DNA of 64,000 bases from Arthrobacter citreus. Lineage in GTDB: Bacteria; Bacillota; Bacilli; Bacillales; Bacillaceae_G. A program made the position numbers and the translations under genes. Where the stretch lies: the NCBI GenBank assembly GCA_013200995.1, contig CP053688.1:744001-808000 (forward strand). The letters run 5' to 3'. Positions 1-64,000 of this stretch are shown here, piece by piece (within the stretch, counting starts at the first letter, position 1; each line of letters opens with the position of its first letter). Under the pieces are notes generated by a model that did no database searches, was not told the DNA's origin, and saw nothing but the letters and a program-made list of their open reading frames with translations.

Positions 1-36
1 TTCCTAACCCATGCGATTCAAAATTTTTGTGCAAAA

Positions 37-855
37 GTGGCATCACAAAAAATGAATGATGTGAAACGTCAATATGAAGCTAGTACACATTTGCAAGTAC
101 GAATTGATACACATATATTGTACGAAGAAAAACGGGTCGATTTAGATGAATGGGTTATTAAGCTATTAAATTTAACAAAAGATGAAAAGATACTAGACAT
201 TGGATGTGCGACTGGGGCATTCCTTTCGCTACTACAAACAAAAGGTCATAGAGGAGTACTTACCGGACTTGATCAGTCATCAAAAATGATTGAAGAAGCA
301 ACTAAGAACTCTAAAAAAAAGAATTTAACTATTGAATGGATTATTGGTGATGCAAGAAAACTTCCTTTTTTAGGAAATTCATATGATTGGCTAGTAGCAA
401 GACATATGCTTTATCATGTCCCAAATCTTCAAGAAACAATAGAAGGTTTTAAACGAGTTATTAAACCAAACGGAGGACTAATTACTACTACAAATTCTCG
501 TGATTCATTACCAAAAATTAGGGAGCTTTGTAATGACATGCTATTTGAATTTGGTTTCCCTGAAAGAGTTTCGCCTACTGCTCCATTTTGTATAGAGAAT
601 GCAAAAGAACTGTTAAACTCAACTTTTGATCGAGTAGACGAAACAGTGATTTCTAATTCATTAATTTTTGAACAACCAGAGCCAATCATGAATTATGTAG
701 TCAGCATGTTTCCGTCATTAAATATACCACAAGATACTGGCTTATACACTGATATGAAAAAATGGTTGAAAGTTGAAGTTGAGAATAGATTAGCAAGTAA
801 TGGAAGAGTATGGCGTGATCCTAAGGATGTAGGGTTCTATTTATGTAGAAAATAA
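37..855 (+). CDS. SAM-dependent class I methyltransferase
   Basis: Predicted cytosolic class I methyltransferase. The SAM-binding glycine motif LDIGCATGAF is seen near residues 52-61, followed by an acidic strand end (LDQSSKM) and a GDARKLPF motif typical of this fold. The substrate cannot be inferred. The start is uncertain: the frame is open to the left edge of the window, GTG at 37 lacks a clear ribosome binding site, and ATG at 52 is an alternative, so the gene may begin outside the window. It is followed after about 85 bases by a HAD phosphatase on the same strand. Family assignment is firm, role unknown. Confidence 0.8.
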   Translation: MASQKMNDVKRQYEASTHLQVRIDTHILYEEKRVDLDEWVIKLLNLTKDEKILDIGCATGAFLSLLQTKGHRGVLTGLDQSSKMIEEATKNSKKKNLTIEWIIGDARKLPFLGNSYDWLVARHMLYHVPNLQETIEGFKRVIKPNGGLITTTNSRDSLPKIRELCNDMLFEFGFPERVSPTAPFCIENAKELLNSTFDRVDETVISNSLIFEQPEPIMNYVVSMFPSLNIPQDTGLYTDMKKWLKVEVENRLASNGRVWRDPKDVGFYLCRK

Positions 856-941
856 GATGTGAAATAATCTATTAGAATTAAAGTTTTCCAAAAATTATTA
901 TGGTAATATTAGTAGAGTTCTAATAGGAAGGACAGGTTATT

Positions 942-1607
942 ATGGACAAATACAAGATAATATTATTTGATTTAGATGGAACACTTTCAGATCCAAAAGT
1001 AGGTATTACGAAATCAGTTCAATATGCATTAGAGAAAATGGAAATAATTGAACCTGATCTTGATAAGCTTGAATGCTTTATAGGACCACCTTTACAAGAA
1101 TCGTTTGCCGAATATTACAATTTTGATCAACCAAAGATTCAAAAAGCAATCGAGTTTTATAGAGAGAGATTCACGGAAAAAGGGATGTTTGAGAATGAAT
1201 TATACTCAAATATTTCTTCGTTATTAAAATCCCTAAAAGACCATCAATATATTTTAGTTGTCGCAACATCTAAACCAACAGTTTTTTCTGAAAAAATACT
1301 AAACTACTTTAAGATTGATCAGTATTTTGACTTTATTGTTGGAAGTAATCTTGACGGAACTAGATCATCAAAAACTGAAATTATCCAATACATAATTGAT
1401 CAATACGACGAGTTCGATTTGGATAATTTTATTATGATTGGTGACAGAAAACACGATATCATAGGAGCAAATAATACTGGTATTGATTCGATAGGAGTTA
1501 CTTATGGATATGGATCAGTTGAAGAACTGAATAAAGCTAACTCAACAAATATTGTAAAAAATGTAGATGAACTAAAGGAATTATTGCTAGGGAAATTAGT
1601 TAAGTAA
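942..1607 (+). CDS. HAD-superfamily phosphatase (phosphoglycolate phosphatase-like)
   Basis: A 221-residue haloacid dehalogenase hydrolase. Motif I FDLDGT lies near residues 9-14 and carries the nucleophilic and acid/base aspartates. Motif II is in VATSKP, and the C-terminal metal-binding motif is GDRKHD near residue 167. The helical cap sits between motifs I and II, as in Gph/PpaX-type phosphoglycolate or pyrophosphate phosphatases. The ribosome binding site AGGAAGGACAGG precedes the ATG. The exact substrate is not visible in the sequence. A hairpin with a T-run follows about 65 bases downstream. Confidence 0.85.
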   Translation: MDKYKIILFDLDGTLSDPKVGITKSVQYALEKMEIIEPDLDKLECFIGPPLQESFAEYYNFDQPKIQKAIEFYRERFTEKGMFENELYSNISSLLKSLKDHQYILVVATSKPTVFSEKILNYFKIDQYFDFIVGSNLDGTRSSKTEIIQYIIDQYDEFDLDNFIMIGDRKHDIIGANNTGIDSIGVTYGYGSVEELNKANSTNIVKNVDELKELLLGKLVK

Positions 1608-1670
1608 ATAAAGTTCATACTAGTAGATCAAATTAAAGTTTAAATTAATCATTGTATAAGTAAACACCAA

Positions 1671-1696
1671 TGGGCTGCTTCGGTAGTCTTTTTTTT
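1671..1696 (+). terminator. rho-independent terminator
   Basis: The stem GGCTGC/GTAGTC closes on a TTCG tetraloop and is followed by eight T residues. It is positioned to end the HAD transcript. The hairpin is nearly the same as the central hairpin of several CBR copies further right (for example at 45.7 kb), so it may be the remains of an old copy. Confidence 0.75.
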
Positions 1697-1784
1697 GACT
1701 AAAAACGAGTTTTATATGAATAAAGGAAATTTATGTAAATTATTGAATAGTATAATATATACCTTTTAAGTGGAGGAACTATGT

Positions 1785-1910
1785 ATGATAAGCAGTTTAA
1801 GTTCAAATGATTGGATGTCTGGAACTACCGCATTGGTTACATTGATTTCTTTAGGAGTTGCAGCATTTATTCTATTCAAACATAGAAATAATAAAAAAAC
1901 TGACAATTAA
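1785..1910 (+). CDS. small membrane protein, 41 aa
   Basis: A short ORF starting ATG with an excellent ribosome binding site (GTGGAGGAAC). The product has a polar N-terminus, one hydrophobic segment (TALVTLISLGVAAFILF) and a basic tail with several lysines, which predicts a single membrane span with the tail in the cytosol. A TATAAT-like box lies about 35 bases upstream and a strong terminator about 40 bases downstream, so it looks like an independent transcription unit. No family recognised. Confidence 0.6.
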   Translation: MISSLSSNDWMSGTTALVTLISLGVAAFILFKHRNNKKTDN

Positions 1911-1947
1911 AATCAACCTGATTTAAATCTGCTGATAGTTGAGCTGC

Positions 1948-1976
1948 AAAATCGACTTTATGGTCGATTTTTTTTA
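1948..1976 (+). terminator. terminator, CBR-like hairpin
   Basis: The stem AAATCGAC/GTCGATTT is followed by a T-run. With the preceding CTGATAGTTGAGCTG it resembles the central part of the CBR repeat (GATCGGCTG...GTCGATTTTTT), so it is probably a degenerate copy lying outside the main array. It terminates the 41-aa gene. Confidence 0.7.
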
Positions 1977-2053
1977 TTTCGATTAACGGTGCACTTTTGA
2001 TAGAAGGATTGAAAGGGAGTATATAGAAATAAGAATAAAAAGGAAGAGATTAG

Positions 2054-2872
2054 GTGGATTTTTTGAGTAAAATTATTAGTTATTACAATAAATTTGATGA
2101 GTGGGGAAGGCTTGAACGTGAACCAGTTGAATTCCAAGTTAATTGTCACTTTATAAAAAAATATTTACCAAAAACAGGATGCATACTTGATAATGGCGCA
2201 GGACCAGGAAAATATTCAATGGAGCTTGCTAAAGATGGTTATCGAGTAACCTTAACGGATTTAACACCGAGACTAGTTGAAATTGCTAAAAATAAAGCTC
2301 TAGAGTTTCAACTAGATGGACAATTTGATGGATTTTATGCTGCTGATGCAAGAGAACTAGGTCTGCTCAGTGATGAGCAGTTTGATGCATCATTAATGCT
2401 TGGTCCGATGTACCATTTACAAGAAGAAAAAGATCGTTTTCAAGCTGTGAAAGAGTTAAATAGAGTGACAAAAAAGAATGGACTTGTTTTTGTCGCTTTT
2501 ATGCCGAGAATCAGACATGTATTTTCTTCACTTTTAGCTCCAAATAACTGGAGGCCAAACGATAATTTGGATACTATTCTCGAGTTTTCTAAATCTGGTT
2601 GCTTTAATCATGCAGATGAGGGACGTTTTACTGGAGCATATTATTTTAATATTGAAGACATCAATCCTTTTATGGAACAACAAGGTTTTGAAAATTTAGA
2701 ATTAATAGGGTCAAATGTTGGAACTATTTTAAACGATGAAAGTTGGAATTACTGGAGAAATAGAGGCGAATCTGAGGTAGAAAAAATTATTAGTTTACTT
2801 ATAGAAAAAGCATCAGATCCGTATATTCTTGGGACTTCCTCTCACCTTCTTTATATTGGTAAGAAAAAATAA
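2054..2872 (+). CDS. SAM-dependent class I methyltransferase
   Basis: A second methyltransferase of about 270 residues, not closely similar to the one at 37-855. The SAM motif is LDNGAGPGKYS near residues 45-55, with DLTPRLV at the end of the second strand and DARELG near residue 96. LMLGPMYHL occupies the post-II motif. Start choice is open: GTG at 2054 or TTG at 2063; the AGGTGG just upstream of the TTG favours the latter. Substrate unknown. Confidence 0.8.
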   Translation: MDFLSKIISYYNKFDEWGRLEREPVEFQVNCHFIKKYLPKTGCILDNGAGPGKYSMELAKDGYRVTLTDLTPRLVEIAKNKALEFQLDGQFDGFYAADARELGLLSDEQFDASLMLGPMYHLQEEKDRFQAVKELNRVTKKNGLVFVAFMPRIRHVFSSLLAPNNWRPNDNLDTILEFSKSGCFNHADEGRFTGAYYFNIEDINPFMEQQGFENLELIGSNVGTILNDESWNYWRNRGESEVEKIISLLIEKASDPYILGTSSHLLYIGKKK

Positions 2873-3129
2873 AACAATCTTATGCGACTAATGTTTTGGG
2901 TGAATTGTATTTATATCGGATAAAAATTTATTAATCTCTGAATATCGCATTCTGACTCTATGGATTTTTATATCCGAGTAATTACTTATAGATGAAAAGA
3001 GTTTTATTTGTAACAGATTAAAAGTAATTATCAGAAAAATGTAAATATAGTGTATAATTTTAGAAAGGAATAATTTTACAATTATAGAAAGTATTAACTT
3101 TAATAGTAAAGAAAGATAGGAGTCTAACA
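2873..3129. other. intergenic region with a CBR-end relic and a promoter-like box
   Basis: No gene is supported here. At 2879-2893 the sequence CTTATGCGACTAATG resembles the left end of a CBR and may be a relic. A TATAAT box lies near 3052, upstream of the MoxR operon. Confidence 0.35.
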
Positions 3130-4056
3130 ATGTCAATTAATAACATTAAACAAAACATCTCAAACGTACTAATTGGACAAGAAGAAGCAATTGATTTACT
3201 AATGATTGGTTTGATTGCCAATGGTCATATATTGCTAGAAGACGTTCCTGGTACTGGTAAAACGACTCTTGCCAAAAGTTTAGCGAAATCAATTAATGCT
3301 GATTTTAAACGAATTCAGTTTACAGCGGATACACTTCCAGGTGATGTAACAGGTCTTGAATATTTTGATCTTAAAGAATCAGATTTTAAAACAAGAAAAG
3401 GTCCGATTTTTTCAAACATAGTTTTAGTGGATGAAATCAATCGTGCTGCACCACGAACGCAATCTGCTCTTCTTGAAGTAATGGAAGAAAGGACGGTTAC
3501 TATTGCTGGTCAAACACATAAATTACCATCACCTTTCCTGGTCCTTGCTACTCAAAATCCATTAGACTCAGCAGGTACATTCCCACTTCCTGATGCACAA
3601 CTTGATCGTTTTTTACTGACGATTCGTCAAGGATATCCTACTTTACAGCAAGAAAAGGAAATGATTTTACGATTTAAAGAGAGTAATCCGATAATTGATT
3701 TACAAAATGTTATTACATGTGAAGAAATTATCACCTATCAAGAAGAATCCAAAAAAGTATCAATCCATGATGAAGTGCTTGATTACTTACTTCAGATTAT
3801 AAATGAATCGAGAAACCACGAACAAATCGAGATTGGCGTTAGTCCACGTGGCACACTTGCCTTTACGAGAGCAATTCAAGCAAGAGCCATTTTACATGGG
3901 CGAGATTATTGCACACCAGAAGATGTACGAATGCTTGCAATACCAGTGTGCAGTCACCGATTAATATTAACTATTGAAGGAGAAATGAAAACAACGAAGC
4001 AACGCATCATAGCTGAAATTTTGGAATCTGTATTCGCTCCAGTTGAACAAGTATGA
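3130..4056 (+). CDS. MoxR-family AAA ATPase
   Basis: A 308-residue MoxR-type AAA+ ATPase. Walker A is GTGKTT (residues 41-46), Walker B is VLVDEINRA (about 98-106), and sensor 1 is in LATQNP. The AAA lid domain follows at the C-terminus. MoxR proteins act as chaperone-like ATPases together with DUF58 proteins. The gene overlaps the next gene by four bases (ATGA), so translation is probably coupled, and a DUF4129 gene closes the operon. The start ATG follows AAGATAGGAG. Confidence 0.92.
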   Translation: MSINNIKQNISNVLIGQEEAIDLLMIGLIANGHILLEDVPGTGKTTLAKSLAKSINADFKRIQFTADTLPGDVTGLEYFDLKESDFKTRKGPIFSNIVLVDEINRAAPRTQSALLEVMEERTVTIAGQTHKLPSPFLVLATQNPLDSAGTFPLPDAQLDRFLLTIRQGYPTLQQEKEMILRFKESNPIIDLQNVITCEEIITYQEESKKVSIHDEVLDYLLQIINESRNHEQIEIGVSPRGTLAFTRAIQARAILHGRDYCTPEDVRMLAIPVCSHRLILTIEGEMKTTKQRIIAEILESVFAPVEQV

Positions 4057-5150
4057 AAAAGAGTTATTACTATCATTTTTTTGCACAACCAATCACGATT
4101 GTTTTCTCTGTTTGTTTAACGACTTTATTTTCAATTTTTAGTCATACGGTTTATTATCTTGCAATTTGTTTTGTTCATTTAATTCTAGTTTTTTATGCAC
4201 GTTACTACGCAAGAAAATGTGTTTTGAACTGGGAAGTGAAACTAAAGCAAGATCATCTATTTACTGATGAACAAACAGATTGTTTCATTACATTTCAGAA
4301 TCTTTCATTCCGCACGATTTATGAGATTTCTTTTCAGTTTGCATCTGATGAAGCTTTACAATGGGAACATGAATCGTTTGTTCAAAATAAGTTCAAAACG
4401 AATCATTATGTAATTCCTTTTTCTATGAAAGGTAGAGAAAACAAGACATTTGCATTCAAAACACGTGCGTTGAAAAGAGGAAAGTTCAACTGGCAAGATG
4501 CAAATTTAGTTGTGAAAGATCCATTGCGTCTTGTTACCATACATTTTTCGAATCAACAAACACCTATTTTTCATGTATACCCCAATATGAGAAAAGTACA
4601 TATACCAGAGAACAAGGAATTCCAGGGGCAGCGAAAAGCGTTAGTTTCACCACTTTATGATGAAACAAAACTAATTGGTATGAAACGATATGAGAGTGAG
4701 GACTTTCGTTCGATTCACTGGGGTGCAACCGCAAAAAGTGGAGAATTAATGGCGAAAAAATACGATTTTACTCAAAGCGATCGATACGCTATTTTTGTTA
4801 ATTTAGCAGATCAAAAAGGTTTTTCATTTCATCATAAAAGTGACGAACTCATTGAACTAGCAATTGGGACATGTAAACAATTGATTCAGCAAAATTGTTC
4901 TTTTGAAATATGGATTAACCGTGAAACTCCAAAAGGGTTAACCCATTTACCAACAGGTAAAAACAGAAAACAACTGCAAGCAGCATTAAATTTGTTCTCG
5001 TATATTAATAATGGTGACTCTCCAATTTCTTCTGATGCTTTTTATCGTTGCGGCTTTCGGAATAAGATACTTGATGCTACTCCAATTGTCATTGGAATTC
5101 CGCCAAGAGAATTGTCACGTAAAAATCATTGGATTCAAATAACAGGGTAG
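4053..5150 (+). CDS. DUF58 domain protein (YeaD-like)
   Basis: A 365-residue protein with two N-terminal membrane spans (about residues 12-50), an immunoglobulin-like middle region, and the DUF58 signature (RYESEDFRSIHWGATAKSGELMAKKY, residues about 211-236 spanned) typical of partners of MoxR ATPases. It starts inside the MoxR stop codon and is followed after 12 bases by the DUF4129 gene. In related Bacillus operons this protein precedes a transglutaminase-like membrane protein, which is missing here. Role unproven; probably an envelope-linked complex. Confidence 0.88.
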   Translation: MKKSYYYHFFAQPITIVFSVCLTTLFSIFSHTVYYLAICFVHLILVFYARYYARKCVLNWEVKLKQDHLFTDEQTDCFITFQNLSFRTIYEISFQFASDEALQWEHESFVQNKFKTNHYVIPFSMKGRENKTFAFKTRALKRGKFNWQDANLVVKDPLRLVTIHFSNQQTPIFHVYPNMRKVHIPENKEFQGQRKALVSPLYDETKLIGMKRYESEDFRSIHWGATAKSGELMAKKYDFTQSDRYAIFVNLADQKGFSFHHKSDELIELAIGTCKQLIQQNCSFEIWINRETPKGLTHLPTGKNRKQLQAALNLFSYINNGDSPISSDAFYRCGFRNKILDATPIVIGIPPRELSRKNHWIQITG

Positions 5151-5162
5151 GAGGGAGAAGAA

Positions 5163-5861
5163 TTGGATTATTTCAAACGTTTGAGTCGAATGCTAGTGAT
5201 TGCCATTACTCTTTCTCTCTTACTGTCAGTTTCTATTCTAATGACACAACAAATGATAAGATCATCACTCTCACATAATAACACTTCTAATCATTCCATA
5301 TCAGCTCTTTCTCTTTTTTATAACTCTGATAACGGGAAAGAAGGCAATGGAGAAAAGCTATTTTCTTGGAAAGGAGACGATAAAACAGAGATAGGAAACA
5401 AAAAACCAGTTAAGGGAGAGAAAATACCAGAAATCAATTCAAAAAGCAAAATGCATTCTGGTAATGTTGAGAAAGAAATGAATTGGATAATTCTTGGGAT
5501 GATCACTTTAATTCTAGCAATTATTGCTTTCTTTTTTTTAAAGAAAAGAGAGAATAGGAGGTTGCAAGAAATTTCATTAGGTGTTTCCTTGCAATCAACA
5601 AAGGATACGAAACCTAATAAATATAACGAACCTATCAATGAAAAAATTCATATACCGACAGAGGAAATAAGGGTGTTGTTAATACAATGGGAAAAACAAT
5701 TACCTAAAATACAGCAAAGACGTACATACGAAACAATACAACAATGGTTTGAACGGATTGATAAAAAACAAGATTTTGTTCCGCTTTACGAGAAAGTACG
5801 ATATGGGAATAAAACACTTTTGATGGTAGAAATTGAGCTTATACGAAAGTTACTTAATTAA
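5163..5861 (+). CDS. DUF4129-like membrane protein
   Basis: A 232-residue protein beginning at TTG with a strong GGAGGGAG ribosome binding site eight bases upstream. It has one membrane span near residues 10-28, a polar lysine-rich stretch of about 70 residues, a second span near 107-126, and a soluble C-terminal part containing a YETIQQWFERI motif as in DUF4129 domains. In TgpA-type proteins this domain is fused behind a transglutaminase; here it stands alone. Third gene of the MoxR-DUF58 operon. Confidence 0.7.
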   Translation: MDYFKRLSRMLVIAITLSLLLSVSILMTQQMIRSSLSHNNTSNHSISALSLFYNSDNGKEGNGEKLFSWKGDDKTEIGNKKPVKGEKIPEINSKSKMHSGNVEKEMNWIILGMITLILAIIAFFFLKKRENRRLQEISLGVSLQSTKDTKPNKYNEPINEKIHIPTEEIRVLLIQWEKQLPKIQQRRTYETIQQWFERIDKKQDFVPLYEKVRYGNKTLLMVEIELIRKLLN

Positions 5862-6042
5862 TAAAAGTAAATGAACCATACATTCAAACACTAGATTTAA
5901 AGAATTTAACAACATATTAACCTCTTAATTTAAGTCATTCAAATTTCAAAAATTAATAAATAGACTTAAATCATGAAAACGCTTTTAAGTACATATATTA
6001 TTTTAATTAAAGCAGCTATCATTAAAAATAGAGGTGGGTTGG

Positions 6043-6390
6043 ATGTACTTTATTAGCCTTGAACATGAAAAAAATTATGGTATTTTGATGAACTATTTTA
6101 AAAATGAACATCAAGATTATTTAAGGGCTTGCTATGTAGCTGCTATTCCTAAAATTTTTAATCGTATCGATTTTTCTGAGCACTTAAATGGTCCTTTTGA
6201 TTGGTATTTTAAAAAAGAAAATTCAAAAATAGTTTATTCTTTAAACGATGGCGAGGGGACAAATTATTTAGTTGATCTAGGACTTCATTTCTGGTCAGGT
6301 GACAATCCTTTTAACTTAAATAACGCTTTATTTGCCTGGCGGAATAATGGTGAATATTTTAAAGTATTAGAACAAATTTGTACTATATAA
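6043..6390 (+). CDS. DUF2538-like protein
   Basis: A 115-residue soluble protein. ATG at 6043 is chosen because GAGGTGGG lies five bases upstream. The N-terminal pattern (SLEHEKNYGILMNYF, then RACYVAAIP) and the end (VDLGLHFW) resemble DUF2538-type proteins of Staphylococcus and Bacillus whose function is unknown; this is from memory of the family, not a search. It is a single-gene unit with its own terminator. Confidence 0.6.
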   Translation: MYFISLEHEKNYGILMNYFKNEHQDYLRACYVAAIPKIFNRIDFSEHLNGPFDWYFKKENSKIVYSLNDGEGTNYLVDLGLHFWSGDNPFNLNNALFAWRNNGEYFKVLEQICTI

Positions 6391-6394
6391 ATAG

Positions 6395-6424
6395 TAATGA
6401 CCCTTTATTAATAGGGTCATTTTT
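6395..6424 (+). terminator. rho-independent terminator
   Basis: Stem AATGACCCT/AGGGTCATT with a seven-base loop followed by TTTTTT, directly behind the DUF2538-like gene. Confidence 0.88.
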
Positions 6425-6551
6425 TATTTTAGGTAGAAGTTGTACTTATAAAAGTTCAACTTTATTTCAAGTTTCGTAGGAAACTATTAGATTAGTAAGA
6501 TCATCAGGTGGAATTTTTTAAGGATAAATATTTCTATTTTAAAAAAATGAG

Positions 6552-6968
6552 GTGCTGATCATTTCAAATCGAAAACATTCTTTATCCGCTGGAGCTGTTG
6601 TATTAAATGAAGAAGGCAAAATCTTACTTATTAGTGGCCCTCGCAGGGGATGGGAGTTTCCTGGAGGAGTAATTGAAATTGGTGAGACGATTTCTGATGG
6701 GATTATTAGAGAAGTAAAAGAAGAAACTGGGATTGATATTGAACTAATCAAGTTTTGTGGAATTTATCATAACTTAAACTCTAGTGTTTGTGCTACATGT
6801 TGGCTAGGAAAATCTATAGGTGGAGAATTGCAAACTAGTAGTGAAAGTTTAGATGTAGGTTTCTTTTCAATTGAAGAGGCAATGAGTTTAATAACATGGT
6901 CAAATTTTAAAGAACGAATTTTAAAAATATTGAATGAAGAAGAGCACCCTTTCTATGTGTCTTTTTAA
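6552..6968 (+). CDS. NUDIX hydrolase
   Basis: A protein of about 138 residues with a complete Nudix box: GGVIEIGETISDG then REVKEETGI, giving the expected G-x5-E-x7-RE-x2-EE-x-G spacing for Mg-dependent hydrolysis of nucleoside diphosphate derivatives. SAGAVVLNEEGKILL at the N-terminus is the usual first strand pair. The start is weak: GTG at 6552 has no clear ribosome binding site, and the AGGTG at 6551-6555 would suit a start slightly further downstream, where only rare codons (ATT) occur. Substrate unknown. Confidence 0.85.
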   Translation: MLIISNRKHSLSAGAVVLNEEGKILLISGPRRGWEFPGGVIEIGETISDGIIREVKEETGIDIELIKFCGIYHNLNSSVCATCWLGKSIGGELQTSSESLDVGFFSIEEAMSLITWSNFKERILKILNEEEHPFYVSF

Positions 6969-7101
6969 AGAAAGTGACTAAGGTTAAATATTTATTTTGA
7001 AAACATCTAACATAATCACATTAGTATTTTAATTGAACAAGGAATTTATAAAAAAGTAAAGAATCTATTTAAAAGTAAAAACTTTAATAGGAGATTTTCT
7101 T

Positions 7102-7890
7102 GTGGAACCAATTAGATTAAAAGAAATTCCAAATGGCATTAGAAATATTGTTGGAGATATTATTGAAATAGAATTTCCACGACAAGGTCACACATCAAAC
7201 GTCGGTATTATAAAAACAACTGAGGGATACTACGTACTAAAAAGAACAAAAGGAGTACAGTATTCCTCTTTACTGAAAAAAGAAGTACAAGTACTAACTC
7301 AGTTATCTCATACTGAGTTGTCCATTCCAAAAGTATACAAATATATAGAAGATAAAAATGAAAATTATTTATGGACAATAATGGAGTATATTGAAGGTGA
7401 AACATTAAGAAGCTATTTATCTATCGAGAATACACAAATAAAAAGATACGAAGCAATCTATAATTTTGGTAAAACTTTATCAAAAATCCATTCCACAATT
7501 TGCCCAAATTCATTAATAAATAATAAATTGTGGCTAGATGATCAGTTAATTCAAGCCGAATATAATTTGAAAAATTACAAAGTAGATGGCACTTTTAAGC
7601 TGTTAAATAGATTAAAAGAAAATAAGCCTAGGACAGTTAATCAGACGTTAATTCATGGAGATTTTACGATTGATAATGTATTAGTCAAGAATGGAGAAAT
7701 CACAGGTATTATTGATTGGGGCGGAGGGGCCTACGGAGACCCGAGGTATGATGTTTCATTAGCAATACGTCCTAAACCAAATATTTTTGAGAATAAAGCT
7801 GAAGTCACAATCTTCTTTGAAGGTTATGGAAGTAGATTGATTAGTGATGAGGAATATCAATATTTTGTTGGTATTTACGAGTTCTTTTAA
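7102..7890 (+). CDS. APH-family phosphotransferase
   Basis: A 262-residue kinase of the aminoglycoside phosphotransferase/choline kinase fold. The catalytic motif HGDFTIDNVL and the metal-binding motif IIDWGGGAYGDPRYD are intact. The start is GTG with AATAGGAG upstream. The C-terminus may be truncated: after the TAA the same frame has two more stops and then opens again for 25 codons (7912-7989) that read like a helical protein tail ending KWQYK. Substrate (antibiotic, sugar or other) cannot be deduced. Confidence 0.8.
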   Translation: MEPIRLKEIPNGIRNIVGDIIEIEFPRQGHTSNVGIIKTTEGYYVLKRTKGVQYSSLLKKEVQVLTQLSHTELSIPKVYKYIEDKNENYLWTIMEYIEGETLRSYLSIENTQIKRYEAIYNFGKTLSKIHSTICPNSLINNKLWLDDQLIQAEYNLKNYKVDGTFKLLNRLKENKPRTVNQTLIHGDFTIDNVLVKNGEITGIIDWGGGAYGDPRYDVSLAIRPKPNIFENKAEVTIFFEGYGSRLISDEEYQYFVGIYEFF

Positions 7891-8037
7891 TGATTTATTA
7901 TTTATTTCTAACACGAAAGTTATCAATTAGGTAAAGAAAAATTTATTAAAGAGTTAGTAGGAAGATCATTAAAGTGGCAATACAAATGACCTAGTTATTG
8001 AACGCATGCTTTAGTTAATCAAAATGAACGGAAATTA

Positions 8038-8120
8038 TAAAATCCCCAAAGTAGACTGTTAATCTATTTAATTAGATAAGCTTTATCGCATGTCTACTAT
8101 AAGGGGACAATATTAATTAA
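8038..8120. mobile_element. remnant of an IS3-family element end
   Basis: The segment contains AATCCCC, AAGTAGACTG and, at its right end, GTCTACTATAAGGGGACAATATTA. This closely matches the right end of the IS3-family element at 37843-39152 (GTCTACTATAAAGGG then ATAATATCA) including the AATCCCC found upstream of its orfA. No transposase is left, so it looks like a scar or a small derivative. Confidence 0.55.
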
Positions 8121-8151
8121 TAGTTTTTTAGTTCAAAAACAAACATGAAAA

Positions 8152-9333
8152 TTATTGTTTCCTAAGTCGAAGAAAATAAAACCATGTTCTAACAGTATTA
8201 ATACCAAAAAGTAGTGCAACAACTAAAAATAGAACCATATTTAAAATTATTCCTTTTGGATGAAAATAACTAAGATTATTTAGATCTTGAATAAATATGT
8301 AGATATACATAATAATTAACGGGATAGTCCAACTAGTATATGAGACTGCTACTTTTTTGGCGTGTTTTAAAAGGTGGATTTTATCACTGTAAATTCGCGG
8401 ACTTACTTCACCTTTTTGATATTCTCGTGACCAAATCGTCCACTTTTGTATAGATGAATAGGAAGTGAAAATATTTTTCCAGCCAGCTTCCTTGTGAATG
8501 TCAAAATAGCCTTCATTTGATATGTTTTGATAATCAGCACAATAACTCACCTTACGAGGTTCACCTTTAATAAAATAGAAAACGGTTCCTGTTTTTCCAA
8601 CTCGATAAAGATTAAACCCGAGTTCTTCCATATTAACTAGCCATTTTTCAAGTTGATCAGGAGCATACATCCATCCAAACTTTCTTTTTACAATCATTGA
8701 TCCCGAAAATTTTAACTGTTTTTCTTCTTTTTTAGTTAGTCTGTTTTCACTATATACTTCATTTGGAAGTTTTTCGTGTTTTTCCGAGAGCAATATTTTA
8801 TTCGTTTTTCTAATCTTAAATACTGAATAAATAGCAATTATAAAAAGCGCAATTGCAATTGCAAGACAAGTAAAAGTTATAATCCATAGAGGACTTTTTT
8901 CTACTACAACAGGTTCATCCTGAAATAATGCCACACCGAATATAGATAAATTCATCAATGCAATAAATAAGAAATAAATTAAGATGCCACTATATGTATA
9001 CATAATCATTTTATTACGTTTTATAATGCCTTCACGTACGGTGTAAGTTTTTAAATGTTCAATCGGTTTATCGTTAGAAATAAATTGCCATTTCCCGCAC
9101 TGTAAAACTTTTATCCAGCCTTCATCAGTTAATGATTTAGGTTGTGAAGAGGCTTCAATTTTATCATATACTACGCGGTATGTTTTTGTTTGGGATTCGA
9201 TCTTTTGAAAGTAAAAGTAACGTAACCATCTATTTACTTTTACTAAGATGTACCCTCTTTCTGCCATTGCTGAAAGCCATTCTTCTGTCTTTTTTACGTC
9301 ATAGCTCCAAAATGGTCTAAATACTCTTATCAT
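8152..9333 (-). CDS. DUF2812 membrane protein (duplicated domain)
   Basis: A 393-residue protein with two copies of the DUF2812 unit. The first starts at residue 1 (FRPFWSYDVKKTEEWLSAMAERGY). The second is near residue 215 (KFGWMYAPDQLEKWLVNMEELGF). Each is followed by a pair of membrane spans (about 107-130 and 150-172; about 325-345 and 355-378). DUF2812 genes are usually controlled by an adjacent PadR regulator, as here: the start codon overlaps the padR stop (ATGA). Function unknown. Confidence 0.85.
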   Translation of the reverse strand: MIRVFRPFWSYDVKKTEEWLSAMAERGYILVKVNRWLRYFYFQKIESQTKTYRVVYDKIEASSQPKSLTDEGWIKVLQCGKWQFISNDKPIEHLKTYTVREGIIKRNKMIMYTYSGILIYFLFIALMNLSIFGVALFQDEPVVVEKSPLWIITFTCLAIAIALFIIAIYSVFKIRKTNKILLSEKHEKLPNEVYSENRLTKKEEKQLKFSGSMIVKRKFGWMYAPDQLEKWLVNMEELGFNLYRVGKTGTVFYFIKGEPRKVSYCADYQNISNEGYFDIHKEAGWKNIFTSYSSIQKWTIWSREYQKGEVSPRIYSDKIHLLKHAKKVAVSYTSWTIPLIIMYIYIFIQDLNNLSYFHPKGIILNMVLFLVVALLFGINTVRTWFYFLRLRKQ

Positions 9334-9659
9334 AAAAAAGCCTCCTCATATTTTATAGCATTTTGGTGCAGTTCTTTAAGTCTATTTATTTCTGCAGCAA
9401 TTATTTTTTTACCATTTTCAGTAATCTCGTAAACCGTTTTTCTTTCTTCATCAGCAAAAACAGTAATGAGTCCATCTTTTTGCATTTTTGTAAGTGTACC
9501 GTAAACTGTACCCGATCCTAATTGAATTCGTGATCCAGAAATTTCCTCCACATGTTTAATAATACCGTAACCATGACGTGGTTTTGTTAGAGATAGTAGA
9601 ATGTAAAATGCGGTTTCAGTCATTGGTAAGTATTTCTTTAACACTTTTTCGATATCCAA
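9330..9659 (-). CDS. PadR-family transcriptional regulator
   Basis: A winged-helix PadR regulator of about 109 residues: YILLSLTKPRHGYGIIKHVEE (recognition-helix region spanned), then the GSGTVYGTLTKMQKDGLI wing motif and a short C-terminal dimerisation helix. TTG at 9659 is preferred because AGAGGTGG lies six bases upstream; GTG at 9668 overlaps that site. It is translationally coupled to the DUF2812 gene, and an inverted repeat of PadR type lies about 60-100 bases upstream, suggesting autoregulation. Confidence 0.87.
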   Translation of the reverse strand: MDIEKVLKKYLPMTETAFYILLSLTKPRHGYGIIKHVEEISGSRIQLGSGTVYGTLTKMQKDGLITVFADEERKTVYEITENGKKIIAAEINRLKELHQNAIKYEEAFL

Positions 9660-9718
9660 TATAACCACCTCTTTAGGTTAACTCTCAAAGATTGTACAAA
9701 TGAATTTATATCACAACT

Positions 9719-9760
9719 AAATATGTCATGATATGACTATATCACGATGCGACATAGTTA
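9719..9760. promoter_or_regulatory. probable PadR operator
   Basis: Imperfect inverted repeat upstream of padR: TATGTC-ATGATATGAC on the left and ATATCACGATGCGACATA on the right, containing the ATGT...ACAT arms common in PadR operators. It lies where the promoter of the padR-DUF2812 operon is expected. Confidence 0.55.
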
Positions 9761-9941
9761 TCAACAAAATATTCTGAAAAAATTGATGATTAGGAAATAA
9801 GGTAAGTAAGTTATATAGGAGTCTTTTATTCTGGAAAAAATATTAGATAATTAATAATGTAGTAGGCACAGGTCTCGCCCCATGGAAAGTGAGAATGAAA
9901 ATACTTCTGATTATTTGAAAAGTTCTTTTTCAACAGCCTGA

Positions 9942-9974
9942 AGCCTATCCATTTTATAAGATAGGCTTTTTTTA
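9942..9974 (+). terminator. orphan rho-independent terminator
   Basis: Stem AGCCTATC/GATAGGCT followed by seven T. No forward gene precedes it within 270 bases. A near-identical hairpin is part of the IS3-family element at 39096-39124, so this may be another IS remnant; a small RNA ending here cannot be excluded. The rest of the 9760-9940 interval shows no coding signal. Confidence 0.6.
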
Positions 9975-10020
9975 TTCCACTAATCTATTAATTATTAAAC
10001 TAAGGCTAAGTCAAAAAAAT

Positions 10021-10371
10021 TCATCGACCTGTACGCGCCTTCTGCTCACTCAATTCAAGAGCTATCTCATATTCCTTATTTGGAATCAATGGTGAAATCT
10101 CACTACTAATTAATTTAGCAACCTCATTTTCATTTAATTCTCCACTATCGAACCTTCTGATTATATCTTGCATTTTCCAACTCACTTTGTAAAAAAAGCA
10201 ATCACTTGCTGCTTTTGCTTCTGCATCCGGATTTTTGAATTTATAATTTAAGTACTCAGAAGCGGTATACTCTTTTTTATTTTGTTTACCATCCATAACA
10301 GCTGCCATCGCATTCGAGCTTAAAGGTAGAATGGTTAATACTGTTAAGATTACAGTTAATAAATTTTTCAT
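10021..10371 (-). CDS. small secreted protein
   Basis: A 116-residue protein with a signal peptide (KN, then LLTVILTVLTILPL, cleavage likely after SNAMA). ATG at 10371 follows AAGGAGAATTATATT, better placed than the upstream ATG at 10392. The mature part is helical and charged, with a single cysteine, and no known domain recognised. Presumably extracellular or cell-wall associated. Transcribed separately from the permease genes on the same strand. Confidence 0.6.
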   Translation of the reverse strand: MKNLLTVILTVLTILPLSSNAMAAVMDGKQNKKEYTASEYLNYKFKNPDAEAKAASDCFFYKVSWKMQDIIRRFDSGELNENEVAKLISSEISPLIPNKEYEIALELSEQKARTGR

Positions 10372-10442
10372 AATATAATTCTCCTTGTACATTATTAATA
10401 GTTAAAGCTTAGTATCAGCGCAAAAAGTATATAAAATACAAA

Positions 10443-10472
10443 ATGGACTAATGATTAGAATCATTAGCCCAT
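10443..10472 (-). terminator. possible terminator of the permease pair
   Basis: The hairpin GGGCTAATGA/TCATTAGTCC (read on the reverse strand) is followed by a T-rich stretch. It lies about 90 bases behind the downstream permease gene. Confidence 0.45.
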
Positions 10473-10562
10473 TGCACTTTGATTAAGTTGTAATATTTAA
10501 TCGCCAATTTTTGGTATTGATGATTTAGTAATCTTGTCCTTAGAAGAAGAAAATATTTTCAA

Positions 10563-11567
10563 TCAGTCTATATTTGTTACCACAGCTTCTTTAAAGGCAA
10601 AGTCAGACTTCTTTATCTGATTAAGTTCTTTTGATGACATTTTCTCATTTTTTGGAATGGCTATTTCTTCTTGAGTACCCTCTAACATCCTCTTCATTAC
10701 ATTAAAAGCTATTAATGTAAGAATAAAAGCGATGCTCGGTCCAAAGACAATCCACTGATCGAGCATTAGCTCTTTGTAGGATACTCCGATTAAGGAAGAC
10801 CATTCGTTTGAATTCGGGAATGTGATGCTGTTTACAGTGTCTAGTTGGATTGTTGTGCTACCACCGACAAAAATTCGAAAAACACCTAGGTGAATAAGTA
10901 ATAATAAGACACTAATCATTTGCTGAACGATCATTAGTAGGATTCTAGAACGTAGAAATGGCATTACATGTTTTCGTATAATCCTAAACTTTGTTGCTCC
11001 AATTGCTCTAGATGCTGTAATAAAATCTTCGTTGCTAAAATGGCTCACTTCATTGCCAATAGCATGAACGAGAGAAGGTAATGAAACAATTGTTAGCCAA
11101 AAAATGATTGAAACAATATAGGAAAAGCCTTTTGTAGCATCACTAAATAGATTCACATCAAAAAACAACATGACGAGGAGGATAGCTGGGATAAATCGGA
11201 ATGCTCGCTCAAAAGTTGTAAATAGAGTTCTCATTTTTTGTAAATAAATCCCATAAATAATCCCAATGAAAGCACTTAATCCAACGCGTAATAAACTCAC
11301 ACTCAAACCGATTAAAATGGTATATTTAGCACCATCAATGACTAGCCAAAAAAGGTTATTTCCTAAACGATCGACCCCGAAAGGAAAATCAAAACTTGGT
11401 GGGAATGGTCGCATTTTCATGATTTTTCCATTTCCATCATATAAAAACGTTGGTGGAGTTTTAATGTGATCTTTTAAAACATATGTATAAAGGAAACTTA
11501 CGGCAACTAAACTAGTTAGAAAAAGTAATGAGAAGATGAAAGGTAGTCTCGTCCAACCTTTTTTCAT
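10563..11567 (-). CDS. oligopeptide-type ABC transporter permease (DppC/OppC-like)
   Basis: A 334-residue integral membrane protein. N-terminal anchor at about 8-28, then a PFGVDRLGNNLFW motif that corresponds to the HPLGTDxxGRD motif of DppC/OppC permeases, then five further membrane spans. The EAA loop, ASRAIGATKFRIIRKHVMPFL region, docks to the ATPase. Its ATG overlaps the end of the DppB-like gene by four bases. No ATP-binding or solute-binding subunit is encoded next to the pair, so it must borrow them, or they lie elsewhere. Confidence 0.8.
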   Translation of the reverse strand: MKKGWTRLPFIFSLLFLTSLVAVSFLYTYVLKDHIKTPPTFLYDGNGKIMKMRPFPPSFDFPFGVDRLGNNLFWLVIDGAKYTILIGLSVSLLRVGLSAFIGIIYGIYLQKMRTLFTTFERAFRFIPAILLVMLFFDVNLFSDATKGFSYIVSIIFWLTIVSLPSLVHAIGNEVSHFSNEDFITASRAIGATKFRIIRKHVMPFLRSRILLMIVQQMISVLLLLIHLGVFRIFVGGSTTIQLDTVNSITFPNSNEWSSLIGVSYKELMLDQWIVFGPSIAFILTLIAFNVMKRMLEGTQEEIAIPKNEKMSSKELNQIKKSDFAFKEAVVTNID

Positions 11568-12442
11568 TCGGATTGCTCCTTTCCTGTCAGTTTGATCGCG
11601 ACTAAATTAAATATCATTTCTATGAAGAAGAATGGAATAAATAAAGCGAGCAAACAGATGTAAAATGCATTAGGTGTTTTCAACGCTGTATAAAGTAATT
11701 GAAAAAAACCATGAATATTAAATAATGATTCAACAACTAATAGATTCGAAACGAGCAGCCAAAATAAGTAGTGCGAATGCGAAAATAGTGTTACTACAAC
11801 GTTTCGTAGAATATGCCTTAGTAAGATCCATCCATTGGATAAACCTTTTGCTTTTGCAAATTCGACATATGTTTTTTTACTTTCTTCTTCTATCGCGATA
11901 AAACTCATTTGGAATAACATGATCCCAGGCAGTATAGACACGACTATGATTGGAAGTACATATACTTTTTCAAGTCCTGCGACGGGATCGACGATGAGAA
12001 TATTTGTTTTTTTATAGAGCCATATAATGAATAATTGAACTGCGAAAATAAACATAACATCTGGGATACTTTGTAAGAGAAATAAACATTCTTTGACGAC
12101 TTTTCGTATTTTAGGAGATAACTGATAAGTTACATAGGAAAAGAAGATTCCTAATGTGATTGTACAAATAAAAGAAGATGATAGAATAATAAACGAATAG
12201 ATAAATGGCTCTTTTAAATAGCCCCATAAAGGTGTTATTTTTGAAAAGGGTCCTACTTTGATTGTTATTTCATTTAAATGAAGTAAGCTGTGACCAAACG
12301 TACTAAGTTGTTTTAAAACCGTATGGAATAGTTCAGTTTTTGTCGTATGTAAACTAACTGAAAACGCTACTATGATTCCTATCAAAATGATCGTAAATAG
12401 TAATTGGTAAAATTTTTTCCATAGATAATAACGAATACTCAT
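11564..12442 (-). CDS. oligopeptide-type ABC transporter permease (DppB/OppB-like)
   Basis: A 292-residue membrane protein, upstream partner of the DppC-like gene. It has an N-terminal span (about 12-30), a long extracytoplasmic loop, then five spans. The EAA-loop region reads FAKAKGLSNGWILLRHILRN. In length and layout it matches DppB-type permeases, though the conserved motifs are diverged, so the substrate is open. The two genes overlap and are surely co-transcribed. Confidence 0.75.
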   Translation of the reverse strand: MSIRYYLWKKFYQLLFTIILIGIIVAFSVSLHTTKTELFHTVLKQLSTFGHSLLHLNEITIKVGPFSKITPLWGYLKEPFIYSFIILSSSFICTITLGIFFSYVTYQLSPKIRKVVKECLFLLQSIPDVMFIFAVQLFIIWLYKKTNILIVDPVAGLEKVYVLPIIVVSILPGIMLFQMSFIAIEEESKKTYVEFAKAKGLSNGWILLRHILRNVVVTLFSHSHYLFWLLVSNLLVVESLFNIHGFFQLLYTALKTPNAFYICLLALFIPFFFIEMIFNLVAIKLTGKEQSE

Positions 12443-12629
12443 TTAATCGTAATCTCACTCCTTTATCCTCATAATTCCTCTGTAAAACTTATTCATCATC
12501 CTTTCATGTTTAAAATCTATTTATATCTAGTTTAAACTACATTGGAAATTATTGTAAGAAAAATTAGAATTTATTGCCAAATTAAAAAGATGTTACATAC
12601 AAAAATAAGAAAACTACTAGGAGGGTTAA

Positions 12630-13130
12630 ATGGAACGAGTTAATTTTTCAAGTAATCGATTGATTTTTGAAAAAGCAGAGAAATCTTTCCTCATTCATAA
12701 AGAAATAATAGAAGCGCTTCTACCAGGAGCTGATCTTCAGCACATTGGAAGTACAGCCATTCCCAACAGTCTTACAAAGGGCGATTTAGATGTACAAGTA
12801 CGAGTTTTTCCTGAGGAATTCTCAAAAGCTGTAAAATTACTTTCAACATTATTTGAACTAAATGAAGGTAGCATTAAAACGGATTCATTTAGAGCATTTA
12901 AAAATGATTCACTTGACCCACCTTTAGGTGTACAACTAACAATTATTGATTCTGAATTTGATTTCTTTTGGAAATTAAGAGATCTTTTATTATTAAATGA
13001 AGAGTATAAAATCGAGTATGATCATTTAAAAAGAAGGTTCGAAGGGAAAGGTATGGAAGATTATAGGGATTGTAAAAACGAGTTTTTCGCAAAATTAATG
13101 AATACTCCTGAATATAAAAAAATGAAATGA
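12630..13130 (+). CDS. GrpB/UPF0157 family protein
   Basis: A 166-residue soluble protein of the GrpB family, a nucleotidyltransferase-like fold. The marker motif is QHIGSTAIPNSLTKGDLDVQV (around residues 36-56), with the GS and the D-x-D residues of the fold present. ACTAGGAGGG precedes the ATG at the right distance. The biological function of the family in Bacillus is unclear. Single-gene unit. Confidence 0.85.
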   Translation: MERVNFSSNRLIFEKAEKSFLIHKEIIEALLPGADLQHIGSTAIPNSLTKGDLDVQVRVFPEEFSKAVKLLSTLFELNEGSIKTDSFRAFKNDSLDPPLGVQLTIIDSEFDFFWKLRDLLLLNEEYKIEYDHLKRRFEGKGMEDYRDCKNEFFAKLMNTPEYKKMK

Positions 13131-13339
13131 TGACTGATCTGAAACGAAAAGCTATTCAGCATTCTAGTTTTTACTAGTCTATTTCATCTTCAATAAGGTT
13201 GAATGAATCCCATTAAAAAGTAGGTTCGAATTTAACTCTCATATGTATCGAGTAGACAACATATTAAATATTAAGAGAATTTAATGAAAGAAAAGGGGAA
13301 ACAGTTAATCTAATAAAATTCATGAGAAAGGGGATGAAG

Positions 13340-13846
13340 ATGAAAAAACTAAAATTAAGTTTTATAGTAGTCTTATTTATTCCAATACTATTAGCTGGCT
13401 GCAATAAAACTGTGCTTACTGATGGTAGCATAAATGTAACAAAAGAAATGGATCAAATCATTTCAGATTACATTATTGAACAATATAAAGGGATATACGA
13501 GCCAAGCGATAAACAATTTGAAGTACATAAAGTATATGGAACGGAAAAAAACAATAATAAGTTAACAGTCTACTTTTATTCCCTTTTCGGCACCTATAAT
13601 TTGTCAACAAAAACAGAGGAACAGGGTGGTCACTCCTTGCCCGCATTAATTACATTGAAGCGACAAGGGTCCTCCTATTCAGTTATAAAATATAAAGAGC
13701 CAGATGAAGGCGACCCTGGGGTATCTTTAAAAAGAATGTTTCCACGAAAGTATGTAAAACAAGCAGGTTATGATGAGGATAACATTGATAAATTAGATTT
13801 ACAAATGAAGAAAAAGGTTGAACAATGGTTAGCAGAAAATAGATAA
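13340..13846 (+). CDS. lipoprotein, unknown function
   Basis: A 168-residue predicted lipoprotein: KKLKLSFIVVLFIPILLAGC gives the charged, hydrophobic and lipobox parts with LAGC at the end. ATG at 13340 suits the AAAGGGG ribosome binding site best; in-frame ATGs at 13322 and 13334 are alternatives. The mature part is about 150 residues with no family recognised. A terminator-like hairpin follows. Confidence 0.7.
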   Translation: MKKLKLSFIVVLFIPILLAGCNKTVLTDGSINVTKEMDQIISDYIIEQYKGIYEPSDKQFEVHKVYGTEKNNNKLTVYFYSLFGTYNLSTKTEEQGGHSLPALITLKRQGSSYSVIKYKEPDEGDPGVSLKRMFPRKYVKQAGYDEDNIDKLDLQMKKKVEQWLAENR

Positions 13847-13851
13847 GAAGG

Positions 13852-13882
13852 AAAGGATTGGCATATTAAGCTAATCCTTTTA
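13852..13882 (+). terminator. rho-independent terminator
   Basis: Imperfect stem AAAGGATTGGC/GCTAATCCTTTT directly behind the lipoprotein gene. Confidence 0.65.
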
Positions 13883-13905
13883 TATTTGGTTATGTTAAAG
13901 TAGAT

Positions 13906-13949
13906 TGTTGAATTTCTTATTCAACATAATGGCAGTTTAGTAGAATAAG
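13906..13949 (+). repeat. partial CBR (right half), first copy
   Basis: Right half of a CBR: TTATTCAACATAATGGCAG, then TTTAGTAGAATAAG. The left end and palindromic core are missing. It marks the left fringe of the array. Confidence 0.75.
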
Positions 13950-14006
13950 GAAATAATTATATAATAGATTTTACTCAGATAAAATGATCTTCTTAGGAGG
14001 GTGAAT

Positions 14007-14834
14007 ATGAAAAAAAGGCTACGAAAGAAAATGTCCAAGGATTGGGAATGGATGCTTAGAATAAAGAAATCTACGGATTTAGTTAAATGGCTTAATGATA
14101 ACTTCAATTTCGAAGAAGGGTATGTTTCAGATATAAAAAAGATTGACAAAAGAACAGTTAGAATGTGTATTGGTATTCAAGTAGAAGGGAATTACGTAGC
14201 TGGAACTCCAAAAGTATTAAAGGAATATACCATTATTGCTATAGGTGTAAGAAATTTTAAAAATAATTTTCAATATGACCCTGATCACCGTATTGAGAGC
14301 TTATTTCATATTGAAACAACGAAAGGCATTGGAATTGATGTAGATTTGCCTGAAATTGTGCAGATATATTGTAAAGAATTATGGGTTGAAGAACCTAGAT
14401 ATATTCGGTCTATTACTAAACCCTGGGTAAGTGAGAATGAATTATATGCAAAGGTACCTAATTTGGAGATACCAAAACCACTTACTTGGATTGAACAGCT
14501 TGAAGCAAAAGGTTTTAGTGTTTCTTGGAGATATGGAGGTAGTGAAATAAAGTTACCAGAGCAAGTTCCTTATCCAGACTACTCAGGCTGGTTTATTCAG
14601 GAAACTAATAAAATCCAAAATACACAATTTGGAATTTTTATAAGACACTTACAGCCTGAATATAATGGTTTTGGTATTTCGTTTGAAAAGCACTATGGAG
14701 CTGAAAAAGATTTATGGATAACATTAACACAAGTAATTGCGGAGTTTCCAGATGTTGAAATTCACACAGGCAATTGTAGGCTTACAGGAAAACAATGGAT
14801 TAATTATCTTAATTCAGGAGAATTACCTTATTAA
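14007..14834 (+). CDS. unknown protein, 275 aa
   Basis: A soluble protein of 275 residues with a basic N-terminus, no signal peptide and no membrane span. ATG at 14007 follows TTAGGAGGGTG. The composition (many aromatic residues, mixed charge) and a WIEQLEAKGF...VSWRYGG segment around residues 155-180 give no recognisable family. First gene of the array; it lies between the partial CBR and CBR1. It could be an immunity-type protein like several neighbours, but nothing in the sequence proves it. Confidence 0.65.
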   Translation: MKKRLRKKMSKDWEWMLRIKKSTDLVKWLNDNFNFEEGYVSDIKKIDKRTVRMCIGIQVEGNYVAGTPKVLKEYTIIAIGVRNFKNNFQYDPDHRIESLFHIETTKGIGIDVDLPEIVQIYCKELWVEEPRYIRSITKPWVSENELYAKVPNLEIPKPLTWIEQLEAKGFSVSWRYGGSEIKLPEQVPYPDYSGWFIQETNKIQNTQFGIFIRHLQPEYNGFGISFEKHYGAEKDLWITLTQVIAEFPDVEIHTGNCRLTGKQWINYLNSGELPY

Positions 14835-14894
14835 TGAATTAGAAAAAAATTCTCCAAAGTTTTTTGAACGGTTAAATTGACTGAGAAGACAAAG

Positions 14895-14986
14895 CTTATG
14901 CAACTAACACATGCATTAGTTGAACAATGATCGACTGCTTCGGCGGCCTTTTTTATTGGACTAAATGGCAGAATAGTTGCATTAAG
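14895..14986 (+). repeat. CBR1, full length
   Basis: Left end CTTATGCAACTAACACATGC, core CATTAGTTGAAC, hairpin CGACTGC-TTCG-GCGGCC with T-run, AAATGGCAG box and right end TAGTTGCATTAAG. Serves as terminator of the gene at 14007. Confidence 0.9.
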
Positions 14987-15042
14987 TAATGCAGAAATTT
15001 TTATGGTATCTTATTAATAAATAGCATCTAAGGGGAGAGTAA

Positions 15043-15963
15043 ATGAGTTGGTCAAATTATGAAAAAGCATTAGCACTATTGGAACAAAACAAAGTTAATT
15101 GTGAATATATTGGTAAATGTTCAGACCTTATAATTGAAAAAGCTGAAATTGCTTTAGGATTGAAATTTCCCAACACCTATCGGCATTTTATTAGAAAATA
15201 TGGTGCAGGTGTTTTTGCGACATGGGATATATTAGGTATCACTAATGAAAACTTTTACGAATCATATAATCCAGACAATCCAGATGCAATTAGGTTCACA
15301 TTATCAAAAAGAAAAGAGAATAAATTACCTGATAACTTTATTACTATTATTGATTATGATTATGAAACCTTATATTGTTTGGATTTAAATAATCTCAATA
15401 ACGAAGGAGAGCCAGCAGTTGTTTCTTATGATATTGGCGAGAACTGGGGCAAACAAGAAATGATAGCAGAGGATTTAGGCGATTTTCTTTTAGATATTAT
15501 TCAAGGTGAGTTAGTAGCGTTAAAATTATCGCCAATTGAAATTATATATGATGTAGAGACTTTAAAAGGTTCATGTTATGTAGAAATTAAACCTGGGAAA
15601 GATACAGGCAATCATTGGAATAGAGACTCTATTTACTTTACAGATGAAACTTTCACCTATTTGTCTCGTGCCATTGAGAAGGAATTTAAAGACTATAGCC
15701 TTTGGGGAGTATGTGAAATAGATAAACATACTTGGGATTTAATTTTAAAACAATTAGAAAATGTGAAGCTTTTTTTATTAGAGGAACCAAAAGAAGAAGA
15801 ACTACAAACTATGGTCGGTTTTTTGTGGGAAGATACAGAATCGAAATTTCAAGAAAATATAAATCAAAATATTATCGACTTAATAAATCTAATCACAGAT
15901 TTTCAAGCATGGGTTAGCGATCAAAGTAAGAATCATGAGTTTATCACAATTTTAGGTATTTAG
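15043..15963 (+). CDS. SMI1/KNR4 (SUKH) domain protein
   Basis: A 306-residue soluble protein. Residues about 20-150 form a SMI1/KNR4 (SUKH-1) domain: the helical entry EIALGLKFPNTYRHFIRKYG, a glycine-rich turn, and the closing segment with GENWGKQEMIAEDLGDFL. SUKH proteins commonly serve as immunity proteins against contact-dependent or polymorphic toxins. The C-terminal half (150-306) is unassigned. No toxin gene is adjacent. ATG follows AAGGGGAGAG. Flanked by CBR1 and CBR2. Confidence 0.82.
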   Translation: MSWSNYEKALALLEQNKVNCEYIGKCSDLIIEKAEIALGLKFPNTYRHFIRKYGAGVFATWDILGITNENFYESYNPDNPDAIRFTLSKRKENKLPDNFITIIDYDYETLYCLDLNNLNNEGEPAVVSYDIGENWGKQEMIAEDLGDFLLDIIQGELVALKLSPIEIIYDVETLKGSCYVEIKPGKDTGNHWNRDSIYFTDETFTYLSRAIEKEFKDYSLWGVCEIDKHTWDLILKQLENVKLFLLEEPKEEELQTMVGFLWEDTESKFQENINQNIIDLINLITDFQAWVSDQSKNHEFITILGI

Positions 15964-15978
15964 ACATTAATTAAATGA

Positions 15979-16060
15979 CTATTCAACTAACTAATACGTT
16001 AGTTGAACAAAATCTCGAGTTGCATACGCAGCTATTGTGAAGTAAATGGCAGGAAGTGAA
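15979..16060 (+). repeat. CBR2, right end lost
   Basis: Left end CTATTCAACTAACTAATACG, core GTTAGTTGAACAA and hairpin are present and the AAATGGCAG box is kept, but the right inverted end is replaced by GAAGTGAAAAAATG, which forms the start region of the next gene. Confidence 0.8.
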
Positions 16061-16063
16061 AAA

Positions 16064-16498
16064 ATGTTCTTTTATTATTCAATGCTCATACTTGGAGCCT
16101 TGTTTGTAATAGCCACAGTAATTGCCTTTATTGGGATGTATCGTGATAAAAGCTATCCATTTTTAAGGGTTGGTAAGAGTCTTGGAATCTTATCATTTGG
16201 TGTTTTACTGTTAGCTTTTGCTCTCCCAAGTCTAAAAAATATTGTACTAAAGGAATATGTTGTTGTAAGTGGAAAATGTGTTATCGAAATAGATTCAGCC
16301 GGACGATCTAAGTTAGTGGACATTGAAATGCTCGATATAGATGAGATCTTTACCTTTAATAAAATTCCAACACTTGATGCTTATGGAAAGTCAACTCCTT
16401 ATTATTGTAACGTAACAGTTACAAAAGACCATTTGTTTGAAATTAATTATAAAATATATGATGACAAAACACGAAAGTTAATTTTAGCTGGTAAATAA
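16064..16498 (+). CDS. membrane-anchored protein, 144 aa
   Basis: Two N-terminal membrane spans (about 3-25 and 38-58) followed by a soluble domain of about 85 residues, probably extracytoplasmic. No family recognised. ATG at 16064 is chosen since AGGAAGTG lies five bases upstream; the in-frame ATG at 16046 belongs to the AAATGGCAG box of CBR2 and is unlikely to be the real start. Here the repeat itself contributes the ribosome binding site. Confidence 0.65.
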   Translation: MFFYYSMLILGALFVIATVIAFIGMYRDKSYPFLRVGKSLGILSFGVLLLAFALPSLKNIVLKEYVVVSGKCVIEIDSAGRSKLVDIEMLDIDEIFTFNKIPTLDAYGKSTPYYCNVTVTKDHLFEINYKIYDDKTRKLILAGK

Positions 16499-16540
16499 CT
16501 TTTTTTTTACTTTAATAGAAATTCAGTTTGTAACCAACTG

Positions 16541-16620
16541 CTATTCAATTAACTTATGCTTTAGTTGAACAACAAGATCGGCTGTATAGTCAATTTTTTT
16601 TATTTAACAAAATGGCAGAA
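16541..16620 (+). repeat. CBR3
   Basis: CTATTCAATTAACTTATGC left end, core CTTTAGTTGAACAACAAG, hairpin ATCGGCTG...CAATTTTTTTT, and AAAATGGCAG box. The right inverted end is lost. Confidence 0.85.
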
Positions 16621-16648
16621 GAGGTGATTAAAAAGATTTAATAATGAC

Positions 16649-16870
16649 CTAATGGTGCAGTAAACGAAAATGTGAGAGTTTGTCAAAAACCATATTTAAG
16701 ATTTCATGATTAAATAGAGCGAGGATACCTAATGGCAACATCAAAAAGCCAATAATCCAAATGAGCAGAGCTAGGAATGGATCGTATTCACTTACATTCA
16801 TATTCCAGAAGAACCATCCTAACGGAAAAAATATAAGTCCAATTATTATAAGAATTATTGATTCGAACAT
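16649..16870 (-). CDS. small membrane protein, 73 aa
   Basis: A reverse-strand gene in the array. Two hydrophobic segments (about residues 4-24 and 31-53) with a short polar loop predict a two-span membrane protein. AAGGTTGGTGAA upstream of the ATG provides a moderate ribosome binding site. No family recognised. It is one of the few units whose gene opposes the repeat direction. Confidence 0.55.
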   Translation of the reverse strand: MFESIILIIIGLIFFPLGWFFWNMNVSEYDPFLALLIWIIGFLMLPLGILALFNHEILNMVFDKLSHFRLLHH

Positions 16871-17020
16871 AATTTTTCACCAACCTTTTTCTTATCATAT
16901 TTTTTAACAGCTTGGTAGATGAATAAGTAAGAATACATAAATTATGATTTTGAAACAAACAAAACAACTAAGACTGTTTTTATCGGTGAACATACAAGAA
17001 TAGTATGAAGGTGAGAATAT

Positions 17021-17103
17021 TCTTATCATGAGTTAGTTGAACAACAAGATCGGCTGTAATGGTCGATTTTTTTTATTGAGCTAAATGGCAGTTTAGTTTA
17101 ATT
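17021..17103 (+). repeat. CBR4, left end degenerate
   Basis: TCTTATCATGAGTTAGTTG left part, then AACAACAAG, hairpin ATCGGCTG...GGTCGATTTTTTTT, AAATGGCAG, and right end TTTAGTTTAA. Confidence 0.82.
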
Positions 17104-17179
17104 AGTTAAAGCTCTTTTCAGTGACCAACCTGATGATATAATAAAAAAATAATATAAAATAGGAGTGTGTGTTTTAATT

Positions 17180-17542
17180 ATGGGAGCTTGGGGTACAGGA
17201 ATTTTTGATGATGATACTTCTTGTGATGTAAGAGATGATTTTATTGATTACTTAGAAGAAGGTAAAACAGTTGAAGAAGCAACAAAGATAATTTTGGAAG
17301 AGTATTTAGAAGAATACAATATAAATGAGGATTTGGAAGTATTATCGTTAGTATATATTGGTTTGTCTGCAATTCAGATGGAGAAAAATTGCCTACAAGA
17401 TCATTTAAGAAAAAGTACAATTGAATTAATAGAACGTGGAGCAGATCTTGAACTTTGGGAAGAATCAGCTGAGAAAGAAGATTATGAAGAAAGAAAAAAA
17501 GTATTAAACAATTTTAAAGAAAAGCTACTTAAATTATTATAA
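17180..17542 (+). CDS. DUF4259 domain protein
   Basis: A 120-residue acidic protein that begins with MGAWGTGIFDDD, the hallmark N-terminus of DUF4259. The rest is helical. This family is frequent in gene clusters encoding immunity proteins for polymorphic toxins; a direct role is not proven. ATG at 17180 is chosen on family grounds, although the AATAGGAG site is rather far (13 bases) and earlier GTG codons exist. Bounded by CBR4 and CBR5. Confidence 0.83.
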   Translation: MGAWGTGIFDDDTSCDVRDDFIDYLEEGKTVEEATKIILEEYLEEYNINEDLEVLSLVYIGLSAIQMEKNCLQDHLRKSTIELIERGADLELWEESAEKEDYEERKKVLNNFKEKLLKLL

Positions 17543-17554
17543 ATAGTTACCGTG

Positions 17555-17635
17555 CTTATGCAACTAACTGATGCGATTCTTCGATATCGAAGGATCGTTT
17601 TTTTATTCAAGTAAATGGCAGTTTAGTAGAATAAA
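17555..17635 (+). repeat. CBR5
   Basis: Left end CTTATGCAACTAACTGATGCG, hairpin GATTCTTCGATATCGAAGGATC with T-run, TAAATGGCAG box, and right end TTTAGTAGAATAAA. Confidence 0.9.
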
Positions 17636-17660
17636 TAAACTGTAAACGATGTGATGATTT

Positions 17661-17825
17661 TTACAAGGAATAACCGATTGACGTGTGTTTCGAAGCAAAA
17701 GAATTTGCTAAATCTAAATTAAGTCCTAAAGTTGCATAAAGAAAAATCCAAATAATAAAAAGCATAAAAAATACAGCGCTAAATGTTATTGGAAGTAAAA
17801 GAACCCAATATACAGGGCAATTAAT
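17661..17825 (-). pseudogene. fragment of a membrane protein gene
   Basis: An open stretch of 54 codons on the reverse strand, closed upstream by a stop and without a usual start codon. It encodes a hydrophobic segment (VLLLPITFSAVFFMLFIIW) followed by a polar tail ending in SIGYSL. It reads like the C-terminal piece of a membrane protein whose front has been lost. Confidence 0.4.
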
Positions 17826-17827
17826 TT

Positions 17828-17853
17828 AAAAAAGCTACCTGCGATGGTAGCTA
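17828..17853 (-). terminator. terminator of the DinB gene
   Basis: On the reverse strand AGCTACC/GGTAGCT with a short loop is followed by a run of T. Confidence 0.8.
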
Positions 17854-17900
17854 GAACTTATACTTAAAGCAGAAATCGATTAAACGATTTTCCTTGTTAA

Positions 17901-18386
17901 TTATTTATTCGAATGAGTGGCAAGACCCCGTCCAATTAGATTTGCAGAAACAGGTGTTTTCCCGATTTCCCTTGCCCAAATTGATAATTGTCCTATATGG
18001 TGAATTTCATGTGCAATGGTGTGTCTAATGATTTCACCCCAAGTATCCGTCACATTTTTTCCATCTGGTAAGGTATCGTAAAATAAACGATTTTCCATTT
18101 CATGATCCCAGTTGTCTACAAAGTTTTTCACTTCAATATGGAATTTAGCGTCCAATTCTCGAACTTTATCTAAGCTTTTATAAGCATCGAAACTCTCTTG
18201 AAAATCAGATTTGCCTTGTATGGTACGAATCCAGCTCCACTCTACATCAACTATATGAAAAAGTGTATGTAAAATACTTCCCATTCCACCAGATCGGGTC
18301 AACAGTAGTTCTTCTTCACTTAACTCTTCACACCACCTATACCATTCTTCTCTTACCGACCAATTATATCTAAAAAACATTTGCAA
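17901..18386 (-). CDS. DinB-family protein
   Basis: A 161-residue four-helix-bundle protein of the DinB/YfiT superfamily. The metal-ligand histidines are visible in LHTLFHIVDVEW (near residue 43) and HTIAHEIHHIGQL (near residue 130). Bacillus members include thiol-dependent transferases and stress-induced proteins of unclear role. TTG at 18386 fits GGAGG eight bases upstream; ATG at 18380 is the alternative. The gene opposes the array direction and has its own terminator. Confidence 0.85.
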   Translation of the reverse strand: MQMFFRYNWSVREEWYRWCEELSEEELLLTRSGGMGSILHTLFHIVDVEWSWIRTIQGKSDFQESFDAYKSLDKVRELDAKFHIEVKNFVDNWDHEMENRLFYDTLPDGKNVTDTWGEIIRHTIAHEIHHIGQLSIWAREIGKTPVSANLIGRGLATHSNK

Positions 18387-18465
18387 TTATAACGCCTCCT
18401 ACTTATAGAAAATTAAGCAATGGTAATGGTTAGTGAGGATATTTCCAAAATTCGCTAACTATGAG

Positions 18466-18572
18466 TATTTCAACAAGCAACGGTTAAATTCCTTGTTGAA
18501 TAAAAAGCATGCGATATTTCAATAGAAGATTGCTTTTTCTTCTTCAACATAATGGTAGATTAGTTGCATAAG
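18466..18572 (+). repeat. CBR6, diverged
   Basis: TTTCAACAAGCAACGG and TTGTTGAATAAAAAG, then GCATGCGATATTTCAATAGAAGATTGC hairpin with T-run, CATAATGGTAG box, and a good right end TTAGTTGCATAAG. Possibly two overlapping copies. Confidence 0.7.
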
Positions 18573-18689
18573 AAATGAAAAATTATCGTAATTAGTACCA
18601 TGATTTTAAATAAATTTAGATAATACGTTATTCTAATATGGCTGGTTCATTATTGAGATTAAATTACAGAATGAAATTCATAGCTATTG

Positions 18690-18790
18690 GTAATTTAGTT
18701 GAGCAAGGTACAATAAGATAACACTTTTTTCGTACTTTTATTTAACAATTTAGTCGCATTGATCTAATTGATCAAGCGTCTTTTTTGTGC
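18690..18790 (+). repeat. degenerate CBR-like segment
   Basis: TTTAGTTGAGCAAGG resembles a right end, and further on TTTAACAATTTAGTCGCATTGATC...GATCAAGCGTCTTTTTT holds a hairpin with T-run. Between 18573 and 18940 no gene is supported. Confidence 0.45.
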
Positions 18791-18940
18791 AGAGGGTGGA
18801 ATGATGCGGAAATTTTTTGAGAGTATATATGATAATGTTAATTAGGTATTTTCATATATATGAAATTTATTTCACGAAAGATTGATTATTACTCTTTTGT
18901 GTATTATATTATTCATGAAAATGAAATTCGAGGTGATGTG

Positions 18941-19522
18941 ATGAATATTGGAATGGAAATAAAGAAATTGAGGACTGAAAAAGGTATTACTTTGAAAGAG
19001 TTAAGTGAAAAAAGTGAACTATCTATTGGATTTATATCTCAATTAGAAAGGGGACTGACTACAATAGCAGTTGATTCACTTGAAAAACTAGCTGATACTT
19101 TGGGGGTGCATTTAACACATTTTTTTGATTACCCACTTAAAAGGAATGATATGGTTTTGAGAAGTTATGAACAAGAAATAATGGATTCGGTAGAAGGAGG
19201 TTTTATTAAGTATAGTTTAAGTACAGATTTGGAAAATAAACAACTTGTTCCAAGGCTTATAGAAATTCTTCCTCAAAAGAAAGATGAAGAAATATTATCC
19301 TATAAGCATGAGGGAGAAGAGTTCGTATATGTTTTAGAGGGTATATTAACAGTTTACATAAATGATACGAGGCATGAAGTATATCCTGGTGACAGTATTC
19401 ATATGGACTCAAATATTGCACACAATTGGGCTAATTACACGAATAAAAAAGTCAAGCTTATAGCTGTTAATACGCCTAATTATCTCTACAATAGAGGATT
19501 TGATAATACAGATGCTGACTAG
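18941..19522 (+). CDS. XRE-family regulator with cupin domain
   Basis: A 193-residue transcription factor. The helix-turn-helix occupies residues 4-58 (LRTEKGITLKELSEKSELSIGFISQLERG region). A C-terminal cupin-2 barrel spans about 105-185 (HEGEEFVYVLEG, then VYPGDSIHMDSNIAHNWAN). This domain order is typical of PuuR/SutR-like regulators that sense small metabolites. ATG at 18941 follows GAGGTGATGTG. It lies just upstream of the EutH-like and aminopeptidase genes in the same direction and probably controls them. Confidence 0.88.
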   Translation: MNIGMEIKKLRTEKGITLKELSEKSELSIGFISQLERGLTTIAVDSLEKLADTLGVHLTHFFDYPLKRNDMVLRSYEQEIMDSVEGGFIKYSLSTDLENKQLVPRLIEILPQKKDEEILSYKHEGEEFVYVLEGILTVYINDTRHEVYPGDSIHMDSNIAHNWANYTNKKVKLIAVNTPNYLYNRGFDNTDAD

Positions 19523-19561
19523 TAAAGACATTATATAAATTAATAGAAAGTGATAATAACA

Positions 19562-20683
19562 ATGGATAAATTAATATTGTATTTAATTGGTTCTTTTTTT
19601 GTAATTGGAGCTATTGATTATATTACCGGAAATCATTTGAAACTGGGTGGGAAATTTGAGGAAGGCATAAAGACCATGGGGACTTTAGGGCTTGGAATGA
19701 TAGGAATAATTTCTTTAGTTCCTATATTTACAAATTTTTTATCTATTGTGATTATTCCAATCTGTAGAGTTTTTCATCTAGATCCCTCTATAGTTCCAGC
19801 AGCATTTTTAGCAGTAGATATGGGTGGCTATCAAATGGCTAATAAATTAGCATTGTCAGAGGAAATGGGATCATTTTCAGGAATCATCATTGCATCTACT
19901 TTAGGAGCCACAATTAGTTTTTCAATACCTGTCGCGTTAGGGATGCTTTCTAAAGAGGATGAAAAATATTTTTCTAAAGGTGTGTTGGTTGGAATTATTA
20001 CTATACCAATAGGATGTCTGTCAGCAGGCTTATGGCAAAAAATAAATATCAATCTATTAATTTTTAATCTGGTCCCTATATTTATTTTCGCCATTATTTT
20101 AGGGGTAGGAATATTAAAAGTTCCTCATGTTTTTATAAAAGTTTTTAATGTCTTTGGAAAGCTTATTGTAAGTTTGAGTACTGTTGGATTACTTTTACAA
20201 GGTATAAATGTGATATTTGGTGTAAGGCTTGTCTCAGGATTAGCACCACTTTCTGAATCTACTATTATAGTGGTCAAGATTGCACTTGTTTTAGGTGGAG
20301 CATATCCCATGTTAGCACTTATTAATCAAATCTTTAAAAATAGCTTTGAAAAAATAGGGGGGAAGTTTGGAATTAATTCAGTGTCAGTAGCAGGTATTTT
20401 AGGAAGCTTAGCTAGTAATTTGTTGATATTTGGAGCATTTAAGGAAATGAATCCTAAAGGAAAAATGGTATGTACTGCCTTTGGTGTAAGTGGAGCATTT
20501 GTATTTGGTGGTCAACTAGGATTTGTGTCAGGAGTAGCACCAGAAATGATAGGCGCATTTATAATATCAAAGCTTACAGCTGGAATCATTAGTATAGTAC
20601 TAGCTGTTTGGCTGTATGAACGTGAAAATAAAGAATTTAGTCTTAAAGAAAATGGAGGTATTAGTAATGAACATCAGAGATAG
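19562..20683 (+). CDS. EutH-like ethanolamine permease family transporter
   Basis: A 373-residue membrane protein with about ten spans. The conserved block FLAVDMGGYQMANKLA (near residues 77-92) and the GMIGIISLVPIF segment before it match the EutH ethanolamine utilisation family. No other eut gene (ammonia lyase, shell proteins) is nearby, so ethanolamine as substrate is only an inference. Linkage to an aminopeptidase P and a cupin regulator suggests uptake of another small amine or peptide product. The stop codon overlaps the next gene by 17 bases. Confidence 0.78.
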   Translation: MDKLILYLIGSFFVIGAIDYITGNHLKLGGKFEEGIKTMGTLGLGMIGIISLVPIFTNFLSIVIIPICRVFHLDPSIVPAAFLAVDMGGYQMANKLALSEEMGSFSGIIIASTLGATISFSIPVALGMLSKEDEKYFSKGVLVGIITIPIGCLSAGLWQKININLLIFNLVPIFIFAIILGVGILKVPHVFIKVFNVFGKLIVSLSTVGLLLQGINVIFGVRLVSGLAPLSESTIIVVKIALVLGGAYPMLALINQIFKNSFEKIGGKFGINSVSVAGILGSLASNLLIFGAFKEMNPKGKMVCTAFGVSGAFVFGGQLGFVSGVAPEMIGAFIISKLTAGIISIVLAVWLYERENKEFSLKENGGISNEHQR

Positions 20684-22445
20684 GGTCGAAAAGTTAAGGC
20701 AGCTAATGAAAGAAAATCAAGTGGATGCTTATATAATTCCAAGTTTTGATGCACATCAGAGTGAATATGTAGCGGAACATTGGAAATGTAGACAATGGAT
20801 ATCAGGATTTACAGGGTCTGCAGGTACTGTAGTTATTACATTAGAGGATGCTGGGTTATGGACAGATGGCAGATACTATATTCAAGCTGAAAAGCAGCTG
20901 GAGAACTCAGGAATCAGATTGTTTAGAATGATGGACCCAGAGGTACCATTTTATACAGAATGGCTAGCAGATATCCTTAAAGAAGGAAGTATTGTGGGCT
21001 TTGATGGAAATGTTTTTTCAATTAATATGGTTAAAAAGATGGAAAAAGATCTAAAAGCAAAGAGAATAGTATTAAAAATGAATCAAGATTTAATTGATGG
21101 TATATGGGCAGGTAGACCGGAAATTCCTAAAGGACAAATTTTTACACATGACGTAAAATATGCAGGCAAATCACGAGTAGAAAAATTAAATGAAGTAAGA
21201 GAAGAAATGAAAAATAAAGGAGGAAATTATTATATATTAACTTCACTTGATGACATTGCATGGCTTTTGAATATAAGAGGAGAAGATGTGCCTAACAATC
21301 CCATTTTAATAGCTAATGTAATCGTAGCAGAACAAAAATGTTATTTATTTATTGATTCTTGCAAGGTTTCCCCAGTGGTTAAATTAGAACTAGAAGCTGA
21401 TGGAATCGAGTTAAAAGCGAGTGATGAAATTCAAACATTATTGGAAAATCTTTTAGACGGAGATGCAGTTATTCTAGATACAAATAAAACAAATATCAGA
21501 TTATATAATGCCATTCACAACAATACAAAGAAAATTGAAAGCCCTAACATCACTACTAATTTAAAAGCTATTAAAAATGAAGTTGAGATAAAAAATTTAA
21601 AATGGTGTGAAATAAAAGATGGTTTAGCTATGGTAAAATTTATAAAATGGCTAAAAAACTCTGTAGATTATACAGAAATTACGGAGATTACTGCAGAAGA
21701 AAGATTAGAAGATTTCAGAAGGGAGCAGGAAGGATTTGTCGGACCTAGCTTTGATACGATAGCAGGTTATAAAGAACACGCGGCGATGATGCATTATAAA
21801 GCTAATAAAGAAACCCAATATACGCTCAAGAATGAAGGTCTTTTTTTAATTGATTCAGGTGGGCAATACTATGATGGAACAACAGATGTTACAAGAACGA
21901 TTGTTTTAGGAAAACTTACCGACGAACAAAAAAGAGATTTTACTTTGGTGTTAAAAGGGTTTATTGCATTAAGCTCAGTAAAATATTTATACGGAGCAAC
22001 AGGCTCTAACTTAGATGTTTTAGCAAGACAACCGATTTGGCAGTATGGTTTGGACTATAAATGTGGGACTGGACATGGGGTAGGTTTTTTCTTAAATGTT
22101 CATGAAGGACCACAAAGCATAAGGAATGATAATAATAATGTTATTTTAGAAAAAGGTATGGTTATTACGAATGAACCGGGAATATACCTCGAGGGTAAAT
22201 ATGGAATTAGAATTGAAAACATGATGTTAGTAGTTGAAGACGAGAAAACAGAGTTTGGCCAATTTATGAAGTTTGAAGCAATCACGTATTGCCCTATTGA
22301 TTTAGCCGGTATAAATAAAGATATGTTAACAGAGAGTGAAAAGCAATGGTTAAACAATTATCATCAAGAGGTATTTACAAAGCTGGGTCCTTATTTAAAT
22401 GAAGAAGAAAGAGAATGGCTAAAGGATGAAACAAGGGAAATATAA
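20667..22445 (+). CDS. long-form aminopeptidase P (M24 peptidase)
   Basis: A 592-residue Xaa-Pro aminopeptidase. It has two N-terminal creatinase-like domains (start MNIRDRVEKLRQLM; YIIPSFDAHQSEYV; WTDGRYYIQAEKQL) and a C-terminal M24 catalytic domain. The metal ligands are seen in FLIDSGG then TTDVTRT (two Asp), GTGHGVGFFLNVHEGP (His), NEPGIY (Glu) and RIENM (Glu). The length matches the XPNPEP1-type family with three domains, longer than E. coli PepP. ATG at 20667 is taken because GGAGG is seven bases upstream; the frame extends to 20616 without a ribosome site. Confidence 0.9.
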   Translation: MNIRDRVEKLRQLMKENQVDAYIIPSFDAHQSEYVAEHWKCRQWISGFTGSAGTVVITLEDAGLWTDGRYYIQAEKQLENSGIRLFRMMDPEVPFYTEWLADILKEGSIVGFDGNVFSINMVKKMEKDLKAKRIVLKMNQDLIDGIWAGRPEIPKGQIFTHDVKYAGKSRVEKLNEVREEMKNKGGNYYILTSLDDIAWLLNIRGEDVPNNPILIANVIVAEQKCYLFIDSCKVSPVVKLELEADGIELKASDEIQTLLENLLDGDAVILDTNKTNIRLYNAIHNNTKKIESPNITTNLKAIKNEVEIKNLKWCEIKDGLAMVKFIKWLKNSVDYTEITEITAEERLEDFRREQEGFVGPSFDTIAGYKEHAAMMHYKANKETQYTLKNEGLFLIDSGGQYYDGTTDVTRTIVLGKLTDEQKRDFTLVLKGFIALSSVKYLYGATGSNLDVLARQPIWQYGLDYKCGTGHGVGFFLNVHEGPQSIRNDNNNVILEKGMVITNEPGIYLEGKYGIRIENMMLVVEDEKTEFGQFMKFEAITYCPIDLAGINKDMLTESEKQWLNNYHQEVFTKLGPYLNEEEREWLKDETREI

Positions 22446-22469
22446 ATAGATATTGCCAAAATAAGGTTA

Positions 22470-22688
22470 ATTAAATTAGATAGATTTATTCTATCTACAT
22501 TTGGTGTATTATTACTGATTGGAATATTTTTAAATAATATCTATTTTTGGATTGTTGTAGGATTGTTATCAATTATTATTGGTGTAACAAGAATAGTTAT
22601 TAAATTAGTAAGTATGAGAAAAAAAGTATATTCTAATTTGAATTATTATTTTACGTTTATTCAACTAAAGCATGCGTTAGTTGCATAG
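22470..22688 (+). CDS. small membrane protein running into CBR7
   Basis: A 72-codon frame with no standard start. Its N-terminus (KLDRFILSTFGVLLL) resembles the products at 43341 and 44303, which start with TTG at the same place; here that codon reads ATT, preceded by AATAAGG. There are two hydrophobic segments. The last codons (IQLKHALVA) and the TAG come from the left half of CBR7. It is either a gene with a rare start or a decaying paralogue. Confidence 0.45.
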   Translation: MKLDRFILSTFGVLLLIGIFLNNIYFWIVVGLLSIIIGVTRIVIKLVSMRKKVYSNLNYYFTFIQLKHALVA

Positions 22689-22714
22689 CTGCAGACTACT
22701 TAGGTAGTCTTTTT
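22657..22714 (+). repeat. CBR7, split by a group II intron
   Basis: Left end TTATTCAACTAAAGCATGCG, core GTTAGTTGCATAG, and hairpin AGACTAC-TTAG-GTAGTCTTTTT. The intron begins directly after the T-run. Past the intron TTTGCTAACTG at 24889 is a poor remainder of the right part. Confidence 0.8.
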
Positions 22715-24887
22715 GTGCGACGGGCAGTCGCATAGGGTGCTGACCTAGTCAGCACCCTTCAATCATTTTAACTAGACAGAGACGACACTTCGGTGTAACG
22801 ACTGGACGAAGGATAAAATTATGAATTCCAGATGGTGAAAATCCATACTCGAGGAGACTGACCTAGCTCGAGAAGTCTAATCTAGGGCATTATCGCGAGG
22901 TATTGTCTGAAGGAGATGCGGTAAATCGAGAGACCCGTAGACGAAAAGATAGACCCTAATGCAAGAAGTGTGAAGCACGGCGGCGGGATAAGTTGGTGAC
23001 TCTGCGAAAAGTGAGGAAACCCACTAAAACGGCATTTTCTTTAGAAGTCAGAGCGAGAAAATGTGGCTTATAACGTGATGGTGCAGGGTATGTCTTGAAG
23101 GAAAATGCGATGACCCCGTGAGGTCTCCACCTTACCGAACAGGCAGGGTTCTAATCTATAAGGGCAATCCGAAGTGATGAAGAACGGGTGGAGAAGTCAG
23201 ACGTTCTCATAGTACGGAAGTAGTTCGATGACCATAACATTGAATGAACGGAAGGGGAACGACCTATGGCTCCAAGTCATGGACGAGATGGAATGTCAAC
23301 AATCAAGTTACTGAGGTAAAACCGTTTGAATGAACATCAAGGAAAGGCATGGAATATGTAATGAATCAAGAGTGGAAATTTAAATTACACAGTGTTTATG
23401 GTCAATTATTATTCGACCGTAAATTAACAAAAAGCTTCGAACAAGTAAAAGCGAATAAAGGTACAGGTGGAATTGACGGAGAATCAATCGAAAGTTATGA
23501 ATCTAACTTGAATGGAAATATTTTGTCATTACTTGAAAAGTTAAGAACGAAAACCTACAAAGCACAACCAGTCAAAAGAGTATACATACCTAAGAAAAAT
23601 GGAAAGAAACGACCATTGGGAATTCCGACAATTCAAGACCGTATTGTTCAACAGAGTTTAGTAAATGTGTTACAACCAAAATTTGAGGATCTACTGTTTC
23701 ATAATTGGTCAGTAGGATATCGACCAAATCGAGGAGTTCAAAGAGCCCTTCAAATAATCTTATGGAATATAGAACAGGGATATAATCATATATACGATTG
23801 TGATATAAAAGGCTTCTTCGATAATATTCCACATAAGAATCTAATCGGAATATTAAAGAAATACGTCTCGGACCGAACGGTCCTTAGTCTCATAGAACAA
23901 TGGTTAAAGGTTGGACACATGGAAGAAGGAAAACTGATTCATTCTGACTACGGGACTCCTCAAGGTGGAGTAATTTCACCATTACTAGCAAATGTCTATC
24001 TTAATGAATTGGATTGGGAATGGGATTTGAATGGTATTCGCTTCGTTCGTTACGCAGATGATTTTCTTTTATTTGCGAAATCAAAAGAATTAATCGAAAA
24101 AGCAGCGTCCTTAACTAAAGAAAAGTTGAAAGAGTTAGGATTAGAGATTTCAAAAGAGAAAACTAGAGTAGTCAACTTTGAGAAGGACGATTTCGATTTC
24201 CTAGGTTTTACATTTCATCATTGGAGACCGAATAAGAAAGTTAATAAACCTATATTTCATGTGACACCTAAGGAAGAATCAATCAAAGACTTTCGATTGA
24301 AAATTAAAGAAAAGACTCGAAAGACTTTAACTCTGAGCAAAGAAGAATGGGTTAGTCGTGTGAATCCAATTATACGTGGAAAAGTCAATTATTATGTGAC
24401 AATCATCAAAGCGATTAAGGCTAATGAAGAACTAGGTCAGACAAGTCATTGTATTACCAGATGGACGAGAAATCGACTTCGAAATCTAGATGGATACATA
24501 AGAAGGCGACTGCGAGTAGCCTTTATTCATAAACATCCAACCCAAAGAAAAGGGGATAAAATGAATAGTTTATGGAATAACTCATTCTTTCTAAAGACTA
24601 ACCTAATCCCATCTTATTGGCTTTACTTAAATAAAGCTTTCGGCTACACAAAAGAACAATATTTAAATGACATGAAGAAAACAACTAAACGCAACATACA
24701 TACAAGGATTAAAAGAGAAAGAGAAAAGGGAAAAGAATATTACAACCCTATTCGTCTCCAAAAGATGCAAAATGCCTGGAATGCATCCTCTTGATAAACA
24801 CTACAACATATGGGTAAGCCGTATGCCTTAATTGGGCAAGTACGGTTTGATAAGGGGGAAGTCTCGTGAGAGATTTCCCTACTTTAT
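22715..24887 (+). mobile_element. group II intron, copy 1 (2173 nt)
   Basis: The 5' end is GTGCGACGGG and the 3' end CTACTTTAT. Both ends are fixed by comparison with the seemingly identical copy at 53575-55747. Domain V is near 24816-24848 (AAGCCGTA/TACGGTTT with the AGC triad). Domain IV holds a reverse transcriptase/maturase ORF without endonuclease domain. It sits right behind a hairpin plus TCTTTTT, the type of site used by class C bacterial introns. Intron class is inference. Confidence 0.92.
23349..24794 (+). CDS. group II intron reverse transcriptase/maturase
   Basis: A 481-residue LtrA-type protein. RT blocks are seen in order: GTGGIDG (about 35-41), PLGIPTIQDRIVQQ (about 92-105), YDCDIKGFFDNI (about 143-154), GTPQGGVISPLLANVYL (about 203-219) and the catalytic YADDF (about 236-240). 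A maturase X region follows (DFLGFTFHHWR, then RGKVNYY). No HNH endonuclease is attached; the protein ends soon after the maturase region. It drives splicing and retrohoming of its own intron. ATG follows AAGGAAAGG. Confidence 0.95.
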   Translation: MEYVMNQEWKFKLHSVYGQLLFDRKLTKSFEQVKANKGTGGIDGESIESYESNLNGNILSLLEKLRTKTYKAQPVKRVYIPKKNGKKRPLGIPTIQDRIVQQSLVNVLQPKFEDLLFHNWSVGYRPNRGVQRALQIILWNIEQGYNHIYDCDIKGFFDNIPHKNLIGILKKYVSDRTVLSLIEQWLKVGHMEEGKLIHSDYGTPQGGVISPLLANVYLNELDWEWDLNGIRFVRYADDFLLFAKSKELIEKAASLTKEKLKELGLEISKEKTRVVNFEKDDFDFLGFTFHHWRPNKKVNKPIFHVTPKEESIKDFRLKIKEKTRKTLTLSKEEWVSRVNPIIRGKVNYYVTIIKAIKANEELGQTSHCITRWTRNRLRNLDGYIRRRLRVAFIHKHPTQRKGDKMNSLWNNSFFLKTNLIPSYWLYLNKAFGYTKEQYLNDMKKTTKRNIHTRIKREREKGKEYYNPIRLQKMQNAWNASS

Positions 24888-25150
24888 TTTGCTAACTGTT
24901 GGTAAAAATGTACTGTTTCACCTATATTCTGCAACTTCACCTATTGATGGTTGTTCGGATAAAACAGGAATCCCACCAAATTTATGTGTATTTTTAAAAA
25001 CTACATTGCCTACTCATTGGTTACTGGGGAGGAGTAGTATTCAATAGTAATTAGCTATCATATGCTCTAACTAAGAGGCACAATCGATGATTTCGATAAG
25101 TTGCATTTGTTATAATAAGGTGTTCTTTTAAAAACAAGGGGGAAAACAAT
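24888..25150. other. intergenic, no gene supported
   Basis: Contains the eroded right part of CBR7, then sequence whose reverse strand at about 24970-25040 opens for some 30 codons of protein-like text (FKNTHKFGGIPVLSEQ), maybe a gene scrap. The last 60 bases hold the promoter area of the SnoaL-like gene. Confidence 0.3.
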
Positions 25151-25582
25151 GTGTCTGCAGAAAAAGTCGTTCGGCAATTTTTCGAAAAAGTCCGTTCTGG
25201 AAAAGAAGTAGAGGCTGCTCATTATTTAATGGCAGATAGTGTCTTGGCTCACCAAATTACTTCAGAAAATGAAGTGTGCATAGAAAGAACACCAGCCAAT
25301 TACGCTGAACATGTTCGTGAAATGATCGAAGTGTATGGAGAATTCAGTTTAACTATAAAAGAGTTTATAGCACAAGATGATCGAGTCTATGTAAGATGGA
25401 AACAATCTGGGATACACATTGGTGAAGTAGATAATTTTAGACCAACTAATAAACCAGTGTATGAGATTGCAAGTGCTGTCTATCGCGTTGAAAATGAGAA
25501 AATCGTTGAATACTGGATACAGATTGACCGTGAAGGAATTCGTATACAGTTGGAACGAAACAAAGAATTGTCCGTTCAATAA
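25151..25582 (+). CDS. SnoaL/NTF2-like protein
   Basis: A 143-residue protein of the NTF2-like fold, SnoaL (ester cyclase) type: N-terminal helix KVVRQFFEKVRSGK, then FSLTIKEFIAQDDRVYVRWKQSG and YRVENEKIVEYWIQIDREGI, which form the typical curved sheet. The catalytic role, if any, is unclear. GTG at 25151 follows AAGGGGGAAAACAAT; an overlapping ATG at 25149 is out of frame. Single-gene unit between CBR7 and CBR8. Confidence 0.8.
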   Translation: MSAEKVVRQFFEKVRSGKEVEAAHYLMADSVLAHQITSENEVCIERTPANYAEHVREMIEVYGEFSLTIKEFIAQDDRVYVRWKQSGIHIGEVDNFRPTNKPVYEIASAVYRVENEKIVEYWIQIDREGIRIQLERNKELSVQ

Positions 25583-25652
25583 CACTACAACATAAGACCT
25601 TCAATGTTGTGGATTGACAATTTAAAATACATAAATTCACCAAATAAGTACA

Positions 25653-25743
25653 ATATGCATCTAGAGCATGCATTAGTTGAACAACCTTTAAGCTGCTTCG
25701 GTAGCTTTTTTTCTTATTCAAGTATGGCAGTTTTGTTGAATAA
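25653..25743 (+). repeat. CBR8
   Basis: Left end altered (ATATGCATCTAGAGCATGC), core CATTAGTTGAACAAC, hairpin AGCTGC-TTCG-GTAGCT with T-run, AGTATGGCAG box, and right end TTTTGTTGAATAA. Confidence 0.82.
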
Positions 25744-25821
25744 TCATTACCAGAAATATGATAAAATTTCTAGTAATGATTATTTTTAAAACAAATTCTT
25801 ATGGATATAATTGGAGAAAAA

Positions 25822-25989
25822 ATGAAAAAAATTAATGGCTCGAATATATTCTTATGCCTTGGCGTTTTTGCACTTGTCATTAGTATACTCACATTTTTAA
25901 CAGATCATATTGGATGGTCTATTTACTTTTTCATATTATTAATTACTGATATTGTATTGTTTTTAAATTTAAAAAGAAAAGGTCGATAA
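25822..25989 (+). CDS. small membrane protein, 55 aa
   Basis: Two hydrophobic segments separated by a short loop (NIFLCLGVFALVISILTFL and IYFFILLITDIVLFL), then a basic tail. It resembles small two-span Bacillus membrane proteins of unknown role. ATG at 25822 is directly preceded by TTGGAGAAAAA; an in-frame ATG at 25801 lacks a site. The next gene starts two bases after its stop, so the two are co-transcribed. Confidence 0.6.
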   Translation: MKKINGSNIFLCLGVFALVISILTFLTDHIGWSIYFFILLITDIVLFLNLKRKGR

Positions 25990-25991
25990 AT

Positions 25992-26222
25992 ATGATTATT
26001 AATGAAGATTTCTTTTATTTTTTAGGTTTTTTCCTAATTGGATACTTCCAAATACATATGGTTATATTCGTTAGAAAGAAAGATTTTTTATATGGGGAAA
26101 AATATAAAAGATTGAGAGATATGTTCTATCCTCTACCAGATATAGTTTCCTATTGGTTTTCTAAAATTAGCTTATTATTACTGGGTAGCTTTTTTATTTT
26201 CATTAGCTTCTATACATATTAA
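25992..26222 (+). CDS. small membrane protein, 76 aa
   Basis: A 76-residue protein with an N-terminal span (about 8-25), a basic middle (YGEKYKRLRDMF) and a C-terminal span (about 52-73). No family recognised. It has AAAAGGTCGATAAAT upstream and is coupled to the 55-residue gene before it; one of the few two-gene units of the array. The CBR9 left end begins 33 bases after the stop. Confidence 0.6.
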   Translation: MIINEDFFYFLGFFLIGYFQIHMVIFVRKKDFLYGEKYKRLRDMFYPLPDIVSYWFSKISLLLLGSFFIFISFYTY

Positions 26223-26255
26223 TAATCTAACATTTAGGATTTGATCATAGTATTT

Positions 26256-26335
26256 CTTACTCAACTAACTGATGCGATACTTAAATAGAAGATCGCATTT
26301 TCTTATTCAACAAAATGGCAGTTTAGTTGCATAAG
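26256..26335 (+). repeat. CBR9
   Basis: CTTACTCAACTAACTGATGCG, hairpin GATGCGATAC...GATCGCATTTTC, TTATTCAACAAAATGGCAG and right end TTTAGTTGCATAAG. Nearly identical to CBR27 at 43134. Confidence 0.92.
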
Positions 26336-26483
26336 GAATGTGAAAAAGAATTCACTTAGATATTCTGATTTGATAAAATTGAATTACCAGAATAATCATT
26401 ATACATGAGAATGCGTTAATAGTAATTGATTATTAAATTAAAGTTTTATTTAAAAATATAATAAATTATTAAGGAAAAGGTTT

Positions 26484-26753
26484 ATGAAATATATAAAATT
26501 TTTTATTTTTCAGTTCATACTAATTAGTTGTATTATAAGCATAGGTTTTTATGCTGAAAAGTATCACAACGCACCAGATATAACTCGGATATTCCTTGGA
26601 ATTTTACAGGTACCACTTTTTATTCTAATTTTTAAAGTTTATGGTCGTTTCAAATTTAAAAGTAAAAGAATAAAAATAATGTTAACAATGTTTTCTGGAA
26701 TTTCATCTACATTAATTATAGGTATGATTTTTGGTCAAGTATTATACAACTAA
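26484..26753 (+). CDS. small membrane protein, 89 aa
   Basis: An 89-residue protein with three hydrophobic segments (about 5-23, 32-52, 66-86) and a basic loop between the last two. No family recognised. AAGGAAAAGG precedes the ATG. Its stop codon TAA lies inside the left end of CBR10 (TTATACAACTAAC), so the repeat ends the reading frame. Confidence 0.6.
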   Translation: MKYIKFFIFQFILISCIISIGFYAEKYHNAPDITRIFLGILQVPLFILIFKVYGRFKFKSKRIKIMLTMFSGISSTLIIGMIFGQVLYN

Positions 26754-26834
26754 CTGATGCATTAGTTGAACAACAAGATCGGCTGTTTAGTCGATTTTTT
26801 TTTATACTTCAAAATGGCAGTTTAGCTGCATAAG
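26742..26834 (+). repeat. CBR10, overlapping a stop codon
   Basis: TTATACAACTAACTGATGC, CATTAGTTGAACAACAAG, hairpin ATCGGCTGTTTAGTCGAT with T-run, AAAATGGCAG, and right end TTTAGCTGCATAAG. Confidence 0.92.
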
Positions 26835-27010
26835 GAAGGGACTTATTGGGATTAAATAGAATATATTAAAATGTCTAAAATTTGTTGAAATAAGAAGTTA
26901 TATAAATGCTTATTTCAGCCTGCCAAAAATCTAATCAAACTACTGTTACGATGTTAAAAAGTGCAAAATAAAAGACCCCTATTAAGAGATCATTTTCAGC
27001 TATTCTAATA

Positions 27011-27400
27011 TTATAAGAAACGTTTTCTTACTTCTGGAGATGGCAACATACAACTATCTTTTTTACCGAACCATCTATATCTATTTTTAGCTATAATGCC
27101 ATAAAAGTAATCTCTCAAAGGCTTTGGAAAAACTAATAGTAAATAAGGCAACTTCCACGCTCCTTTTAAGTTTTTACAAACACGAAGGGCTGCCGATGAT
27201 TTAAAATAGCAATTGTTATCTTCAATTAGAACAAAACTATCGATATCACTTGGCGCATTATATTTATTCAATAACTGTTTTCCTATATCGCTTTGTAACG
27301 AAGCGAACTTAAATAGTCCAAATGGGTCTTTTTTAATGATGAATTGTACGCTTTGGTCACAAAAGTTGCACTCACCGTCGAATAAAATAATTCTTTCCAT
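27011..27400 (-). CDS. DCC-family thiol-disulfide oxidoreductase
   Basis: A 129-residue protein of the DCC (DUF393, YuxK-like) family. The N-terminal signature DGECNFCDQSV carries the CxxC pair, and the end (YRWFGKKDSCMLPSPEVRKRF) is typical too. The family is thought to act as thiol-disulfide oxidoreductase. The reverse-strand gene opposes the array. The start ATG is preceded by AGGTGGGATTAAT. Confidence 0.87.
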   Translation of the reverse strand: MERIILFDGECNFCDQSVQFIIKKDPFGLFKFASLQSDIGKQLLNKYNAPSDIDSFVLIEDNNCYFKSSAALRVCKNLKGAWKLPYLLLVFPKPLRDYFYGIIAKNRYRWFGKKDSCMLPSPEVRKRFL

Positions 27401-27518
27401 ATTAATCCCACCTATCTTTTATCATATCATCTTGTTTCATTAACTGGTTGCATTATAACTTGTTTTTTGAAAAACAACAAAGTTTACGAAAACAGCGAAT
27501 AAATAAAAATGAACAGTG

Positions 27519-27610
27519 CTAATCCAACTAAAGCGTGCATTAGTTGAACAACAAGAACGGCTGCTAAGTCGATTTTTTTTATTAAACAAAATGGCATATT
27601 AGTTGCATAA
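27519..27610 (+). repeat. CBR11
   Basis: GCTAATCCAACTAAAGCGTGC left end, CATTAGTTGAACAACAAG, hairpin AACGGCTG...AGTCGATTTTTTTT, AAAATGGCA box, and right end TTAGTTGCATAA. Confidence 0.88.
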
Positions 27611-27675
27611 ATTAGAGGATTATTTAAACGTTTAGTTTAATATATATTTTAAACTTTTGATAAGAGGTGATTTAA

Positions 27676-28197
27676 ATGAACATAAGAAACGCAGCTTTAA
27701 CAGATGCAAGTGGAATTGCGAAAGTTCACGTCGATAGTTGGAAAACTACTTATAAAAACATTATGCCAGATGATTTTTTGCAGAAGTTATCTTACGACCA
27801 AAGAACTGATTCGTGGAATAAAAATCTATCTGAAGAGGGTACTTATGTTTTTGTAGCAGAAAATAATGAAGGAGAAATTATTGGATTCGCTACTTGTGGA
27901 AAAAGAGAAGAGAATAAAATCGATAGTTCAGGTGATTTAACATCAATCTATCTTCTAGAAGAATATCAAGGAAATGGTATCGGAAAGAAACTAATGGAAC
28001 AACTTTTTAATCAATTTGAAAAGTTAGGTATTAATAGAGTGTTTGTTGAAGTATTAGAAGACAATAAAACACGTTTTTTCTATGAGTATTATGGTGCGAA
28101 ATTATTGAAATCTGAAAAGATAAAAATCGCAGGTGCTGAATTAAATCTTCTGGTTTACGAATGGAATAATATTAACGATGTATTGACTAAATTCTAA
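27676..28197 (+). CDS. GNAT-family N-acetyltransferase
   Basis: A 173-residue acetyltransferase. The N-terminal strand is NIRNAALTDASGIAKVHVDSW. The acetyl-CoA-binding motif A is LEEYQGNGIGKKLMEQL (about 97-113), the Q/R-x-x-G-x-G/A form. The C-terminal motif FYEYYGAKLLKSEKIKIAG follows. Substrate unknown. ATG follows AAGAGGTGATTTAA. Array unit between CBR11 and CBR12. Confidence 0.9.
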   Translation: MNIRNAALTDASGIAKVHVDSWKTTYKNIMPDDFLQKLSYDQRTDSWNKNLSEEGTYVFVAENNEGEIIGFATCGKREENKIDSSGDLTSIYLLEEYQGNGIGKKLMEQLFNQFEKLGINRVFVEVLEDNKTRFFYEYYGAKLLKSEKIKIAGAELNLLVYEWNNINDVLTKF

Positions 28198-28205
28198 ACC
28201 TTGTT

Positions 28206-28297
28206 CTTATTCAACTAAATGATGCATTAGTTGAAGATCATAAGCTGTTAATATGCGGCTTTTTTTATTGAAGTAAATAGCAGGTTACTTGAAGAAG
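28206..28297 (+). repeat. CBR12
   Basis: CTTATTCAACTAAATGATGC, CATTAGTTGAAGATC, hairpin AAGCTGTTAATATGCGGCTTTTTTT, AAATAGCAG box, and a weak right end GTTACTTGAAGAAGG. It begins nine bases after the stop of the GNAT gene. Confidence 0.88.
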
Positions 28298-28382
28298 GAT
28301 ATATTATGAGTGTTGCAGAATATGAGTCGTAAATCACACGTATGAGAAATTAATATTTTGCAGTCAAAGAGGAGGGAGAATA

Positions 28383-28847
28383 ATGGAGTTTGTGCCAATT
28401 GATATTAGCATACACAAGGATTATGTTATTCCTTTTCGTAGAGATTCTTTCATAGTTAGTTTTGGTACGGATAAAGATTTTGGGGATGAAAACAAGTATC
28501 TAAATTGGTTGCAGCAACAGTCCTCACAAAACCCTAAGGGTTTTGTATTAGTTGTAGAAAACGATATTCCAATCGGTCAACTCGAACTAACTGTAAAGGA
28601 ATATGGAGGGAAAGTAATTGGTTATGTCAATCTTTATTATCTTATCCCCGAAAAACGCGGAGAGGGTTTAGGTTCCCTTTTACACACTTATACAATTAAC
28701 TTCTTTGAAAACAATAATGTTAGCGAATACCATCTTCGTGTTTCTCCAACGAATAAACAAGCCATTGCATTCTATAAGAAAAATGGAATGAAGCAGATAA
28801 AAACTGAGATGGATGGGAAAGTTGTTAGAATGACAGGAAATATTTAA
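28383..28847 (+). CDS. GNAT-family N-acetyltransferase
   Basis: A 154-residue acetyltransferase, unrelated in detail to the one before it. Motif A is LIPEKRGEGLGSLLHTY (about 86-102), and motif B is LRVSPTNKQAIAFYKKNGM (about 118-136), as in RimI-like GNATs. ATG follows GAGGAGGGAGAATA. Function unknown; GNAT genes are common cargo of cassette arrays. Confidence 0.9.
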   Translation: MEFVPIDISIHKDYVIPFRRDSFIVSFGTDKDFGDENKYLNWLQQQSSQNPKGFVLVVENDIPIGQLELTVKEYGGKVIGYVNLYYLIPEKRGEGLGSLLHTYTINFFENNNVSEYHLRVSPTNKQAIAFYKKNGMKQIKTEMDGKVVRMTGNI

Positions 28848-28887
28848 AGATTACATCCTTAGTTATTAAAGATTGTGAAGAATTAAC

Positions 28888-29037
28888 CTTAAACTAACTG
28901 ATGCTTATATATTGTATCAACAACAAAACATTGATAGAATGCACCCTTTATCATTGTTTATATGTATCCATAGTTAGCGTTGGGTTGCTTCGGCAGTCTA
29001 TTTTTTTATTCAACAAAATGGCAGTTTAGTTGCATAA
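28888..29037 (+). repeat. CBR13, enlarged
   Basis: CCTTAAACTAACTGATGC left end, then about 60 bases unrelated to other copies, TAGTTAGCGTTGGG, hairpin TTGCTTCGGCAGTC with T-run, TTATTCAACAAAATGGCAG, and right end TTTAGTTGCATAAA. Confidence 0.82.
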
Positions 29038-29119
29038 AAAAAGAGTTAAATCTTACTAAAAAAGTATTATAATTTATTTGAAGAAGGTAACTACATAAAA
29101 TATAAATCTGGAGGAATGT

Positions 29120-29563
29120 ATGATTGAGAAAAAGTCTATTCACGATTTGGAACTATCTGACTTTAACGAATTTCCAATTTGGAAAATCGTTTAGTATGAT
29201 GTAGATAATGATGATGATATGTTAGTTGAACCTCTATTTAATGAAAGAGAATCTATAAATAAGCTAGATAGCTATATGGTAAGAATTAAAGGGGATTTAG
29301 CAGATGGTACTGAGATATACGGCATAGGTGATGTTGATTTCGATGAAAATAAAATTTTTAATTTTACATTCCAAATAAGCAAAGGGAATTGGGAAGTACT
29401 AGATTTACCGCCAGCACCGGATTTTGTTTTAGAAGAGTCCGGACTAATTCCTTTTGCTAAAAAACTAAGTAAGAGTGTACATAATATTTTCCCAATGAAA
29501 TTAAGTGCTGATATACCAAATAGCTTATATAAAACGAATATTGAGATGACCATAAAAGCTTAA
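29120..29563 (+). pseudogene. unknown gene with an in-frame nonsense codon
   Basis: ATG at 29120 with the good site TGGAGGAATGT opens a frame that meets TAG at 29192 after 24 codons and then continues in the same frame to 29563. Before the stop it reads KSIHDLELSDFNEFPIWKIV, after it an acidic soluble protein ending TNIEMTIKA; together 147 codons. It is probably a recently inactivated gene; a restart at ATG 29219 would give 114 residues. No family recognised. Confidence 0.6.
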
Positions 29564-29566
29564 TTG

Positions 29567-29655
29567 CTTATTCAACTAAATGATGCTTTAGTTGAACAAT
29601 GAACGACTGCTTCGGCGGTCGTTTTTATTGTACACTGGTAGGATAGTTGCATAAG
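29567..29655 (+). repeat. CBR14
   Basis: CTTATTCAACTAAATGATGC, CTTTAGTTGAACAATG, hairpin CGACTGC-TTCG-GCGGTCG with T-run, altered box CACTGGTAGG, and right end ATAGTTGCATAAG. Starts three bases after the stop codon of the preceding gene. Confidence 0.9.
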
Positions 29656-29722
29656 GAAGAGAACTTCGATATTAAGAAAGAGACATAATTTTAGTTGTCC
29701 CTTTTTAATTTCTGAAACTTAG

Positions 29723-29899
29723 GTATGCAAAAGGATATGGAAAGATGCAATATATTGGATATTTGTAAATTTAACAGAAGAAGAAACACCATTTGAATAT
29801 AGATTACCCCGAATTGCATCACTACTTCCTAGTAATGTTGAACAAACCAGTCCAACTAAACTTACTGCATTTGAATCTCGCGTTTACAGGATGCTTTGA
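29723..29899 (+). pseudogene. gene fragment (C-terminal piece)
   Basis: An open frame of 58 codons after a stop, with no start codon or ribosome site. The text reads like protein (KRIWKDAIYWIFVNLTEEE, then PRIASLLPSNVEQT). It ends in TGA and is followed by ATTAAACTAACTGATC, a scrap of a CBR left end. Probably the tail of a lost cassette gene. Confidence 0.45.
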
Positions 29900-29945
29900 T
29901 ATTAAACTAACTGATCTCAAAAGCAATCAACATCGTTTTTCCCGA

Positions 29946-29985
29946 ATAAAAGCCGACAAGACATTTATGTATTGCCGGCTTTTAC
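29946..29985. terminator. bidirectional terminator
   Basis: AAAAGCCGACAA/TTGCCGGCTTTTA hairpin flanked by A and T runs, 25 bases behind the rmuC stop codon on the reverse strand; it also closes the forward side. Confidence 0.8.
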
Positions 29986-30009
29986 GTTAAACTATAACGA
30001 TCTATTTAA

Positions 30010-31443
30010 TTAATCAGCTAAAGCGATAAATTCATTTTCATTAGTCGGTAACTCCTGAACATCTCTAAGGCTTCTTTCAATTGTTCTAGTTTTACGTGTC
30101 GCAACTTCTATCTCATTAGTAGCTGCTTGAAGTTTTTTCTGTGTTTTCTCTAAGATATCACCAAATTTACCAAACTCAGTTTTCACTTTGCCAAGAGTAT
30201 CCCAAACTTCACTTGAACGCTTTTCAATAGCCAATGTCCTGAATCCCATTTGGAAACTATTCAAAAGTGCAGCCATTGTGGTTGGACCAGCAACAGTAAT
30301 ACGATAAGTGTTTTGAAGGAATTCTAATAATCCATTAATTTTTAGAACTTCCGCATATAAACTTTCAGTCGGTAAGAACAATACTCCAAAATCAGTTGTA
30401 ACTGGCGGGCTAATATATTTTTCATTTATTGTTTTTGCCTCAGCTTTAATTCTAGATTCGAGTTGTTTTACTGCCTCTCTAACTAATTCTACATTACCAC
30501 TTTCTTGTGCATCTACTAGCCTTTCATAGATGTCACTTGGGAACTTCGAATCGATAGGTAAGTAAACGTATTTCTTGGAATCTTGCTTAGACGGGAACTT
30601 AATTGCAAATTCTACTCGTTCAGCACTATTCTTCTTAGTAGCAAAGTTTTCAACATATTGGTCTGGTGTCATTGTTTGTTCTAAGATATTCCCGAGTTGT
30701 ATTTCTCCCCAAATACCTCTGGTTTTCACATTAGAAAGAACTTTTTTCAAATCACCAACACCAGTCGCTAGCGTCTTCATTTCACCAAGACCAGTATGAA
30801 CTTGCTCTAAACGTTCGCTTACCAATTTGAACTTTTCACCCAGTCTTTGTTCAAGCGTATTATTCAATTTTTCATCTACTGTCATACGCATTTCTTCTAA
30901 TTTTTTAGAGTTATCTTCTTGCAACTTTGATATATTTACCTCTAAGATACTTCTAACTTCATTTAAGCCCTCGCTGATCGTTTTGCTTGTTTTTTCTTTG
31001 TTTTCATCTAGTTTACGAATATTATTCTCTTGAAGTTTAGTAATACTAGATTCTAATGTGTTCCTGATATTATCCATTTGCTTTTCATTTTTATTGATCA
31101 TTTGTTTAATATTATCATTCGTATCCTTATTGAACGTTTGTTGTAATTGAATATTCTGTGTAATTTGACTTTGAATATTTTTAGAAAAGCTTAAAAGACT
31201 TTTACTTAATTCTTCTCGATTCTTACTGGAAATTTCGTAATTTTCTTTTCGACTTTCCTTTAACTCTTCATTAATTTTCTTTTCTGTCTTCTCATTAGCT
31301 TCTGCTATCTGCTTAAATACGATTTCTTTTAAAACTGACGTATCTTGATTCATAGAACCTTGCTTCAGTTTTAAAGATACAAATAGAATTATTATAGTTA
31401 ATATCAAATTAACTAGTACGCTCCCCGCTAACATATAGCTCAA
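30010..31443 (-). CDS. rmuC: RmuC-family DNA recombination protein
   Basis: A 477-residue RmuC homologue: one N-terminal membrane span (VLVNLILTIIILFVSL), a long coiled coil (about 30-230, rich in KLQEDN and EMR repeats), then the RmuC nuclease-like core with GIWGEIQLGNILEQ (about 245) and LPIDSKFP (about 293) and DFGVLFLPTESLYAE (about 343). In E. coli it limits recombination at inverted repeats, which is notable in a repeat-rich region. TTG at 31443 suits AAGGAGG eight bases upstream; the frame extends to 31470. Confidence 0.88.
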   Translation of the reverse strand: MSYMLAGSVLVNLILTIIILFVSLKLKQGSMNQDTSVLKEIVFKQIAEANEKTEKKINEELKESRKENYEISSKNREELSKSLLSFSKNIQSQITQNIQLQQTFNKDTNDNIKQMINKNEKQMDNIRNTLESSITKLQENNIRKLDENKEKTSKTISEGLNEVRSILEVNISKLQEDNSKKLEEMRMTVDEKLNNTLEQRLGEKFKLVSERLEQVHTGLGEMKTLATGVGDLKKVLSNVKTRGIWGEIQLGNILEQTMTPDQYVENFATKKNSAERVEFAIKFPSKQDSKKYVYLPIDSKFPSDIYERLVDAQESGNVELVREAVKQLESRIKAEAKTINEKYISPPVTTDFGVLFLPTESLYAEVLKINGLLEFLQNTYRITVAGPTTMAALLNSFQMGFRTLAIEKRSSEVWDTLGKVKTEFGKFGDILEKTQKKLQAATNEIEVATRKTRTIERSLRDVQELPTNENEFIALAD

Positions 31444-31649
31444 AATTAAGCCCTCCTTAAATGAAATCATCTCTATTAATTAATTATAGTCTCTTTAAGA
31501 AGGTTAAGATATCTCAATTTTATTCGAACTAATAATGACCAGTTAAATAGATGTCATAGATGAAAATTCAATTCCATAAAAGTAAATTAAGAAAAAAACT
31601 AATTAAATAGATACCATATAAAAGATTTAAATAGAAAAGAGGTATTTGT

Positions 31650-31730
31650 ATGTTACAAAAATTTGAGAAAAGGAATCCGCACAAATTTTGGAAATGGTTT
31701 TCCGAGATACTTATGTATCTTATAAAATGA
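31650..31730 (+). CDS. possible 26-aa peptide
   Basis: ATG with AAAGAGGTATTTGT upstream opens 26 codons rich in aromatic and basic residues (KFEKRNPHKFWKWF) followed by a short hydrophobic end. A perfect terminator hairpin follows 34 bases after the stop, which supports a small transcription unit. No family recognised; the ORF could also be chance. Confidence 0.4.
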   Translation: MLQKFEKRNPHKFWKWFSEILMYLIK

Positions 31731-31763
31731 TTTATTGTGTCGCAACTCATCTTCAAAAAAAAT

Positions 31764-31792
31764 GCAGCATTCTTTTGAATGCTGTCTTTTTT
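31764..31792 (+). terminator. rho-independent terminator
   Basis: Perfect stem CAGCATTC/GAATGCTG, four-base loop, then TCTTTTTT. It closes the small transcription unit at 31650. Confidence 0.9.
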
Positions 31793-31862
31793 GACCTTAT
31801 AATCAACTGCTGCCATAAATAATTTATATTCCATTATATCCTTATAATGTCTTGTTGATTTT

Positions 31863-31896
31863 CTTATGCAACTATTTGGTAGTTTAATTCAATAAC
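31863..31896 (+). repeat. CBR15, minimal form
   Basis: Left end CTTATGCAACTA joined almost directly to right end TAGTTTAATTCAATAAC; core and hairpin are missing. No gene is supported between 31731 and 32073; the interval also holds a TATAAT box at 32004-32009. Confidence 0.7.
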
Positions 31897-32073
31897 ATAA
31901 CAATTTCACTCTAAAATCAGCAATGAAAAAAACATTGGAATTTGTCGAATAATTTTCATTCATTGATTGATTTTTTAACTTAAAACTTTATATCAATACT
32001 CATTATAATAGGTTTATCCAAATGTAAAGACTTTCTATTAATCGTTTTACCTTAATTTGAAAGGGTGGACTAT

Positions 32074-32382
32074 ATGAATGGATTTTTTATTGAACTAATC
32101 ATTTTTGCAGCAATTATGGGTTTATTGTTATTTATCTTCAAGGTTTTCCGAAGATATCAAAAAATTATTGCACTAACTATTATTTTGAGTAGTCTACTGA
32201 TTTTTTTCTATGTAGAACAAGGTAGTTACGATAGTAAGTTTTGGTCAATTGTATTAGTTAGTTGTGTACCTATTTCTTCACTAATTAGAAATATAATAAA
32301 AACTAAAACTTTATTATTATTTTTTATTAATAATTATGCTGAATTCTTAATGCAACTAAACCAGCTAATAGTTTGTCAATAA
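32074..32382 (+). CDS. membrane protein, 102 aa, read through CBR16
   Basis: Three hydrophobic segments (about 6-24, 32-48, 58-76). ATG at 32074 follows AAAGGGTGG. The last 17 codons (LMQLNQLIVCQ end) are encoded by a CBR left end that has one extra A (CTTAATGCAAC), which removes the stop codon usually found there. Thus the tail of the protein may be an accident of the repeat. No family recognised. Confidence 0.55.
   Translation: MNGFFIELIIFAAIMGLLLFIFKVFRRYQKIIALTIILSSLLIFFYVEQGSYDSKFWSIVLVSCVPISSLIRNIIKTKTLLLFFINNYAEFLMQLNQLIVCQ
32346..32376 (+). repeat. CBR16, short and diverged
   Basis: CTTAATGCAACTAAACCAGC then TAATAGTTTGTC, a short form with an inserted A. It lies inside the end of the gene at 32074. 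No gene is supported from 32383 to 32575. Confidence 0.6.
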
Positions 32383-32575
32383 TTTTCAATAAAAAAAATA
32401 TGTGACTCATGTTATACTATTTTTGACATGCCAAATAATCTTCCACTTATTTAAAAGTTGGAAGATTATGGTAGTTGAAGCTAGTTCAGATTTTAAGCTA
32501 GATCTTGGAAAGTCGTTTTGCTTTTTAACAGGGCATAAATCCAATGTAATAGTTTATTTACACAAGCTATTACTG

Positions 32576-33727
32576 TTACTCTAAAAGGTTTTTCTTCTTT
32601 ACGCTTTTTATCATAAAATTGTCGCATTCGCTTATTTCGTGGATGATTTCGTCTGTTGTCTTACTCTTACGATTATCACGAATTGCACACCGAACAGCCA
32701 TGAATAACGCATGTCTCAATCGACTTGAACCACGTTTTGTAATACGGTTTCTACTGGCTGTGAATTTACCAGATTCAAAGACACTCGGGTCAACACCAGT
32801 GAAAGCCACAAGTTTTTTAGGATTATCAAACCGATCAATTTCACCAATTTCAGAGATAATCGTTGCCGCGATTTTTTTTCCGATACCTGGAATCGATTGG
32901 ATGATAGTATATTCTTCAACTTCTTTTACGAGAACATCTATCTCTGCTTTCAAATTGGATAGATGTTCTTTGTATTGAAGAACCATTTTGATATGCATCT
33001 CAAGCGAAATAATAAGGCTTCTATAAAGATTGACTTGAAACGGATTTTTTTCAGCCGCGGTAATTAAAAGCTTTGCCCTTTCGTTTGCCTATTGCTTAGA
33101 GCGACTAGTACATAATGATGCAATACGTTTAGCTAGTTGATCTTCACCTGCTCATAACACAGCTTCAGATGAAGGGAACTCTAGTAAAGTTAAGAGTGAA
33201 ACATTAGAGTACAAGTCGCCAAACACACCCCGATATTCGGGAAATACTTGATCTAGAATCGCTTGGAAATGTAGTTTTGCCTGAGTACTAATGCCTGTTA
33301 ATTGATCGTGCTGTCTCGTTAAATTTCGCAGGTTTAGTAATTGTACACCACGCTTTTTATATGGATCTAACTCTTCTTTGTAATACAGCTCGCAGAGGTG
33401 ATACGCTTCGATGACATCAGTCTTTACCTTTCTTAAACTTGAACTTTTAGCTCGATAAGAGATTAATGGATTAATAACGATATAAATATAATTTAAGTTA
33501 TCTAAGAACTGCATTACAGGTGAATGGTAATGCCCTGTTGATTCCATTATTAATACTGGTTTTGAATTGGCTTTTTCTTCGATACTCTGTAAGAATTGAT
33601 GTAGCTGCTTAAACCCTTCAACTGTATGTGAAATTTTAAAACTTTTTTTAAAAGGAGTCTTTCTATCTAAAAAAGCTTGTATTTGGCTTTCACCTTTTGC
33701 GACATCCAGACCAACTACTGGATTCAT
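32576..33727 (-). pseudogene. IS110-family transposase, two nonsense codons
   Basis: One reading frame encodes an IS110-type transposase, interrupted by TGA at 33149-33151 and by a TAG about 26 codons further on. The N-terminal DEDD domain shows VVGLDVAKGESQIQAF and MESTGHYHSPVMQFL (about residue 60), then RKVKTDVIEAYHLCELY. The C-terminal transposase_20 part shows IPGIGKKIAATIISEIG and LVAFTGVDPSVFESG. The element is therefore immobile on its own. The ends of the IS were not resolved; they probably lie near 32.4 and 33.9 kb. Confidence 0.87.
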
Positions 33728-33966
33728 AAACTATCTCCTCCTAAAACTATTAAATTTATCGGTTACCCTAATACTCCCTTATAGTGTCATAGGTTCGCTT
33801 GTTATTCGGGATCTTTGTCCCAACCAGCCCAAATCATGTTTCTATAAGTAGGGGTGAACTGTTTAGTTGACGGGGTCTAAGCCCCACTGATGCTTCGTTC
33901 TGCCCCGACTACTTTAATCATAAAACCATATAAAAAATGGTCAACCAGTAAATAAAACTGGATGAC
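33728..33966. other. non-coding part of the IS110-like element
   Basis: Follows the transposase start on its upstream side. It holds GTTGACGGGGTCTAAGCCCC and a hairpin GGTCAACCAGT/ACTGGATGACC near 33938. IS110 elements carry long non-coding ends, and this stretch is likely one of them. No gene seen. Confidence 0.4.
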
Positions 33967-34059
33967 CTTATAATACGAACTAATGCATTAGTTGTACAAA
34001 ATAATCGGCTGTATGGTCGATTTTTTGTGTTGAGCTAAATGGCAGGTTAGTTGAATAAG
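33967..34059 (+). repeat. CBR17
   Basis: TTATAATACGAACTAATGC left end, CATTAGTTGTACAAA, hairpin ATCGGCTG...GGTCGATTTTTT, AAATGGCAGG, and right end TTAGTTGAATAAG. Confidence 0.88.
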
Positions 34060-34196
34060 AATACTTTATTTTTTTGTAGAAAAAAGGCGAAATTTCCCCA
34101 AGTAACAATAGTGGGATATTCTGTATAATTAACTTTGTGGAAGTTACTGGAAGCTTCGTTCAACAAAAAACAAAAAATAAAATAGGGGTACAATTT

Positions 34197-34988
34197 ATGA
34201 AAAACAAGAAACGTTTTCTCGCTCTTTTTCTATTACTAGTTGTTGGAATCTCAATCCTAATCTATCAGCAACAAACAAATGCTGAAACTGTAAAGGTAAA
34301 AATAGGACAATCTAATCAGTTCACTAAAGACGAAATAAATGCAGCAGTCAGTACGGTAAAAGAACAATTCAAAAGTTATAAAGGATGCACATTGACAGAT
34401 ATATGGTATTCAGAAAAAGATTCTCTTGCGGTAACTAAAGAATATATGAACTATGGTGGGGGGGATGAAACAGTTGTTGGTGACAAAAATGTACTTGTTT
34501 TGCTTTCAAACTTTAAAGTCGATTCTTCTGGTGGTAATGGAAGTTGGAAGCCGAATTCAACTCAGACTAAATACACTTGGACTTTGATAAGAAATAATGA
34601 AAAGGGAAAATGGAGAGTTAAACAAACAGAAGATAATTATACTGATGCGGATAATGTAAAAGTGAGAATAGGACAATCTAAAAAGTTAACGAAGAACGAT
34701 ATAAAGACAGCGTTCGAAACCGTCAAGAAAGATTTCAAGAAAGATGAAAATAATGAAGGATGCACAATTACGGAACTACACTATTCAGAGTTTCAAGCGA
34801 TAGATGCAGATACAATTGAAGCTTATATGGAAGATAAAAATGCTATTGTGGTCTATGCTACTATTAAAACTGGTCCTTCAGTTGTTGGAGGTTGGGAACC
34901 GAATAAAACTATGGTTAATTTTAGTTGGACTCTGGTTAGGGATAGTAAAAATGGCAAATGGCGAATTAAAGGTGGAGGATATGCATAA
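34197..34988 (+). CDS. secreted protein with a tandem duplicated domain
   Basis: A 263-residue exported protein: signal peptide with KNKKRF then LALFLLLVVGISILIY, cleavage near TNAET. The mature part consists of two copies of a 110-120-residue unit. Copy 1 begins VKVKIGQSNQFTKDEI and copy 2 VKVRIGQSKKLTKNDI; both contain a GCT(L/I)T motif, an acidic middle, and a W-x-PN...WTL(I/V)R end. No family recognised; the pattern suggests an extracellular binding module. ATG at 34197 follows ATAGGGGTAC. Confidence 0.75.
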   Translation: MKNKKRFLALFLLLVVGISILIYQQQTNAETVKVKIGQSNQFTKDEINAAVSTVKEQFKSYKGCTLTDIWYSEKDSLAVTKEYMNYGGGDETVVGDKNVLVLLSNFKVDSSGGNGSWKPNSTQTKYTWTLIRNNEKGKWRVKQTEDNYTDADNVKVRIGQSKKLTKNDIKTAFETVKKDFKKDENNEGCTITELHYSEFQAIDADTIEAYMEDKNAIVVYATIKTGPSVVGGWEPNKTMVNFSWTLVRDSKNGKWRIKGGGYA

Positions 34989-35042
34989 ATTGTAAACTCA
35001 TTAGTTGAAGAACAAGAGCAGCCATTTGCTGCTTTTTATTTA
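34981..35042 (+). repeat. CBR18, degenerate
   Basis: ATGCATAAATTGTAAACTC, CATTAGTTGAAGAACAAG, then hairpin AGCAGCC-ATTT-GCTGCT with T-run. It overlaps the stop of the preceding gene; the right end is lost. Confidence 0.6.
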
Positions 35043-35152
35043 TGTATTTGATAGTTCATTGAGGGTATGTTTTTAGGCCTTTAAAATATGTAATTTAAAA
35101 TATAAAAATTTCATATTGTTTAATAAAGGACAAGTAAGGAGTTGTTTACATT

Positions 35153-35413
35153 TTGAATAAGGGTGTTATAGCACTATTAATGTTAAACGTTCTGATTATA
35201 ATTGTTATAGCTCTTTACCTTATGGCAAGATACAAAAAACAGTCAATTCAAGTATTTACTATATCTAGCTTTTTAAATAATAATCATTTAAACGACAATG
35301 AAAATCAGAAGGAAAGTCTGATAGATAGAATAAATGATTTTTTCGATGAGAAAGATAGCAACGAAAGTAATGATAACGGTGAAAGTGACGATGGGGATGA
35401 TGGCGGAGAATAG
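35153..35413 (+). CDS. single-span membrane protein with acidic tail
   Basis: An 86-residue protein starting at TTG with AAGGAGTTG upstream. N-terminal membrane span (residues about 5-23), basic boundary (RYKKQ), then a hydrophilic domain that becomes strongly acidic and glycine-rich at the end (DDGDDGGE). Topology is probably N-out with the tail in the cytosol, by the positive-inside rule. No family recognised. Array unit between CBR18 and CBR19. Confidence 0.6.
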   Translation: MNKGVIALLMLNVLIIIVIALYLMARYKKQSIQVFTISSFLNNNHLNDNENQKESLIDRINDFFDEKDSNESNDNGESDDGDDGGE

Positions 35414-35460
35414 TAACCACCCATTTCTTTAGTTAATTAATAGTGTATTTGAGACATAAG

Positions 35461-35545
35461 CTTATTGAACTAACGGATGCGATTCTTCAATAACGAAGGA
35501 TCGTTTTTCTTATACAGCTAAATGGCAGTTTAGTTGCATAAAAAG
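35461..35545 (+). repeat. CBR19
   Basis: CTTATTGAACTAACGGATGCG, hairpin GATTCTTCAATAACGAAGGATC with T-run, AAATGGCAG, and right end TTTAGTTGCATAAA. Confidence 0.9.
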
Positions 35546-35613
35546 ATATAATAAAGATAAAAATTTTTAGAAAAAAATGATATTTATTCAAATATTTAGG
35601 GGGAAATTTAATT

Positions 35614-36366
35614 ATGCAAGATTTGAAGGAAAAAGTTATCTTGATTTCAGGAGCAAGTTCAGGTATTGGACGTGCTACAGCAGAATTGCTTGCATCAAAA
35701 GGAGCGAAAATTATTGTAAACTTCCGTTCGAATGAAGAAAGTGCAACTGAAGTCGTAAATCATATAAAAGAAATGGGCGGAGAAGCAATAGCAATAAAAG
35801 CTGATGTTACAATAAAAGAAGAAGTGAATGCAATGGTTGAGCATGCAATTAATTCACTCGGAAAGATAGATGTCTTAGTAAATAATGCAGCAGGTGGTAT
35901 TCGCCAGAGTACATTTATTGATGCAAGTGAAGACTTGTGGGAAGAAACATATAAGCTGAATATTACAAGTGTGCTTTTATGTTCGCAAGCTGTCTTAAAA
36001 CACATGATACCGAAAGGGAAAGGGAAGATTATCAACATATCTTCAACTGCAGCACGTATTGGAGGAGCTGGAGAAAGCATTCATTATGCTGCCACAAAAG
36101 GAGCTTTAAATACGATGACGATTGGTATGTCTAGGGAACTGATTGAACATGGAATTATTGTGAATGGTGTGGCACCAGGTGTCGTTGAAACACCTTTTCA
36201 TGAAAAATTCGCACCAAACGATGACCGTCTTACTCGTATGTCTGCATCGATTCCGATAAAAAGAATCGCTAAACCAATTGAGATTGCAGAATGTATTGCA
36301 TTTCTAGCTTCTGAATCTTCAAATTACATATTAGGAGAAATTATTAATGTTAGTGGGGGAAGATAA
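35614..36366 (+). CDS. short-chain dehydrogenase/reductase
   Basis: A 250-residue classical SDR. The cofactor motif SGASSGIG (residues 11-18), NNAAGG (about 91-96), catalytic Ser in INISSTAARIG and the YAATKG (YxxxK) motif near residue 157 are all present, as is the PGVVETPF segment. RSNEE after the second strand favours NADP(H). It resembles FabG/glucose dehydrogenase-type oxidoreductases; the substrate is unknown. ATG follows AGGGGGAAAT. Confidence 0.9.
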   Translation: MQDLKEKVILISGASSGIGRATAELLASKGAKIIVNFRSNEESATEVVNHIKEMGGEAIAIKADVTIKEEVNAMVEHAINSLGKIDVLVNNAAGGIRQSTFIDASEDLWEETYKLNITSVLLCSQAVLKHMIPKGKGKIINISSTAARIGGAGESIHYAATKGALNTMTIGMSRELIEHGIIVNGVAPGVVETPFHEKFAPNDDRLTRMSASIPIKRIAKPIEIAECIAFLASESSNYILGEIINVSGGR

Positions 36367-36415
36367 TAAAGTATATTATTCTTTAGTTATTGTTTAATAT
36401 TTCTTCTTATTCAAC

Positions 36416-36499
36416 TAACTGATGCATTAGTTGAAGTTCACGAGCTGTTCCTTGCTGCTCGTTTTTTTATTCAAGTAAATGGCAGATTAGTTGTATAAG
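36416..36499 (+). repeat. CBR20
   Basis: CTTATTCAACTAACTGATGC, CATTAGTTGAAGTTC, hairpin CGAGCTG...GCTGCTCG with T-run, AAATGGCAG, and right end ATTAGTTGTATAAG. Confidence 0.92.
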
Positions 36500-36600
36500 G
36501 AAATTAATTTAAATATTAAGTTAATTAAGATAAACTGGAAATGGAACATAATTCTTTTGAATTAAAAGTAGTTATATTAAAGCACAGTAAGGTGAAAACG

Positions 36601-37320
36601 ATGCAAGCAAAGATACCAAAATTCAAATACATTAAAGCTAATAATTTTTCAAAGAACAAAACTGTCATAATGTATCATGGATGGGGTTCTATAATTGATT
36701 CACAAGTAGTAATCGGTGAAGAGATTGCAAATAGAGGGTTTAATGTAGTCATTCCAGAAATTATATATCACGACACTAGACAACCATTAAATAATCCATT
36801 CGAAAAGAGTACGATGCAAAATTATTTTTGGAAGACTGTTTTTAAAAGTATTGATGAAGTAAATGGATTAATTCAGAGTTTGAGAATTGATACAGAAAAT
36901 GTAATTCTCTATGGTAGTTCAATGGGTGGCTTTATAGCGAGTGGAATTTTCTTTTCAGATATAAAATATGCTGGATTGATTAATGTAAATGGTTCAAGTT
37001 CATTTGCCACCTCAGAAAACATTTTAAGAGAAATGGATTTGAGAAAACCTTTAGAAATGGATGAATTGAACTTAATTAAGCAATACGATCCTAGATTTAA
37101 AAAAATTCAACAAGATGGAGTCGTTTTGTTTTTACATGGTGAAAGCGATCAAATTGTCCCAATTGGGGATCAACAAGAATTTTATAGACATTTGATAAAC
37201 ATAGAAGAAGCAAAAAGAGTCAAATTCATTACATATGAAAATGTTAATCACTCAGTGACTGATTCAATGGTCGTAGACCTTATAGATTGGTTAGAAACTA
37301 ACTACAATAACCCGATATGA
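36601..37320 (+). CDS. alpha/beta hydrolase (YitV/YtmA-like)
   Basis: A 239-residue hydrolase. An oxyanion-type HGWGS motif lies near residue 26, the nucleophile elbow GSSMGG near 102-107, an aspartate in HGESDQIVP near 188, and a C-terminal histidine in VNHSVTD. It resembles the Bacillus YitV/YtmA esterase group. ATG at 36601 is preferred since TAAGGTGAAAACG precedes it; the frame is open back to ATG 36541, which has no such site. Substrate unknown. Confidence 0.82.
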   Translation: MQAKIPKFKYIKANNFSKNKTVIMYHGWGSIIDSQVVIGEEIANRGFNVVIPEIIYHDTRQPLNNPFEKSTMQNYFWKTVFKSIDEVNGLIQSLRIDTENVILYGSSMGGFIASGIFFSDIKYAGLINVNGSSSFATSENILREMDLRKPLEMDELNLIKQYDPRFKKIQQDGVVLFLHGESDQIVPIGDQQEFYRHLINIEEAKRVKFITYENVNHSVTDSMVVDLIDWLETNYNNPI

Positions 37321-37372
37321 AATTTAGTTTTTATTTAAACACCTATCATTTTTTAATTTTAATTGATAAAAT

Positions 37373-37464
37373 CTTATGCAACTAACTGATGCGATAGTTG
37401 AAGATCATGAGTCACAGAAGTGGCTCATTTTTTAATGAAGTAAATGGCAGTATAGTTAAATAAC
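37373..37464 (+). repeat. CBR21
   Basis: CTTATGCAACTAACTGATGCG, ATAGTTGAAGATC, hairpin TGAGTCAC...GTGGCTCA with T-run, AAATGGCAG, and right end TATAGTTAAATAAC. Confidence 0.92.
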
Positions 37465-37550
37465 AGTTTGATGTTAATATAAAATTAACATTAAAAATGT
37501 GTTGTTGTAATTTGTCGTTTAATTTTATACGATTGATTAATTTCCTTATT

Positions 37551-37579
37551 TTGGTATTTATATCAATTAACATTATAAT
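37551..37579 (+). promoter_or_regulatory. sigma-A-type promoter
   Basis: TTGGTA and TATAAT separated by exactly 17 bases, about 30 bases before the ATG at 37610. A similar leader (ATCAATT..CATTATAATT, then TATATAAGTTAAAGGAG) precedes the gene at 48800. Confidence 0.7.
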
Positions 37580-37609
37580 TGGTTTATATAAGTTAAAGGA
37601 GAGTTAAAA

Positions 37610-37786
37610 ATGAGTAATTTTAATGTATATGGAGCACTAATTAGTTTGGTGCTTATCTGTTTATTTGTATATGTAGTAGTAAAAATTGTGAAAAATATTT
37701 TGTTATTTGTAGTGAATAATTCGTCCGTTTCAAAAGCAAAAACTGCAGAAATCGAAAAGAGAATTAGTAATTTAGAAAAGAAATAA
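37610..37786 (+). CDS. small membrane protein, 58 aa
   Basis: An N-terminal membrane span (ALISLVLICLFVYVVVKIV) is followed by a polar, probably helical coiled-coil tail (KTAEIEKRISNLEKK). ATG follows AAAGGAGAG. A good promoter lies in front and CBR22 nine bases behind. No family recognised, but promoter, ribosome site and clear topology make it a credible gene. Confidence 0.65.
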   Translation: MSNFNVYGALISLVLICLFVYVVVKIVKNILLFVVNNSSVSKAKTAEIEKRISNLEKK

Positions 37787-37794
37787 CATTAAAT

Positions 37795-37842
37795 CTAATT
37801 GAACTAAATGATGCTTTAGTTGAACAACAGGACCGGCTTTAT
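37795..37842 (+). repeat. CBR22, left part, split by IS3-family element
   Basis: CTAATTGAACTAAATGATGC, CTTTAGTTGAACAACAG, then GACCGGCTTTAT, where the IS begins. The right part resumes at 39153. Confidence 0.85.
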
Positions 37843-37884
37843 TGGTCTTAACCCTGTCAAGTAGACACACATAAAAAAGACTTT

Positions 37885-38712
37885 CTAAGCAGCCGTTGTT
37901 AACCTGTATTTTACAGGGGAACAACGGTTTAATCGTTTTTGTGTACGTTCATTATTATAGAAATGAATATACTCTTCAATTGCTTGAATAAGTGCCTGTT
38001 CTGAATTAAAATTAGATAGATACACCAATTCACATTTGAAGTGTGAGAAGAACGATTCAACGCATGCGTTGTCTAGGCAGTTTCCTTTGCGAGAGTGGCT
38101 GCCTAATAAATTATTCTTTTCTAGGAACTGGTTGTATTTTGGAGTCGTGTACTGGAATCCCTGATCTGAATGCAGGATACTTCCATGCACGTTTCTTTTT
38201 TTACATAAGTCTTTAATTGTTTCTAGGACTAGTTTAAGATCATTTCGCTCTGAACACTTCCAAGACAGGATTTCATTATTATAAAGATCTTGTACAACTG
38301 ATAGATAATAGAATTTATTCCCTACTTTGATATACGTGATATCTGTCGCAAATGCAACGTTTGGTAAGTCTTGTTTAAATTGGCGATTTAATAGATTAGG
38401 ATAAATATTAGATGGTTCTACACCAAAATATTTTCTTTTCTTACGTATGACCGATTTAATGTCTAATTCCTTCATTATTCGATACACCTTTTTGTGGTTA
38501 ATAATTAACCCTTCATCTCTTAAACGGTCAGTAATTCTAGGATATCCGTAATATGGTCGAATTGTATGAATGGCTTGAATATGGGATTTAACCGCGTCCT
38601 CAAGATTAGTTCTCCTTAATTTATAAACAATCAATTTTTTCCATTTATAGAAACCAGCTCTTGAAACTTTTGCGATTCGAATAAGCATCGTTATTGGGTA
38701 ACGTGCTTTCAT
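37885..38712 (-). CDS. IS3-family transposase OrfB
   Basis: A 275-residue DDE transposase with the IS3/IS150-type rve core. The first catalytic Asp is in ATDITYIKVG (near 118), the second in LHSDQGFQYT (near 182), and the Glu in NACVESFFSHFKCE (near 217). An HTH_21 segment (IHTIRPYYGYPRITDRLRDEG) precedes the core. The frame continues upstream of the ATG to overlap the orfA end in the -1 frame, as expected for an OrfAB fusion made by programmed frameshifting. Confidence 0.95.
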   Translation of the reverse strand: MKARYPITMLIRIAKVSRAGFYKWKKLIVYKLRRTNLEDAVKSHIQAIHTIRPYYGYPRITDRLRDEGLIINHKKVYRIMKELDIKSVIRKKRKYFGVEPSNIYPNLLNRQFKQDLPNVAFATDITYIKVGNKFYYLSVVQDLYNNEILSWKCSERNDLKLVLETIKDLCKKRNVHGSILHSDQGFQYTTPKYNQFLEKNNLLGSHSRKGNCLDNACVESFFSHFKCELVYLSNFNSEQALIQAIEEYIHFYNNERTQKRLNRCSPVKYRLTTAA

Positions 38713-38747
38713 CTCATTAATTATTTCAAATCGAACTCCCTTTGGAA

Positions 38748-39071
38748 TTATCCCTCCTCGAGTATATTTGGATAGAGCTTTTTTAAGTATTCTATCTGCG
38801 CTTTTAAATATTTATTTTCTTCCTCAATTGAGCTAAATTCAGTTTTAGTAAAATCTGCAAATGGATTATTAGCTTTAGATTTTCCTCTTTGATCATCAAA
38901 TAACTCACCATTTCTATACTTTTTTACCCACTCTTTAAGCTGGGTAGAACTTCGTAGACCTAGTTCTTCCGAAATCGAAACATAACTGCCAAATCCATCT
39001 TCATAACGTTTTACTGCCTTAAGCTTGAATTCAATCGAATATTTCTTAAATTTAGTCCCTTTTAAAGGCAT
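38748..39071 (-). CDS. IS3-family transposase OrfA
   Basis: A 107-residue DNA-binding protein: an N-terminal helix-turn-helix (SIEFKLKAVKRYEDGFGSYVSISEELGL) and a C-terminal leucine-rich coiled coil (SSIEEENKYLKAQIEYLKKLY), the layout of OrfA in IS3-type elements. GGGGGATTTATT precedes its ATG. It ends shortly before orfB in another frame. Confidence 0.92.
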   Translation of the reverse strand: MPLKGTKFKKYSIEFKLKAVKRYEDGFGSYVSISEELGLRSSTQLKEWVKKYRNGELFDDQRGKSKANNPFADFTKTEFSSIEEENKYLKAQIEYLKKLYPNILEEG

Positions 39072-39152
39072 AATAAATCCCCCTATAGTAGATTACCTAT
39101 CCATTATAAGGGATAGGCTTTTTCCCGTGTCTACTATAAAGGGATAATATCA

Positions 39153-39200
39153 TTATAGTCGGTCTTTTTATTGAGCAAGATGGTAGGATAGTGAATGAAG
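39153..39200 (+). repeat. CBR22, right part
   Basis: TTATAGTCGGTCTTTTTATTGAGC... then AAGATGGTAGG box and right end ATAGTGAATGAAG. Continues CBR22 after the IS. Confidence 0.82.
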
Positions 39201-39290
39201 AATTAAAATTTACATATTTTAACAAACTTAGAATCACGTCAACTTACCGTATTATGAAATGAGGAGTTTTATTAGAAATAATTCATTTCG
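39201..39290 (+). promoter_or_regulatory. conserved leader, copy 1
   Basis: AATTAAAATTTACATATTTT, then AATCACGTCAACTTACCGTA, then a GAGTTTTATTAGAAATA stretch. The same leader precedes the genes at 39838, 43341 and (weaker) 44303. It presumably holds their promoter. Confidence 0.5.
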
Positions 39291-39335
39291 AGGAAAGTAG
39301 AAATGCTACTTTCTCAAAATATTAAGGGGTATTAT

Positions 39336-39512
39336 ATGGATAAAAAATCAGTTATCACCATTTGGCTAGTTTATATAACTCTAGATAGTATGGAAGGTTT
39401 AGATATATCCCACTTTTGGATTCTTAACCAATTAACTAAATTAGTTATTTGTTTCACTGTATTTTTTCTTTTTGCATTTATCTGGAGTAGTTTTACAAAA
39501 GAAAAATTCTAA
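39336..39512 (+). CDS. small membrane protein, 58 aa
   Basis: A 58-residue protein with one or two hydrophobic segments (VITIWLVYITL and LVICFTVFFLFAFIW). ATG at 39336 follows TTAAGGGGTATT; an in-frame ATG at 39303 has no site. It is preceded by the conserved leader described at 39201. No family recognised. Confidence 0.6.
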   Translation: MDKKSVITIWLVYITLDSMEGLDISHFWILNQLTKLVICFTVFFLFAFIWSSFTKEKF

Positions 39513-39533
39513 AGCCACGCAACATTTCTTTTC

Positions 39534-39688
39534 CTTATACAACTACCATGGGAGTACGATATAAACTTCCATTCACTGTTGTGAATCTTAAGATTCATGG
39601 ATGGCTAACGCATGCATTAGTTTTACAACTTGATCGGCTGTTTAGTCGATTTTTTTTATTCAACAAAATGGCAGTTTAGTTAAATAAG
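39534..39688 (+). repeat. CBR23, long form with 60-bp insert
   Basis: CTTATACAACTA, then an insert of about 60 bp (CATGGGAGTACGATATAAAC...GATTCATGGATGG), then CTAACGCATGCATTAGTTT, hairpin ATCGGCTGTTTAGTCGAT with T-run, AAAATGGCAG and right end TTTAGTTAAATAAG. The insert recurs in CBR33, CBR37 and CBR40. Confidence 0.92.
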
Positions 39689-39710
39689 GTTTCACATTAA
39701 TAATTAAAAG

Positions 39711-39800
39711 AAAATTAAAATTTAATTATTTTAGCAAAATCAAAATCACGTCAATTTACCGTATTATAAAAATAAGAGTTTTGTTAGAAATATTCATTGA
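39711..39800 (+). promoter_or_regulatory. conserved leader, copy 2
   Basis: AATTAAAATTTAATTATTTT, then AATCACGTCAATTTACCGTA and TTATAAAAATAAGAGTTTTG. TATTAT at 39762-39767 is a candidate -10 box. Confidence 0.5.
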
Positions 39801-39837
39801 ACAGTTCTTTTAGATAAATTTAAGGTGGTGATTTTAG

Positions 39838-40086
39838 ATGTATTGGAAACTAAGGATTCCTCTATTTTTATTTGTTTTAGGAACAATTTCTGGTCTTGTT
39901 CAGAAGTTTCCAGAAATATTCCTTGTAAATACATCGTACTTTATAAGAAGTGCAGTCTTTATTGGTCTAATTGGAATAATCTTTACTATTTTTGAAAAAA
40001 CAAAAATAAATGAAAAAAGAGTTCATTTTACAATTGGTATCATATTAATCTTCTTAGGTATTCTGATTGACTATTTAATGGTGTAA
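39838..40086 (+). CDS. small membrane protein, 82 aa
   Basis: Three hydrophobic segments (about 5-21, 33-52, 62-80) separated by short charged loops. ATG follows AAGGTGGTGATTTTAG. It has the same leader as the genes at 39336 and 43341 and a similar size, so it probably belongs to a loosely related group of small membrane proteins in this array. No family recognised. Confidence 0.62.
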   Translation: MYWKLRIPLFLFVLGTISGLVQKFPEIFLVNTSYFIRSAVFIGLIGIIFTIFEKTKINEKRVHFTIGIILIFLGILIDYLMV

Positions 40087-40110
40087 AGGTGCAATACTGA
40101 GTAAAAACAT

Positions 40111-40199
40111 CTTCAACTAACTGATGCATTTGTTGTATTATGCTGGGCTGCTTAGGCAGTCCTTTTTTATTCAAAATAATGGCAGTTTAGTTGAACAAG
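40111..40199 (+). repeat. CBR24
   Basis: CTTCAACTAACTGATGC, CATTTGTTGTATTATG, hairpin GGGCTGC-TTAG-GCAGTCC with T-run, AATAATGGCAG, and right end TTTAGTTGAACAAGG. Confidence 0.9.
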
Positions 40200-40257
40200 G
40201 TGATTAATAATTTATGTCGAATAATAAATGTTAAATTATAATTACAGGGAGAACCTA

Positions 40258-40803
40258 ATGAAAAAAAAGTTACAAGTTGTTATCCTATCGTTAGGTATAA
40301 CAGGAATAATTCTAAGTGGTTGTGATACAAAAAATGTAAATACTGATGCTGGTTATGATGTGTACACACAAAAAACTTTAAAGCCAATTAAAGATAAGAT
40401 TTATAAAATGGGAGATACGGTTGAATTTGATAAAATTCAGGTCACGATCAACAATGCTCGCATTACTAAACCTTCAAGTAAAAAAGACAATTATAAAGGT
40501 GATGTTCTTACAGTAGATTTACAGGTATGGAGTAAACCGTATTCTAAAGATGTTCATATCAAAGCAACTGATTTTGAACTATATGATTCTAAAGGTGAAA
40601 TGAAACAACATTACGATGGTTATATTGGACAAGAAATTAGTGGAAATCTATCTGGAGAAAAGAGTCCTGACAGTTCTGTTCGTGGTCTCGAGGGTGGTAA
40701 ACTTTATTTCGAAATCTCTAAATCAGAAAAGTATAAACTAGTTTTTAAACCAACATTTTCAAAGAAAGTTAAAGAGATTAATTTTAATGTATATTCGAAT
40801 TGA
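40258..40803 (+). CDS. DUF4352-like lipoprotein
   Basis: A 181-residue lipoprotein: KKKLQVVILSLGITGIIL then the lipobox LSGC. The mature domain (KMGDTVEFDKIQVTINNARIT, later DVLTVDLQVWSK and DFELYDSKGE) has the immunoglobulin-like layout of DUF4352 proteins, often surface proteins in Firmicutes. ATG at 40258 follows CAGGGAGAACCTA. Unit between CBR24 and CBR25. Confidence 0.75.
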   Translation: MKKKLQVVILSLGITGIILSGCDTKNVNTDAGYDVYTQKTLKPIKDKIYKMGDTVEFDKIQVTINNARITKPSSKKDNYKGDVLTVDLQVWSKPYSKDVHIKATDFELYDSKGEMKQHYDGYIGQEISGNLSGEKSPDSSVRGLEGGKLYFEISKSEKYKLVFKPTFSKKVKEINFNVYSN

Positions 40804-40814
40804 TATTTCAATTC

Positions 40815-40835
40815 TTATGCAACTAACTGATGCAT
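40815..40835 (+). repeat. CBR25, left part, split by intron A
   Basis: CTTATGCAACTAACTGATGCA, and T; the intron begins at the next base. After the intron TAGTTTGTACTATT (41507-41523) is the start of the right part, and the rest is eroded. Confidence 0.85.
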
Positions 40836-41506
40836 GTGCGGCCGAGCCTAGGTCGTATCATATAGCGGGTGGGATTCCCGTCGAGTAAGAACTAGCCATT
40901 CACTCGTAGCAAGTCTTGGAGGGATAAAGGTAACTTTAGTCTTTAAGTGTAGACAGTTAGGTTGCGGGCCGAAAGCCAAATGGTTGAAGGGATTGAGCTT
41001 CGAAATGTTAGTAAAACGAGAGGGCTGATGCCTTACGCATAGCAGAAAGCAACATTTTACCTTTCGTTAGGGCAAGAAAGGTAAAGCCTCTCCGGAGTCA
41101 GAGACCTTGGCACGTAACACATTGATATGATACGGCAACTCGGGAGACCCTACCGGTCTTTTCATTTAATAGAAGAGTATGGTGTACAAGCGATAACAAG
41201 TAAGGAAACCAAATGCCGATGTAGGGAGTCGGATAGCAGTGTAGTACCTATGAAGTTGGGTAATGCCGATGGAGGAAAGACTGCTACCAAAGTATCACCC
41301 TTAATAAGGACACATTTACTACACACAGAGGTAGAATAAATGGAAACAAAACTATTAAGGATAACAGAATAAAAGTCTTATAGAAATTAGCTGAGTTCTG
41401 TGAATGATAAGTTGGAGGAGCCGTGTGCGTTAATAGCGCAAGCACGGTTCTGGGAGGGGATGGAGTTCGATTTACCGTAAGGTAAAAAGACTCCTTTCTA
41501 CTCGAC
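40836..41506 (+). mobile_element. ORF-less group II intron A (671 nt)
   Basis: Begins GTGCGGCCGAGC and ends TTTCTACTCGAC. Its ribozyme part matches the full intron at 60788-62727 nearly base by base, but the maturase gene is missing: only ATGGAAACAAAACTATTAAG and a stop remain of it. Domain V at about 41418-41450 (GAGCCGTGTGC/GCAAGCACGGTTC) is intact. It could still splice or move if the maturase of the full copy acts in trans; that is inference. Confidence 0.9.
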
Positions 41507-41548
41507 TAGTTTGTACTATTCGGTTTAAAAAACAACAGGAGAGATGGC

Positions 41549-42013
41549 ATGAGTTGGTATATAAAAGTGTTAAAGAATTCTTTTAATTTTTCAGGAAGAG
41601 CAAGACGTAAAGAGTATTGGAGGTTTACTCTGACCAATACTCTTATCAATTTTTTAATAACTGGAGTATTGGTTTCGACAAAGGCATCCTTTGTAGTTAA
41701 TATCATGGCAATAATATATAATGTTTTAATGTTTATTCCAAGTTTGTCTGTAAGTATACGAAGACTCCATGATATTGGTAAAAATGGATGGTGGTTGTTG
41801 ATTAGTGTATTGCCATTTTTATGGGTCTTACCGTTATTTTTACTGCCAATAGCTCAAGTTTTCGAAATTAATTTACAGTATCAGCTTGTCGGGTTAGTGG
41901 GTATTTTTGTCTTTTTACTAACAATAATCTGTTTCATTGTAATGATTACGTTCTTTTGTATTGATAGTCAAAAAGGTGAAAACCAGTACGGAGCTAATCC
42001 AAAAGGAGAATAA
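41549..42013 (+). CDS. DUF805 membrane protein
   Basis: A 154-residue protein of the DUF805 (YhaH-like) family. The N-terminal motif SFNFSGRARRKEYWRF (residues 11-26) is typical, and four membrane spans follow with the conserved loop SIRRLHDIGKNGWW (about 70-83). The C-terminus DSQKGENQYGANPKG is another hallmark. Role unknown. ATG follows CAGGAGAGATGGC. It directly follows intron A. Confidence 0.92.
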   Translation: MSWYIKVLKNSFNFSGRARRKEYWRFTLTNTLINFLITGVLVSTKASFVVNIMAIIYNVLMFIPSLSVSIRRLHDIGKNGWWLLISVLPFLWVLPLFLLPIAQVFEINLQYQLVGLVGIFVFLLTIICFIVMITFFCIDSQKGENQYGANPKGE

Positions 42014-42050
42014 TCTATTAAGAAAGAATTAAACAGAGAAAATATCGAGT

Positions 42051-42143
42051 CTTATTCAAATAACGCATTGCTTTAGTTCAACAACATGATCGGCTGAATA
42101 GCCGATTTTTTTTTGAAACTAAATGGCAGTTTAGTTGCTTAGG
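42051..42143 (+). repeat. CBR26
   Basis: CTTATTCAAATAACGCATTGC, CTTTAGTTCAACAACATG, hairpin ATCGGCTGAATAGCCGAT with T-run, AAATGGCAG, and right end TTTAGTTGCTTAGG. Confidence 0.9.
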
Positions 42144-42206
42144 ATCTCCAGTGTTTTCGCAATAGAATGAAAATAGATATAGGAAATATTCTCCTATATC
42201 TATCAA

Positions 42207-42410
42207 TTATTCTTCATATTCCATAATATCACCAGGTTGACATTTCAAAACTTTGCAAATTGCTTCTAATGTAGAAAACCGTATTGCTTTAATTTTCCCT
42301 GTTTTTATATTTGATAGATTTACAATACTAATATCAATCGCTTCAGCTAACTCACTAAGTTGCATCTTACGATCGGCTAGTACACGATCTAATCGCAAAA
42401 TAATACTCAT
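42207..42410 (-). CDS. small XRE-family regulator (YozG-like)
   Basis: A 67-residue Cro/CI-type helix-turn-helix protein: LADRKMQLSELAEAIDISIVNLSNIKTGK, then STLEAICKVLKCQPGDIMEYEE. ATG at 42410 suits GTGAGGG; GTG at 42422 is an alternative. This compact type is regularly found behind DUF2975 genes in Bacillus, and here the two genes are adjacent with no gap. It probably represses its own operon. Confidence 0.87.
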   Translation of the reverse strand: MSIILRLDRVLADRKMQLSELAEAIDISIVNLSNIKTGKIKAIRFSTLEAICKVLKCQPGDIMEYEE

Positions 42411-42422
42411 ATATACCCTCAC

Positions 42423-42986
42423 TTATAATATTGCATCGTATTCTTCTTGCAGATAACATCCATATCGAAAAACACCTGAAAGAATTAAAAGGCAAACTCC
42501 AAATAATAATAAAGGAACTTCTGAATAAAGTAATTCAAAACTAACTCTATGCTTTAGTAAAACTAAATCTTGGATAAAATCATATATGTATCCAATCAAT
42601 GCTTGAACTAATAAAAGCCACCCCATCATTCTGATACGGTTAGCATTCTGATAAATAAATGGTTTTTGTTCCATCACATTTTTTAGAATTTGATTAAGAT
42701 TCGTTATAAGTAATGTATTGGTTACTGCAATAAAAATAAATTGAGTAGAGAAAGAGAAATTAATTAGTTTGAAATTAAATGCTGAATAATTGTTTTTATG
42801 AATCCCTAGTCTAGCGGCAGCCAAAATTGTCTTTTCACCCATCTCACTGAAAAGCATTGTTGCAACGAAAAATGCAATTAACGTAGTTCCAATGTAAGCT
42901 ATAAAAGTGGCATATTTAGTAAGTCGATAAAGAAATTTAGTTACTTTTAAATATCCTTTAATGAAAGAATCATTTTTTGTGTTCAT
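42423..42986 (-). CDS. DUF2975 membrane protein
   Basis: A 187-residue protein with four membrane spans (about 22-44, 75-97, 117-138, 152-172), matching DUF2975. The partner HTH gene follows immediately on the same strand. DUF2975/HTH pairs are widespread and of unknown function. The operon runs against the array direction; AAGGGAG precedes the ATG. Confidence 0.82.
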   Translation of the reverse strand: MNTKNDSFIKGYLKVTKFLYRLTKYATFIAYIGTTLIAFFVATMLFSEMGEKTILAAARLGIHKNNYSAFNFKLINFSFSTQFIFIAVTNTLLITNLNQILKNVMEQKPFIYQNANRIRMMGWLLLVQALIGYIYDFIQDLVLLKHRVSFELLYSEVPLLLFGVCLLILSGVFRYGCYLQEEYDAIL

Positions 42987-43050
42987 CTGAGAACTCCCTT
43001 TTTTTTAGATATTATCATAATAATAAAAAAAATAAATTTATTCAATAATA

Positions 43051-43090
43051 ATTTAACGAATATCGTTAAAAAATTAATGCGATGCGTTAA
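43051..43090. promoter_or_regulatory. two palindromic operator candidates
   Basis: TTTAACG-AATAT-CGTTAAA (43051-43069) is a perfect inverted repeat. The near-palindrome TTAATGCGATGCGTTAA follows at about 43073-43089. They lie 65-105 bases upstream of the DUF2975 start and probably bind the HTH regulator. No gene is supported in 42987-43340. Confidence 0.55.
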
Positions 43091-43133
43091 ATTATTTTAA
43101 TGTTGTTGATAGAATTAAAATAAATGTAGAGTC

Positions 43134-43213
43134 CTTATTCAACTAACTGATGCGATACTTAAATAGAAGATCGCATTTTCTTATTCAACAAAATGGCAGT
43201 TTAGTTGTATAAG
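43134..43213 (+). repeat. CBR27
   Basis: CTTATTCAACTAACTGATGCG, hairpin with GATGCGATAC/GATCGCATTTTC, TTATTCAACAAAATGGCAG, and right end TTTAGTTGTATAAG. Nearly identical to CBR9. Confidence 0.92.
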
Positions 43214-43230
43214 GGATTCATTTTAATTGT

Positions 43231-43325
43231 TAAACAAAAATTAAAATTTATATATTTTAGCAAAATCGGAATCACGTCAATTTACCTTATTATAAAAATA
43301 AGAGTTTCATTAAAAATAAGCGTTA
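43231..43325 (+). promoter_or_regulatory. conserved leader, copy 3
   Basis: AATTAAAATTTATATATTTT, AATCACGTCAATTTACCTTA and TTATAAAAATAAGAGTTTCA; very similar to copy 2 at 39711. Confidence 0.5.
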
Positions 43326-43340
43326 TTGAGGAGGGGGATT

Positions 43341-43598
43341 TTGAAATTAGATAGACTAATTATGATAAGCTTAGGAATATTGTCATTGATATTTGCAGAT
43401 TTTATTAGAGATAAATTGCAATTACATTTCCAATATGAAATTGTAATCTATCCTATATTTGTTGGTGTTTTGTCATATTTAACTTTATTTATAATTGAAA
43501 AAATAAACCCATCGATTTTAAATAAGAAGATTAATGGCATCATTAGTACTTGTGTTCTTGGTTTTATTATTATCATAGTTTCATTTATCCTTAAGTAA
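43341..43598 (+). CDS. small membrane protein, 85 aa (family with 44303)
   Basis: Starts at TTG with GAGGAGGGGG upstream. Three hydrophobic segments. It is clearly paralogous to the product of the gene at 44303: shared blocks DKLxxHFQYE, VIYPIxVGVL and KINGIISTCVL. The stop codon TAA lies within the left end of CBR28 (CTTAAGTAACTAAC). The pair, together with the ORF at 22470, suggests duplication of units within the array. No family recognised. Confidence 0.68.
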   Translation: MKLDRLIMISLGILSLIFADFIRDKLQLHFQYEIVIYPIFVGVLSYLTLFIIEKINPSILNKKINGIISTCVLGFIIIIVSFILK

Positions 43599-43683
43599 CT
43601 AACTGATGCGATAGTTCAACAATAAAAAAGATTGACAATTTCGTCGATCTTTTTTATTGCGCTAATGTCAGTTAGTTTTAAGA
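43590..43683 (+). repeat. CBR28, overlapping a stop codon
   Basis: CTTAAGTAACTAACTGATGCG, ATAGTTCAACAA, hairpin AAAAAGATTGACAATTTCG...CGATCTTTTTT, box eroded to CTAATGTCAG, and right end TTAGTTTTAAG. Confidence 0.85.
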
Positions 43684-43742
43684 AGGTATTCGCCAATTAT
43701 ATGAAGAATTTATTGGGGATTAATTCAAATAGGAGGACTTTA

Positions 43743-44081
43743 ATGTCTATTTATATTAATATCAAGGAATTTAAAAAGTGGGTAATTGAAAAGGATTTAG
43801 AAAATGAAACTATAAAAGTTTTTTGGGAGAACTTTAATAGTTGGAAGAAAGAATACCCTGAAGAATATGAGAACACTTTTAAAAATGGATTTGAACAAAA
43901 AAAACTCTCCTTTTATATTAAACCAGTTTCAATTACAATGACCAACTGGCCAGATGAAGACTATAATCACGTTGTGATACGACTTGTTATTGAATACGAT
44001 GATTCTGGGATTGGAGAATATAAAATGTTTTTCGACTATGAAACAGGTAATATATATGATGATATGTTTTGGGTTTATTAA
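43743..44081 (+). CDS. unknown soluble protein, 112 aa
   Basis: A small acidic soluble protein. ATG at 43743 is chosen for the strong AATAGGAGGAC site; the longer frame from 43632 would start inside the CBR28 hairpin region. The N-terminus is helical (IKEFKKWVIEKDLENETIKVFWENF), the C-terminus strand-rich with IRLVIEYDDSGIGEYKMFFDYE. It resembles small immunity-like proteins in size and composition only. No family recognised. Confidence 0.6.
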   Translation: MSIYINIKEFKKWVIEKDLENETIKVFWENFNSWKKEYPEEYENTFKNGFEQKKLSFYIKPVSITMTNWPDEDYNHVVIRLVIEYDDSGIGEYKMFFDYETGNIYDDMFWVY

Positions 44082-44095
44082 GTCATTACCACTAT

Positions 44096-44187
44096 CTTAT
44101 ACAGCTAACTGATGCAATAGTTGAAGATCACAAGCTGCTAATATGCGGCTTTTTTTATTGAAATAAATGGCAGTTTAGTTAAATAAG
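44096..44187 (+). repeat. CBR29
   Basis: CTTATACAGCTAACTGATGC, AATAGTTGAAGATC, hairpin AAGCTGCTAATATGCGGCTT with T-run, AAATGGCAG, and right end TTTAGTTAAATAAG. Confidence 0.92.
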
Positions 44188-44199
44188 TAGAAATGATGT

Positions 44200-44270
44200 A
44201 TTTTCTCAAAATTAGAATTCTGTCAATTTACAATATAATAATAATTAAGAGATTAAATTTCAGCTCTTCA
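44200..44270 (+). promoter_or_regulatory. conserved leader, copy 4 (weak)
   Basis: TTTTCTCAAAATTAGAATTC, TGTCAATTTACAATATAATA: a diverged version of the leader at 39711 and 43231. Confidence 0.4.
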
Positions 44271-44302
44271 TAAGAGAAAGATTTTTATTTAGGAGGGGTA
44301 TC

Positions 44303-44560
44303 TTGAAATTAGGTGTACTAATTGTAATGAGCATAGCAGGATTGTTATTGGAAATTGAACGTTTTATTAAAGATAAATTGCATTATCATTTCCAATACGA
44401 AAATGTAATCTATCCTATAATTGTTGGTGTTTTGACAGGATTAACTGTATTTATAACACTAAAATTAAACCGATCTATTTCGTATAAAAAGATTAACGGT
44501 ATCATAAGTACTTGTGTTTTGGTTTTTATTTATATCATAGTTCCATTTTTACTTTTTTAA
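44303..44560 (+). CDS. small membrane protein, 85 aa (paralogue of 43341)
   Basis: Starts at TTG with TTTAGGAGGGG upstream, exactly as its paralogue at 43341. Three hydrophobic segments (about 3-18, 36-53, 66-85). The shared blocks (DKLHYHFQYENVIYPIIVGVL; KINGIISTCVL) show recent duplication. The stop is directly followed by the perfectly palindromic left half of CBR30. Confidence 0.68.
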   Translation: MKLGVLIVMSIAGLLLEIERFIKDKLHYHFQYENVIYPIIVGVLTGLTVFITLKLNRSISYKKINGIISTCVLVFIYIIVPFLLF

Positions 44561-44648
44561 ATCCTTAATCAACTAACTAATGCATTAGTTGATTAAGGAT
44601 GGGCTGCTTCGGCAGTCTTTTTTACTGCGCTAACGAGCAGCTTAATAA
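44561..44648 (+). repeat. CBR30, with a perfect 40-bp palindrome
   Basis: Bases 44561-44600 form a perfect inverted repeat (arm ATCCTTAATCAACTAA, centre CTAATGCA). A hairpin GGGCTGC-TTCG-GCAGTC with T-run follows, and a diverged right part (GCGCTAACGAGCAGC). Confidence 0.9.
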
Positions 44649-44740
44649 AGAAAAGGTATATCCGATTAATCAACGAACTATATAGATAATAAGTTGAGAT
44701 AAAGATATAAACTAATTTATATAACATAAGGAGTAGAAAA

Positions 44741-45268
44741 ATGAATGGAAAAAACAATGATCAACTTCTAAACCAAGTAGAAATATTTGTAAAGAAGTTT
44801 ATAAAAATTCTTCTCATTGTATCACTTATATTTTTCATTGTGTCTCTCGTTACAATTAATTTTATCGCGAATAAAAGTTCAGAAATTAATTTTGAGAAGA
44901 AAGCAGGAGGCTACCAATACTCAGTCATTTTAGAACAAAAACCATATAAATGGAAAATTGGACATAATGGCTCTATTTTATCTATAAGAGAAAATAAAGA
45001 GAATGCTAAGGATTTAGAAAAGTTTCGAAGTGAGGTTGATAACATTGACTTGCAAAAAATCAAGCTAACTTTATCTATACTATATTTTTTTATTACTCTC
45101 TTTACTCTAATTATCTTGAAGAAAAAGAAAGTAAATGCTCCTAAAGCTTATTTAATATTTATTATATTACTATGTGGACTTGCCTTATATAAAAGTTTTG
45201 TTACATATGTTGATCTTAATTCATCAATGAATTCAGCTAAATTCTATTATTTACTTATAACAAATTAA
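44741..45268 (+). CDS. membrane protein, 175 aa
   Basis: A span near residues 22-43, an extracytoplasmic region of about 65 residues (EINFEKKAGGYQYSVILEQKP), and two more spans (about 107-124 and 133-152). No family recognised. ATG follows ATAAGGAGTAG. Unit between CBR30 and CBR31. Confidence 0.62.
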   Translation: MNGKNNDQLLNQVEIFVKKFIKILLIVSLIFFIVSLVTINFIANKSSEINFEKKAGGYQYSVILEQKPYKWKIGHNGSILSIRENKENAKDLEKFRSEVDNIDLQKIKLTLSILYFFITLFTLIILKKKKVNAPKAYLIFIILLCGLALYKSFVTYVDLNSSMNSAKFYYLLITN

Positions 45269-45334
45269 GTTAGATCAAATTCGTTCGATAAATTGATAAA
45301 TCTAATCTATTTTAAAAATCTATTTGCCACTATG

Positions 45335-45369
45335 CTTATGCAACTAACTGATGCATTAGTTGAACAAGG
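45335..45369 (+). repeat. CBR31, short form
   Basis: CTTATGCAACTAACTGATGC and CATTAGTTGAACAAGG only: left end plus a right-type end, forming one palindrome of 35 bp, without hairpin and box. Confidence 0.88.
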
Positions 45370-45444
45370 AAATGTAGATATAAGAAATAGAATTAAACCC
45401 AGTATATAAAAGCACTTTATATTGATCAAATAGGAGGCGGAAAA

Positions 45445-45669
45445 TTGGTTAAAAAATTCACTCTTTTATCGGTATTAGTTGTAATCATTTTGTCAGTATA
45501 CGGGCTTATCACTAACCAATTCTGGACTTTAATACCTTGTTCACTTTTTGTATTAGGAATAGGGCATTTTGTATGGGCAACTCAGAAAAAAGGAAAACTT
45601 AGAACCAATCTTTTCATTATGACGATAGGTCTTGTATTTCTCGGTTTTATAAGATTGTTATCGAACTAA
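45445..45669 (+). CDS. small membrane protein, 74 aa
   Basis: Starts at TTG with AGGAGGCGG upstream. Three short hydrophobic segments (about 5-20, 24-42, 52-70). The product resembles small Bacillus membrane proteins of the type with GLITNQFWTLIPCSLFVLG; no family assigned. Its stop TAA lies within the left end of CBR32 (TTATCGAACTAAC). Confidence 0.6.
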   Translation: MVKKFTLLSVLVVIILSVYGLITNQFWTLIPCSLFVLGIGHFVWATQKKGKLRTNLFIMTIGLVFLGFIRLLSN

Positions 45670-45747
45670 CTGATGCTTTAGTTGAACAACGTTTGGCTGC
45701 TTCGGCGGTCTTTTTTGTGCAATTAAATGGCAGTTTAGTTGCATAAG
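45658..45747 (+). repeat. CBR32, overlapping a stop codon
   Basis: TTATCGAACTAACTGATGC, CTTTAGTTGAACAACG, hairpin GGCTGC-TTCG-GCGGTC with T-run, AAATGGCAG, and right end TTTAGTTGCATAAG. Confidence 0.92.
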
Positions 45748-45777
45748 GAAAGATGGATTATCATGAGGAATAATCAC

Positions 45778-45812
45778 TTGATTTTAATCGAACGAACGTT
45801 TATTATAGAATC
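45778..45812 (+). promoter_or_regulatory. TetR-gene promoter with internal operator
   Basis: TTGATT (45778-45783) and TATTAT (45801-45806) are separated by exactly 17 bases. The spacer contains CGAACGAACGTT, a match to the palindrome in front of the next gene. The start codon is only seven bases behind the -10 box, so the transcript should be leaderless. Confidence 0.75.
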
Positions 45813-46385
45813 ATGAGATATAAAGATGAAAATAAAAACGAAGCAATTTTTAAAGCGACAATTCAATTATTGAATGAGATTGGTTTTTCTGATATTTCAA
45901 TGAAGAAAATCGCTAAACGAGCAAATGTATCTTCTTCAACCATTTATGTTTATTTTGAAAATAAGGAGGACATGTTAAGCAAGTTATACACGAATGTTAA
46001 ACAACATCTAAGTCAGAAAGTGTTAACAGGTCTTGAAGAAGAGATGCCAATCAAGGTTGCATTTGAACAAGTACTTAGAAATCAAATTGAATTCATTTTT
46101 AACCATAAAGATGAATTTTTGTTTCTAGAACAATTTAGTAATTCTCCGTTAATTAAAAATTTATGTATTGAAGATCATAGTTGGATGTTTCAACCTTTAT
46201 TTGATTTAGTAGAAAGAGGTATTGAACAAAAATTATTAAAAGAGTCCGATACAATGTTGCTTTTAGTTTTAATAACTGCTCCGATTACTGATTTGGCTAA
46301 AATGCAATTTAATGGCGAGTTTGAGCTTAATGAAAAAAATATAAGTGATTTGATTCAAATGAGTTGGGATGCTATTAAACGTTAA
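45813..46385 (+). CDS. TetR-family transcriptional repressor
   Basis: A 190-residue TetR/AcrR regulator: the N-terminal HTH (ATIQLLNEIGFSDISMKKIAKRANVSSSTIYVYFENKEDML, residues about 13-53, spanned) and a helical ligand-binding part. No ribosome binding site precedes the ATG, in line with leaderless transcription. The operator-like palindrome occurs both in its own promoter and before the metallo-hydrolase gene, so it likely represses itself and the two enzymes that follow. Confidence 0.9.
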   Translation: MRYKDENKNEAIFKATIQLLNEIGFSDISMKKIAKRANVSSSTIYVYFENKEDMLSKLYTNVKQHLSQKVLTGLEEEMPIKVAFEQVLRNQIEFIFNHKDEFLFLEQFSNSPLIKNLCIEDHSWMFQPLFDLVERGIEQKLLKESDTMLLLVLITAPITDLAKMQFNGEFELNEKNISDLIQMSWDAIKR

Positions 46386-46412
46386 TGTATCCCTCTTTTT
46401 TAAAAATTAAAA

Positions 46413-46431
46413 TGAACGAACGTTCGTTTAA
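46413..46431. promoter_or_regulatory. TetR operator
   Basis: TGAACGAACGTTCGTTTA contains the perfect palindrome AACGAACGTTCGTT. It lies between the tetR stop and the metallo-hydrolase start. The same core is found in the tetR promoter. Confidence 0.75.
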
Positions 46432-46451
46432 AAGGAGGTTATTAAAAATTT

Positions 46452-47480
46452 ATGTTATTTTCTTCAAAGAACAAACTCAGATTTGAAAAATCCAAAAACT
46501 TTCTTCATGGGAAGTTTAAATATCCTATTAAATCGCCTATTGACTATAGCATAAAGGCTCTTATGCCAATTCTTATTGAATACATGAGGGGAAATTCGAA
46601 AGCACGACCTAAAGAAATGCTTCCAGTTCAACGTCTAACTAAATCATTACTTTCTAATAGCTCAGATAAAGCAACGGTTACTTGGTTCGGGCACTCTACT
46701 TCTATATTACAGGTAGACGGTCAATTTTTGTTGTTAGATCCCGTATTTGAGAAATATTCTTCTCCTTTTAAGTTAGGTGGCAAACGATATAGCGAACAAA
46801 TGCCAATCGAAATTGATGAGCTTCCGGATATTGCAGTTGTACTCATTTCACACGATCACTATGACCATCTGGAATATAGGACTATCAAGAAATTAAGAAG
46901 GAAGGTAAGAAAATTTCTTGTACCACTTGGTGTAGGAAGCCACCTTGAAAGATGGGGGATTGAACCTGAACAGATTATTGAACTCGATTGGTGGGAAGAA
47001 GCTGATTTTTTGGGTATGAAATTCCGTTGTACACCGGCAAAGCACTCCTCAGGTAGAGGGTTTTTTAATCAAAATTCAACCTTGTGGAGCTCATGGGTCA
47101 TTGAAGGAATGAATTCAAAAATTTTCTTTAGTGGTGATAGTGGCTATGGACCGCATTTTAAACAAATTGGTGATAAATTTGGTCCATTTGATTTAACGTT
47201 GATTGACGCTGGTCAATACGACAACAAAGGTTGGTGGCCTTTGCATATGGTACCGGAGGAAACTGTTCAAGCTCATATAGAACTTAGAGGCAGTATTTTA
47301 CTGCCGATTCATTGGGGAGCATTTACATTAGCAATCCATGACTGGGACGAACCGATTGAACGTGTGCTTGAAGCTGCAAGTGAAAGAAATGTTGTGGTTG
47401 CTACACCCCGCATTGGAGATACTTTCGAAATTGGAATAACAAACATATCACAGATTCCGTGGTGGAGAGATATTTTTTAA
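46452..47480 (+). CDS. metallo-beta-lactamase-fold hydrolase (NAPE-PLD/UlaG-like)
   Basis: A 342-residue zinc hydrolase. The metal motif HDHYDH lies in LISHDHYDHLEY (near 136), further ligands in AKHSSGRG (about 197), FFSGDSGYG (Asp, about 226) and LPIHWGAF (His, about 279). WFGHSTSILQVDG and LLDPVF are the usual N-terminal strands of the NAPE-PLD/L-ascorbate lactonase group. AAAGGAGG is 13 bases upstream of the ATG. Regulated by the TetR operator in front; the SDR gene follows after 120 bases. Confidence 0.9.
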   Translation: MLFSSKNKLRFEKSKNFLHGKFKYPIKSPIDYSIKALMPILIEYMRGNSKARPKEMLPVQRLTKSLLSNSSDKATVTWFGHSTSILQVDGQFLLLDPVFEKYSSPFKLGGKRYSEQMPIEIDELPDIAVVLISHDHYDHLEYRTIKKLRRKVRKFLVPLGVGSHLERWGIEPEQIIELDWWEEADFLGMKFRCTPAKHSSGRGFFNQNSTLWSSWVIEGMNSKIFFSGDSGYGPHFKQIGDKFGPFDLTLIDAGQYDNKGWWPLHMVPEETVQAHIELRGSILLPIHWGAFTLAIHDWDEPIERVLEAASERNVVVATPRIGDTFEIGITNISQIPWWRDIF

Positions 47481-47599
47481 GGAGGTGATATGAAAAAATA
47501 TCTTTAGATTAACATTAAAGTTAGAAAAATTTCTAGTTTTATTTATTAACATAAATTGATTTTGAATAGTTTTTACTTTTTTTAATAAGGAGGATTCAT

Positions 47600-48472
47600 T
47601 TGAAAAATAAAATCATTTTAATTACAGGATCTACAGATGGAATCGGAAAGGTAGCAGCAAAGACTTTAGCAAAGCAAGGTCATACAGTCATCATTCACGG
47701 ACGAAATAGAAGTAAAGCTCAGTCTGTTTGTGAAGAAATTAAATTAGAAACAGGGAATCTCAAGGTGGATTATTTAATAGCCGATTTATTTTCATTCGCC
47801 GATATTAAGCGCATGACTGATGAGTTCAAGAAAAAATATGATCGACTTGATGTGCTAATAAATAATGCTGGTGCATTTTTCGGTAAGGTTAGAGAAATAA
47901 CTACAGATGGACATGAAAAAACAATCGCCCTTAACTTATTTACTCCGTTACTTCTAACAGAATTATTACTGGCTGAACTGGCAAAAAGCGCTTCAGCTAG
48001 AATTATTAATACGTCATCTGCAACTCATAAAATGTCAGCATCAAAACCTATTTTCAACGATTTACAGTTAGAAAAAAACTATGAACCATCTAGAGCATAT
48101 GGTTTGTCTAAATTGTATACCATTTGGGTAACTAGACATCTTGCGTCTTCTTTAAAAGAAAAAGGACTTAATAATATAACGGCAAATGTATATCATCCTG
48201 GTGCAGTGGCAACCAGATTTGGTCAGGATAGCGATAAAGGATTTATTAGCAATTTGATTTTTAAAGTGGCACTTCCATTCATGACGAAACCAGAAAAAGG
48301 AGCAGACACAACTGTTTATTTGGCAACATCCGGAGAAGTAGAAAATGTTAGTGGAAAATACTTTGGTAAAATGAAGGAAGAAGCACCGAGTGATAAATAT
48401 TACTCTGCAGAAAACGAAAAAATGATTTGGGATTACTGCATGAAAATTATTAGTCCATATCTTAAAAAATAA
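47600..48472 (+). CDS. short-chain dehydrogenase (retinol dehydrogenase-like)
   Basis: A 290-residue SDR starting at TTG with AAGGAGGATTCA upstream. TGSTDGIG (about 8-15), the NADP-type HGRNRSK after the second strand, NNAG (about 88-91), SSATHKM (catalytic Ser) and AYGLSK (YxxxK, about 159) are present. The overall length and YHPGAVATRFG segment fit the retinol dehydrogenase-like group. Third gene of the TetR block; a terminator follows. Confidence 0.9.
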   Translation: MKNKIILITGSTDGIGKVAAKTLAKQGHTVIIHGRNRSKAQSVCEEIKLETGNLKVDYLIADLFSFADIKRMTDEFKKKYDRLDVLINNAGAFFGKVREITTDGHEKTIALNLFTPLLLTELLLAELAKSASARIINTSSATHKMSASKPIFNDLQLEKNYEPSRAYGLSKLYTIWVTRHLASSLKEKGLNNITANVYHPGAVATRFGQDSDKGFISNLIFKVALPFMTKPEKGADTTVYLATSGEVENVSGKYFGKMKEEAPSDKYYSAENEKMIWDYCMKIISPYLKK

Positions 48473-48507
48473 TGTTGATTAAAGCATTATAATAATCAAG
48501 TTCATGG

Positions 48508-48535
48508 AAGCTATCTTTTAGGTAGCTTTTTTTTA
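48508..48535 (+). terminator. rho-independent terminator
   Basis: AAGCTATC/GGTAGCTT hairpin followed by eight T, closing the TetR block independently of the next CBR. Confidence 0.88.
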
Positions 48536-48560
48536 TATGTTTGTAAATTGAATTCAAGTT

Positions 48561-48658
48561 CCTATTCAACTACCATGGGAGTACGATATAAACTTCCATT
48601 CACTGTTGTGAATCTGAGGATTCATGGATGGCTAACGCATGCATTAGTTGAGCAAGGT
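48561..48658 (+). repeat. CBR33, short form with 60-bp insert
   Basis: CCTATTCAACTA, the insert CATGGGAGTACGATATAAAC...GATTCATGGATGG, then CTAACGCATGC and CATTAGTTGAGCAAGG. The hairpin and box are absent. Confidence 0.9.
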
Positions 48659-48799
48659 ATGGATGTTAATCTAAAATTATCGGCTTAAAAACGTTGTAAT
48701 TTGTCGGTTAATGTTTAAAAGTTGAACGATTTTCTTTATATAAAATCCCTATCAATTTTCATTATAATTAGTGTATATAAGTTAAAGGAGCGCTAAAAA

Positions 48800-48931
48800 T
48801 TGAATAGAAATCAAGATAATAGAAACAATCAAAATCATAGAAATGACGATTCGTTCGACCGTGCTTTTTTTGGAAGTCCAGGTGTTATGCTTACATTAAT
48901 CGCTATTATTATTTTAGGTTCTATCATTTGA
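48800..48931 (+). CDS. small membrane protein, 43 aa
   Basis: Starts at TTG with AAAGGAGCG upstream. The N-terminal half is polar and rich in Asn, Arg and Asp (NRNQDNRNNQNHRNDD), followed by a single hydrophobic segment (VMLTLIAIIILGSII) at the very end, so it is probably tail-anchored. Its leader resembles that of the gene at 37610. No family recognised. Confidence 0.55.
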   Translation: MNRNQDNRNNQNHRNDDSFDRAFFGSPGVMLTLIAIIILGSII

Positions 48932-48977
48932 AATTGCTTTAAGTAATTTCTATTTTTATTTCTCTATTTTATGATCC

Positions 48978-49068
48978 CTTATGCAACTAACTGATGCATT
49001 AGTGGAAGAAAACGAGTTACTTGCAGCTCGTTTTTTTATTGAAGTAAATGGCAGTTTAGTTCAATAAG
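48978..49068 (+). repeat. CBR34
   Basis: CTTATGCAACTAACTGATGC, CATTAGTGGAAGAA, hairpin CGAGTTACTTGCAGCTCG with T-run, AAATGGCAG, and right end TTTAGTTCAATAAG. Confidence 0.92.
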
Positions 49069-49109
49069 GAATGATACAATTATTCATATACTAAGGGGTG
49101 GTGTTTAAC

Positions 49110-49733
49110 TTGGATTGGAAATCCTTCTTTATAAAAGACGTCAATAAATTTAACAAATTAAAGAATATTCAAGAGGATATCTTTTTATTAGACAAAGAGT
49201 TCCCTAATCAAGTATTTCAAAAAGAGTTTAGTAATTACTGCTTTGAACAGTTCGATAATTTAATGAGTGAAGAATTTTGGACAACAATACGTAGATTAGC
49301 CGAATGGTCGAAAGATGAGTATGTAATTTTTGCAGTTTTATCACCTCACCCAAAAGACTATTATTATAAGGAATTCGGTTATTTTAATTGGTTAGAGCTG
49401 CCTATTAATCTTACTGGTGATGATTATTTAGACATATTAAACGAAGGTCCACAAAATTATGAAGCTGATGCAATCATAAATAATTCGTTTATTATTACGT
49501 TATTCTCTCCCTCAAAAAAATGGGGAATATGGGCTGATAGGGATTATGAGATAACCGTTATTGCTTTTAACGATAATGATTTAAACATTGATGTAGTGCT
49601 AGATACAAAAGTATGGCTTTCAGCTGAAAATGAAGTAGTACAAGAATGGATGAGTTATACTTTTAGACCAGATTTTAAAGTTCCACATTCTATTTCAAAT
49701 AAGTTGATAATGAATTACGCAAAAAACAGATAA
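49110..49733 (+). CDS. unknown soluble protein, 207 aa
   Basis: An acidic, aromatic-rich soluble protein (FWTTIRRLAEWSKDEY; WGIWADRDYEITVIAF). TTG at 49110 is placed about 11 bases behind AAGGGG; GTG codons at 49098 and 49101 are alternatives that would overlap the site. No family recognised. Composition and the single-gene setting are like those of immunity-type proteins, but that is only an analogy. Confidence 0.6.
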   Translation: MDWKSFFIKDVNKFNKLKNIQEDIFLLDKEFPNQVFQKEFSNYCFEQFDNLMSEEFWTTIRRLAEWSKDEYVIFAVLSPHPKDYYYKEFGYFNWLELPINLTGDDYLDILNEGPQNYEADAIINNSFIITLFSPSKKWGIWADRDYEITVIAFNDNDLNIDVVLDTKVWLSAENEVVQEWMSYTFRPDFKVPHSISNKLIMNYAKNR

Positions 49734-49756
49734 AATCAACTTGAATTTAAAAGGTT

Positions 49757-49848
49757 CTTATGCAACTAACGCATGCGATAGTTGAAGATTACGAGTTGCT
49801 TGCTGCTCGTTTTTTTTATTCGAGTAAATGGCAGGATAGTTGAACAAG
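49757..49848 (+). repeat. CBR35
   Basis: CTTATGCAACTAACGCATGCG, ATAGTTGAAGATTA, hairpin CGAGTTGCTTGCTGCTCG with T-run, AAATGGCAGG, and right end ATAGTTGAACAAG. Confidence 0.92.
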
Positions 49849-49897
49849 AATGTAGAAACTTACATTAAAAAATACTAAGAAATAGGGGATTAACTAA

Positions 49898-50149
49898 ATG
49901 AAAAACTTTGGTATAATATGTGTATTTATGGGAGTTATTATGATGGTTTTAGCTGGGTTAGAAAAGATACTTATTTCCTTATCTTTTAATGGTAATGGTA
50001 ACGGTATTGATATGACCACTATTAAAAATTTAACACCTTCATATTTATGGAATATTACAAACTTCACCTTCTGGTTTGGATTATTATTTTTCATTATTGG
50101 TTTAAGTGTATTTTTCGAAGTCTCAAAATATTTTAAAGTGGAAAATTAA
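49898..50149 (+). CDS. small membrane protein, 83 aa
   Basis: Two membrane spans (about 4-22 and 54-74) with an extracytoplasmic loop that contains a NGNGNG stretch. ATG follows AATAGGGGATTAACTAA. The protein resembles other two-span proteins of the array in layout, not in sequence. No family recognised. Confidence 0.6.
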   Translation: MKNFGIICVFMGVIMMVLAGLEKILISLSFNGNGNGIDMTTIKNLTPSYLWNITNFTFWFGLLFFIIGLSVFFEVSKYFKVEN

Positions 50150-50162
50150 TTTTATTACAATT

Positions 50163-50255
50163 CCTTATGTAACTAACGCATGCATTAGTTGAACAACAAG
50201 ATCGGCTGTTTAGTCGATTTTTTTATTCAACAAAATGGCAGATTAGTTGCTTAAG
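50163..50255 (+). repeat. CBR36
   Basis: CCTTATGTAACTAACGCATGC, CATTAGTTGAACAACAAG, hairpin ATCGGCTGTTTAGTCGAT with T-run, AAAATGGCAG, and right end ATTAGTTGCTTAAG. Confidence 0.92.
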
Positions 50256-50349
50256 AAAAAAGGAAAAAAGATTCAATAAATTGAAGTAAATAAAGTGAAG
50301 TAGGTACAATGCTGGTTTAATTAATCTTAATACATAAAGGTGGTTTATT

Positions 50350-50799
50350 ATGTTACAGCACGTGGAAGTTAAGGTCGATTTAGACTCTTTAAATAAGTCA
50401 AATCACATTACAGGTATTATTTATTTTATGATTGATTTTCATAAATTTTATCCAGAAGAAAATTGGTCTGATTTTGTTGTTATCAATTTATCTTGGTGGG
50501 TTAAATCGCTAAAATCGTTGATTATATCAGATATAGGTAGAACCTATGAATTTGATTTTATGGATGGAACGCCTATTATTTTGGCTAAGAAAATAACAAA
50601 TGATGAAATCGAATTATCTTGTTTTGATGGAAAAACTATTGAATTTCAAGTGATATGCAAGATTAGTCAGTTTAGGGATTCATTACTTACCACAGCCAAA
50701 AAAGTTATAAGAGATATTGATAGAAAAATGTGGGGTAGTGAAGAGATTGAGGAATTAAGGAATTTAGTAGTTTCTTTAGATAAATATCCTATTTCTTGA
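50350..50799 (+). CDS. unknown soluble protein, 149 aa
   Basis: A protein with alternating strands in the first two thirds (HVEVKVDLDSL; FVVINLSWWVKSLKSL; TPIILAKKITNDEIELSCF) and a long C-terminal helix (RDSLLTTAKKVIRDIDRKMW). ATG follows AAAGGTGGTTTATT. No family recognised. Unit between CBR36 and CBR37. Confidence 0.6.
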   Translation: MLQHVEVKVDLDSLNKSNHITGIIYFMIDFHKFYPEENWSDFVVINLSWWVKSLKSLIISDIGRTYEFDFMDGTPIILAKKITNDEIELSCFDGKTIEFQVICKISQFRDSLLTTAKKVIRDIDRKMWGSEEIEELRNLVVSLDKYPIS

Positions 50800-50805
50800 T
50801 ATTTC

Positions 50806-50900
50806 TTCTTCAACTACTATGGGAGTACGTTATAAACTTCCATTTACTGTTGTGAATCTAAGGATTCATGGATGGCTAACGCATGCGTTAGTTGAACAAA
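50806..50900 (+). repeat. CBR37, short form with 60-bp insert
   Basis: CTTCTTCAACTA, insert TATGGGAGTACGTTATAAAC...GATTCATGGATGG, then CTAACGCATGCGTTAGTTG and AACAAATT. Downstream GATGATGATCGGCTCC may be a remnant of the hairpin. Confidence 0.88.
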
Positions 50901-51032
50901 TTAATTAGTCGATGATGATCGGCTCCTATTTAAGTATTTGCATTATTTTTCATATAAAAATAAATATGGTCACAATGAAATGGTATCATTAACTATACTT
51001 TTAAATTAAGAAATGATAGGAAGTTTATTAAA

Positions 51033-51335
51033 ATGAAGTTTAAATTAAGTTATATATTTTATTTATTTTCTTGTCTAGTTGTTTTTCCTTTAAGTCTACC
51101 AGTTTACTTAATTATTGGTTTTATGACTGATAGTTTAGAGTCTGGACATGCTATTGATCTCATGTTTTTTGGTTTCCTTGCGTTCATAACCATTTTTGGT
51201 TCAATTGTTTTGAATTTTATATTTCGGTTTGCTTCGTTTGATAAAAATAATAAATTTACATGGAGTATATTTATTGCTCATTTAATTTTAATTCCATTAA
51301 GTGTATATATTTATAGTGATTTATTTTTTCGTTGA
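51033..51335 (+). CDS. membrane protein, 100 aa
   Basis: Three hydrophobic segments (about 5-30, 42-64, 78-97). ATG follows GATAGGAAGTTTATTAAA. No family recognised. The stop is followed within 30 bases by the fully palindromic CBR38. Confidence 0.6.
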   Translation: MKFKLSYIFYLFSCLVVFPLSLPVYLIIGFMTDSLESGHAIDLMFFGFLAFITIFGSIVLNFIFRFASFDKNNKFTWSIFIAHLILIPLSVYIYSDLFFR

Positions 51336-51363
51336 AGTGAAATTATATTATAAATTAAGGAAA

Positions 51364-51399
51364 CCTTATGCAACTAACGCATGCTTTAGTTACATAAGG
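51364..51399 (+). repeat. CBR38, short palindromic form
   Basis: CCTTATGCAACTAACGCATG and CTTTAGTTACATAAGG form a nearly perfect 36-bp palindrome; hairpin and box are absent. Confidence 0.92.
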
Positions 51400-51441
51400 A
51401 TTTAGTATCTTTACGAAATAAATTATAGTGGAGTTGAAGAA

Positions 51442-51690
51442 ATGAACAGTTTGAATTACGAAATAGTAAAGTTAGAAATAGATAAATGGGATTCTTTGGG
51501 GCTATTAGCTGGTGGGGCACCAGAAGATGAATATGACCCCGAAATTAAAGATATCGTTAAAGAGATAAATTCGGTAAATAATAATAATGAACTTATATTA
51601 TTGATTAATAATGTATTTGAAAAGTGGTTTGGAATGGAATTTTCATATGAAGAATGTTTTACAGTGGCAAAAAGTATTGGAGTAAATTAA
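51442..51690 (+). CDS. DUF1871 protein
   Basis: An 82-residue acidic protein with the DUF1871 pattern: an N-terminal helix, then KWDSLGLLAGGAPEDEYDPEIKDI (about 17-40, spanned) and the C-terminal YEECFTVAKSIG. DUF1871 proteins occur in Bacillus, often next to other orphan genes of immunity type; function unknown. The site GTGGAGTTGAAGAA precedes the ATG. Between CBR38 and CBR39. Confidence 0.8.
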   Translation: MNSLNYEIVKLEIDKWDSLGLLAGGAPEDEYDPEIKDIVKEINSVNNNNELILLINNVFEKWFGMEFSYEECFTVAKSIGVN

Positions 51691-51732
51691 AAAGTTAATA
51701 TTTTAAATTATGATTCAACTTTATCATATGCT

Positions 51733-51824
51733 CTTATTCAACTAACGCATGCTTTAGTTGAACAACCTTATCGGCTATTTAGCCGATTTTTTTGTGGAAC
51801 TAAATGGCAGTTTAGTTAATCTAG
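51733..51824 (+). repeat. CBR39
   Basis: CTTATTCAACTAACGCATGC, CTTTAGTTGAACAACC, hairpin ATCGGCTATTTAGCCGAT with T-run, AAATGGCAG, and right end TTTAGTTAATCTAG. Confidence 0.9.
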
Positions 51825-51929
51825 AATTAGTAAAGTTTTTTAATCAAAATCCGAAAAATATGGTATGTTTATATCACATTACATGACAAAATCGAATTAC
51901 TTGTTGAGGGGAAAAAATGGGAAACAAAC

Positions 51930-52127
51930 ATGAATAAATTAAAGACTATATTAGCAATTGAATGGAAACGCATAGGATTTATTATACTATTTACTTTAGT
52001 GTTAGTTTCAAAATGGTCAGAACATGATTACGATTTTTACTTTTGGTTGATTATAAGCTCGCTAATTATTTCTATATTTGTAGCAATTTTCAATACTATA
52101 GAAATATATAAAAGAACGGAACTGTAA
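51930..52127 (+). CDS. small membrane protein, 65 aa
   Basis: Two membrane spans (about 14-28 and 37-55) with a short polar loop (VSKWSEHDYDFYFW). The start is ATG 51930; a strong site TTGAGGGGAAAAA precedes a closer ATG (51917) that opens only six codons, so a short leader peptide in front of the gene is possible. No family recognised. Confidence 0.55.
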   Translation: MNKLKTILAIEWKRIGFIILFTLVLVSKWSEHDYDFYFWLIISSLIISIFVAIFNTIEIYKRTEL

Positions 52128-52133
52128 GGATTT

Positions 52134-52230
52134 CTTATTCAACTAGTGTGGGACTACCGTATAAACTTCCATTCACTGTTATGAATCTGAGGATTCATGG
52201 ATGGCTAACGCATTGCTTTAGTTGAACTAA
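52134..52230 (+). repeat. CBR40, short form with 60-bp insert
   Basis: CTTATTCAACTA, insert GTGTGGGACTACCGTATAAAC...GATTCATGGATGG, then CTAACGCATTGC and CTTTAGTTGAACTAA. Confidence 0.88.
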
Positions 52231-52249
52231 GACGCAAGGAGGAAATAGA

Positions 52250-52411
52250 ATGTCACATCCATATGTGAAATTTGAAAATACACCTTTATGGAATGTAATT
52301 AGTAAAGGCATTGATGAACTTGTTGAAAATAATGATATCGAAGAAACTACAAAAAGAGAGTACATAGTCGGCTATCTTTGTAAGTTGATTAATGAATCGG
52401 AAAATAAATAA
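52250..52411 (+). CDS. small acidic protein, 53 aa
   Basis: A 53-residue helical protein (NTPLWNVISKGIDELVENNDIEE; REYIVGYLCKLINES). It has an ideal ribosome site (CAAGGAGGAAATAGA). Proteins of this pattern are common as orphan genes in the Bacillus cereus group, to my recollection, without known function. CBR41 starts three bases after its stop. Confidence 0.7.
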   Translation: MSHPYVKFENTPLWNVISKGIDELVENNDIEETTKREYIVGYLCKLINESENK

Positions 52412-52414
52412 ATT

Positions 52415-52472
52415 CTTATTGAACTAACGCATACATTAGTTGTACAACAAAATGGTAGATTAGTTGAACAAG
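52415..52472 (+). repeat. CBR41, hairpin deleted
   Basis: CTTATTGAACTAACGCATAC, CATTAGTTGTACAAC, AAAATGGTAG box, and right end ATTAGTTGAACAAG. The terminator hairpin is missing. Confidence 0.88.
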
Positions 52473-52545
52473 CGAATCTATAGTGTTGTAAAATTGTTAT
52501 ATTAAATTGAATGCTATAAAGTAGTTTTAGTATTTGGAGGAACTT

Positions 52546-53070
52546 ATGAAAAGAAGATATAAAAAAGTGCGAGGGTTAAAGCGTTTGATAAAAAAATTCA
52601 AAAGAGAATGGACTAAGTTAACAGAAAAATTCCCGATAGAAATGGAACAATATTGGGAATGTCATGTTCCCACTAGACTTTCAGACTTGTTCATCTCACC
52701 GAAAACACCAATCAGTGTAAAAAAACAATGTATTCAGTTGATGATAGATAGAACAAGTCATTTAATAAAACTAAAACCTTCGAACCGAGAAAAACTAAGA
52801 ATTTTACTAACCGTTGATTTTCGAGATTGGAACTCAACGAAAATTGATATATTTACTTTGAATGAAAGTAATACATTTTGGATGGGTTACGAAGACGAAT
52901 ACAGTAAAGGTGTTCCAATTGATGTACAACATCATTTAACGAACAAGTGGAAATTATCTGTTCCTATTGGAATGGGAATTGCATGTGTACGAGAAGAAAT
53001 TAAGGATTCTGACCTAATTGATGAAGATATAAAAGGTGGAGAAATCTGTTATTTTGGAGAAATAAATTAA
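52546..53070 (+). CDS. DUF3916-like protein
   Basis: A 174-residue soluble protein with basic N-terminus (KRRYKKVRGLKRLIKKFKRE). The middle part, with WECHVPTRLSDLF, SVKKQCIQLMIDRTSHLI and VDFRDWNSTKIDIF, fits the DUF3916 family as I know it. Function unknown; the family is found as orphan genes in Bacillus. ATG at 52546 follows TTTGGAGGAACTT. Unit between CBR41 and CBR42. Confidence 0.7.
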   Translation: MKRRYKKVRGLKRLIKKFKREWTKLTEKFPIEMEQYWECHVPTRLSDLFISPKTPISVKKQCIQLMIDRTSHLIKLKPSNREKLRILLTVDFRDWNSTKIDIFTLNESNTFWMGYEDEYSKGVPIDVQHHLTNKWKLSVPIGMGIACVREEIKDSDLIDEDIKGGEICYFGEIN

Positions 53071-53075
53071 TAAAT

Positions 53076-53156
53076 CTTGTACAACTAACGCGTGCGTTTG
53101 TTAAACATTAGGAAGCAGCCATTGGCTGCTTTTTTCGTATTTAGCAGAATAGCTAA
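53076..53156 (+). repeat. CBR42, diverged
   Basis: CTTGTACAACTAACGCGTGC, GTTTGTTAAACATTAGG, hairpin AAGCAGCC-ATT-GGCTGCTT with T-run, and an eroded right part. Confidence 0.78.
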
Positions 53157-53259
53157 TACGGATAAAATGCAAAATTATCTAAAATTACATTAATCAACTG
53201 TTAGGTCGATGTGTTATATTCAATATAATGATAGTAAGTAAAATATTAAGGGGAAATTT

Positions 53260-53574
53260 ATGAATTATATTAATAACAAAAAGATGATTATTGGAATAAT
53301 AATTGTGGCAGTTATCGCACTAGGCACTCTTTCACCTACGATCATCAAGAATACAAAACATTCTTTAAAGGTACATAAAATAGAGTCACAAAAGAAATCT
53401 TTTTTAGAAGAAATTGAGAAACAAGCTAAAGAAGGTAAAATGATTAACAGCACTTTTAAACTTGGAGAATCTTCAGTATTGATTACAAAAAAATGGGGAA
53501 AGCCTGATATATTAAAAGATGAAGACATGAATAAAGAGCCAACTAAGATGCATCCATTTTTTATGGATCTTTTT
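53260..53574 (+). CDS. DUF4309-like exported protein, exon 1 (intron-split)
   Basis: First 105 codons of a 337-codon gene interrupted by a group II intron. The N-terminus has a basic start and one hydrophobic segment (MIIGIIIVAVIALGTLS), probably a signal anchor, followed by EIEKQAKEGKMINSTF and ITKKWGKPD, a pattern of DUF4309 (YjgB-like) proteins. The last full codon before the intron is TTT at 53572-53574. Without splicing, translation would end 21 codons into the intron. ATG follows TTAAGGGGAAATTT. Confidence 0.8.
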
Positions 53575-55747
53575 GTGCGACGGGCAGTCGCATAGGGTGC
53601 TGACCTAGTCAGCACCCTTCAATCATTTTAACTAGACAGAGACGACACTTCGGTGTAACGACTGGACGAAGGATAAAATTATGAATTCCAGATGGTGAAA
53701 ATCCATACTCGAGGAGACTGACCTAGCTCGAGAAGTCTAATCTAGGGCATTATCGCGAGGTATTGTCTGAAGGAGATGCGGTAAATCGAGAGACCCGTAG
53801 ACGAAAAGATAGACCCTAATGCAAGAAGTGTGAAGCACGGCGGCGGGATAAGTTGGTGACTCTGCGAAAAGTGAGGAAACCCACTAAAACGGCATTTTCT
53901 TTAGAAGTCAGAGCGAGAAAATGTGGCTTATAACGTGATGGTGCAGGGTATGTCTTGAAGGAAAATGCGATGACCCCGTGAGGTCTCCACCTTACCGAAC
54001 AGGCAGGGTTCTAATCTATAAGGGCAATCCGAAGTGATGAAGAACGGGTGGAGAAGTCAGACGTTCTCATAGTACGGAAGTAGTTCGATGACCATAACAT
54101 TGAATGAACGGAAGGGGAACGACCTATGGCTCCAAGTCATGGACGAGATGGAATGTCAACAATCAAGTTACTGAGGTAAAACCGTTTGAATGAACATCAA
54201 GGAAAGGCATGGAATATGTAATGAATCAAGAGTGGAAATTTAAATTACACAGTGTTTATGGTCAATTATTATTCGACCGTAAATTAACAAAAAGCTTCGA
54301 ACAAGTAAAAGCGAATAAAGGTACAGGTGGAATTGACGGAGAATCAATCGAAAGTTATGAATCTAACTTGAATGGAAATATTTTGTCATTACTTGAAAAG
54401 TTAAGAACGAAAACCTACAAAGCACAACCAGTCAAAAGAGTATACATACCTAAGAAAAATGGAAAGAAACGACCATTGGGAATTCCGACAATTCAAGACC
54501 GTATTGTTCAACAGAGTTTAGTAAATGTGTTACAACCAAAATTTGAGGATCTACTGTTTCATAATTGGTCAGTAGGATATCGACCAAATCGAGGAGTTCA
54601 AAGAGCCCTTCAAATAATCTTATGGAATATAGAACAGGGATATAATCATATATACGATTGTGATATAAAAGGCTTCTTCGATAATATTCCACATAAGAAT
54701 CTAATCGGAATATTAAAGAAATACGTCTCGGACCGAACGGTCCTTAGTCTCATAGAACAATGGTTAAAGGTTGGACACATGGAAGAAGGAAAACTGATTC
54801 ATTCTGACTACGGGACTCCTCAAGGTGGAGTAATTTCACCATTACTAGCAAATGTCTATCTTAATGAATTGGATTGGGAATGGGATTTGAATGGTATTCG
54901 CTTCGTTCGTTACGCAGATGATTTTCTTTTATTTGCGAAATCAAAAGAATTAATCGAAAAAGCAGCGTCCTTAACTAAAGAAAAGTTGAAAGAGTTAGGA
55001 TTAGAGATTTCAAAAGAGAAAACTAGAGTAGTCAACTTTGAGAAGGACGATTTCGATTTCCTAGGTTTTACATTTCATCATTGGAGACCGAATAAGAAAG
55101 TTAATAAACCTATATTTCATGTGACACCTAAGGAAGAATCAATCAAAGACTTTCGATTGAAAATTAAAGAAAAGACTCGAAAGACTTTAACTCTGAGCAA
55201 AGAAGAATGGGTTAGTCGTGTGAATCCAATTATACGTGGAAAAGTCAATTATTATGTGACAATCATCAAAGCGATTAAGGCTAATGAAGAACTAGGTCAG
55301 ACAAGTCATTGTATTACCAGATGGACGAGAAATCGACTTCGAAATCTAGATGGATACATAAGAAGGCGACTGCGAGTAGCCTTTATTCATAAACATCCAA
55401 CCCAAAGAAAAGGGGATAAAATGAATAGTTTATGGAATAACTCATTCTTTCTAAAGACTAACCTAATCCCATCTTATTGGCTTTACTTAAATAAAGCTTT
55501 CGGCTACACAAAAGAACAATATTTAAATGACATGAAGAAAACAACTAAACGCAACATACATACAAGGATTAAAAGAGAAAGAGAAAAGGGAAAAGAATAT
55601 TACAACCCTATTCGTCTCCAAAAGATGCAAAATGCCTGGAATGCATCCTCTTGATAAACACTACAACATATGGGTAAGCCGTATGCCTTAATTGGGCAAG
55701 TACGGTTTGATAAGGGGGAAGTCTCGTGAGAGATTTCCCTACTTTAT
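53575..55747 (+). mobile_element. group II intron, copy 2 (2173 nt), inside a gene
   Basis: Same length and apparently same sequence as copy 1 at 22715. It follows the hairpin ATCCAT-TTTTT-ATGGAT and TCTTTTT, which mimics the terminator at the other site. Removing exactly these bases rejoins codon 105 with the downstream frame, so splicing would restore the host protein. Confidence 0.93.
54209..55654 (+). CDS. group II intron reverse transcriptase/maturase, copy 2
   Basis: A 481-residue protein identical to the one at 23349-24794: RT blocks GTGGIDG, YDCDIKGFFDNI, GTPQGGVISP and YADDF, then the maturase region, no endonuclease domain. The identity of the two copies over their full length means either recent retrotransposition or gene conversion. 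Its activity would also be needed for the host gene in which it resides. Confidence 0.95.
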   Translation: MEYVMNQEWKFKLHSVYGQLLFDRKLTKSFEQVKANKGTGGIDGESIESYESNLNGNILSLLEKLRTKTYKAQPVKRVYIPKKNGKKRPLGIPTIQDRIVQQSLVNVLQPKFEDLLFHNWSVGYRPNRGVQRALQIILWNIEQGYNHIYDCDIKGFFDNIPHKNLIGILKKYVSDRTVLSLIEQWLKVGHMEEGKLIHSDYGTPQGGVISPLLANVYLNELDWEWDLNGIRFVRYADDFLLFAKSKELIEKAASLTKEKLKELGLEISKEKTRVVNFEKDDFDFLGFTFHHWRPNKKVNKPIFHVTPKEESIKDFRLKIKEKTRKTLTLSKEEWVSRVNPIIRGKVNYYVTIIKAIKANEELGQTSHCITRWTRNRLRNLDGYIRRRLRVAFIHKHPTQRKGDKMNSLWNNSFFLKTNLIPSYWLYLNKAFGYTKEQYLNDMKKTTKRNIHTRIKREREKGKEYYNPIRLQKMQNAWNASS

Positions 55748-56446
55748 TCAGATGGAATTATTCCGATGAAATATAGAAGTAAGATCTATTCGAAATATGA
55801 TACAAAGTTTGAGATAACTGATGAAAATAAAATAAAAAAAATTACGTCCGTGGATAAACGACTTGAGAAACTGAAGCGTAATGAACTAACCAATTATTTC
55901 GGGAAACCTTCAATAGAAGGGATAGATTATGTTGTATATCGGGTTGGAGAATATCAATTACTTTTTAATTTTTGGCATGATGAAGAATTTTTTAACACGA
56001 CTCGATACACTATTTTAAGTAAAGACTCTAAGAAACAAATTGCAGAAATAAAAGAGATTGCTAAGTTAGCAAAAGAAGGTAAAGTTCCTGATGTACCAAT
56101 TCCAATTGGAGAAACTAAAAATGGGGTATATAAGATGATGGGAGAGCCGGAAGATAAAAATATTCCTGGTTTAACATTAAGATACAAGAATGCTACTATT
56201 GAAATAGATGAAAAAACAAATAAAGTAATTGAAATTATGCCTCATGAAAGTTTTTACCAAGCATCATTTGTAACTGTGAAAAACACTCTTGGAAAACCGT
56301 ATAAAGAAGAACAAGAACAGAAAGTTACAAGCCGTGTCTTAACTTATCGATTTGGAAAATATGAACTAAGATTTTTCTTTTTCACTGAATCAAGTAGCAA
56401 TCCGGATTTAAGTGGTATTATGCTTAGTGAGATTGAAACACAGTAG
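55748..56446 (+). CDS. DUF4309-like exported protein, exon 2
   Basis: Continuation of the gene at 53260 after the intron: the first codons TCA GAT GGA follow TTT in frame, giving MDLF-SDGIIPMKYRS. The exon has two more repeats of the DUF4309-type pattern: KLKRNELTNYFGKPSIEG and LAKEGKVPDVPIPIGETKNGV then MMGEPEDKN, finally VTVKNTLGKPYKEE. So the protein probably has repeated modules. Translated alone it could start at ATG 55766, but there is no ribosome site. Confidence 0.8.
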   Translation, partial: SDGIIPMKYRSKIYSKYDTKFEITDENKIKKITSVDKRLEKLKRNELTNYFGKPSIEGIDYVVYRVGEYQLLFNFWHDEEFFNTTRYTILSKDSKKQIAEIKEIAKLAKEGKVPDVPIPIGETKNGVYKMMGEPEDKNIPGLTLRYKNATIEIDEKTNKVIEIMPHESFYQASFVTVKNTLGKPYKEEQEQKVTSRVLTYRFGKYELRFFFFTESSSNPDLSGIMLSEIETQ

Positions 56447-56546
56447 GCATTGAATGATACTGTAAAAATCCAATTATGATACTGGATAATAGTATGAGAA
56501 AAAGTCATTGTTTAAAATCAATTCCACAAATTATTATTATTCATTT

Positions 56547-56639
56547 CTTGTTGAACTTATGCTCAACGATGGTTGAAGATCACAAGCTGCATATATGCAG
56601 CTTTTTTTATTTAAGTATAAGGCAGTAAAGTTCAATAAG
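56547..56639 (+). repeat. CBR43
   Basis: CTTGTTGAACTTATGC, CTCAACGATGGTTGAAGATC, hairpin AAGCTGCATATATGCAGCTT with T-run, box AAGGCAG, and right end TAAAGTTCAATAAG. Confidence 0.85.
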
Positions 56640-56660
56640 AAGCTTCCTTTAAAAAATGAA

Positions 56661-56688
56661 AAAACACGCTCAATTACACGTGTTTTTA
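56661..56688 (-). terminator. terminator overlapping a stop codon
   Basis: AAAACACG/CGTGTTTT hairpin with flanking A and T runs. It includes the TGA of the reverse-strand gene at 56670. Confidence 0.7.
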
Positions 56689-57440
56689 AAATTTGAAGGT
56701 ATTTTTTGATTTTGTTTAATATGTTTTTCCCAATAATCGGGTGGTTGATAATTAATAAGTGAATAATCGATTTCATAACTGTTAATTGCCATTTGTATAA
56801 GTAACATCTTCTTAAAATCAGACGGATGGATATCTTTTGTTTTAACAGTTATAACCTGAACTCCATTACGTTGTGGATTTCCAACAACAACAACTTGATT
56901 TTCTTTTGTATAAACTTTACTAACATTTGTTTGAAAAACAATAATATATAAGTCAAGGTCGGTTTTATTTTGAAATGTTGGAAAACCAATACCTAAATTA
57001 TTTCCAATATTAAATAAACCTGAAAGTCCAATATCATAGATTGGGAATAAACGATGTTGAGCGTAATATATCCTACTTGGGATATAACTCCATCTTCCAT
57101 AGGTGCTATGCCATTGCTCTTGATATACTGGTCTTTCATAATTTGGTTCATTTTTAATTATATTAAAAGGTATTTCTGTTCCTTTACTTAAAATTTCAGA
57201 AATAGAAAAGGTATTTAAAGGATAATTCCCCTCGCTTTCTTTTTGTTCTGGAGATTTTAATATAGTAATTGGCTTAGTAGGTTCAAGACTATTTAACCGT
57301 TCTTGAAGTTCAATGCACTCATTATTATCTTGCTGATTAATTGATTTGGGAGAACTTATTTTTGCGTTAGTGGTTGTACTAAAATAAACACACAAAAAAA
57401 TGTAGTATAAACATATAGTAGCAATTCTTCTTTTTAGCAT
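56670..57440 (-). CDS. exported protein, 256 aa, unknown
   Basis: A signal peptide (LKRRIATICLYYIFLCVYF, cleavage near TNAKI) is followed by a mature part rich in aromatic residues (QEQWHSTYGRWSYIPSRIYYAQHRLFP near 107-133) and a C-terminal domain with TKDIHPSDFKKMLLIQMAINS. Few cysteines. No family recognised; presumably secreted or wall-bound. AGAGGTGAAGGTAT precedes the ATG. It runs against the array direction. Confidence 0.68.
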   Translation of the reverse strand: MLKRRIATICLYYIFLCVYFSTTTNAKISSPKSINQQDNNECIELQERLNSLEPTKPITILKSPEQKESEGNYPLNTFSISEILSKGTEIPFNIIKNEPNYERPVYQEQWHSTYGRWSYIPSRIYYAQHRLFPIYDIGLSGLFNIGNNLGIGFPTFQNKTDLDLYIIVFQTNVSKVYTKENQVVVVGNPQRNGVQVITVKTKDIHPSDFKKMLLIQMAINSYEIDYSLINYQPPDYWEKHIKQNQKIPSNFKNTCN

Positions 57441-57563
57441 ATACCTTCACCTCTAAGTTAATATCGGTGTACTAAAGGTAATTTATTCTAGTAGTTAGTA
57501 TGGGCATTAAATAATTGTAAAGTTTGATATCAAGCTATATTTTAAGTGATTTGGTGTACCATT

Positions 57564-57625
57564 CTTATATACTTCGATAGAAGATTGATTTTCTTATTCA
57601 GCAAAATGGCAGATTAGTTACATAG
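57564..57625 (+). repeat. CBR44, left part truncated
   Basis: CTTATATACTTCGATAGAAG, ATTGATTTTC, TTATTCAGCAAAATGGCAG, and right end ATTAGTTACATAG. The core is lost. No gene is supported in the rest of 57441-57751. Confidence 0.82.
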
Positions 57626-57751
57626 ACATTACATAATTTTCATTTATTAATTGCTTAATAATTTTAGAATTGATACAATTTTCATTCAAATTACTTAACA
57701 ATGAAATCGAGATGTAAGTTAACTAGAAATTGTAAAATATGGGGTGGATGT

Positions 57752-58206
57752 ATGGGGAATTTTGAAGTAAAACGAATAAACAATTTATTTGATTTTGATT
57801 TGAATTATTTAGTAACCAAAGCAAGGAAGATGGTTTTCGATTTGTAGAAAGATTGGTAAACGATTATAAAAATGGTACAAATACATTTAACGATTCTGGA
57901 GAAGGATTGTTTGTAGTATTAAATGAAGAAGGTACATTAGTTGCCATTGGTGGATTAACCAAAGATCCATTCTCAAATGAACAATCTATTGGGAGGTTGA
58001 GAAGATTCTATGTTAACAAAGAGCATAGAAGAAATGGTATAGGTAGTCTTTTGTTAAATAAAATAATTTCTGAAGCAGAAAAGTATTATAAAATTTTAGT
58101 GCTTCATACTGATACCGAACAAGCTGATAAATTTTATATTTCCAGTGGATTTTTTAAGGGAGATTTTTCTTCAAATTCAACTCATTTTATGGTGCTTAAA
58201 AACTAA
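57752..58206 (+). pseudogene. GNAT acetyltransferase with a frameshift
   Basis: ATG at 57752 (GGGGTGGATGT upstream) opens a frame that reads EVKRINNLFDFDLNYLVTK and then hits a stop at 57845. Shifted by one frame from about 57820 the text continues KEDGFRFVERLVNDYKNG and on to a full GNAT core: GGLTKDPF, then RFYVNKEHRRNGIGSLLLNKI (motif A) and FYISSGFFKGD (motif B). So the gene has lost or gained a base near 57820, or needs frameshifting. Alternatively a TTG at 57853 starts a shorter protein. Confidence 0.75.
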
Positions 58207-58210
58207 AGCG

Positions 58211-58243
58211 TTGTTCAACTAACTAATGCTTTAGTTACATAAG
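58211..58243 (+). repeat. CBR45, short form
   Basis: TTGTTCAACTAACTAATGC and CTTTAGTTACATAAG; hairpin and box absent. Confidence 0.85.
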
Positions 58244-58289
58244 AAACAAGATTCGCAAATACGACTTTTTGTTGGAAGGAGCTGATTAG

Positions 58290-58688
58290 ATGATAAAGTC
58301 TATCGCTAAACCCAAAATTCCTAAAAACTATAACTACATTTTAAAGACTAGTCAATTAGAAGAAATATTGATACAAAATAAATGTACAATTCATGTTGAT
58401 TTGGATTATTGGTTACCTCAAAAAATTGGAAGTATCTTTGAAGTCCATTTTTGGTTGCCTAATTCTAATGTTCCATACAAGCGTTTATATATTAGAGCAG
58501 GAGCCTTACAAAATAAAGATGTAAAAGTGGCAAGGGAAGTAATGACAAGTACTGTTTTTCCAGAATTTCATAAATGGCTGCAATTTTATTTGAAATTACC
58601 CGTAAATGCACCTCAACTTTTTAATACGCCTTATTTTTGTGCAGTATTTGAAAATAATAAAGTTAAGTTTTTATCGAATTCTTATTGA
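58290..58688 (+). CDS. unknown soluble protein, 132 aa
   Basis: A basic soluble protein with a strand-rich middle (NKCTIHVDLDYWLPQKIGSI; RLYIRAGALQNKD) and KWLQFYLKLPVN near the end. No family recognised. ATG follows TTGGAAGGAGCTGATTAG. Its stop codon TGA lies inside the left end of CBR46 (CTTATTGAACTAAC). Confidence 0.6.
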   Translation: MIKSIAKPKIPKNYNYILKTSQLEEILIQNKCTIHVDLDYWLPQKIGSIFEVHFWLPNSNVPYKRLYIRAGALQNKDVKVAREVMTSTVFPEFHKWLQFYLKLPVNAPQLFNTPYFCAVFENNKVKFLSNSY

Positions 58689-58712
58689 ACTAACGCATGC
58701 GTTAGTTGCAAT
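58681..58712 (+). repeat. CBR46, short form overlapping a stop codon
   Basis: CTTATTGAACTAACGCATGC and GTTAGTTGCAATATGG. Contains the perfect 20-bp palindrome AACTAACGCATGCGTTAGTT. Hairpin and box absent. Confidence 0.9.
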
Positions 58713-58789
58713 ATGGTTATTTGAATACTGTATTTCCTATAAAGAACTTTAATATCCAGGAAAACTATGATTAATATTAGAGGTGCAAT

Positions 58790-59437
58790 ATGGCATTATT
58801 TATAAAAATATTTGGTAATAGAATGAATAAGAGAGTTAAAGAACAATATGAAATTTCTAATGATTTACATGAGGAGATTTTTTTAAAAAATAACGAGTGG
58901 AAAAACAGTACTTATTTAAAGAAAATAAATGACTATTTTCTTACTGATGAACAATTTAGTAAAGAAGAAATTAAAAAATTATTAGAAGAGTTAGAAGAAG
59001 TAAAACTTTTTTTATCAAAAGAAGTTTATACAGAATTAAACAATATTCTATGTAAACTAAAAGATTTAGATGTTTTAGGTGTAAAAATTGAAGGCAGCTA
59101 TTGTGATGATACAACACTTGAAATTTATGAAACTTATAATAATACATATAAAAGTCAATTCCAAGAAAATAAAATATATATTATTTCTGAAACAATCTTT
59201 GAAGGCTTACAATATATGGCTATTAAAAATGAGTTAAATCTTTTAAGTATTTTAGATTTATACAGTGATTCTTATTATAAAAAATTTCAAATTCCATCTT
59301 TAATAAAAGAACTAGAATTTATTAATATTAATGCTAGTAATATTGTACTCAAGATTTCAGCAAAACAACTAATAAATGTGTTTAGCAATGTTTCTATTAA
59401 AGAAGGAGAATATGGAGTATTATTTGTAGGTAATTAA
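58790..59437 (+). CDS. unknown protein, 215 aa
   Basis: A soluble, strongly charged protein with predicted helices (FLTDEQFSKEEIKKLLEELEEV) and a coiled-coil-like stretch around residues 55-95, then a mixed C-terminal half. No family recognised. ATG follows TTAGAGGTGCAAT. Base composition is even more AT-rich than its neighbours, a hint of separate origin. Unit between CBR46 and CBR47. Confidence 0.6.
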   Translation: MALFIKIFGNRMNKRVKEQYEISNDLHEEIFLKNNEWKNSTYLKKINDYFLTDEQFSKEEIKKLLEELEEVKLFLSKEVYTELNNILCKLKDLDVLGVKIEGSYCDDTTLEIYETYNNTYKSQFQENKIYIISETIFEGLQYMAIKNELNLLSILDLYSDSYYKKFQIPSLIKELEFININASNIVLKISAKQLINVFSNVSIKEGEYGVLFVGN

Positions 59438-59498
59438 CTTGAGAGATTTTAATGGACTTAAAAGTAAAGATTCTATCAAAGTTATTCATTAAGATTTT

Positions 59499-59565
59499 CT
59501 TATTCAACTAACGGTGCTTCGGCAGCTCTTTTTTGTTGAACTAAATGGCAGTATAGTTCAATAAG
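59499..59565 (+). repeat. CBR47, core deleted
   Basis: CTTATTCAACTAACGGTGC, TTCGGCAGCTCTTTTTT, GTTGAACTAAATGGCAG, and right end TATAGTTCAATAAG. The inner palindrome and left half of the hairpin are missing. Confidence 0.88.
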
Positions 59566-59621
59566 AATAATTTAGTATAATATAAAAAATAGATACTTTT
59601 ACTAAGAAGTGGGATGATGAA

Positions 59622-60359
59622 TTGAATAAAGAATCTCTTGAATTTTTTGATTGGATAAAGCTAAATATTGATGAACTGGAAAGTGATTCTCCTGAATGGA
59701 AAGGAAATTTTGTATCTCAATGTCTCCCGAAAAACTTCAGTTATTATTGTAAGATCCTTCATCCAGTATATCGTGATCAAAAGATTAAAGATGAACATTT
59801 ATTATGGAGTGAACGTCGAATTGGAGTTGATCAAAAAATTAGAATAGGTGAAAGATTGTTCTATAAAGATTTGGTAAAAAAGTATAATGTTCAATCTACA
59901 AAAGAAATAAGTACAAACACTTTTAGCCAAATATATGGGAGTTTACCAAGATATATAATATCTCCTGATGAAGGAAATATGGAAATTAATTTAGTAGAAG
60001 AATTAGTAAAAATCTTAAAACCAATGACTTTGAAACAAAAATGTTACTTTCATTATTATTTTTTAAAAACAGAGGACTGGTACGGAGATGATCTACTATT
60101 TAGTGGTAAATTAGAAGACGTTTTAAATTTATACGATCTAAATGGTTTACACGGTTCACCTACCTATTGGTGGGCAGAAGATCAGAGTTGGTGTTTGTGT
60201 ACTGATTATGACCTTGATTTCTCATTAATAGGTGGTACTAGAGAATTGATAGATGCGTTATTATCAAATTCTGAATTAGAATGTTTTGAAGTTAATATTG
60301 ATACAAGAATTGATTATAGAGCGGATTGGAAAAATGTCCCGACTAATAAAAATAAATAA
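59622..60359 (+). CDS. unknown soluble protein, 245 aa
   Basis: Begins at TTG with AAGTGGGATG upstream. A soluble protein with many Trp, Tyr and Asp residues (FFDWIKLNIDELESDSPEWKG; HGSPTYWWAEDQSWCLCTDYD near 178-198). No family recognised. The shape and setting remind of SUKH-type and other immunity proteins, but no motif proves this. Unit between CBR47 and CBR48. Confidence 0.6.
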   Translation: MNKESLEFFDWIKLNIDELESDSPEWKGNFVSQCLPKNFSYYCKILHPVYRDQKIKDEHLLWSERRIGVDQKIRIGERLFYKDLVKKYNVQSTKEISTNTFSQIYGSLPRYIISPDEGNMEINLVEELVKILKPMTLKQKCYFHYYFLKTEDWYGDDLLFSGKLEDVLNLYDLNGLHGSPTYWWAEDQSWCLCTDYDLDFSLIGGTRELIDALLSNSELECFEVNIDTRIDYRADWKNVPTNKNK

Positions 60360-60363
60360 TGAC

Positions 60364-60435
60364 CTTCTTCAAAAAACTGATGCTTTATTTGTACAAAATT
60401 ATCGGCTGTTTAGTCGATTTTTTTATTTAAAAGAT
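60364..60435 (+). repeat. CBR48, right end lost
   Basis: CTTCTTCAAAAAACTGATGC, CTTTATTTGTACAAA, and hairpin ATCGGCTGTTTAGTCGAT with T-run. The box and right end are eroded. Confidence 0.8.
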
Positions 60436-60516
60436 AAAAATCCCACAAATTACTAAAGCTGTAAGGTTAGTTATAATTTAACTAATACGATTTGTTCTAT
60501 TAACGGAGGTGTTATT

Positions 60517-60714
60517 ATGCTTTGGTCGATATTGATAGATGTTATCTTGTTGTTATTTACAATTACTTATTTTGTTAAAACTTTTTTAAATGGATTCATG
60601 AATAAAATGACTTTTAAAGAAATTATTAAATCAAATTACTTTTTGATGTTATTTTATTTACTTATTCTTTATCCTATAATTATCAAGGATTTCATCCGAT
60701 ATTTATTAAAATAA
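60517..60714 (+). CDS. small membrane protein, 65 aa
   Basis: Two membrane spans (about 4-20 and 43-58) joined by a basic loop (NGFMNKMTFKEIIKSN). ATG follows AACGGAGGTGTTATT. No family recognised. Last gene of the array before the intron-split CBR49. Confidence 0.6.
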   Translation: MLWSILIDVILLLFTITYFVKTFLNGFMNKMTFKEIIKSNYFLMLFYLLILYPIIIKDFIRYLLK

Positions 60715-60765
60715 AACAGAAATGATGTAAAAGATATTAATTGGAAACTATTATAATTTCAAAAT

Positions 60766-60787
60766 CTTATACAACTAACGCATGCTT
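60766..60787 (+). repeat. CBR49, left part, split by intron B
   Basis: CTTATACAACTAACGCATGC and TT; the intron begins at the next base. After it TAGTTGTATAGTTCAAC (62728-62745) continues the core. This is the last copy seen. Confidence 0.87.
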
Positions 60788-62727
60788 GTGCGGCCGAGCA
60801 TAGGTCGTATCATATAACGGGTGGGATTCCCGTCGAGTAAGAACTAGCCATTCGCTCGTAGCGAGTCTTGGAGGGCTAAAGGTAACTTTAGTCTTTAAGC
60901 GTAGACAGTTAGATGGCGGGCCGAAAGCCAAATGGTTGAAGGGATTGAGCTTCGAAATGTTAGTAAATCGAGAGGGCTGATGCCTTAAGCATAGCAGAAA
61001 GCTACATTTTACCTTTCGTTAAAGGCAAGAAAGGTAAAACCTCTCCGGAGTCAGAGACCTTGGCACGTTATACATTGATATGATACGGCAACTCGGGAGA
61101 CCCTACCGGTCTTTTCTTTTTTTTAGAAGAGTATGGTGTACAAACGATAAAAAGTGAGGAAACCAAATGCCGATGTAGGGAGTCGGATAGTAGCGTAGTA
61201 CCTATGAAGTTGGGTAATGCCGATGGAGGAAAGGCTACTACCAGTTTATCACCCTTAATAGGGACACATTTACTACACGCAGAGGTAGGTATAACAAATG
61301 GAAACAAAACTACTAAGGATAGCAGAAGTAGCAAAATCTGATCCTAAAATGCAATTTACATCTCTTGCACATTTATTAGATAAGCAATCACTAGTTCAAT
61401 GTCACATTGAATTACCACATAAGAAAGCAACTGGGATAAATGGCACAACTAAAGAACAATACAGTGATAATCTCAAAGAAAATATAGAGGATTTAGTAAG
61501 GAGACTTAAAAGCAAAAGCTATCGTCCTGTTCCAGTTAGGAGAATGTATATTCCGAAGCTCAATTCGAAGAAGAAAAGACCACTAGGTATACCGGAACAT
61601 GAAGATAAGATTGTTCAAAAAGGTGTTACGAAAATATTAAACTCCATCTATGAAATTGACTTCCTGGACTGTTCGTTCGGATTTCGCCCAAATCGTAGTT
61701 GCCACGATGCTTTGAAAATACTGAACTTCTATATTGAAAAGAGGTCAGTAAACTATGTAGTTGATGTAGACATAAAAGGCTTCTTTGACAACGTTGACCA
61801 CAAATGGATGATGGAATTCTTAAAACTGCGAATCGCTGACCCAAACTTACTAAGAATAATAGGTAGGTTTCTTAAAGGTGGATACATGGAAGAAGGAAAG
61901 AAATACAAAACAGATAATGGTACACCGCAAGGTGGTGTAATATCTCCTGTATTAGCTAATGTGTATCTTCATTATGTACTCGACTTATGGTTTGAGAAAA
62001 GTGTTAAGAAACAGTGCGAGGGACAAGCATACCTAGTAAGGTATGCAGATGATTATGTGTGCTGTTTTCAATTTAAGAATGAGGCTCAGGAATTCTTTCA
62101 ATCTCTAAAATTAAGACTCAAGAAGTTTAATCTGGAAATAGCCGAAGATAAAACCAAAATTATTCCTTTCGGGCGGCTTGCGGAGAAACTTGGAAAGCAT
62201 CAGGGAAATGGAAAACCAGAAACCTTCGATTTTCTAGGTTTTACGCACTATTGCGGGAAAAGTAAACAAGGAAAGTTTCGAGTGAAACGGAAATCAAGTA
62301 GGAAGAAAGTACAAAGTAAAGTAAAAGAGTCTAAAGAATGGTTGAAGAAGAATAGAAATAATAATATTCATATAATCATGGACAGATTCAAACGCTCGCT
62401 TATAGGCTACTTCAACTACTATTGCATCACTGATAATATTCCAAATGTTAACATTTTCAAAGTTAAAATCGAGAACTTAGTATTTAAATGGCTCAATAGA
62501 AGAAGTCAAAGGAAATCCTTTAAATGGGAGAAATTCAGACTATTTCTTGATAAATTTCCACTACCCTCTCCGAGGATTAAGGTGAATATTTATGATTTAA
62601 GAAAAGAAATTAGCTACATTATGTAAATGATTACTGGAGGAGCCGTGTGCATTAATAGTGCAAGCACGGTTCTGAGAGGGTTTGGAGTGCAATTTACCGC
62701 AAGGTAAAGAGACTCCATTCTACTCGA
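60788..62727 (+). mobile_element. group II intron B (1940 nt), full length
   Basis: Begins GTGCGGCCGAGC and ends ATTCTACTCGAC. Domain V is at about 62640-62672 (GAGCCGTGTGC/GCAAGCACGGTTC). A maturase ORF lies in domain IV. It sits at the same place of a CBR as the ORF-less copy A, between GCATGCTT and TAGTTG. Confidence 0.93.
61298..62626 (+). CDS. group II intron reverse transcriptase/maturase
   Basis: A 442-residue LtrA-type protein, of another lineage than the two 481-residue copies. RT blocks: GINGTTKEQY (about 46), RPLGIPEHEDKIVQKG (about 94), VDVDIKGFFDNVDH (about 145), GTPQGGVISPVLANVYLH (about 208) and VRYADDYVCCF (about 246). The maturase region (DFLGFTHYCGKSKQG, then RSLIGYFNYY) follows. 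No endonuclease domain. It may serve intron A in trans as well. Confidence 0.95.
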   Translation: METKLLRIAEVAKSDPKMQFTSLAHLLDKQSLVQCHIELPHKKATGINGTTKEQYSDNLKENIEDLVRRLKSKSYRPVPVRRMYIPKLNSKKKRPLGIPEHEDKIVQKGVTKILNSIYEIDFLDCSFGFRPNRSCHDALKILNFYIEKRSVNYVVDVDIKGFFDNVDHKWMMEFLKLRIADPNLLRIIGRFLKGGYMEEGKKYKTDNGTPQGGVISPVLANVYLHYVLDLWFEKSVKKQCEGQAYLVRYADDYVCCFQFKNEAQEFFQSLKLRLKKFNLEIAEDKTKIIPFGRLAEKLGKHQGNGKPETFDFLGFTHYCGKSKQGKFRVKRKSSRKKVQSKVKESKEWLKKNRNNNIHIIMDRFKRSLIGYFNYYCITDNIPNVNIFKVKIENLVFKWLNRRSQRKSFKWEKFRLFLDKFPLPSPRIKVNIYDLRKEISYIM

Positions 62728-62750
62728 CTAGTTGTATAGTTCAACAGAAA

Positions 62751-62779
62751 AAGCCTACCGCAATGGATAGGCTCTTTTT
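62751..62779 (+). terminator. rho-independent terminator
   Basis: AGCCTACC/GGATAGGCT hairpin followed by CTTTTT, just past intron B. Similar to the IS3-associated hairpins at 9942 and 39096. Confidence 0.75.
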
Positions 62780-62856
62780 ATACTCAATTACCTTAATAGA
62801 TGATAATCCTTTAGGCATTTATATAATCTATATAGTTTTTCATTCTTTCGTTTTAG

Positions 62857-63864
62857 CTACTTTGCATCTACGGTTAAGCAGACTTTATAGGAAGCACCGA
62901 GTCCGGAAATTAATCCCGTCTCAAGTTTACATGGAACGCCAAGTTGAAACTTAAGTGGTGTTCGAGTAGCTAAACGAATTAAATCTTTAGGGCTTAAATT
63001 AACTACATCTACACCAATTTTATCATCGCCCAAATCTAACAAACTATTAATTGCCTCTGTGATCGCAGGCGAAAGAGCAACTAAAAGTGCGCCTCCAGCG
63101 CATCCTATAGTAGGGTTTGCAGCGCACGCTGCAGTAGCCAATTGTGCAGAAAGTTTACTTACTAATTCTGTAAGCTCAGCTTTGTATTTATCGGGATCAC
63201 CTTCATCATACTCCATAACAACCACACTAATTGAAATACCAAATGGTTTTCCGCGGTAGATTTCAATTGCATTATCGGCACGACTTTCTCCTGCATCGAC
63301 ATCATCATAAATAGGTGTTCTCTTTGGAGGCTGTGTTTCTGTTGGTGTGATAACGCCAAACACTACATATGGTTCATCAGAGTCTGAGAGTTGATCCTCG
63401 TCCGTTTCACCAAAACAATGAAATCCGGTATAAGATACCGCAACTTCTTTTAAATCGATGGCCCCAAGATCTGACCACCAATAGATATTTCCATGTTCGA
63501 ACAAACTTACACGCCCATCGTCAAAGGGTGCTTCATCCTGGATTGGGAAACCAAGCCAGGATGTAGGTCCACCAAGCTCTTTATATCGAGCAAGAATAGC
63601 ACCCTTTACATATGCCATTACACCTTGTTTGTAATAAATGCTTCCATTTTGATAATGAATGCAAAACCCTAAGCCTGGCTTAACCTCTTCAAGCCCTGAG
63701 ATAGCAGTACCTGGTGAACCTTTAATTTTGTCCCAATACTTTTTAAAAGTAGTTTGCAACACTTCTTCTTGAAGTTTTTTGAAATCTGGAGAACCACCAG
63801 GAATTGGTATTTGACCTGGTTGTATAACAACATCTGGAAACTTCCCAAGGTTGATTTTAGGTGA
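62857..63864 (-). CDS. LGFP-repeat protein
   Basis: A 335-residue protein with an LGFP repeat region: GLGFCIHYQNGSIYYKQGVMAYVKGAILARYKELGGPTSWLGFPIQDE (around residues 65-112, spanned), then RVSLFEHGNIYWWSD. LGFP modules occur in actinobacterial and Bacillus wall-associated proteins. The C-terminal half contains an alanine/glycine-rich helix (LATAACAANPTIGCAGGALLVAL) that may insert into membranes. TTG at 63864 follows GGAGGAGATATG. No signal peptide is seen with this start; the frame extends to 63912 without a site. It lies outside the array. Confidence 0.75.
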   Translation of the reverse strand, partial: SPKINLGKFPDVVIQPGQIPIPGGSPDFKKLQEEVLQTTFKKYWDKIKGSPGTAISGLEEVKPGLGFCIHYQNGSIYYKQGVMAYVKGAILARYKELGGPTSWLGFPIQDEAPFDDGRVSLFEHGNIYWWSDLGAIDLKEVAVSYTGFHCFGETDEDQLSDSDEPYVVFGVITPTETQPPKRTPIYDDVDAGESRADNAIEIYRGKPFGISISVVVMEYDEGDPDKYKAELTELVSKLSAQLATAACAANPTIGCAGGALLVALSPAITEAINSLLDLGDDKIGVDVVNLSPKDLIRLATRTPLKFQLGVPCKLETGLISGLGASYKVCLTVDAK

Positions 63865-64000
63865 CAAACATATCTCCTCCTTTTTTTGACACTCAAACCT
63901 GTAAGCGAACAAGAAAGATTGCTGTGTGCTATATGATCCTTCAAACTTTCCTTTTAATATTTATTCGTCCAAGCTGCAATTCATTCTCTTTTGAGAACAT

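Follow-up and report, generated by a model that had tools for sequence, protein, structure and literature searches.

A chromosomal array of mostly single-gene units between paired recombination-like sites in Gottfriedia, and a linked non-IntI tyrosine recombinase family

The window analysed here, a 64,000-nucleotide stretch of the chromosome (contig C1) of a Gottfriedia bacterium related to Bacillus, contains an array of about 49 kb (13917-62738, + strand) in which 47 gene units lie between small sites of two types, A and B, the sites and most of the genes being on the + strand. A model search (model trained on 281 copies, cut-off E<=1e-3) detected 44 repeat copies of about 95 bp in the window, 43 on the + strand and one on the - strand, the latter a palindrome consisting of box A only. 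An earlier note on this DNA had reported some 49 copies of a single palindromic repeat; the repeats are indeed there, but each full copy consists of a pair of 33-bp palindromes, site A and site B, with an intrinsic terminator between them. Searched singly, the 33-bp sites number 69 (32 A and 32 B on the + strand, and five palindromic A sites called on the - strand). All fall within 13900-62740; the window outside that interval has none, and neither does any of 20 dinucleotide shuffles of the window, two controls that are stronger than the zero counts obtained in loci already repeat-free. The gene units (n = 47, each at least 150 bp) have a median length of 614 bp. The longest ORF reaches at least 60 aa in 45 of them and shares the strand of the repeats in 37 of these 45; a second ORF of at least 100 aa is present in only 7/47. 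Most units are single-gene, in agreement with the note's description of mostly single genes, about one per kb, between repeats. The array had been placed at 14895-62748, and it does occupy that interval; its first site, however, is a box B about 1 kb ahead (13917-13949), and the unit running from there to 14895 recurs in another Gottfriedia genome (G009, locus L182) at 96.7% identity, the match ending at both sites. Within the window the array ends with a group II intron lodged in a box A, and two further repeats lie beyond it (C1:815,967-816,036 and C1:816,896-816,987). As the note had stated, no integrase gene lies in the window: the genome has 12 Phage_integrase genes, none of them in the window or in the next 20 kb.

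In full repeats the order is gene-A-terminator-B, and the better conserved arm of A and of B faces outward in each. The first one (14895-14984) comprises box A at 14895-14927, a terminator, and box B at 14953-14985. Others, all on the + strand, are found at 16542-16631, 17554-17634, 26255-26337, 26742-26836 (close to consensus), 29566-29657, 35461-35541, 36405-36501, 37372-37463, 39605-39689 (with a variant left arm), 40110-40200, 42050-42140, 43133-43214, 44095-44187, 49756-49850, 50163-50256 (the top-scoring copy of the window), 51732-51824 and 56546-56640; the last repeat detected by the model is at 60364-60430. Places with A only, such as 58680-58710, or B only interrupt the alternation of modules, and a group II intron interrupts the repeat at 22657-22721 just past the terminator. 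The units themselves are varied. Examples are a SUKH (SMI1/KNR4) protein (15043-15963, +) and a GNAT acetyltransferase (27676-28197, +), while one multi-gene exception (18860-22445, +) carries a regulator, an EutH-like protein and an M24 peptidase in a single unit. Ten cassette proteins of the window, submitted to PADLOC, gave no match to anti-phage families.

The consensus was searched in the whole genome and in related strains, as the earlier note had advised. Further arrays are present in this genome, and repeats were found in 12/12 other genomes of the genus. Rather than being spread evenly over the chromosome in both orientations, the pattern named beforehand as contrary to a cassette array, the repeats are clustered: the first-look matches listed (40 of 198 candidates scored) map to a small number of places, and 448/479 copies in 45 repeat-holding loci, which were selected for holding repeats or recombinases, share the prevailing orientation of their locus. 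One of the sister arrays is on contig C2, a possible plasmid, which shows only partial matches to large Bacillaceae plasmids, covering at most 25% of the query among the matches listed.

Strict pairing, with two full repeats per cassette, yielded only four pairs, and a site-based boundary test was used instead. The ends of segments shared between arrays fall inside a site in both copies in 67/289 cases, against 0.55 expected at random and 12.9/298 for random positions within the same segments. With intron copies removed, the figures are 59/235, 0.44 and 10.2/244; the shared pairs are partly dependent, and 25 of the 122 intron-free segments lie within one locus and may include tandem repeats. 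Identity falls off inside the site, reaching background level around the 8-bp centre. In profiles drawn without four right-end and eleven left-end intron pairs and without A-B pairs, the excess identity of right ends at A (22 pairs) is +0.63/+0.68 for the left arm, +0.30 for the centre and -0.07/0.00 for the right arm. For left ends at A (18 pairs) it is +0.08 outside, -0.23/-0.73 for the left arm, +0.38 for the centre, +0.07 for the inner and +0.62 for the outer right arm, and +0.57 beyond; the boundaries at B sites, with eight pairs only, are blurred. Since shared genes start and stop inside sites, the array was likely built by a site-specific recombinase, one similar to the integron integrase yet distinct from it.

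Individual units illustrate this, and exact site-to-site units do recur in other contexts, as the earlier note had expected of cassettes. The unit 45336-45689, bounded on the left by an isolated box A (45334-45369) and on the right by the box A of a full repeat (45657-45749) whose terminator is not shared, recurs on C2 (L046) at 97.7% with other neighbours. The full repeat at 25654-25743 is the left end of a unit (25658-26275) common to the C2 array (L044, 89.6%); those at 27519-27610 and 28205-28299 are the left and right ends of the GNAT cassette, common to an array at C1:5.196 Mb (L050, 85%); and that at 33966-34060 is the right end of an IS110-bearing segment common to L047 and L050. A 2.6-kb unit is present at 96.8% in two genera (L045/L103). 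Nine gene units were aligned by eye, and in 9/9 the terminator downstream is left out of the shared stretch; one other pair, L049 and window 48635-49070, has the whole downstream repeat (48977-49070) in common, its right boundary being at box B. The repeat is a pair of sites, and a gene unit can apparently be parted from its downstream terminator. Repeat-bounded units common to different arrays and species argue that the note was right to see in the repeat the recombination site of a cassette system, recombination being inferred here from sequence patterns. Unit ends are found joined to unlike centres. A rule of overlap identity was also considered and rejected: the centre bases of neighbouring sites do agree (0.652), but copies drawn at random from one locus agree at least as well (0.70; same genome, 0.611). 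This was interpreted as meaning that the centre type is genome- or locus-specific; centre bases follow the locus and not adjacency, so no partner-choice rule is seen.

The earlier note had proposed looking for a recombinase gene at one end of the array. None is in the window array, but sister arrays contain a tyrosine recombinase family of about 280 aa, found in 51/299 Bacillales genomes searched and present in five Gottfriedia loci with repeats. Its gene recurs in one position, flanked by an A site and a B site and encoded on the strand opposite to them. A B site is upstream of it in 17/33 loci and an A site downstream in 15/33 (p<=0.02), compared with 0/10 and 0/10 around the other tyrosine recombinases tested; about half of the 33 loci have no significant flanking A or B. 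In the clearest loci, the B site is 49-57 bp upstream of the gene, an attI-like position. Among 21 loci (L117 and loci of other genera), 48 of 53 repeats scoring at least 12 bits are opposite to the recombinase strand, with none in five shuffles. Six of the 21 (L117, L151, L164, L168, L169, L170) have no opposite-strand repeat at >=10 bits, and in L117 and L168 the repeats are on the recombinase's own strand. Repeats are few in L105 (one in 20 kb) and in L092 (three). Seven loci of other tyrosine recombinases (L096-L101, L106) have no repeats, whereas other recombinase types are found near one (L052), two (L094), three (L104) or seven (L102), so that repeat presence alone leaves room for other recombinases. 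Three repeat-bearing Gottfriedia genomes (G009, G010, G011) yielded no intact family member, suggesting either that arrays outlive the enzyme or that another recombinase acts there. The family scores 93 bits against the IntI model (cut-off 265) and lacks the insertion that IntI1 has in its catalytic domain, which bears out the note's view that the system is not of the known integron type; the IntI sequence used groups with Xer and not with this family. The XerA equivalog score (213.8 bits) is just under its cut-off of 220, and those for XerC and XerD are not reached either. The closest solved structures by sequence and fold are 4a8e, 1a0p and 5hxy (archaeal XerA/XerD; structure model with pLDDT 78.5 and pTM 0.53). 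The family differs from these enzymes in that it occupies cassette arrays, alongside the Xer genes.

With a probability of roughly 80%, we read the array as a platform for gene cassettes: most units are single genes set between A and B sites, and a non-IntI recombinase likely moves the cassettes. Several features are common to it and to integrons and CALINs: extended arrays in one orientation whose mostly single-gene units have unrelated functions, a recombinase gene on the opposite strand beside a site, the lack of a recombinase in some arrays, sites that harbour group II introns, a pair of core-like sites in each repeat and, by sequence comparison, an attI-like site at the recombinase gene and cassettes apparently exchanged as units. 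PMC9024848 describes integrons as extremely rare in Firmicutes, IntegronFinder 2.0 having returned there one complete integron (Limnochorda pilosa) and a few CALIN. A true integron would have an IntI-type enzyme, the whole repeat being an attC folded as a single-strand hairpin with exchange in the R' box. The R''-L''-spacer-L'-R' layout, the divergent recombinase with its site about 55 bp upstream in the clearest loci, and a consensus that folds better than shuffles on both strands (z -6.0 and -4.4) are in its favour, and so is the fit of the consensus to both RYYYAAC and GTTRRRY. The note had held that the ends do not fit the attC R-box, which is mostly true copy by copy (RYYYAAC in 70/229, GTTRRRY in 61/221, both in 14/203), though not of the consensus. 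Its folded substrate was not supported by covariation. There is none within the repeat between R'' and R' (196/500 shuffles reach the observed value) or between L'' and L' (309/500), nor across the cassette, between its start and its own 3' site, except at one position (p=0.02); minus-strand folding of three copies from the window yields z values of only -2.7, -1.65 and -0.75; and the exchange point falls at the centre of each simple site. The folded attC model was set aside for want of covariation, and exchange between double-stranded sites, of the kind that dif modules undergo, agrees better with the data. The enzyme is not IntI, the boundaries lie in simple sites, full repeats hold a terminator that stays behind in the nine units aligned by eye (though not in the separate L049 pair), and the host belongs to the Bacillales. 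A true integron seems improbable to us.

Slightly less probable still is a dif-module system driven by the host XerC/XerD, as on Acinetobacter plasmids. In PMC13141974, dif modules are described as bounded by inversely oriented small sites, with two types that must alternate and a variable 6-bp spacer. The present array shares the inversely oriented bounding sites, small and palindromic with a variable centre, the two alternating types and the mostly one-gene modules, and Xer-like recombinases are present in genomes examined. It differs in its dedicated recombinase, which recurs in arrays, in its 8-bp centre, in having unit ends joined to unlike centres, in its tens of units per chromosomal array and in one module type being a terminator. 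In addition, the A and B sites are not dif-like, the arms of the chromosomal dif (C1:1,122,270) being unlike theirs by inspection, and five genomes of the same family but of other genera (G013, G014, G016, G017, G018) have only 0-2 repeat matches, although Xer-like genes were found in all three of those searched (G013, G014, G016). Finally, the repeat might be a mobile element, of the kind known as bcr1 or MITE, or a terminator repeat merely spread between genes, with sharing brought about by homologous recombination. Terminators carried in repeats, introns within them and copies reduced to box A or box B could be accounted for in this way, but segments ending inside sites on both sides, the strand bias and clustering of copies, and the recurrence of repeats beside one recombinase family across genera make this very unlikely.

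For the cassette platform, the following model may be proposed. The recombinase would bind both arms, of about 12 bp, of each site, and strand exchange would occur around the 8-bp centre, on double-stranded DNA. Each array would be an alternation of two kinds of module. The outer arms of B and A, which are the better conserved ones, would delimit the gene modules, and the inner arms of A and B the terminator modules, with the terminators serving to insulate each gene. The recombinase gene would take the position of a terminator module, which would make its upstream B the entry site, the counterpart of attI. The window array, devoid of its own recombinase, would rely on the copy on contig C2 (L044:7788-8666). 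At odds a little better than even, we would go further and see here an integron counterpart of the Bacillales' own, evolved independently, in which the family of about 280 aa, present in about one sixth of the sampled Bacillales genomes, uses sites that are paired and double-stranded to shuffle genes and terminators as alternating modules, its own gene travelling in the place of a terminator. If so, cassette shuffling would have had a second origin, and Gram-positive bacteria would have a widespread gene-shuffling system of their own and offer a new genetic tool for Gram-positive hosts, directly testable as the enzyme, the sites and the predicted point of exchange are named. The system was not found in the titles and abstract beginnings of open-licence PubMed Central literature, a weak test of absence from print.

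Four group II introns, typed by their Rfam matches, are associated with the sites, all on the + strand. Two are of the RF02001 type: one, with a reverse transcriptase, lies just past a terminator (22715-24882, ends set by eye), and a second copy, 100% identical over 2181 bp, follows another terminator (53575-55742). According to PMC4424553, IIC introns sit just after terminators and some sit at attC, and the RF02001-type introns here resemble them in following a terminator. The two RF02005-type introns resemble the IIC-attC kind in lying within a recombination site, and differ in their target, which is the edge between the centre and the right arm of box A: the one at 40836-41506 (ends set by eye) has no reverse transcriptase ORF, and the one at 60788-62728, with such an ORF at 61298-62626, occupies the same position in another box A.

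The array (window 13917-62738, + strand), carried by a genome of 5.47 Mb of which the window is C1:744,001-808,000, is integron-like in its working; by the features tested, it is not an integron. The earlier note, which had proposed an integron-like array with about 49 repeat copies, saw the array correctly: 44 copies, of which 43 are on the + strand, match a repeat model refined on 281 near-full copies, and there are 47 gene units with a median length of 614 bp. In the consensus repeat, two 33-bp palindromes of the same kind, box A and then box B, flank a variable intrinsic terminator; each has arms of about 12 bp, and their 8-bp centres differ. Scanning for single sites yields 69 in the window and 717 over 45 of 52 loci, with none in the rest of the window outside the array and none in 20 shuffled windows. 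Terminator-like hairpins are frequent in 42,000-60,500 (22 versus 5.8, sd 2.7, in shuffles), and promoter-like sites are not enriched there (80 versus 103.9). The ORF follows the repeat direction in 37 of the 45 units that have one of at least 60 aa; the products include SUKH, DinB, GNAT, SnoaL and DCC1 proteins, a dehydrogenase and a hydrolase, while many have no Pfam match. Within the array there is also an IS3-like transposase ORF pair with rve and HTH_Tnp_1 domains (37885-39071, minus strand), as well as an element of about 104 bp in four copies (39531-39634, 48558-48661, 50802-50905 and 52131-52234), 74-88% identical to the first, which seems to bear a variant box A left arm; similar arms occur in loci L094 and L044.

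Further repeats lie on the same contig (C1) near 0.60, 0.62, 2.99, 3.29, 4.96 and 5.20 Mb and on a 250-kb contig of the same genome (C2) at 126-184 kb; at each of these places one strand carries most of them. The outcome that the earlier note had named as refuting cassettes, repeats evenly spread on both strands, was not seen among the 40 of 198 candidates scored. BLAST with one consensus repeat as the query gave matches in all 12 other genomes of the genus and in 17 of 40 genomes overall, the source genome included. Five genomes from two other genera of the family had 0, 0, 1, 2 and 0 matches, and one from a third genus (G015) had 24. Dense arrays, with up to 33 repeats per 20 kb, are found in G001 (L171-L177) and G008 (L189); their box A centre is genome-specific, and they also contain box-A-only sites, some of which are followed shortly by a probable ribosome-binding site and a start codon.

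When the array loci were compared with one another, they proved to share segments whose ends lie in repeats. Examples are L048:12,642-13,604 and L049:10,289-11,251 (97%, and 100% over the 823-bp core without repeats), window 45,336-45,689 and C2 (97.7%), and L045:3,827-6,458 and L103, from another genus (96.8% over 2,634 columns). Counting an end when it was at most 8 bp from a site in both copies, 67 of 289 ends qualified, against 0.55 expected with independent random positions and 12.9 of 298 with random positions inside segments. Intron copies were then dropped because their ends fall in sites for another reason, which left 59 of 235 (0.44 expected at random; positions drawn inside segments gave 10.2, sd 3.1, of 244). 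The other ends, about three quarters, lie away from sites or fall in a recognised site in no more than one copy. In the 22 pairs whose right end falls on box A (cores at least 84% identical), the copies have the left arm in common and, in part, the centre (+0.30); sharing does not reach into the right arm. The 18 pairs whose left end falls on box A give roughly the mirror image, except that the right arm's inner half is also at background (+0.07) and clear sharing starts only at its outer half (+0.62). Several pairs come from the same loci. Identity drops within box A, which points to exchange inside the site, in or near its centre. The C2 unit in L045 ends in a B centre and its relative in L103 in an A centre, so that one unit end can be joined to unlike centres. 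An alignment by eye of nine gene units places each left end in either a box B or a box A and shows that the copies do not have the downstream terminator in common; in a further pair, L049 and window 48,635-49,070, the whole downstream repeat is shared. The terminators are probably separate modules. One shared segment holds an IS110-family transposase as two separate ORFs (window 32576-33727) and recurs in L047 and L050 at 94-95%, its unusual left arm likewise kept.

Among the 12 Phage_integrase genes of the genome, one, on C2 (the L033 type), sits among repeats on the opposite strand. Its named relatives at 78-96% identity are from Gottfriedia species and Bacillus strains, and close relatives (77-93%) occur in repeat-bearing loci of three other Gottfriedia genomes. 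Altogether there are five such recombinase loci, two of them poor in repeats (one in L105, three in L092); G011 has a partial copy (L107) and G003 a related match (L095). The segment common to C2 and G004 reads box A, terminator, reversed recombinase gene, box B, an order that puts the gene where a terminator module would be. This is a broad family, with at least 2,655 proteins at E<=1e-30 among 7,998 candidates scored and, at E<=1e-80, members in 51 of 299 genomes and 28 of 116 genera of the order. Scanning 21 loci (L117, L151-L170) with the unchanged Gottfriedia repeat model gave, at 12 bits or more, 48 repeats opposite to the recombinase strand, spread over 15 loci, while the 5 on its own strand all belong to L117 and L168; five shuffles gave none, and L151, L164, L169 and L170 have no repeats by this model. 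A significant B site lies upstream of 17 of 33 recombinase genes and a significant A site downstream of 15, in the clearest cases 49-57 bp upstream and 34-42 bp downstream; both are present on a Sporosarcina psychrophila plasmid (L191). None of 10 other tyrosine recombinases has a significant upstream B or downstream A. We infer that this family catalyzes the exchange. In Bacillus massilionigeriensis, different direct repeats of its own lie near the family recombinase (L117:11897-14737), with a second, partial recombinase match in the locus, and in G001 four tandem tyrosine recombinases (L094:8220-12384) stand in a 20-kb locus with only two repeats.

The recombinase is not IntI. It scores 93 bits with the integron integrase model (cut-off 265), 213.8 with archaeal XerA (cut-off 220) and 203.5 with XerD (cut-off 329.6), and in alignment lacks the insertion of several dozen residues found in IntI1. 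A quick FastTree run places the family in a clade of its own (support 1.0), and the only IntI included, in a shortened form, clusters with the Xer proteins (0.93); the top two matches to an IntI query in this genome are Xer-like genes. The predicted structure (pLDDT 78.5, pTM 0.53, domain placement uncertain) is closest to XerA and XerD, with IntI4 (2a3v) ranking 11th. If the whole repeat folded as an attC, its outer and inner arms would be expected to covary. Such covariation is absent over 248 non-redundant copies: 196 of 500 shuffles reach the observed pairing for the outer arms and 309 of 500 for the inner. The cassette start does not covary with its own 3' arm either, except at one position (p=0.02). 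The palindromes within each site show a slight excess (11 of 500 shuffles for A, 5 of 500 for B). This pattern favours simple sites that act as duplex DNA, like those of dif modules, with which the array has its module logic in common; it does not prove them, because the conserved arms offer few variable pairs. Exchange probably takes place on double-stranded DNA. The host has a chromosomal dif-like site of its own (C1:1122270-1122297), with one mismatch to the B. subtilis sequence.

The window array contains four group II introns. One type is present as two identical copies, each after a terminator; the other interrupts box A at one fixed position, in five copies from three genomes and a sixth in L049. 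The introns mark the sites as special DNA, just as integron attC is a special target for some IIC introns. Intron copies at window 22715-24882 and 53575-55742 and at L050:10631-12814 are 99.9-100% identical over about 2.18 kb, and such near-identity at three places indicates recent movement.
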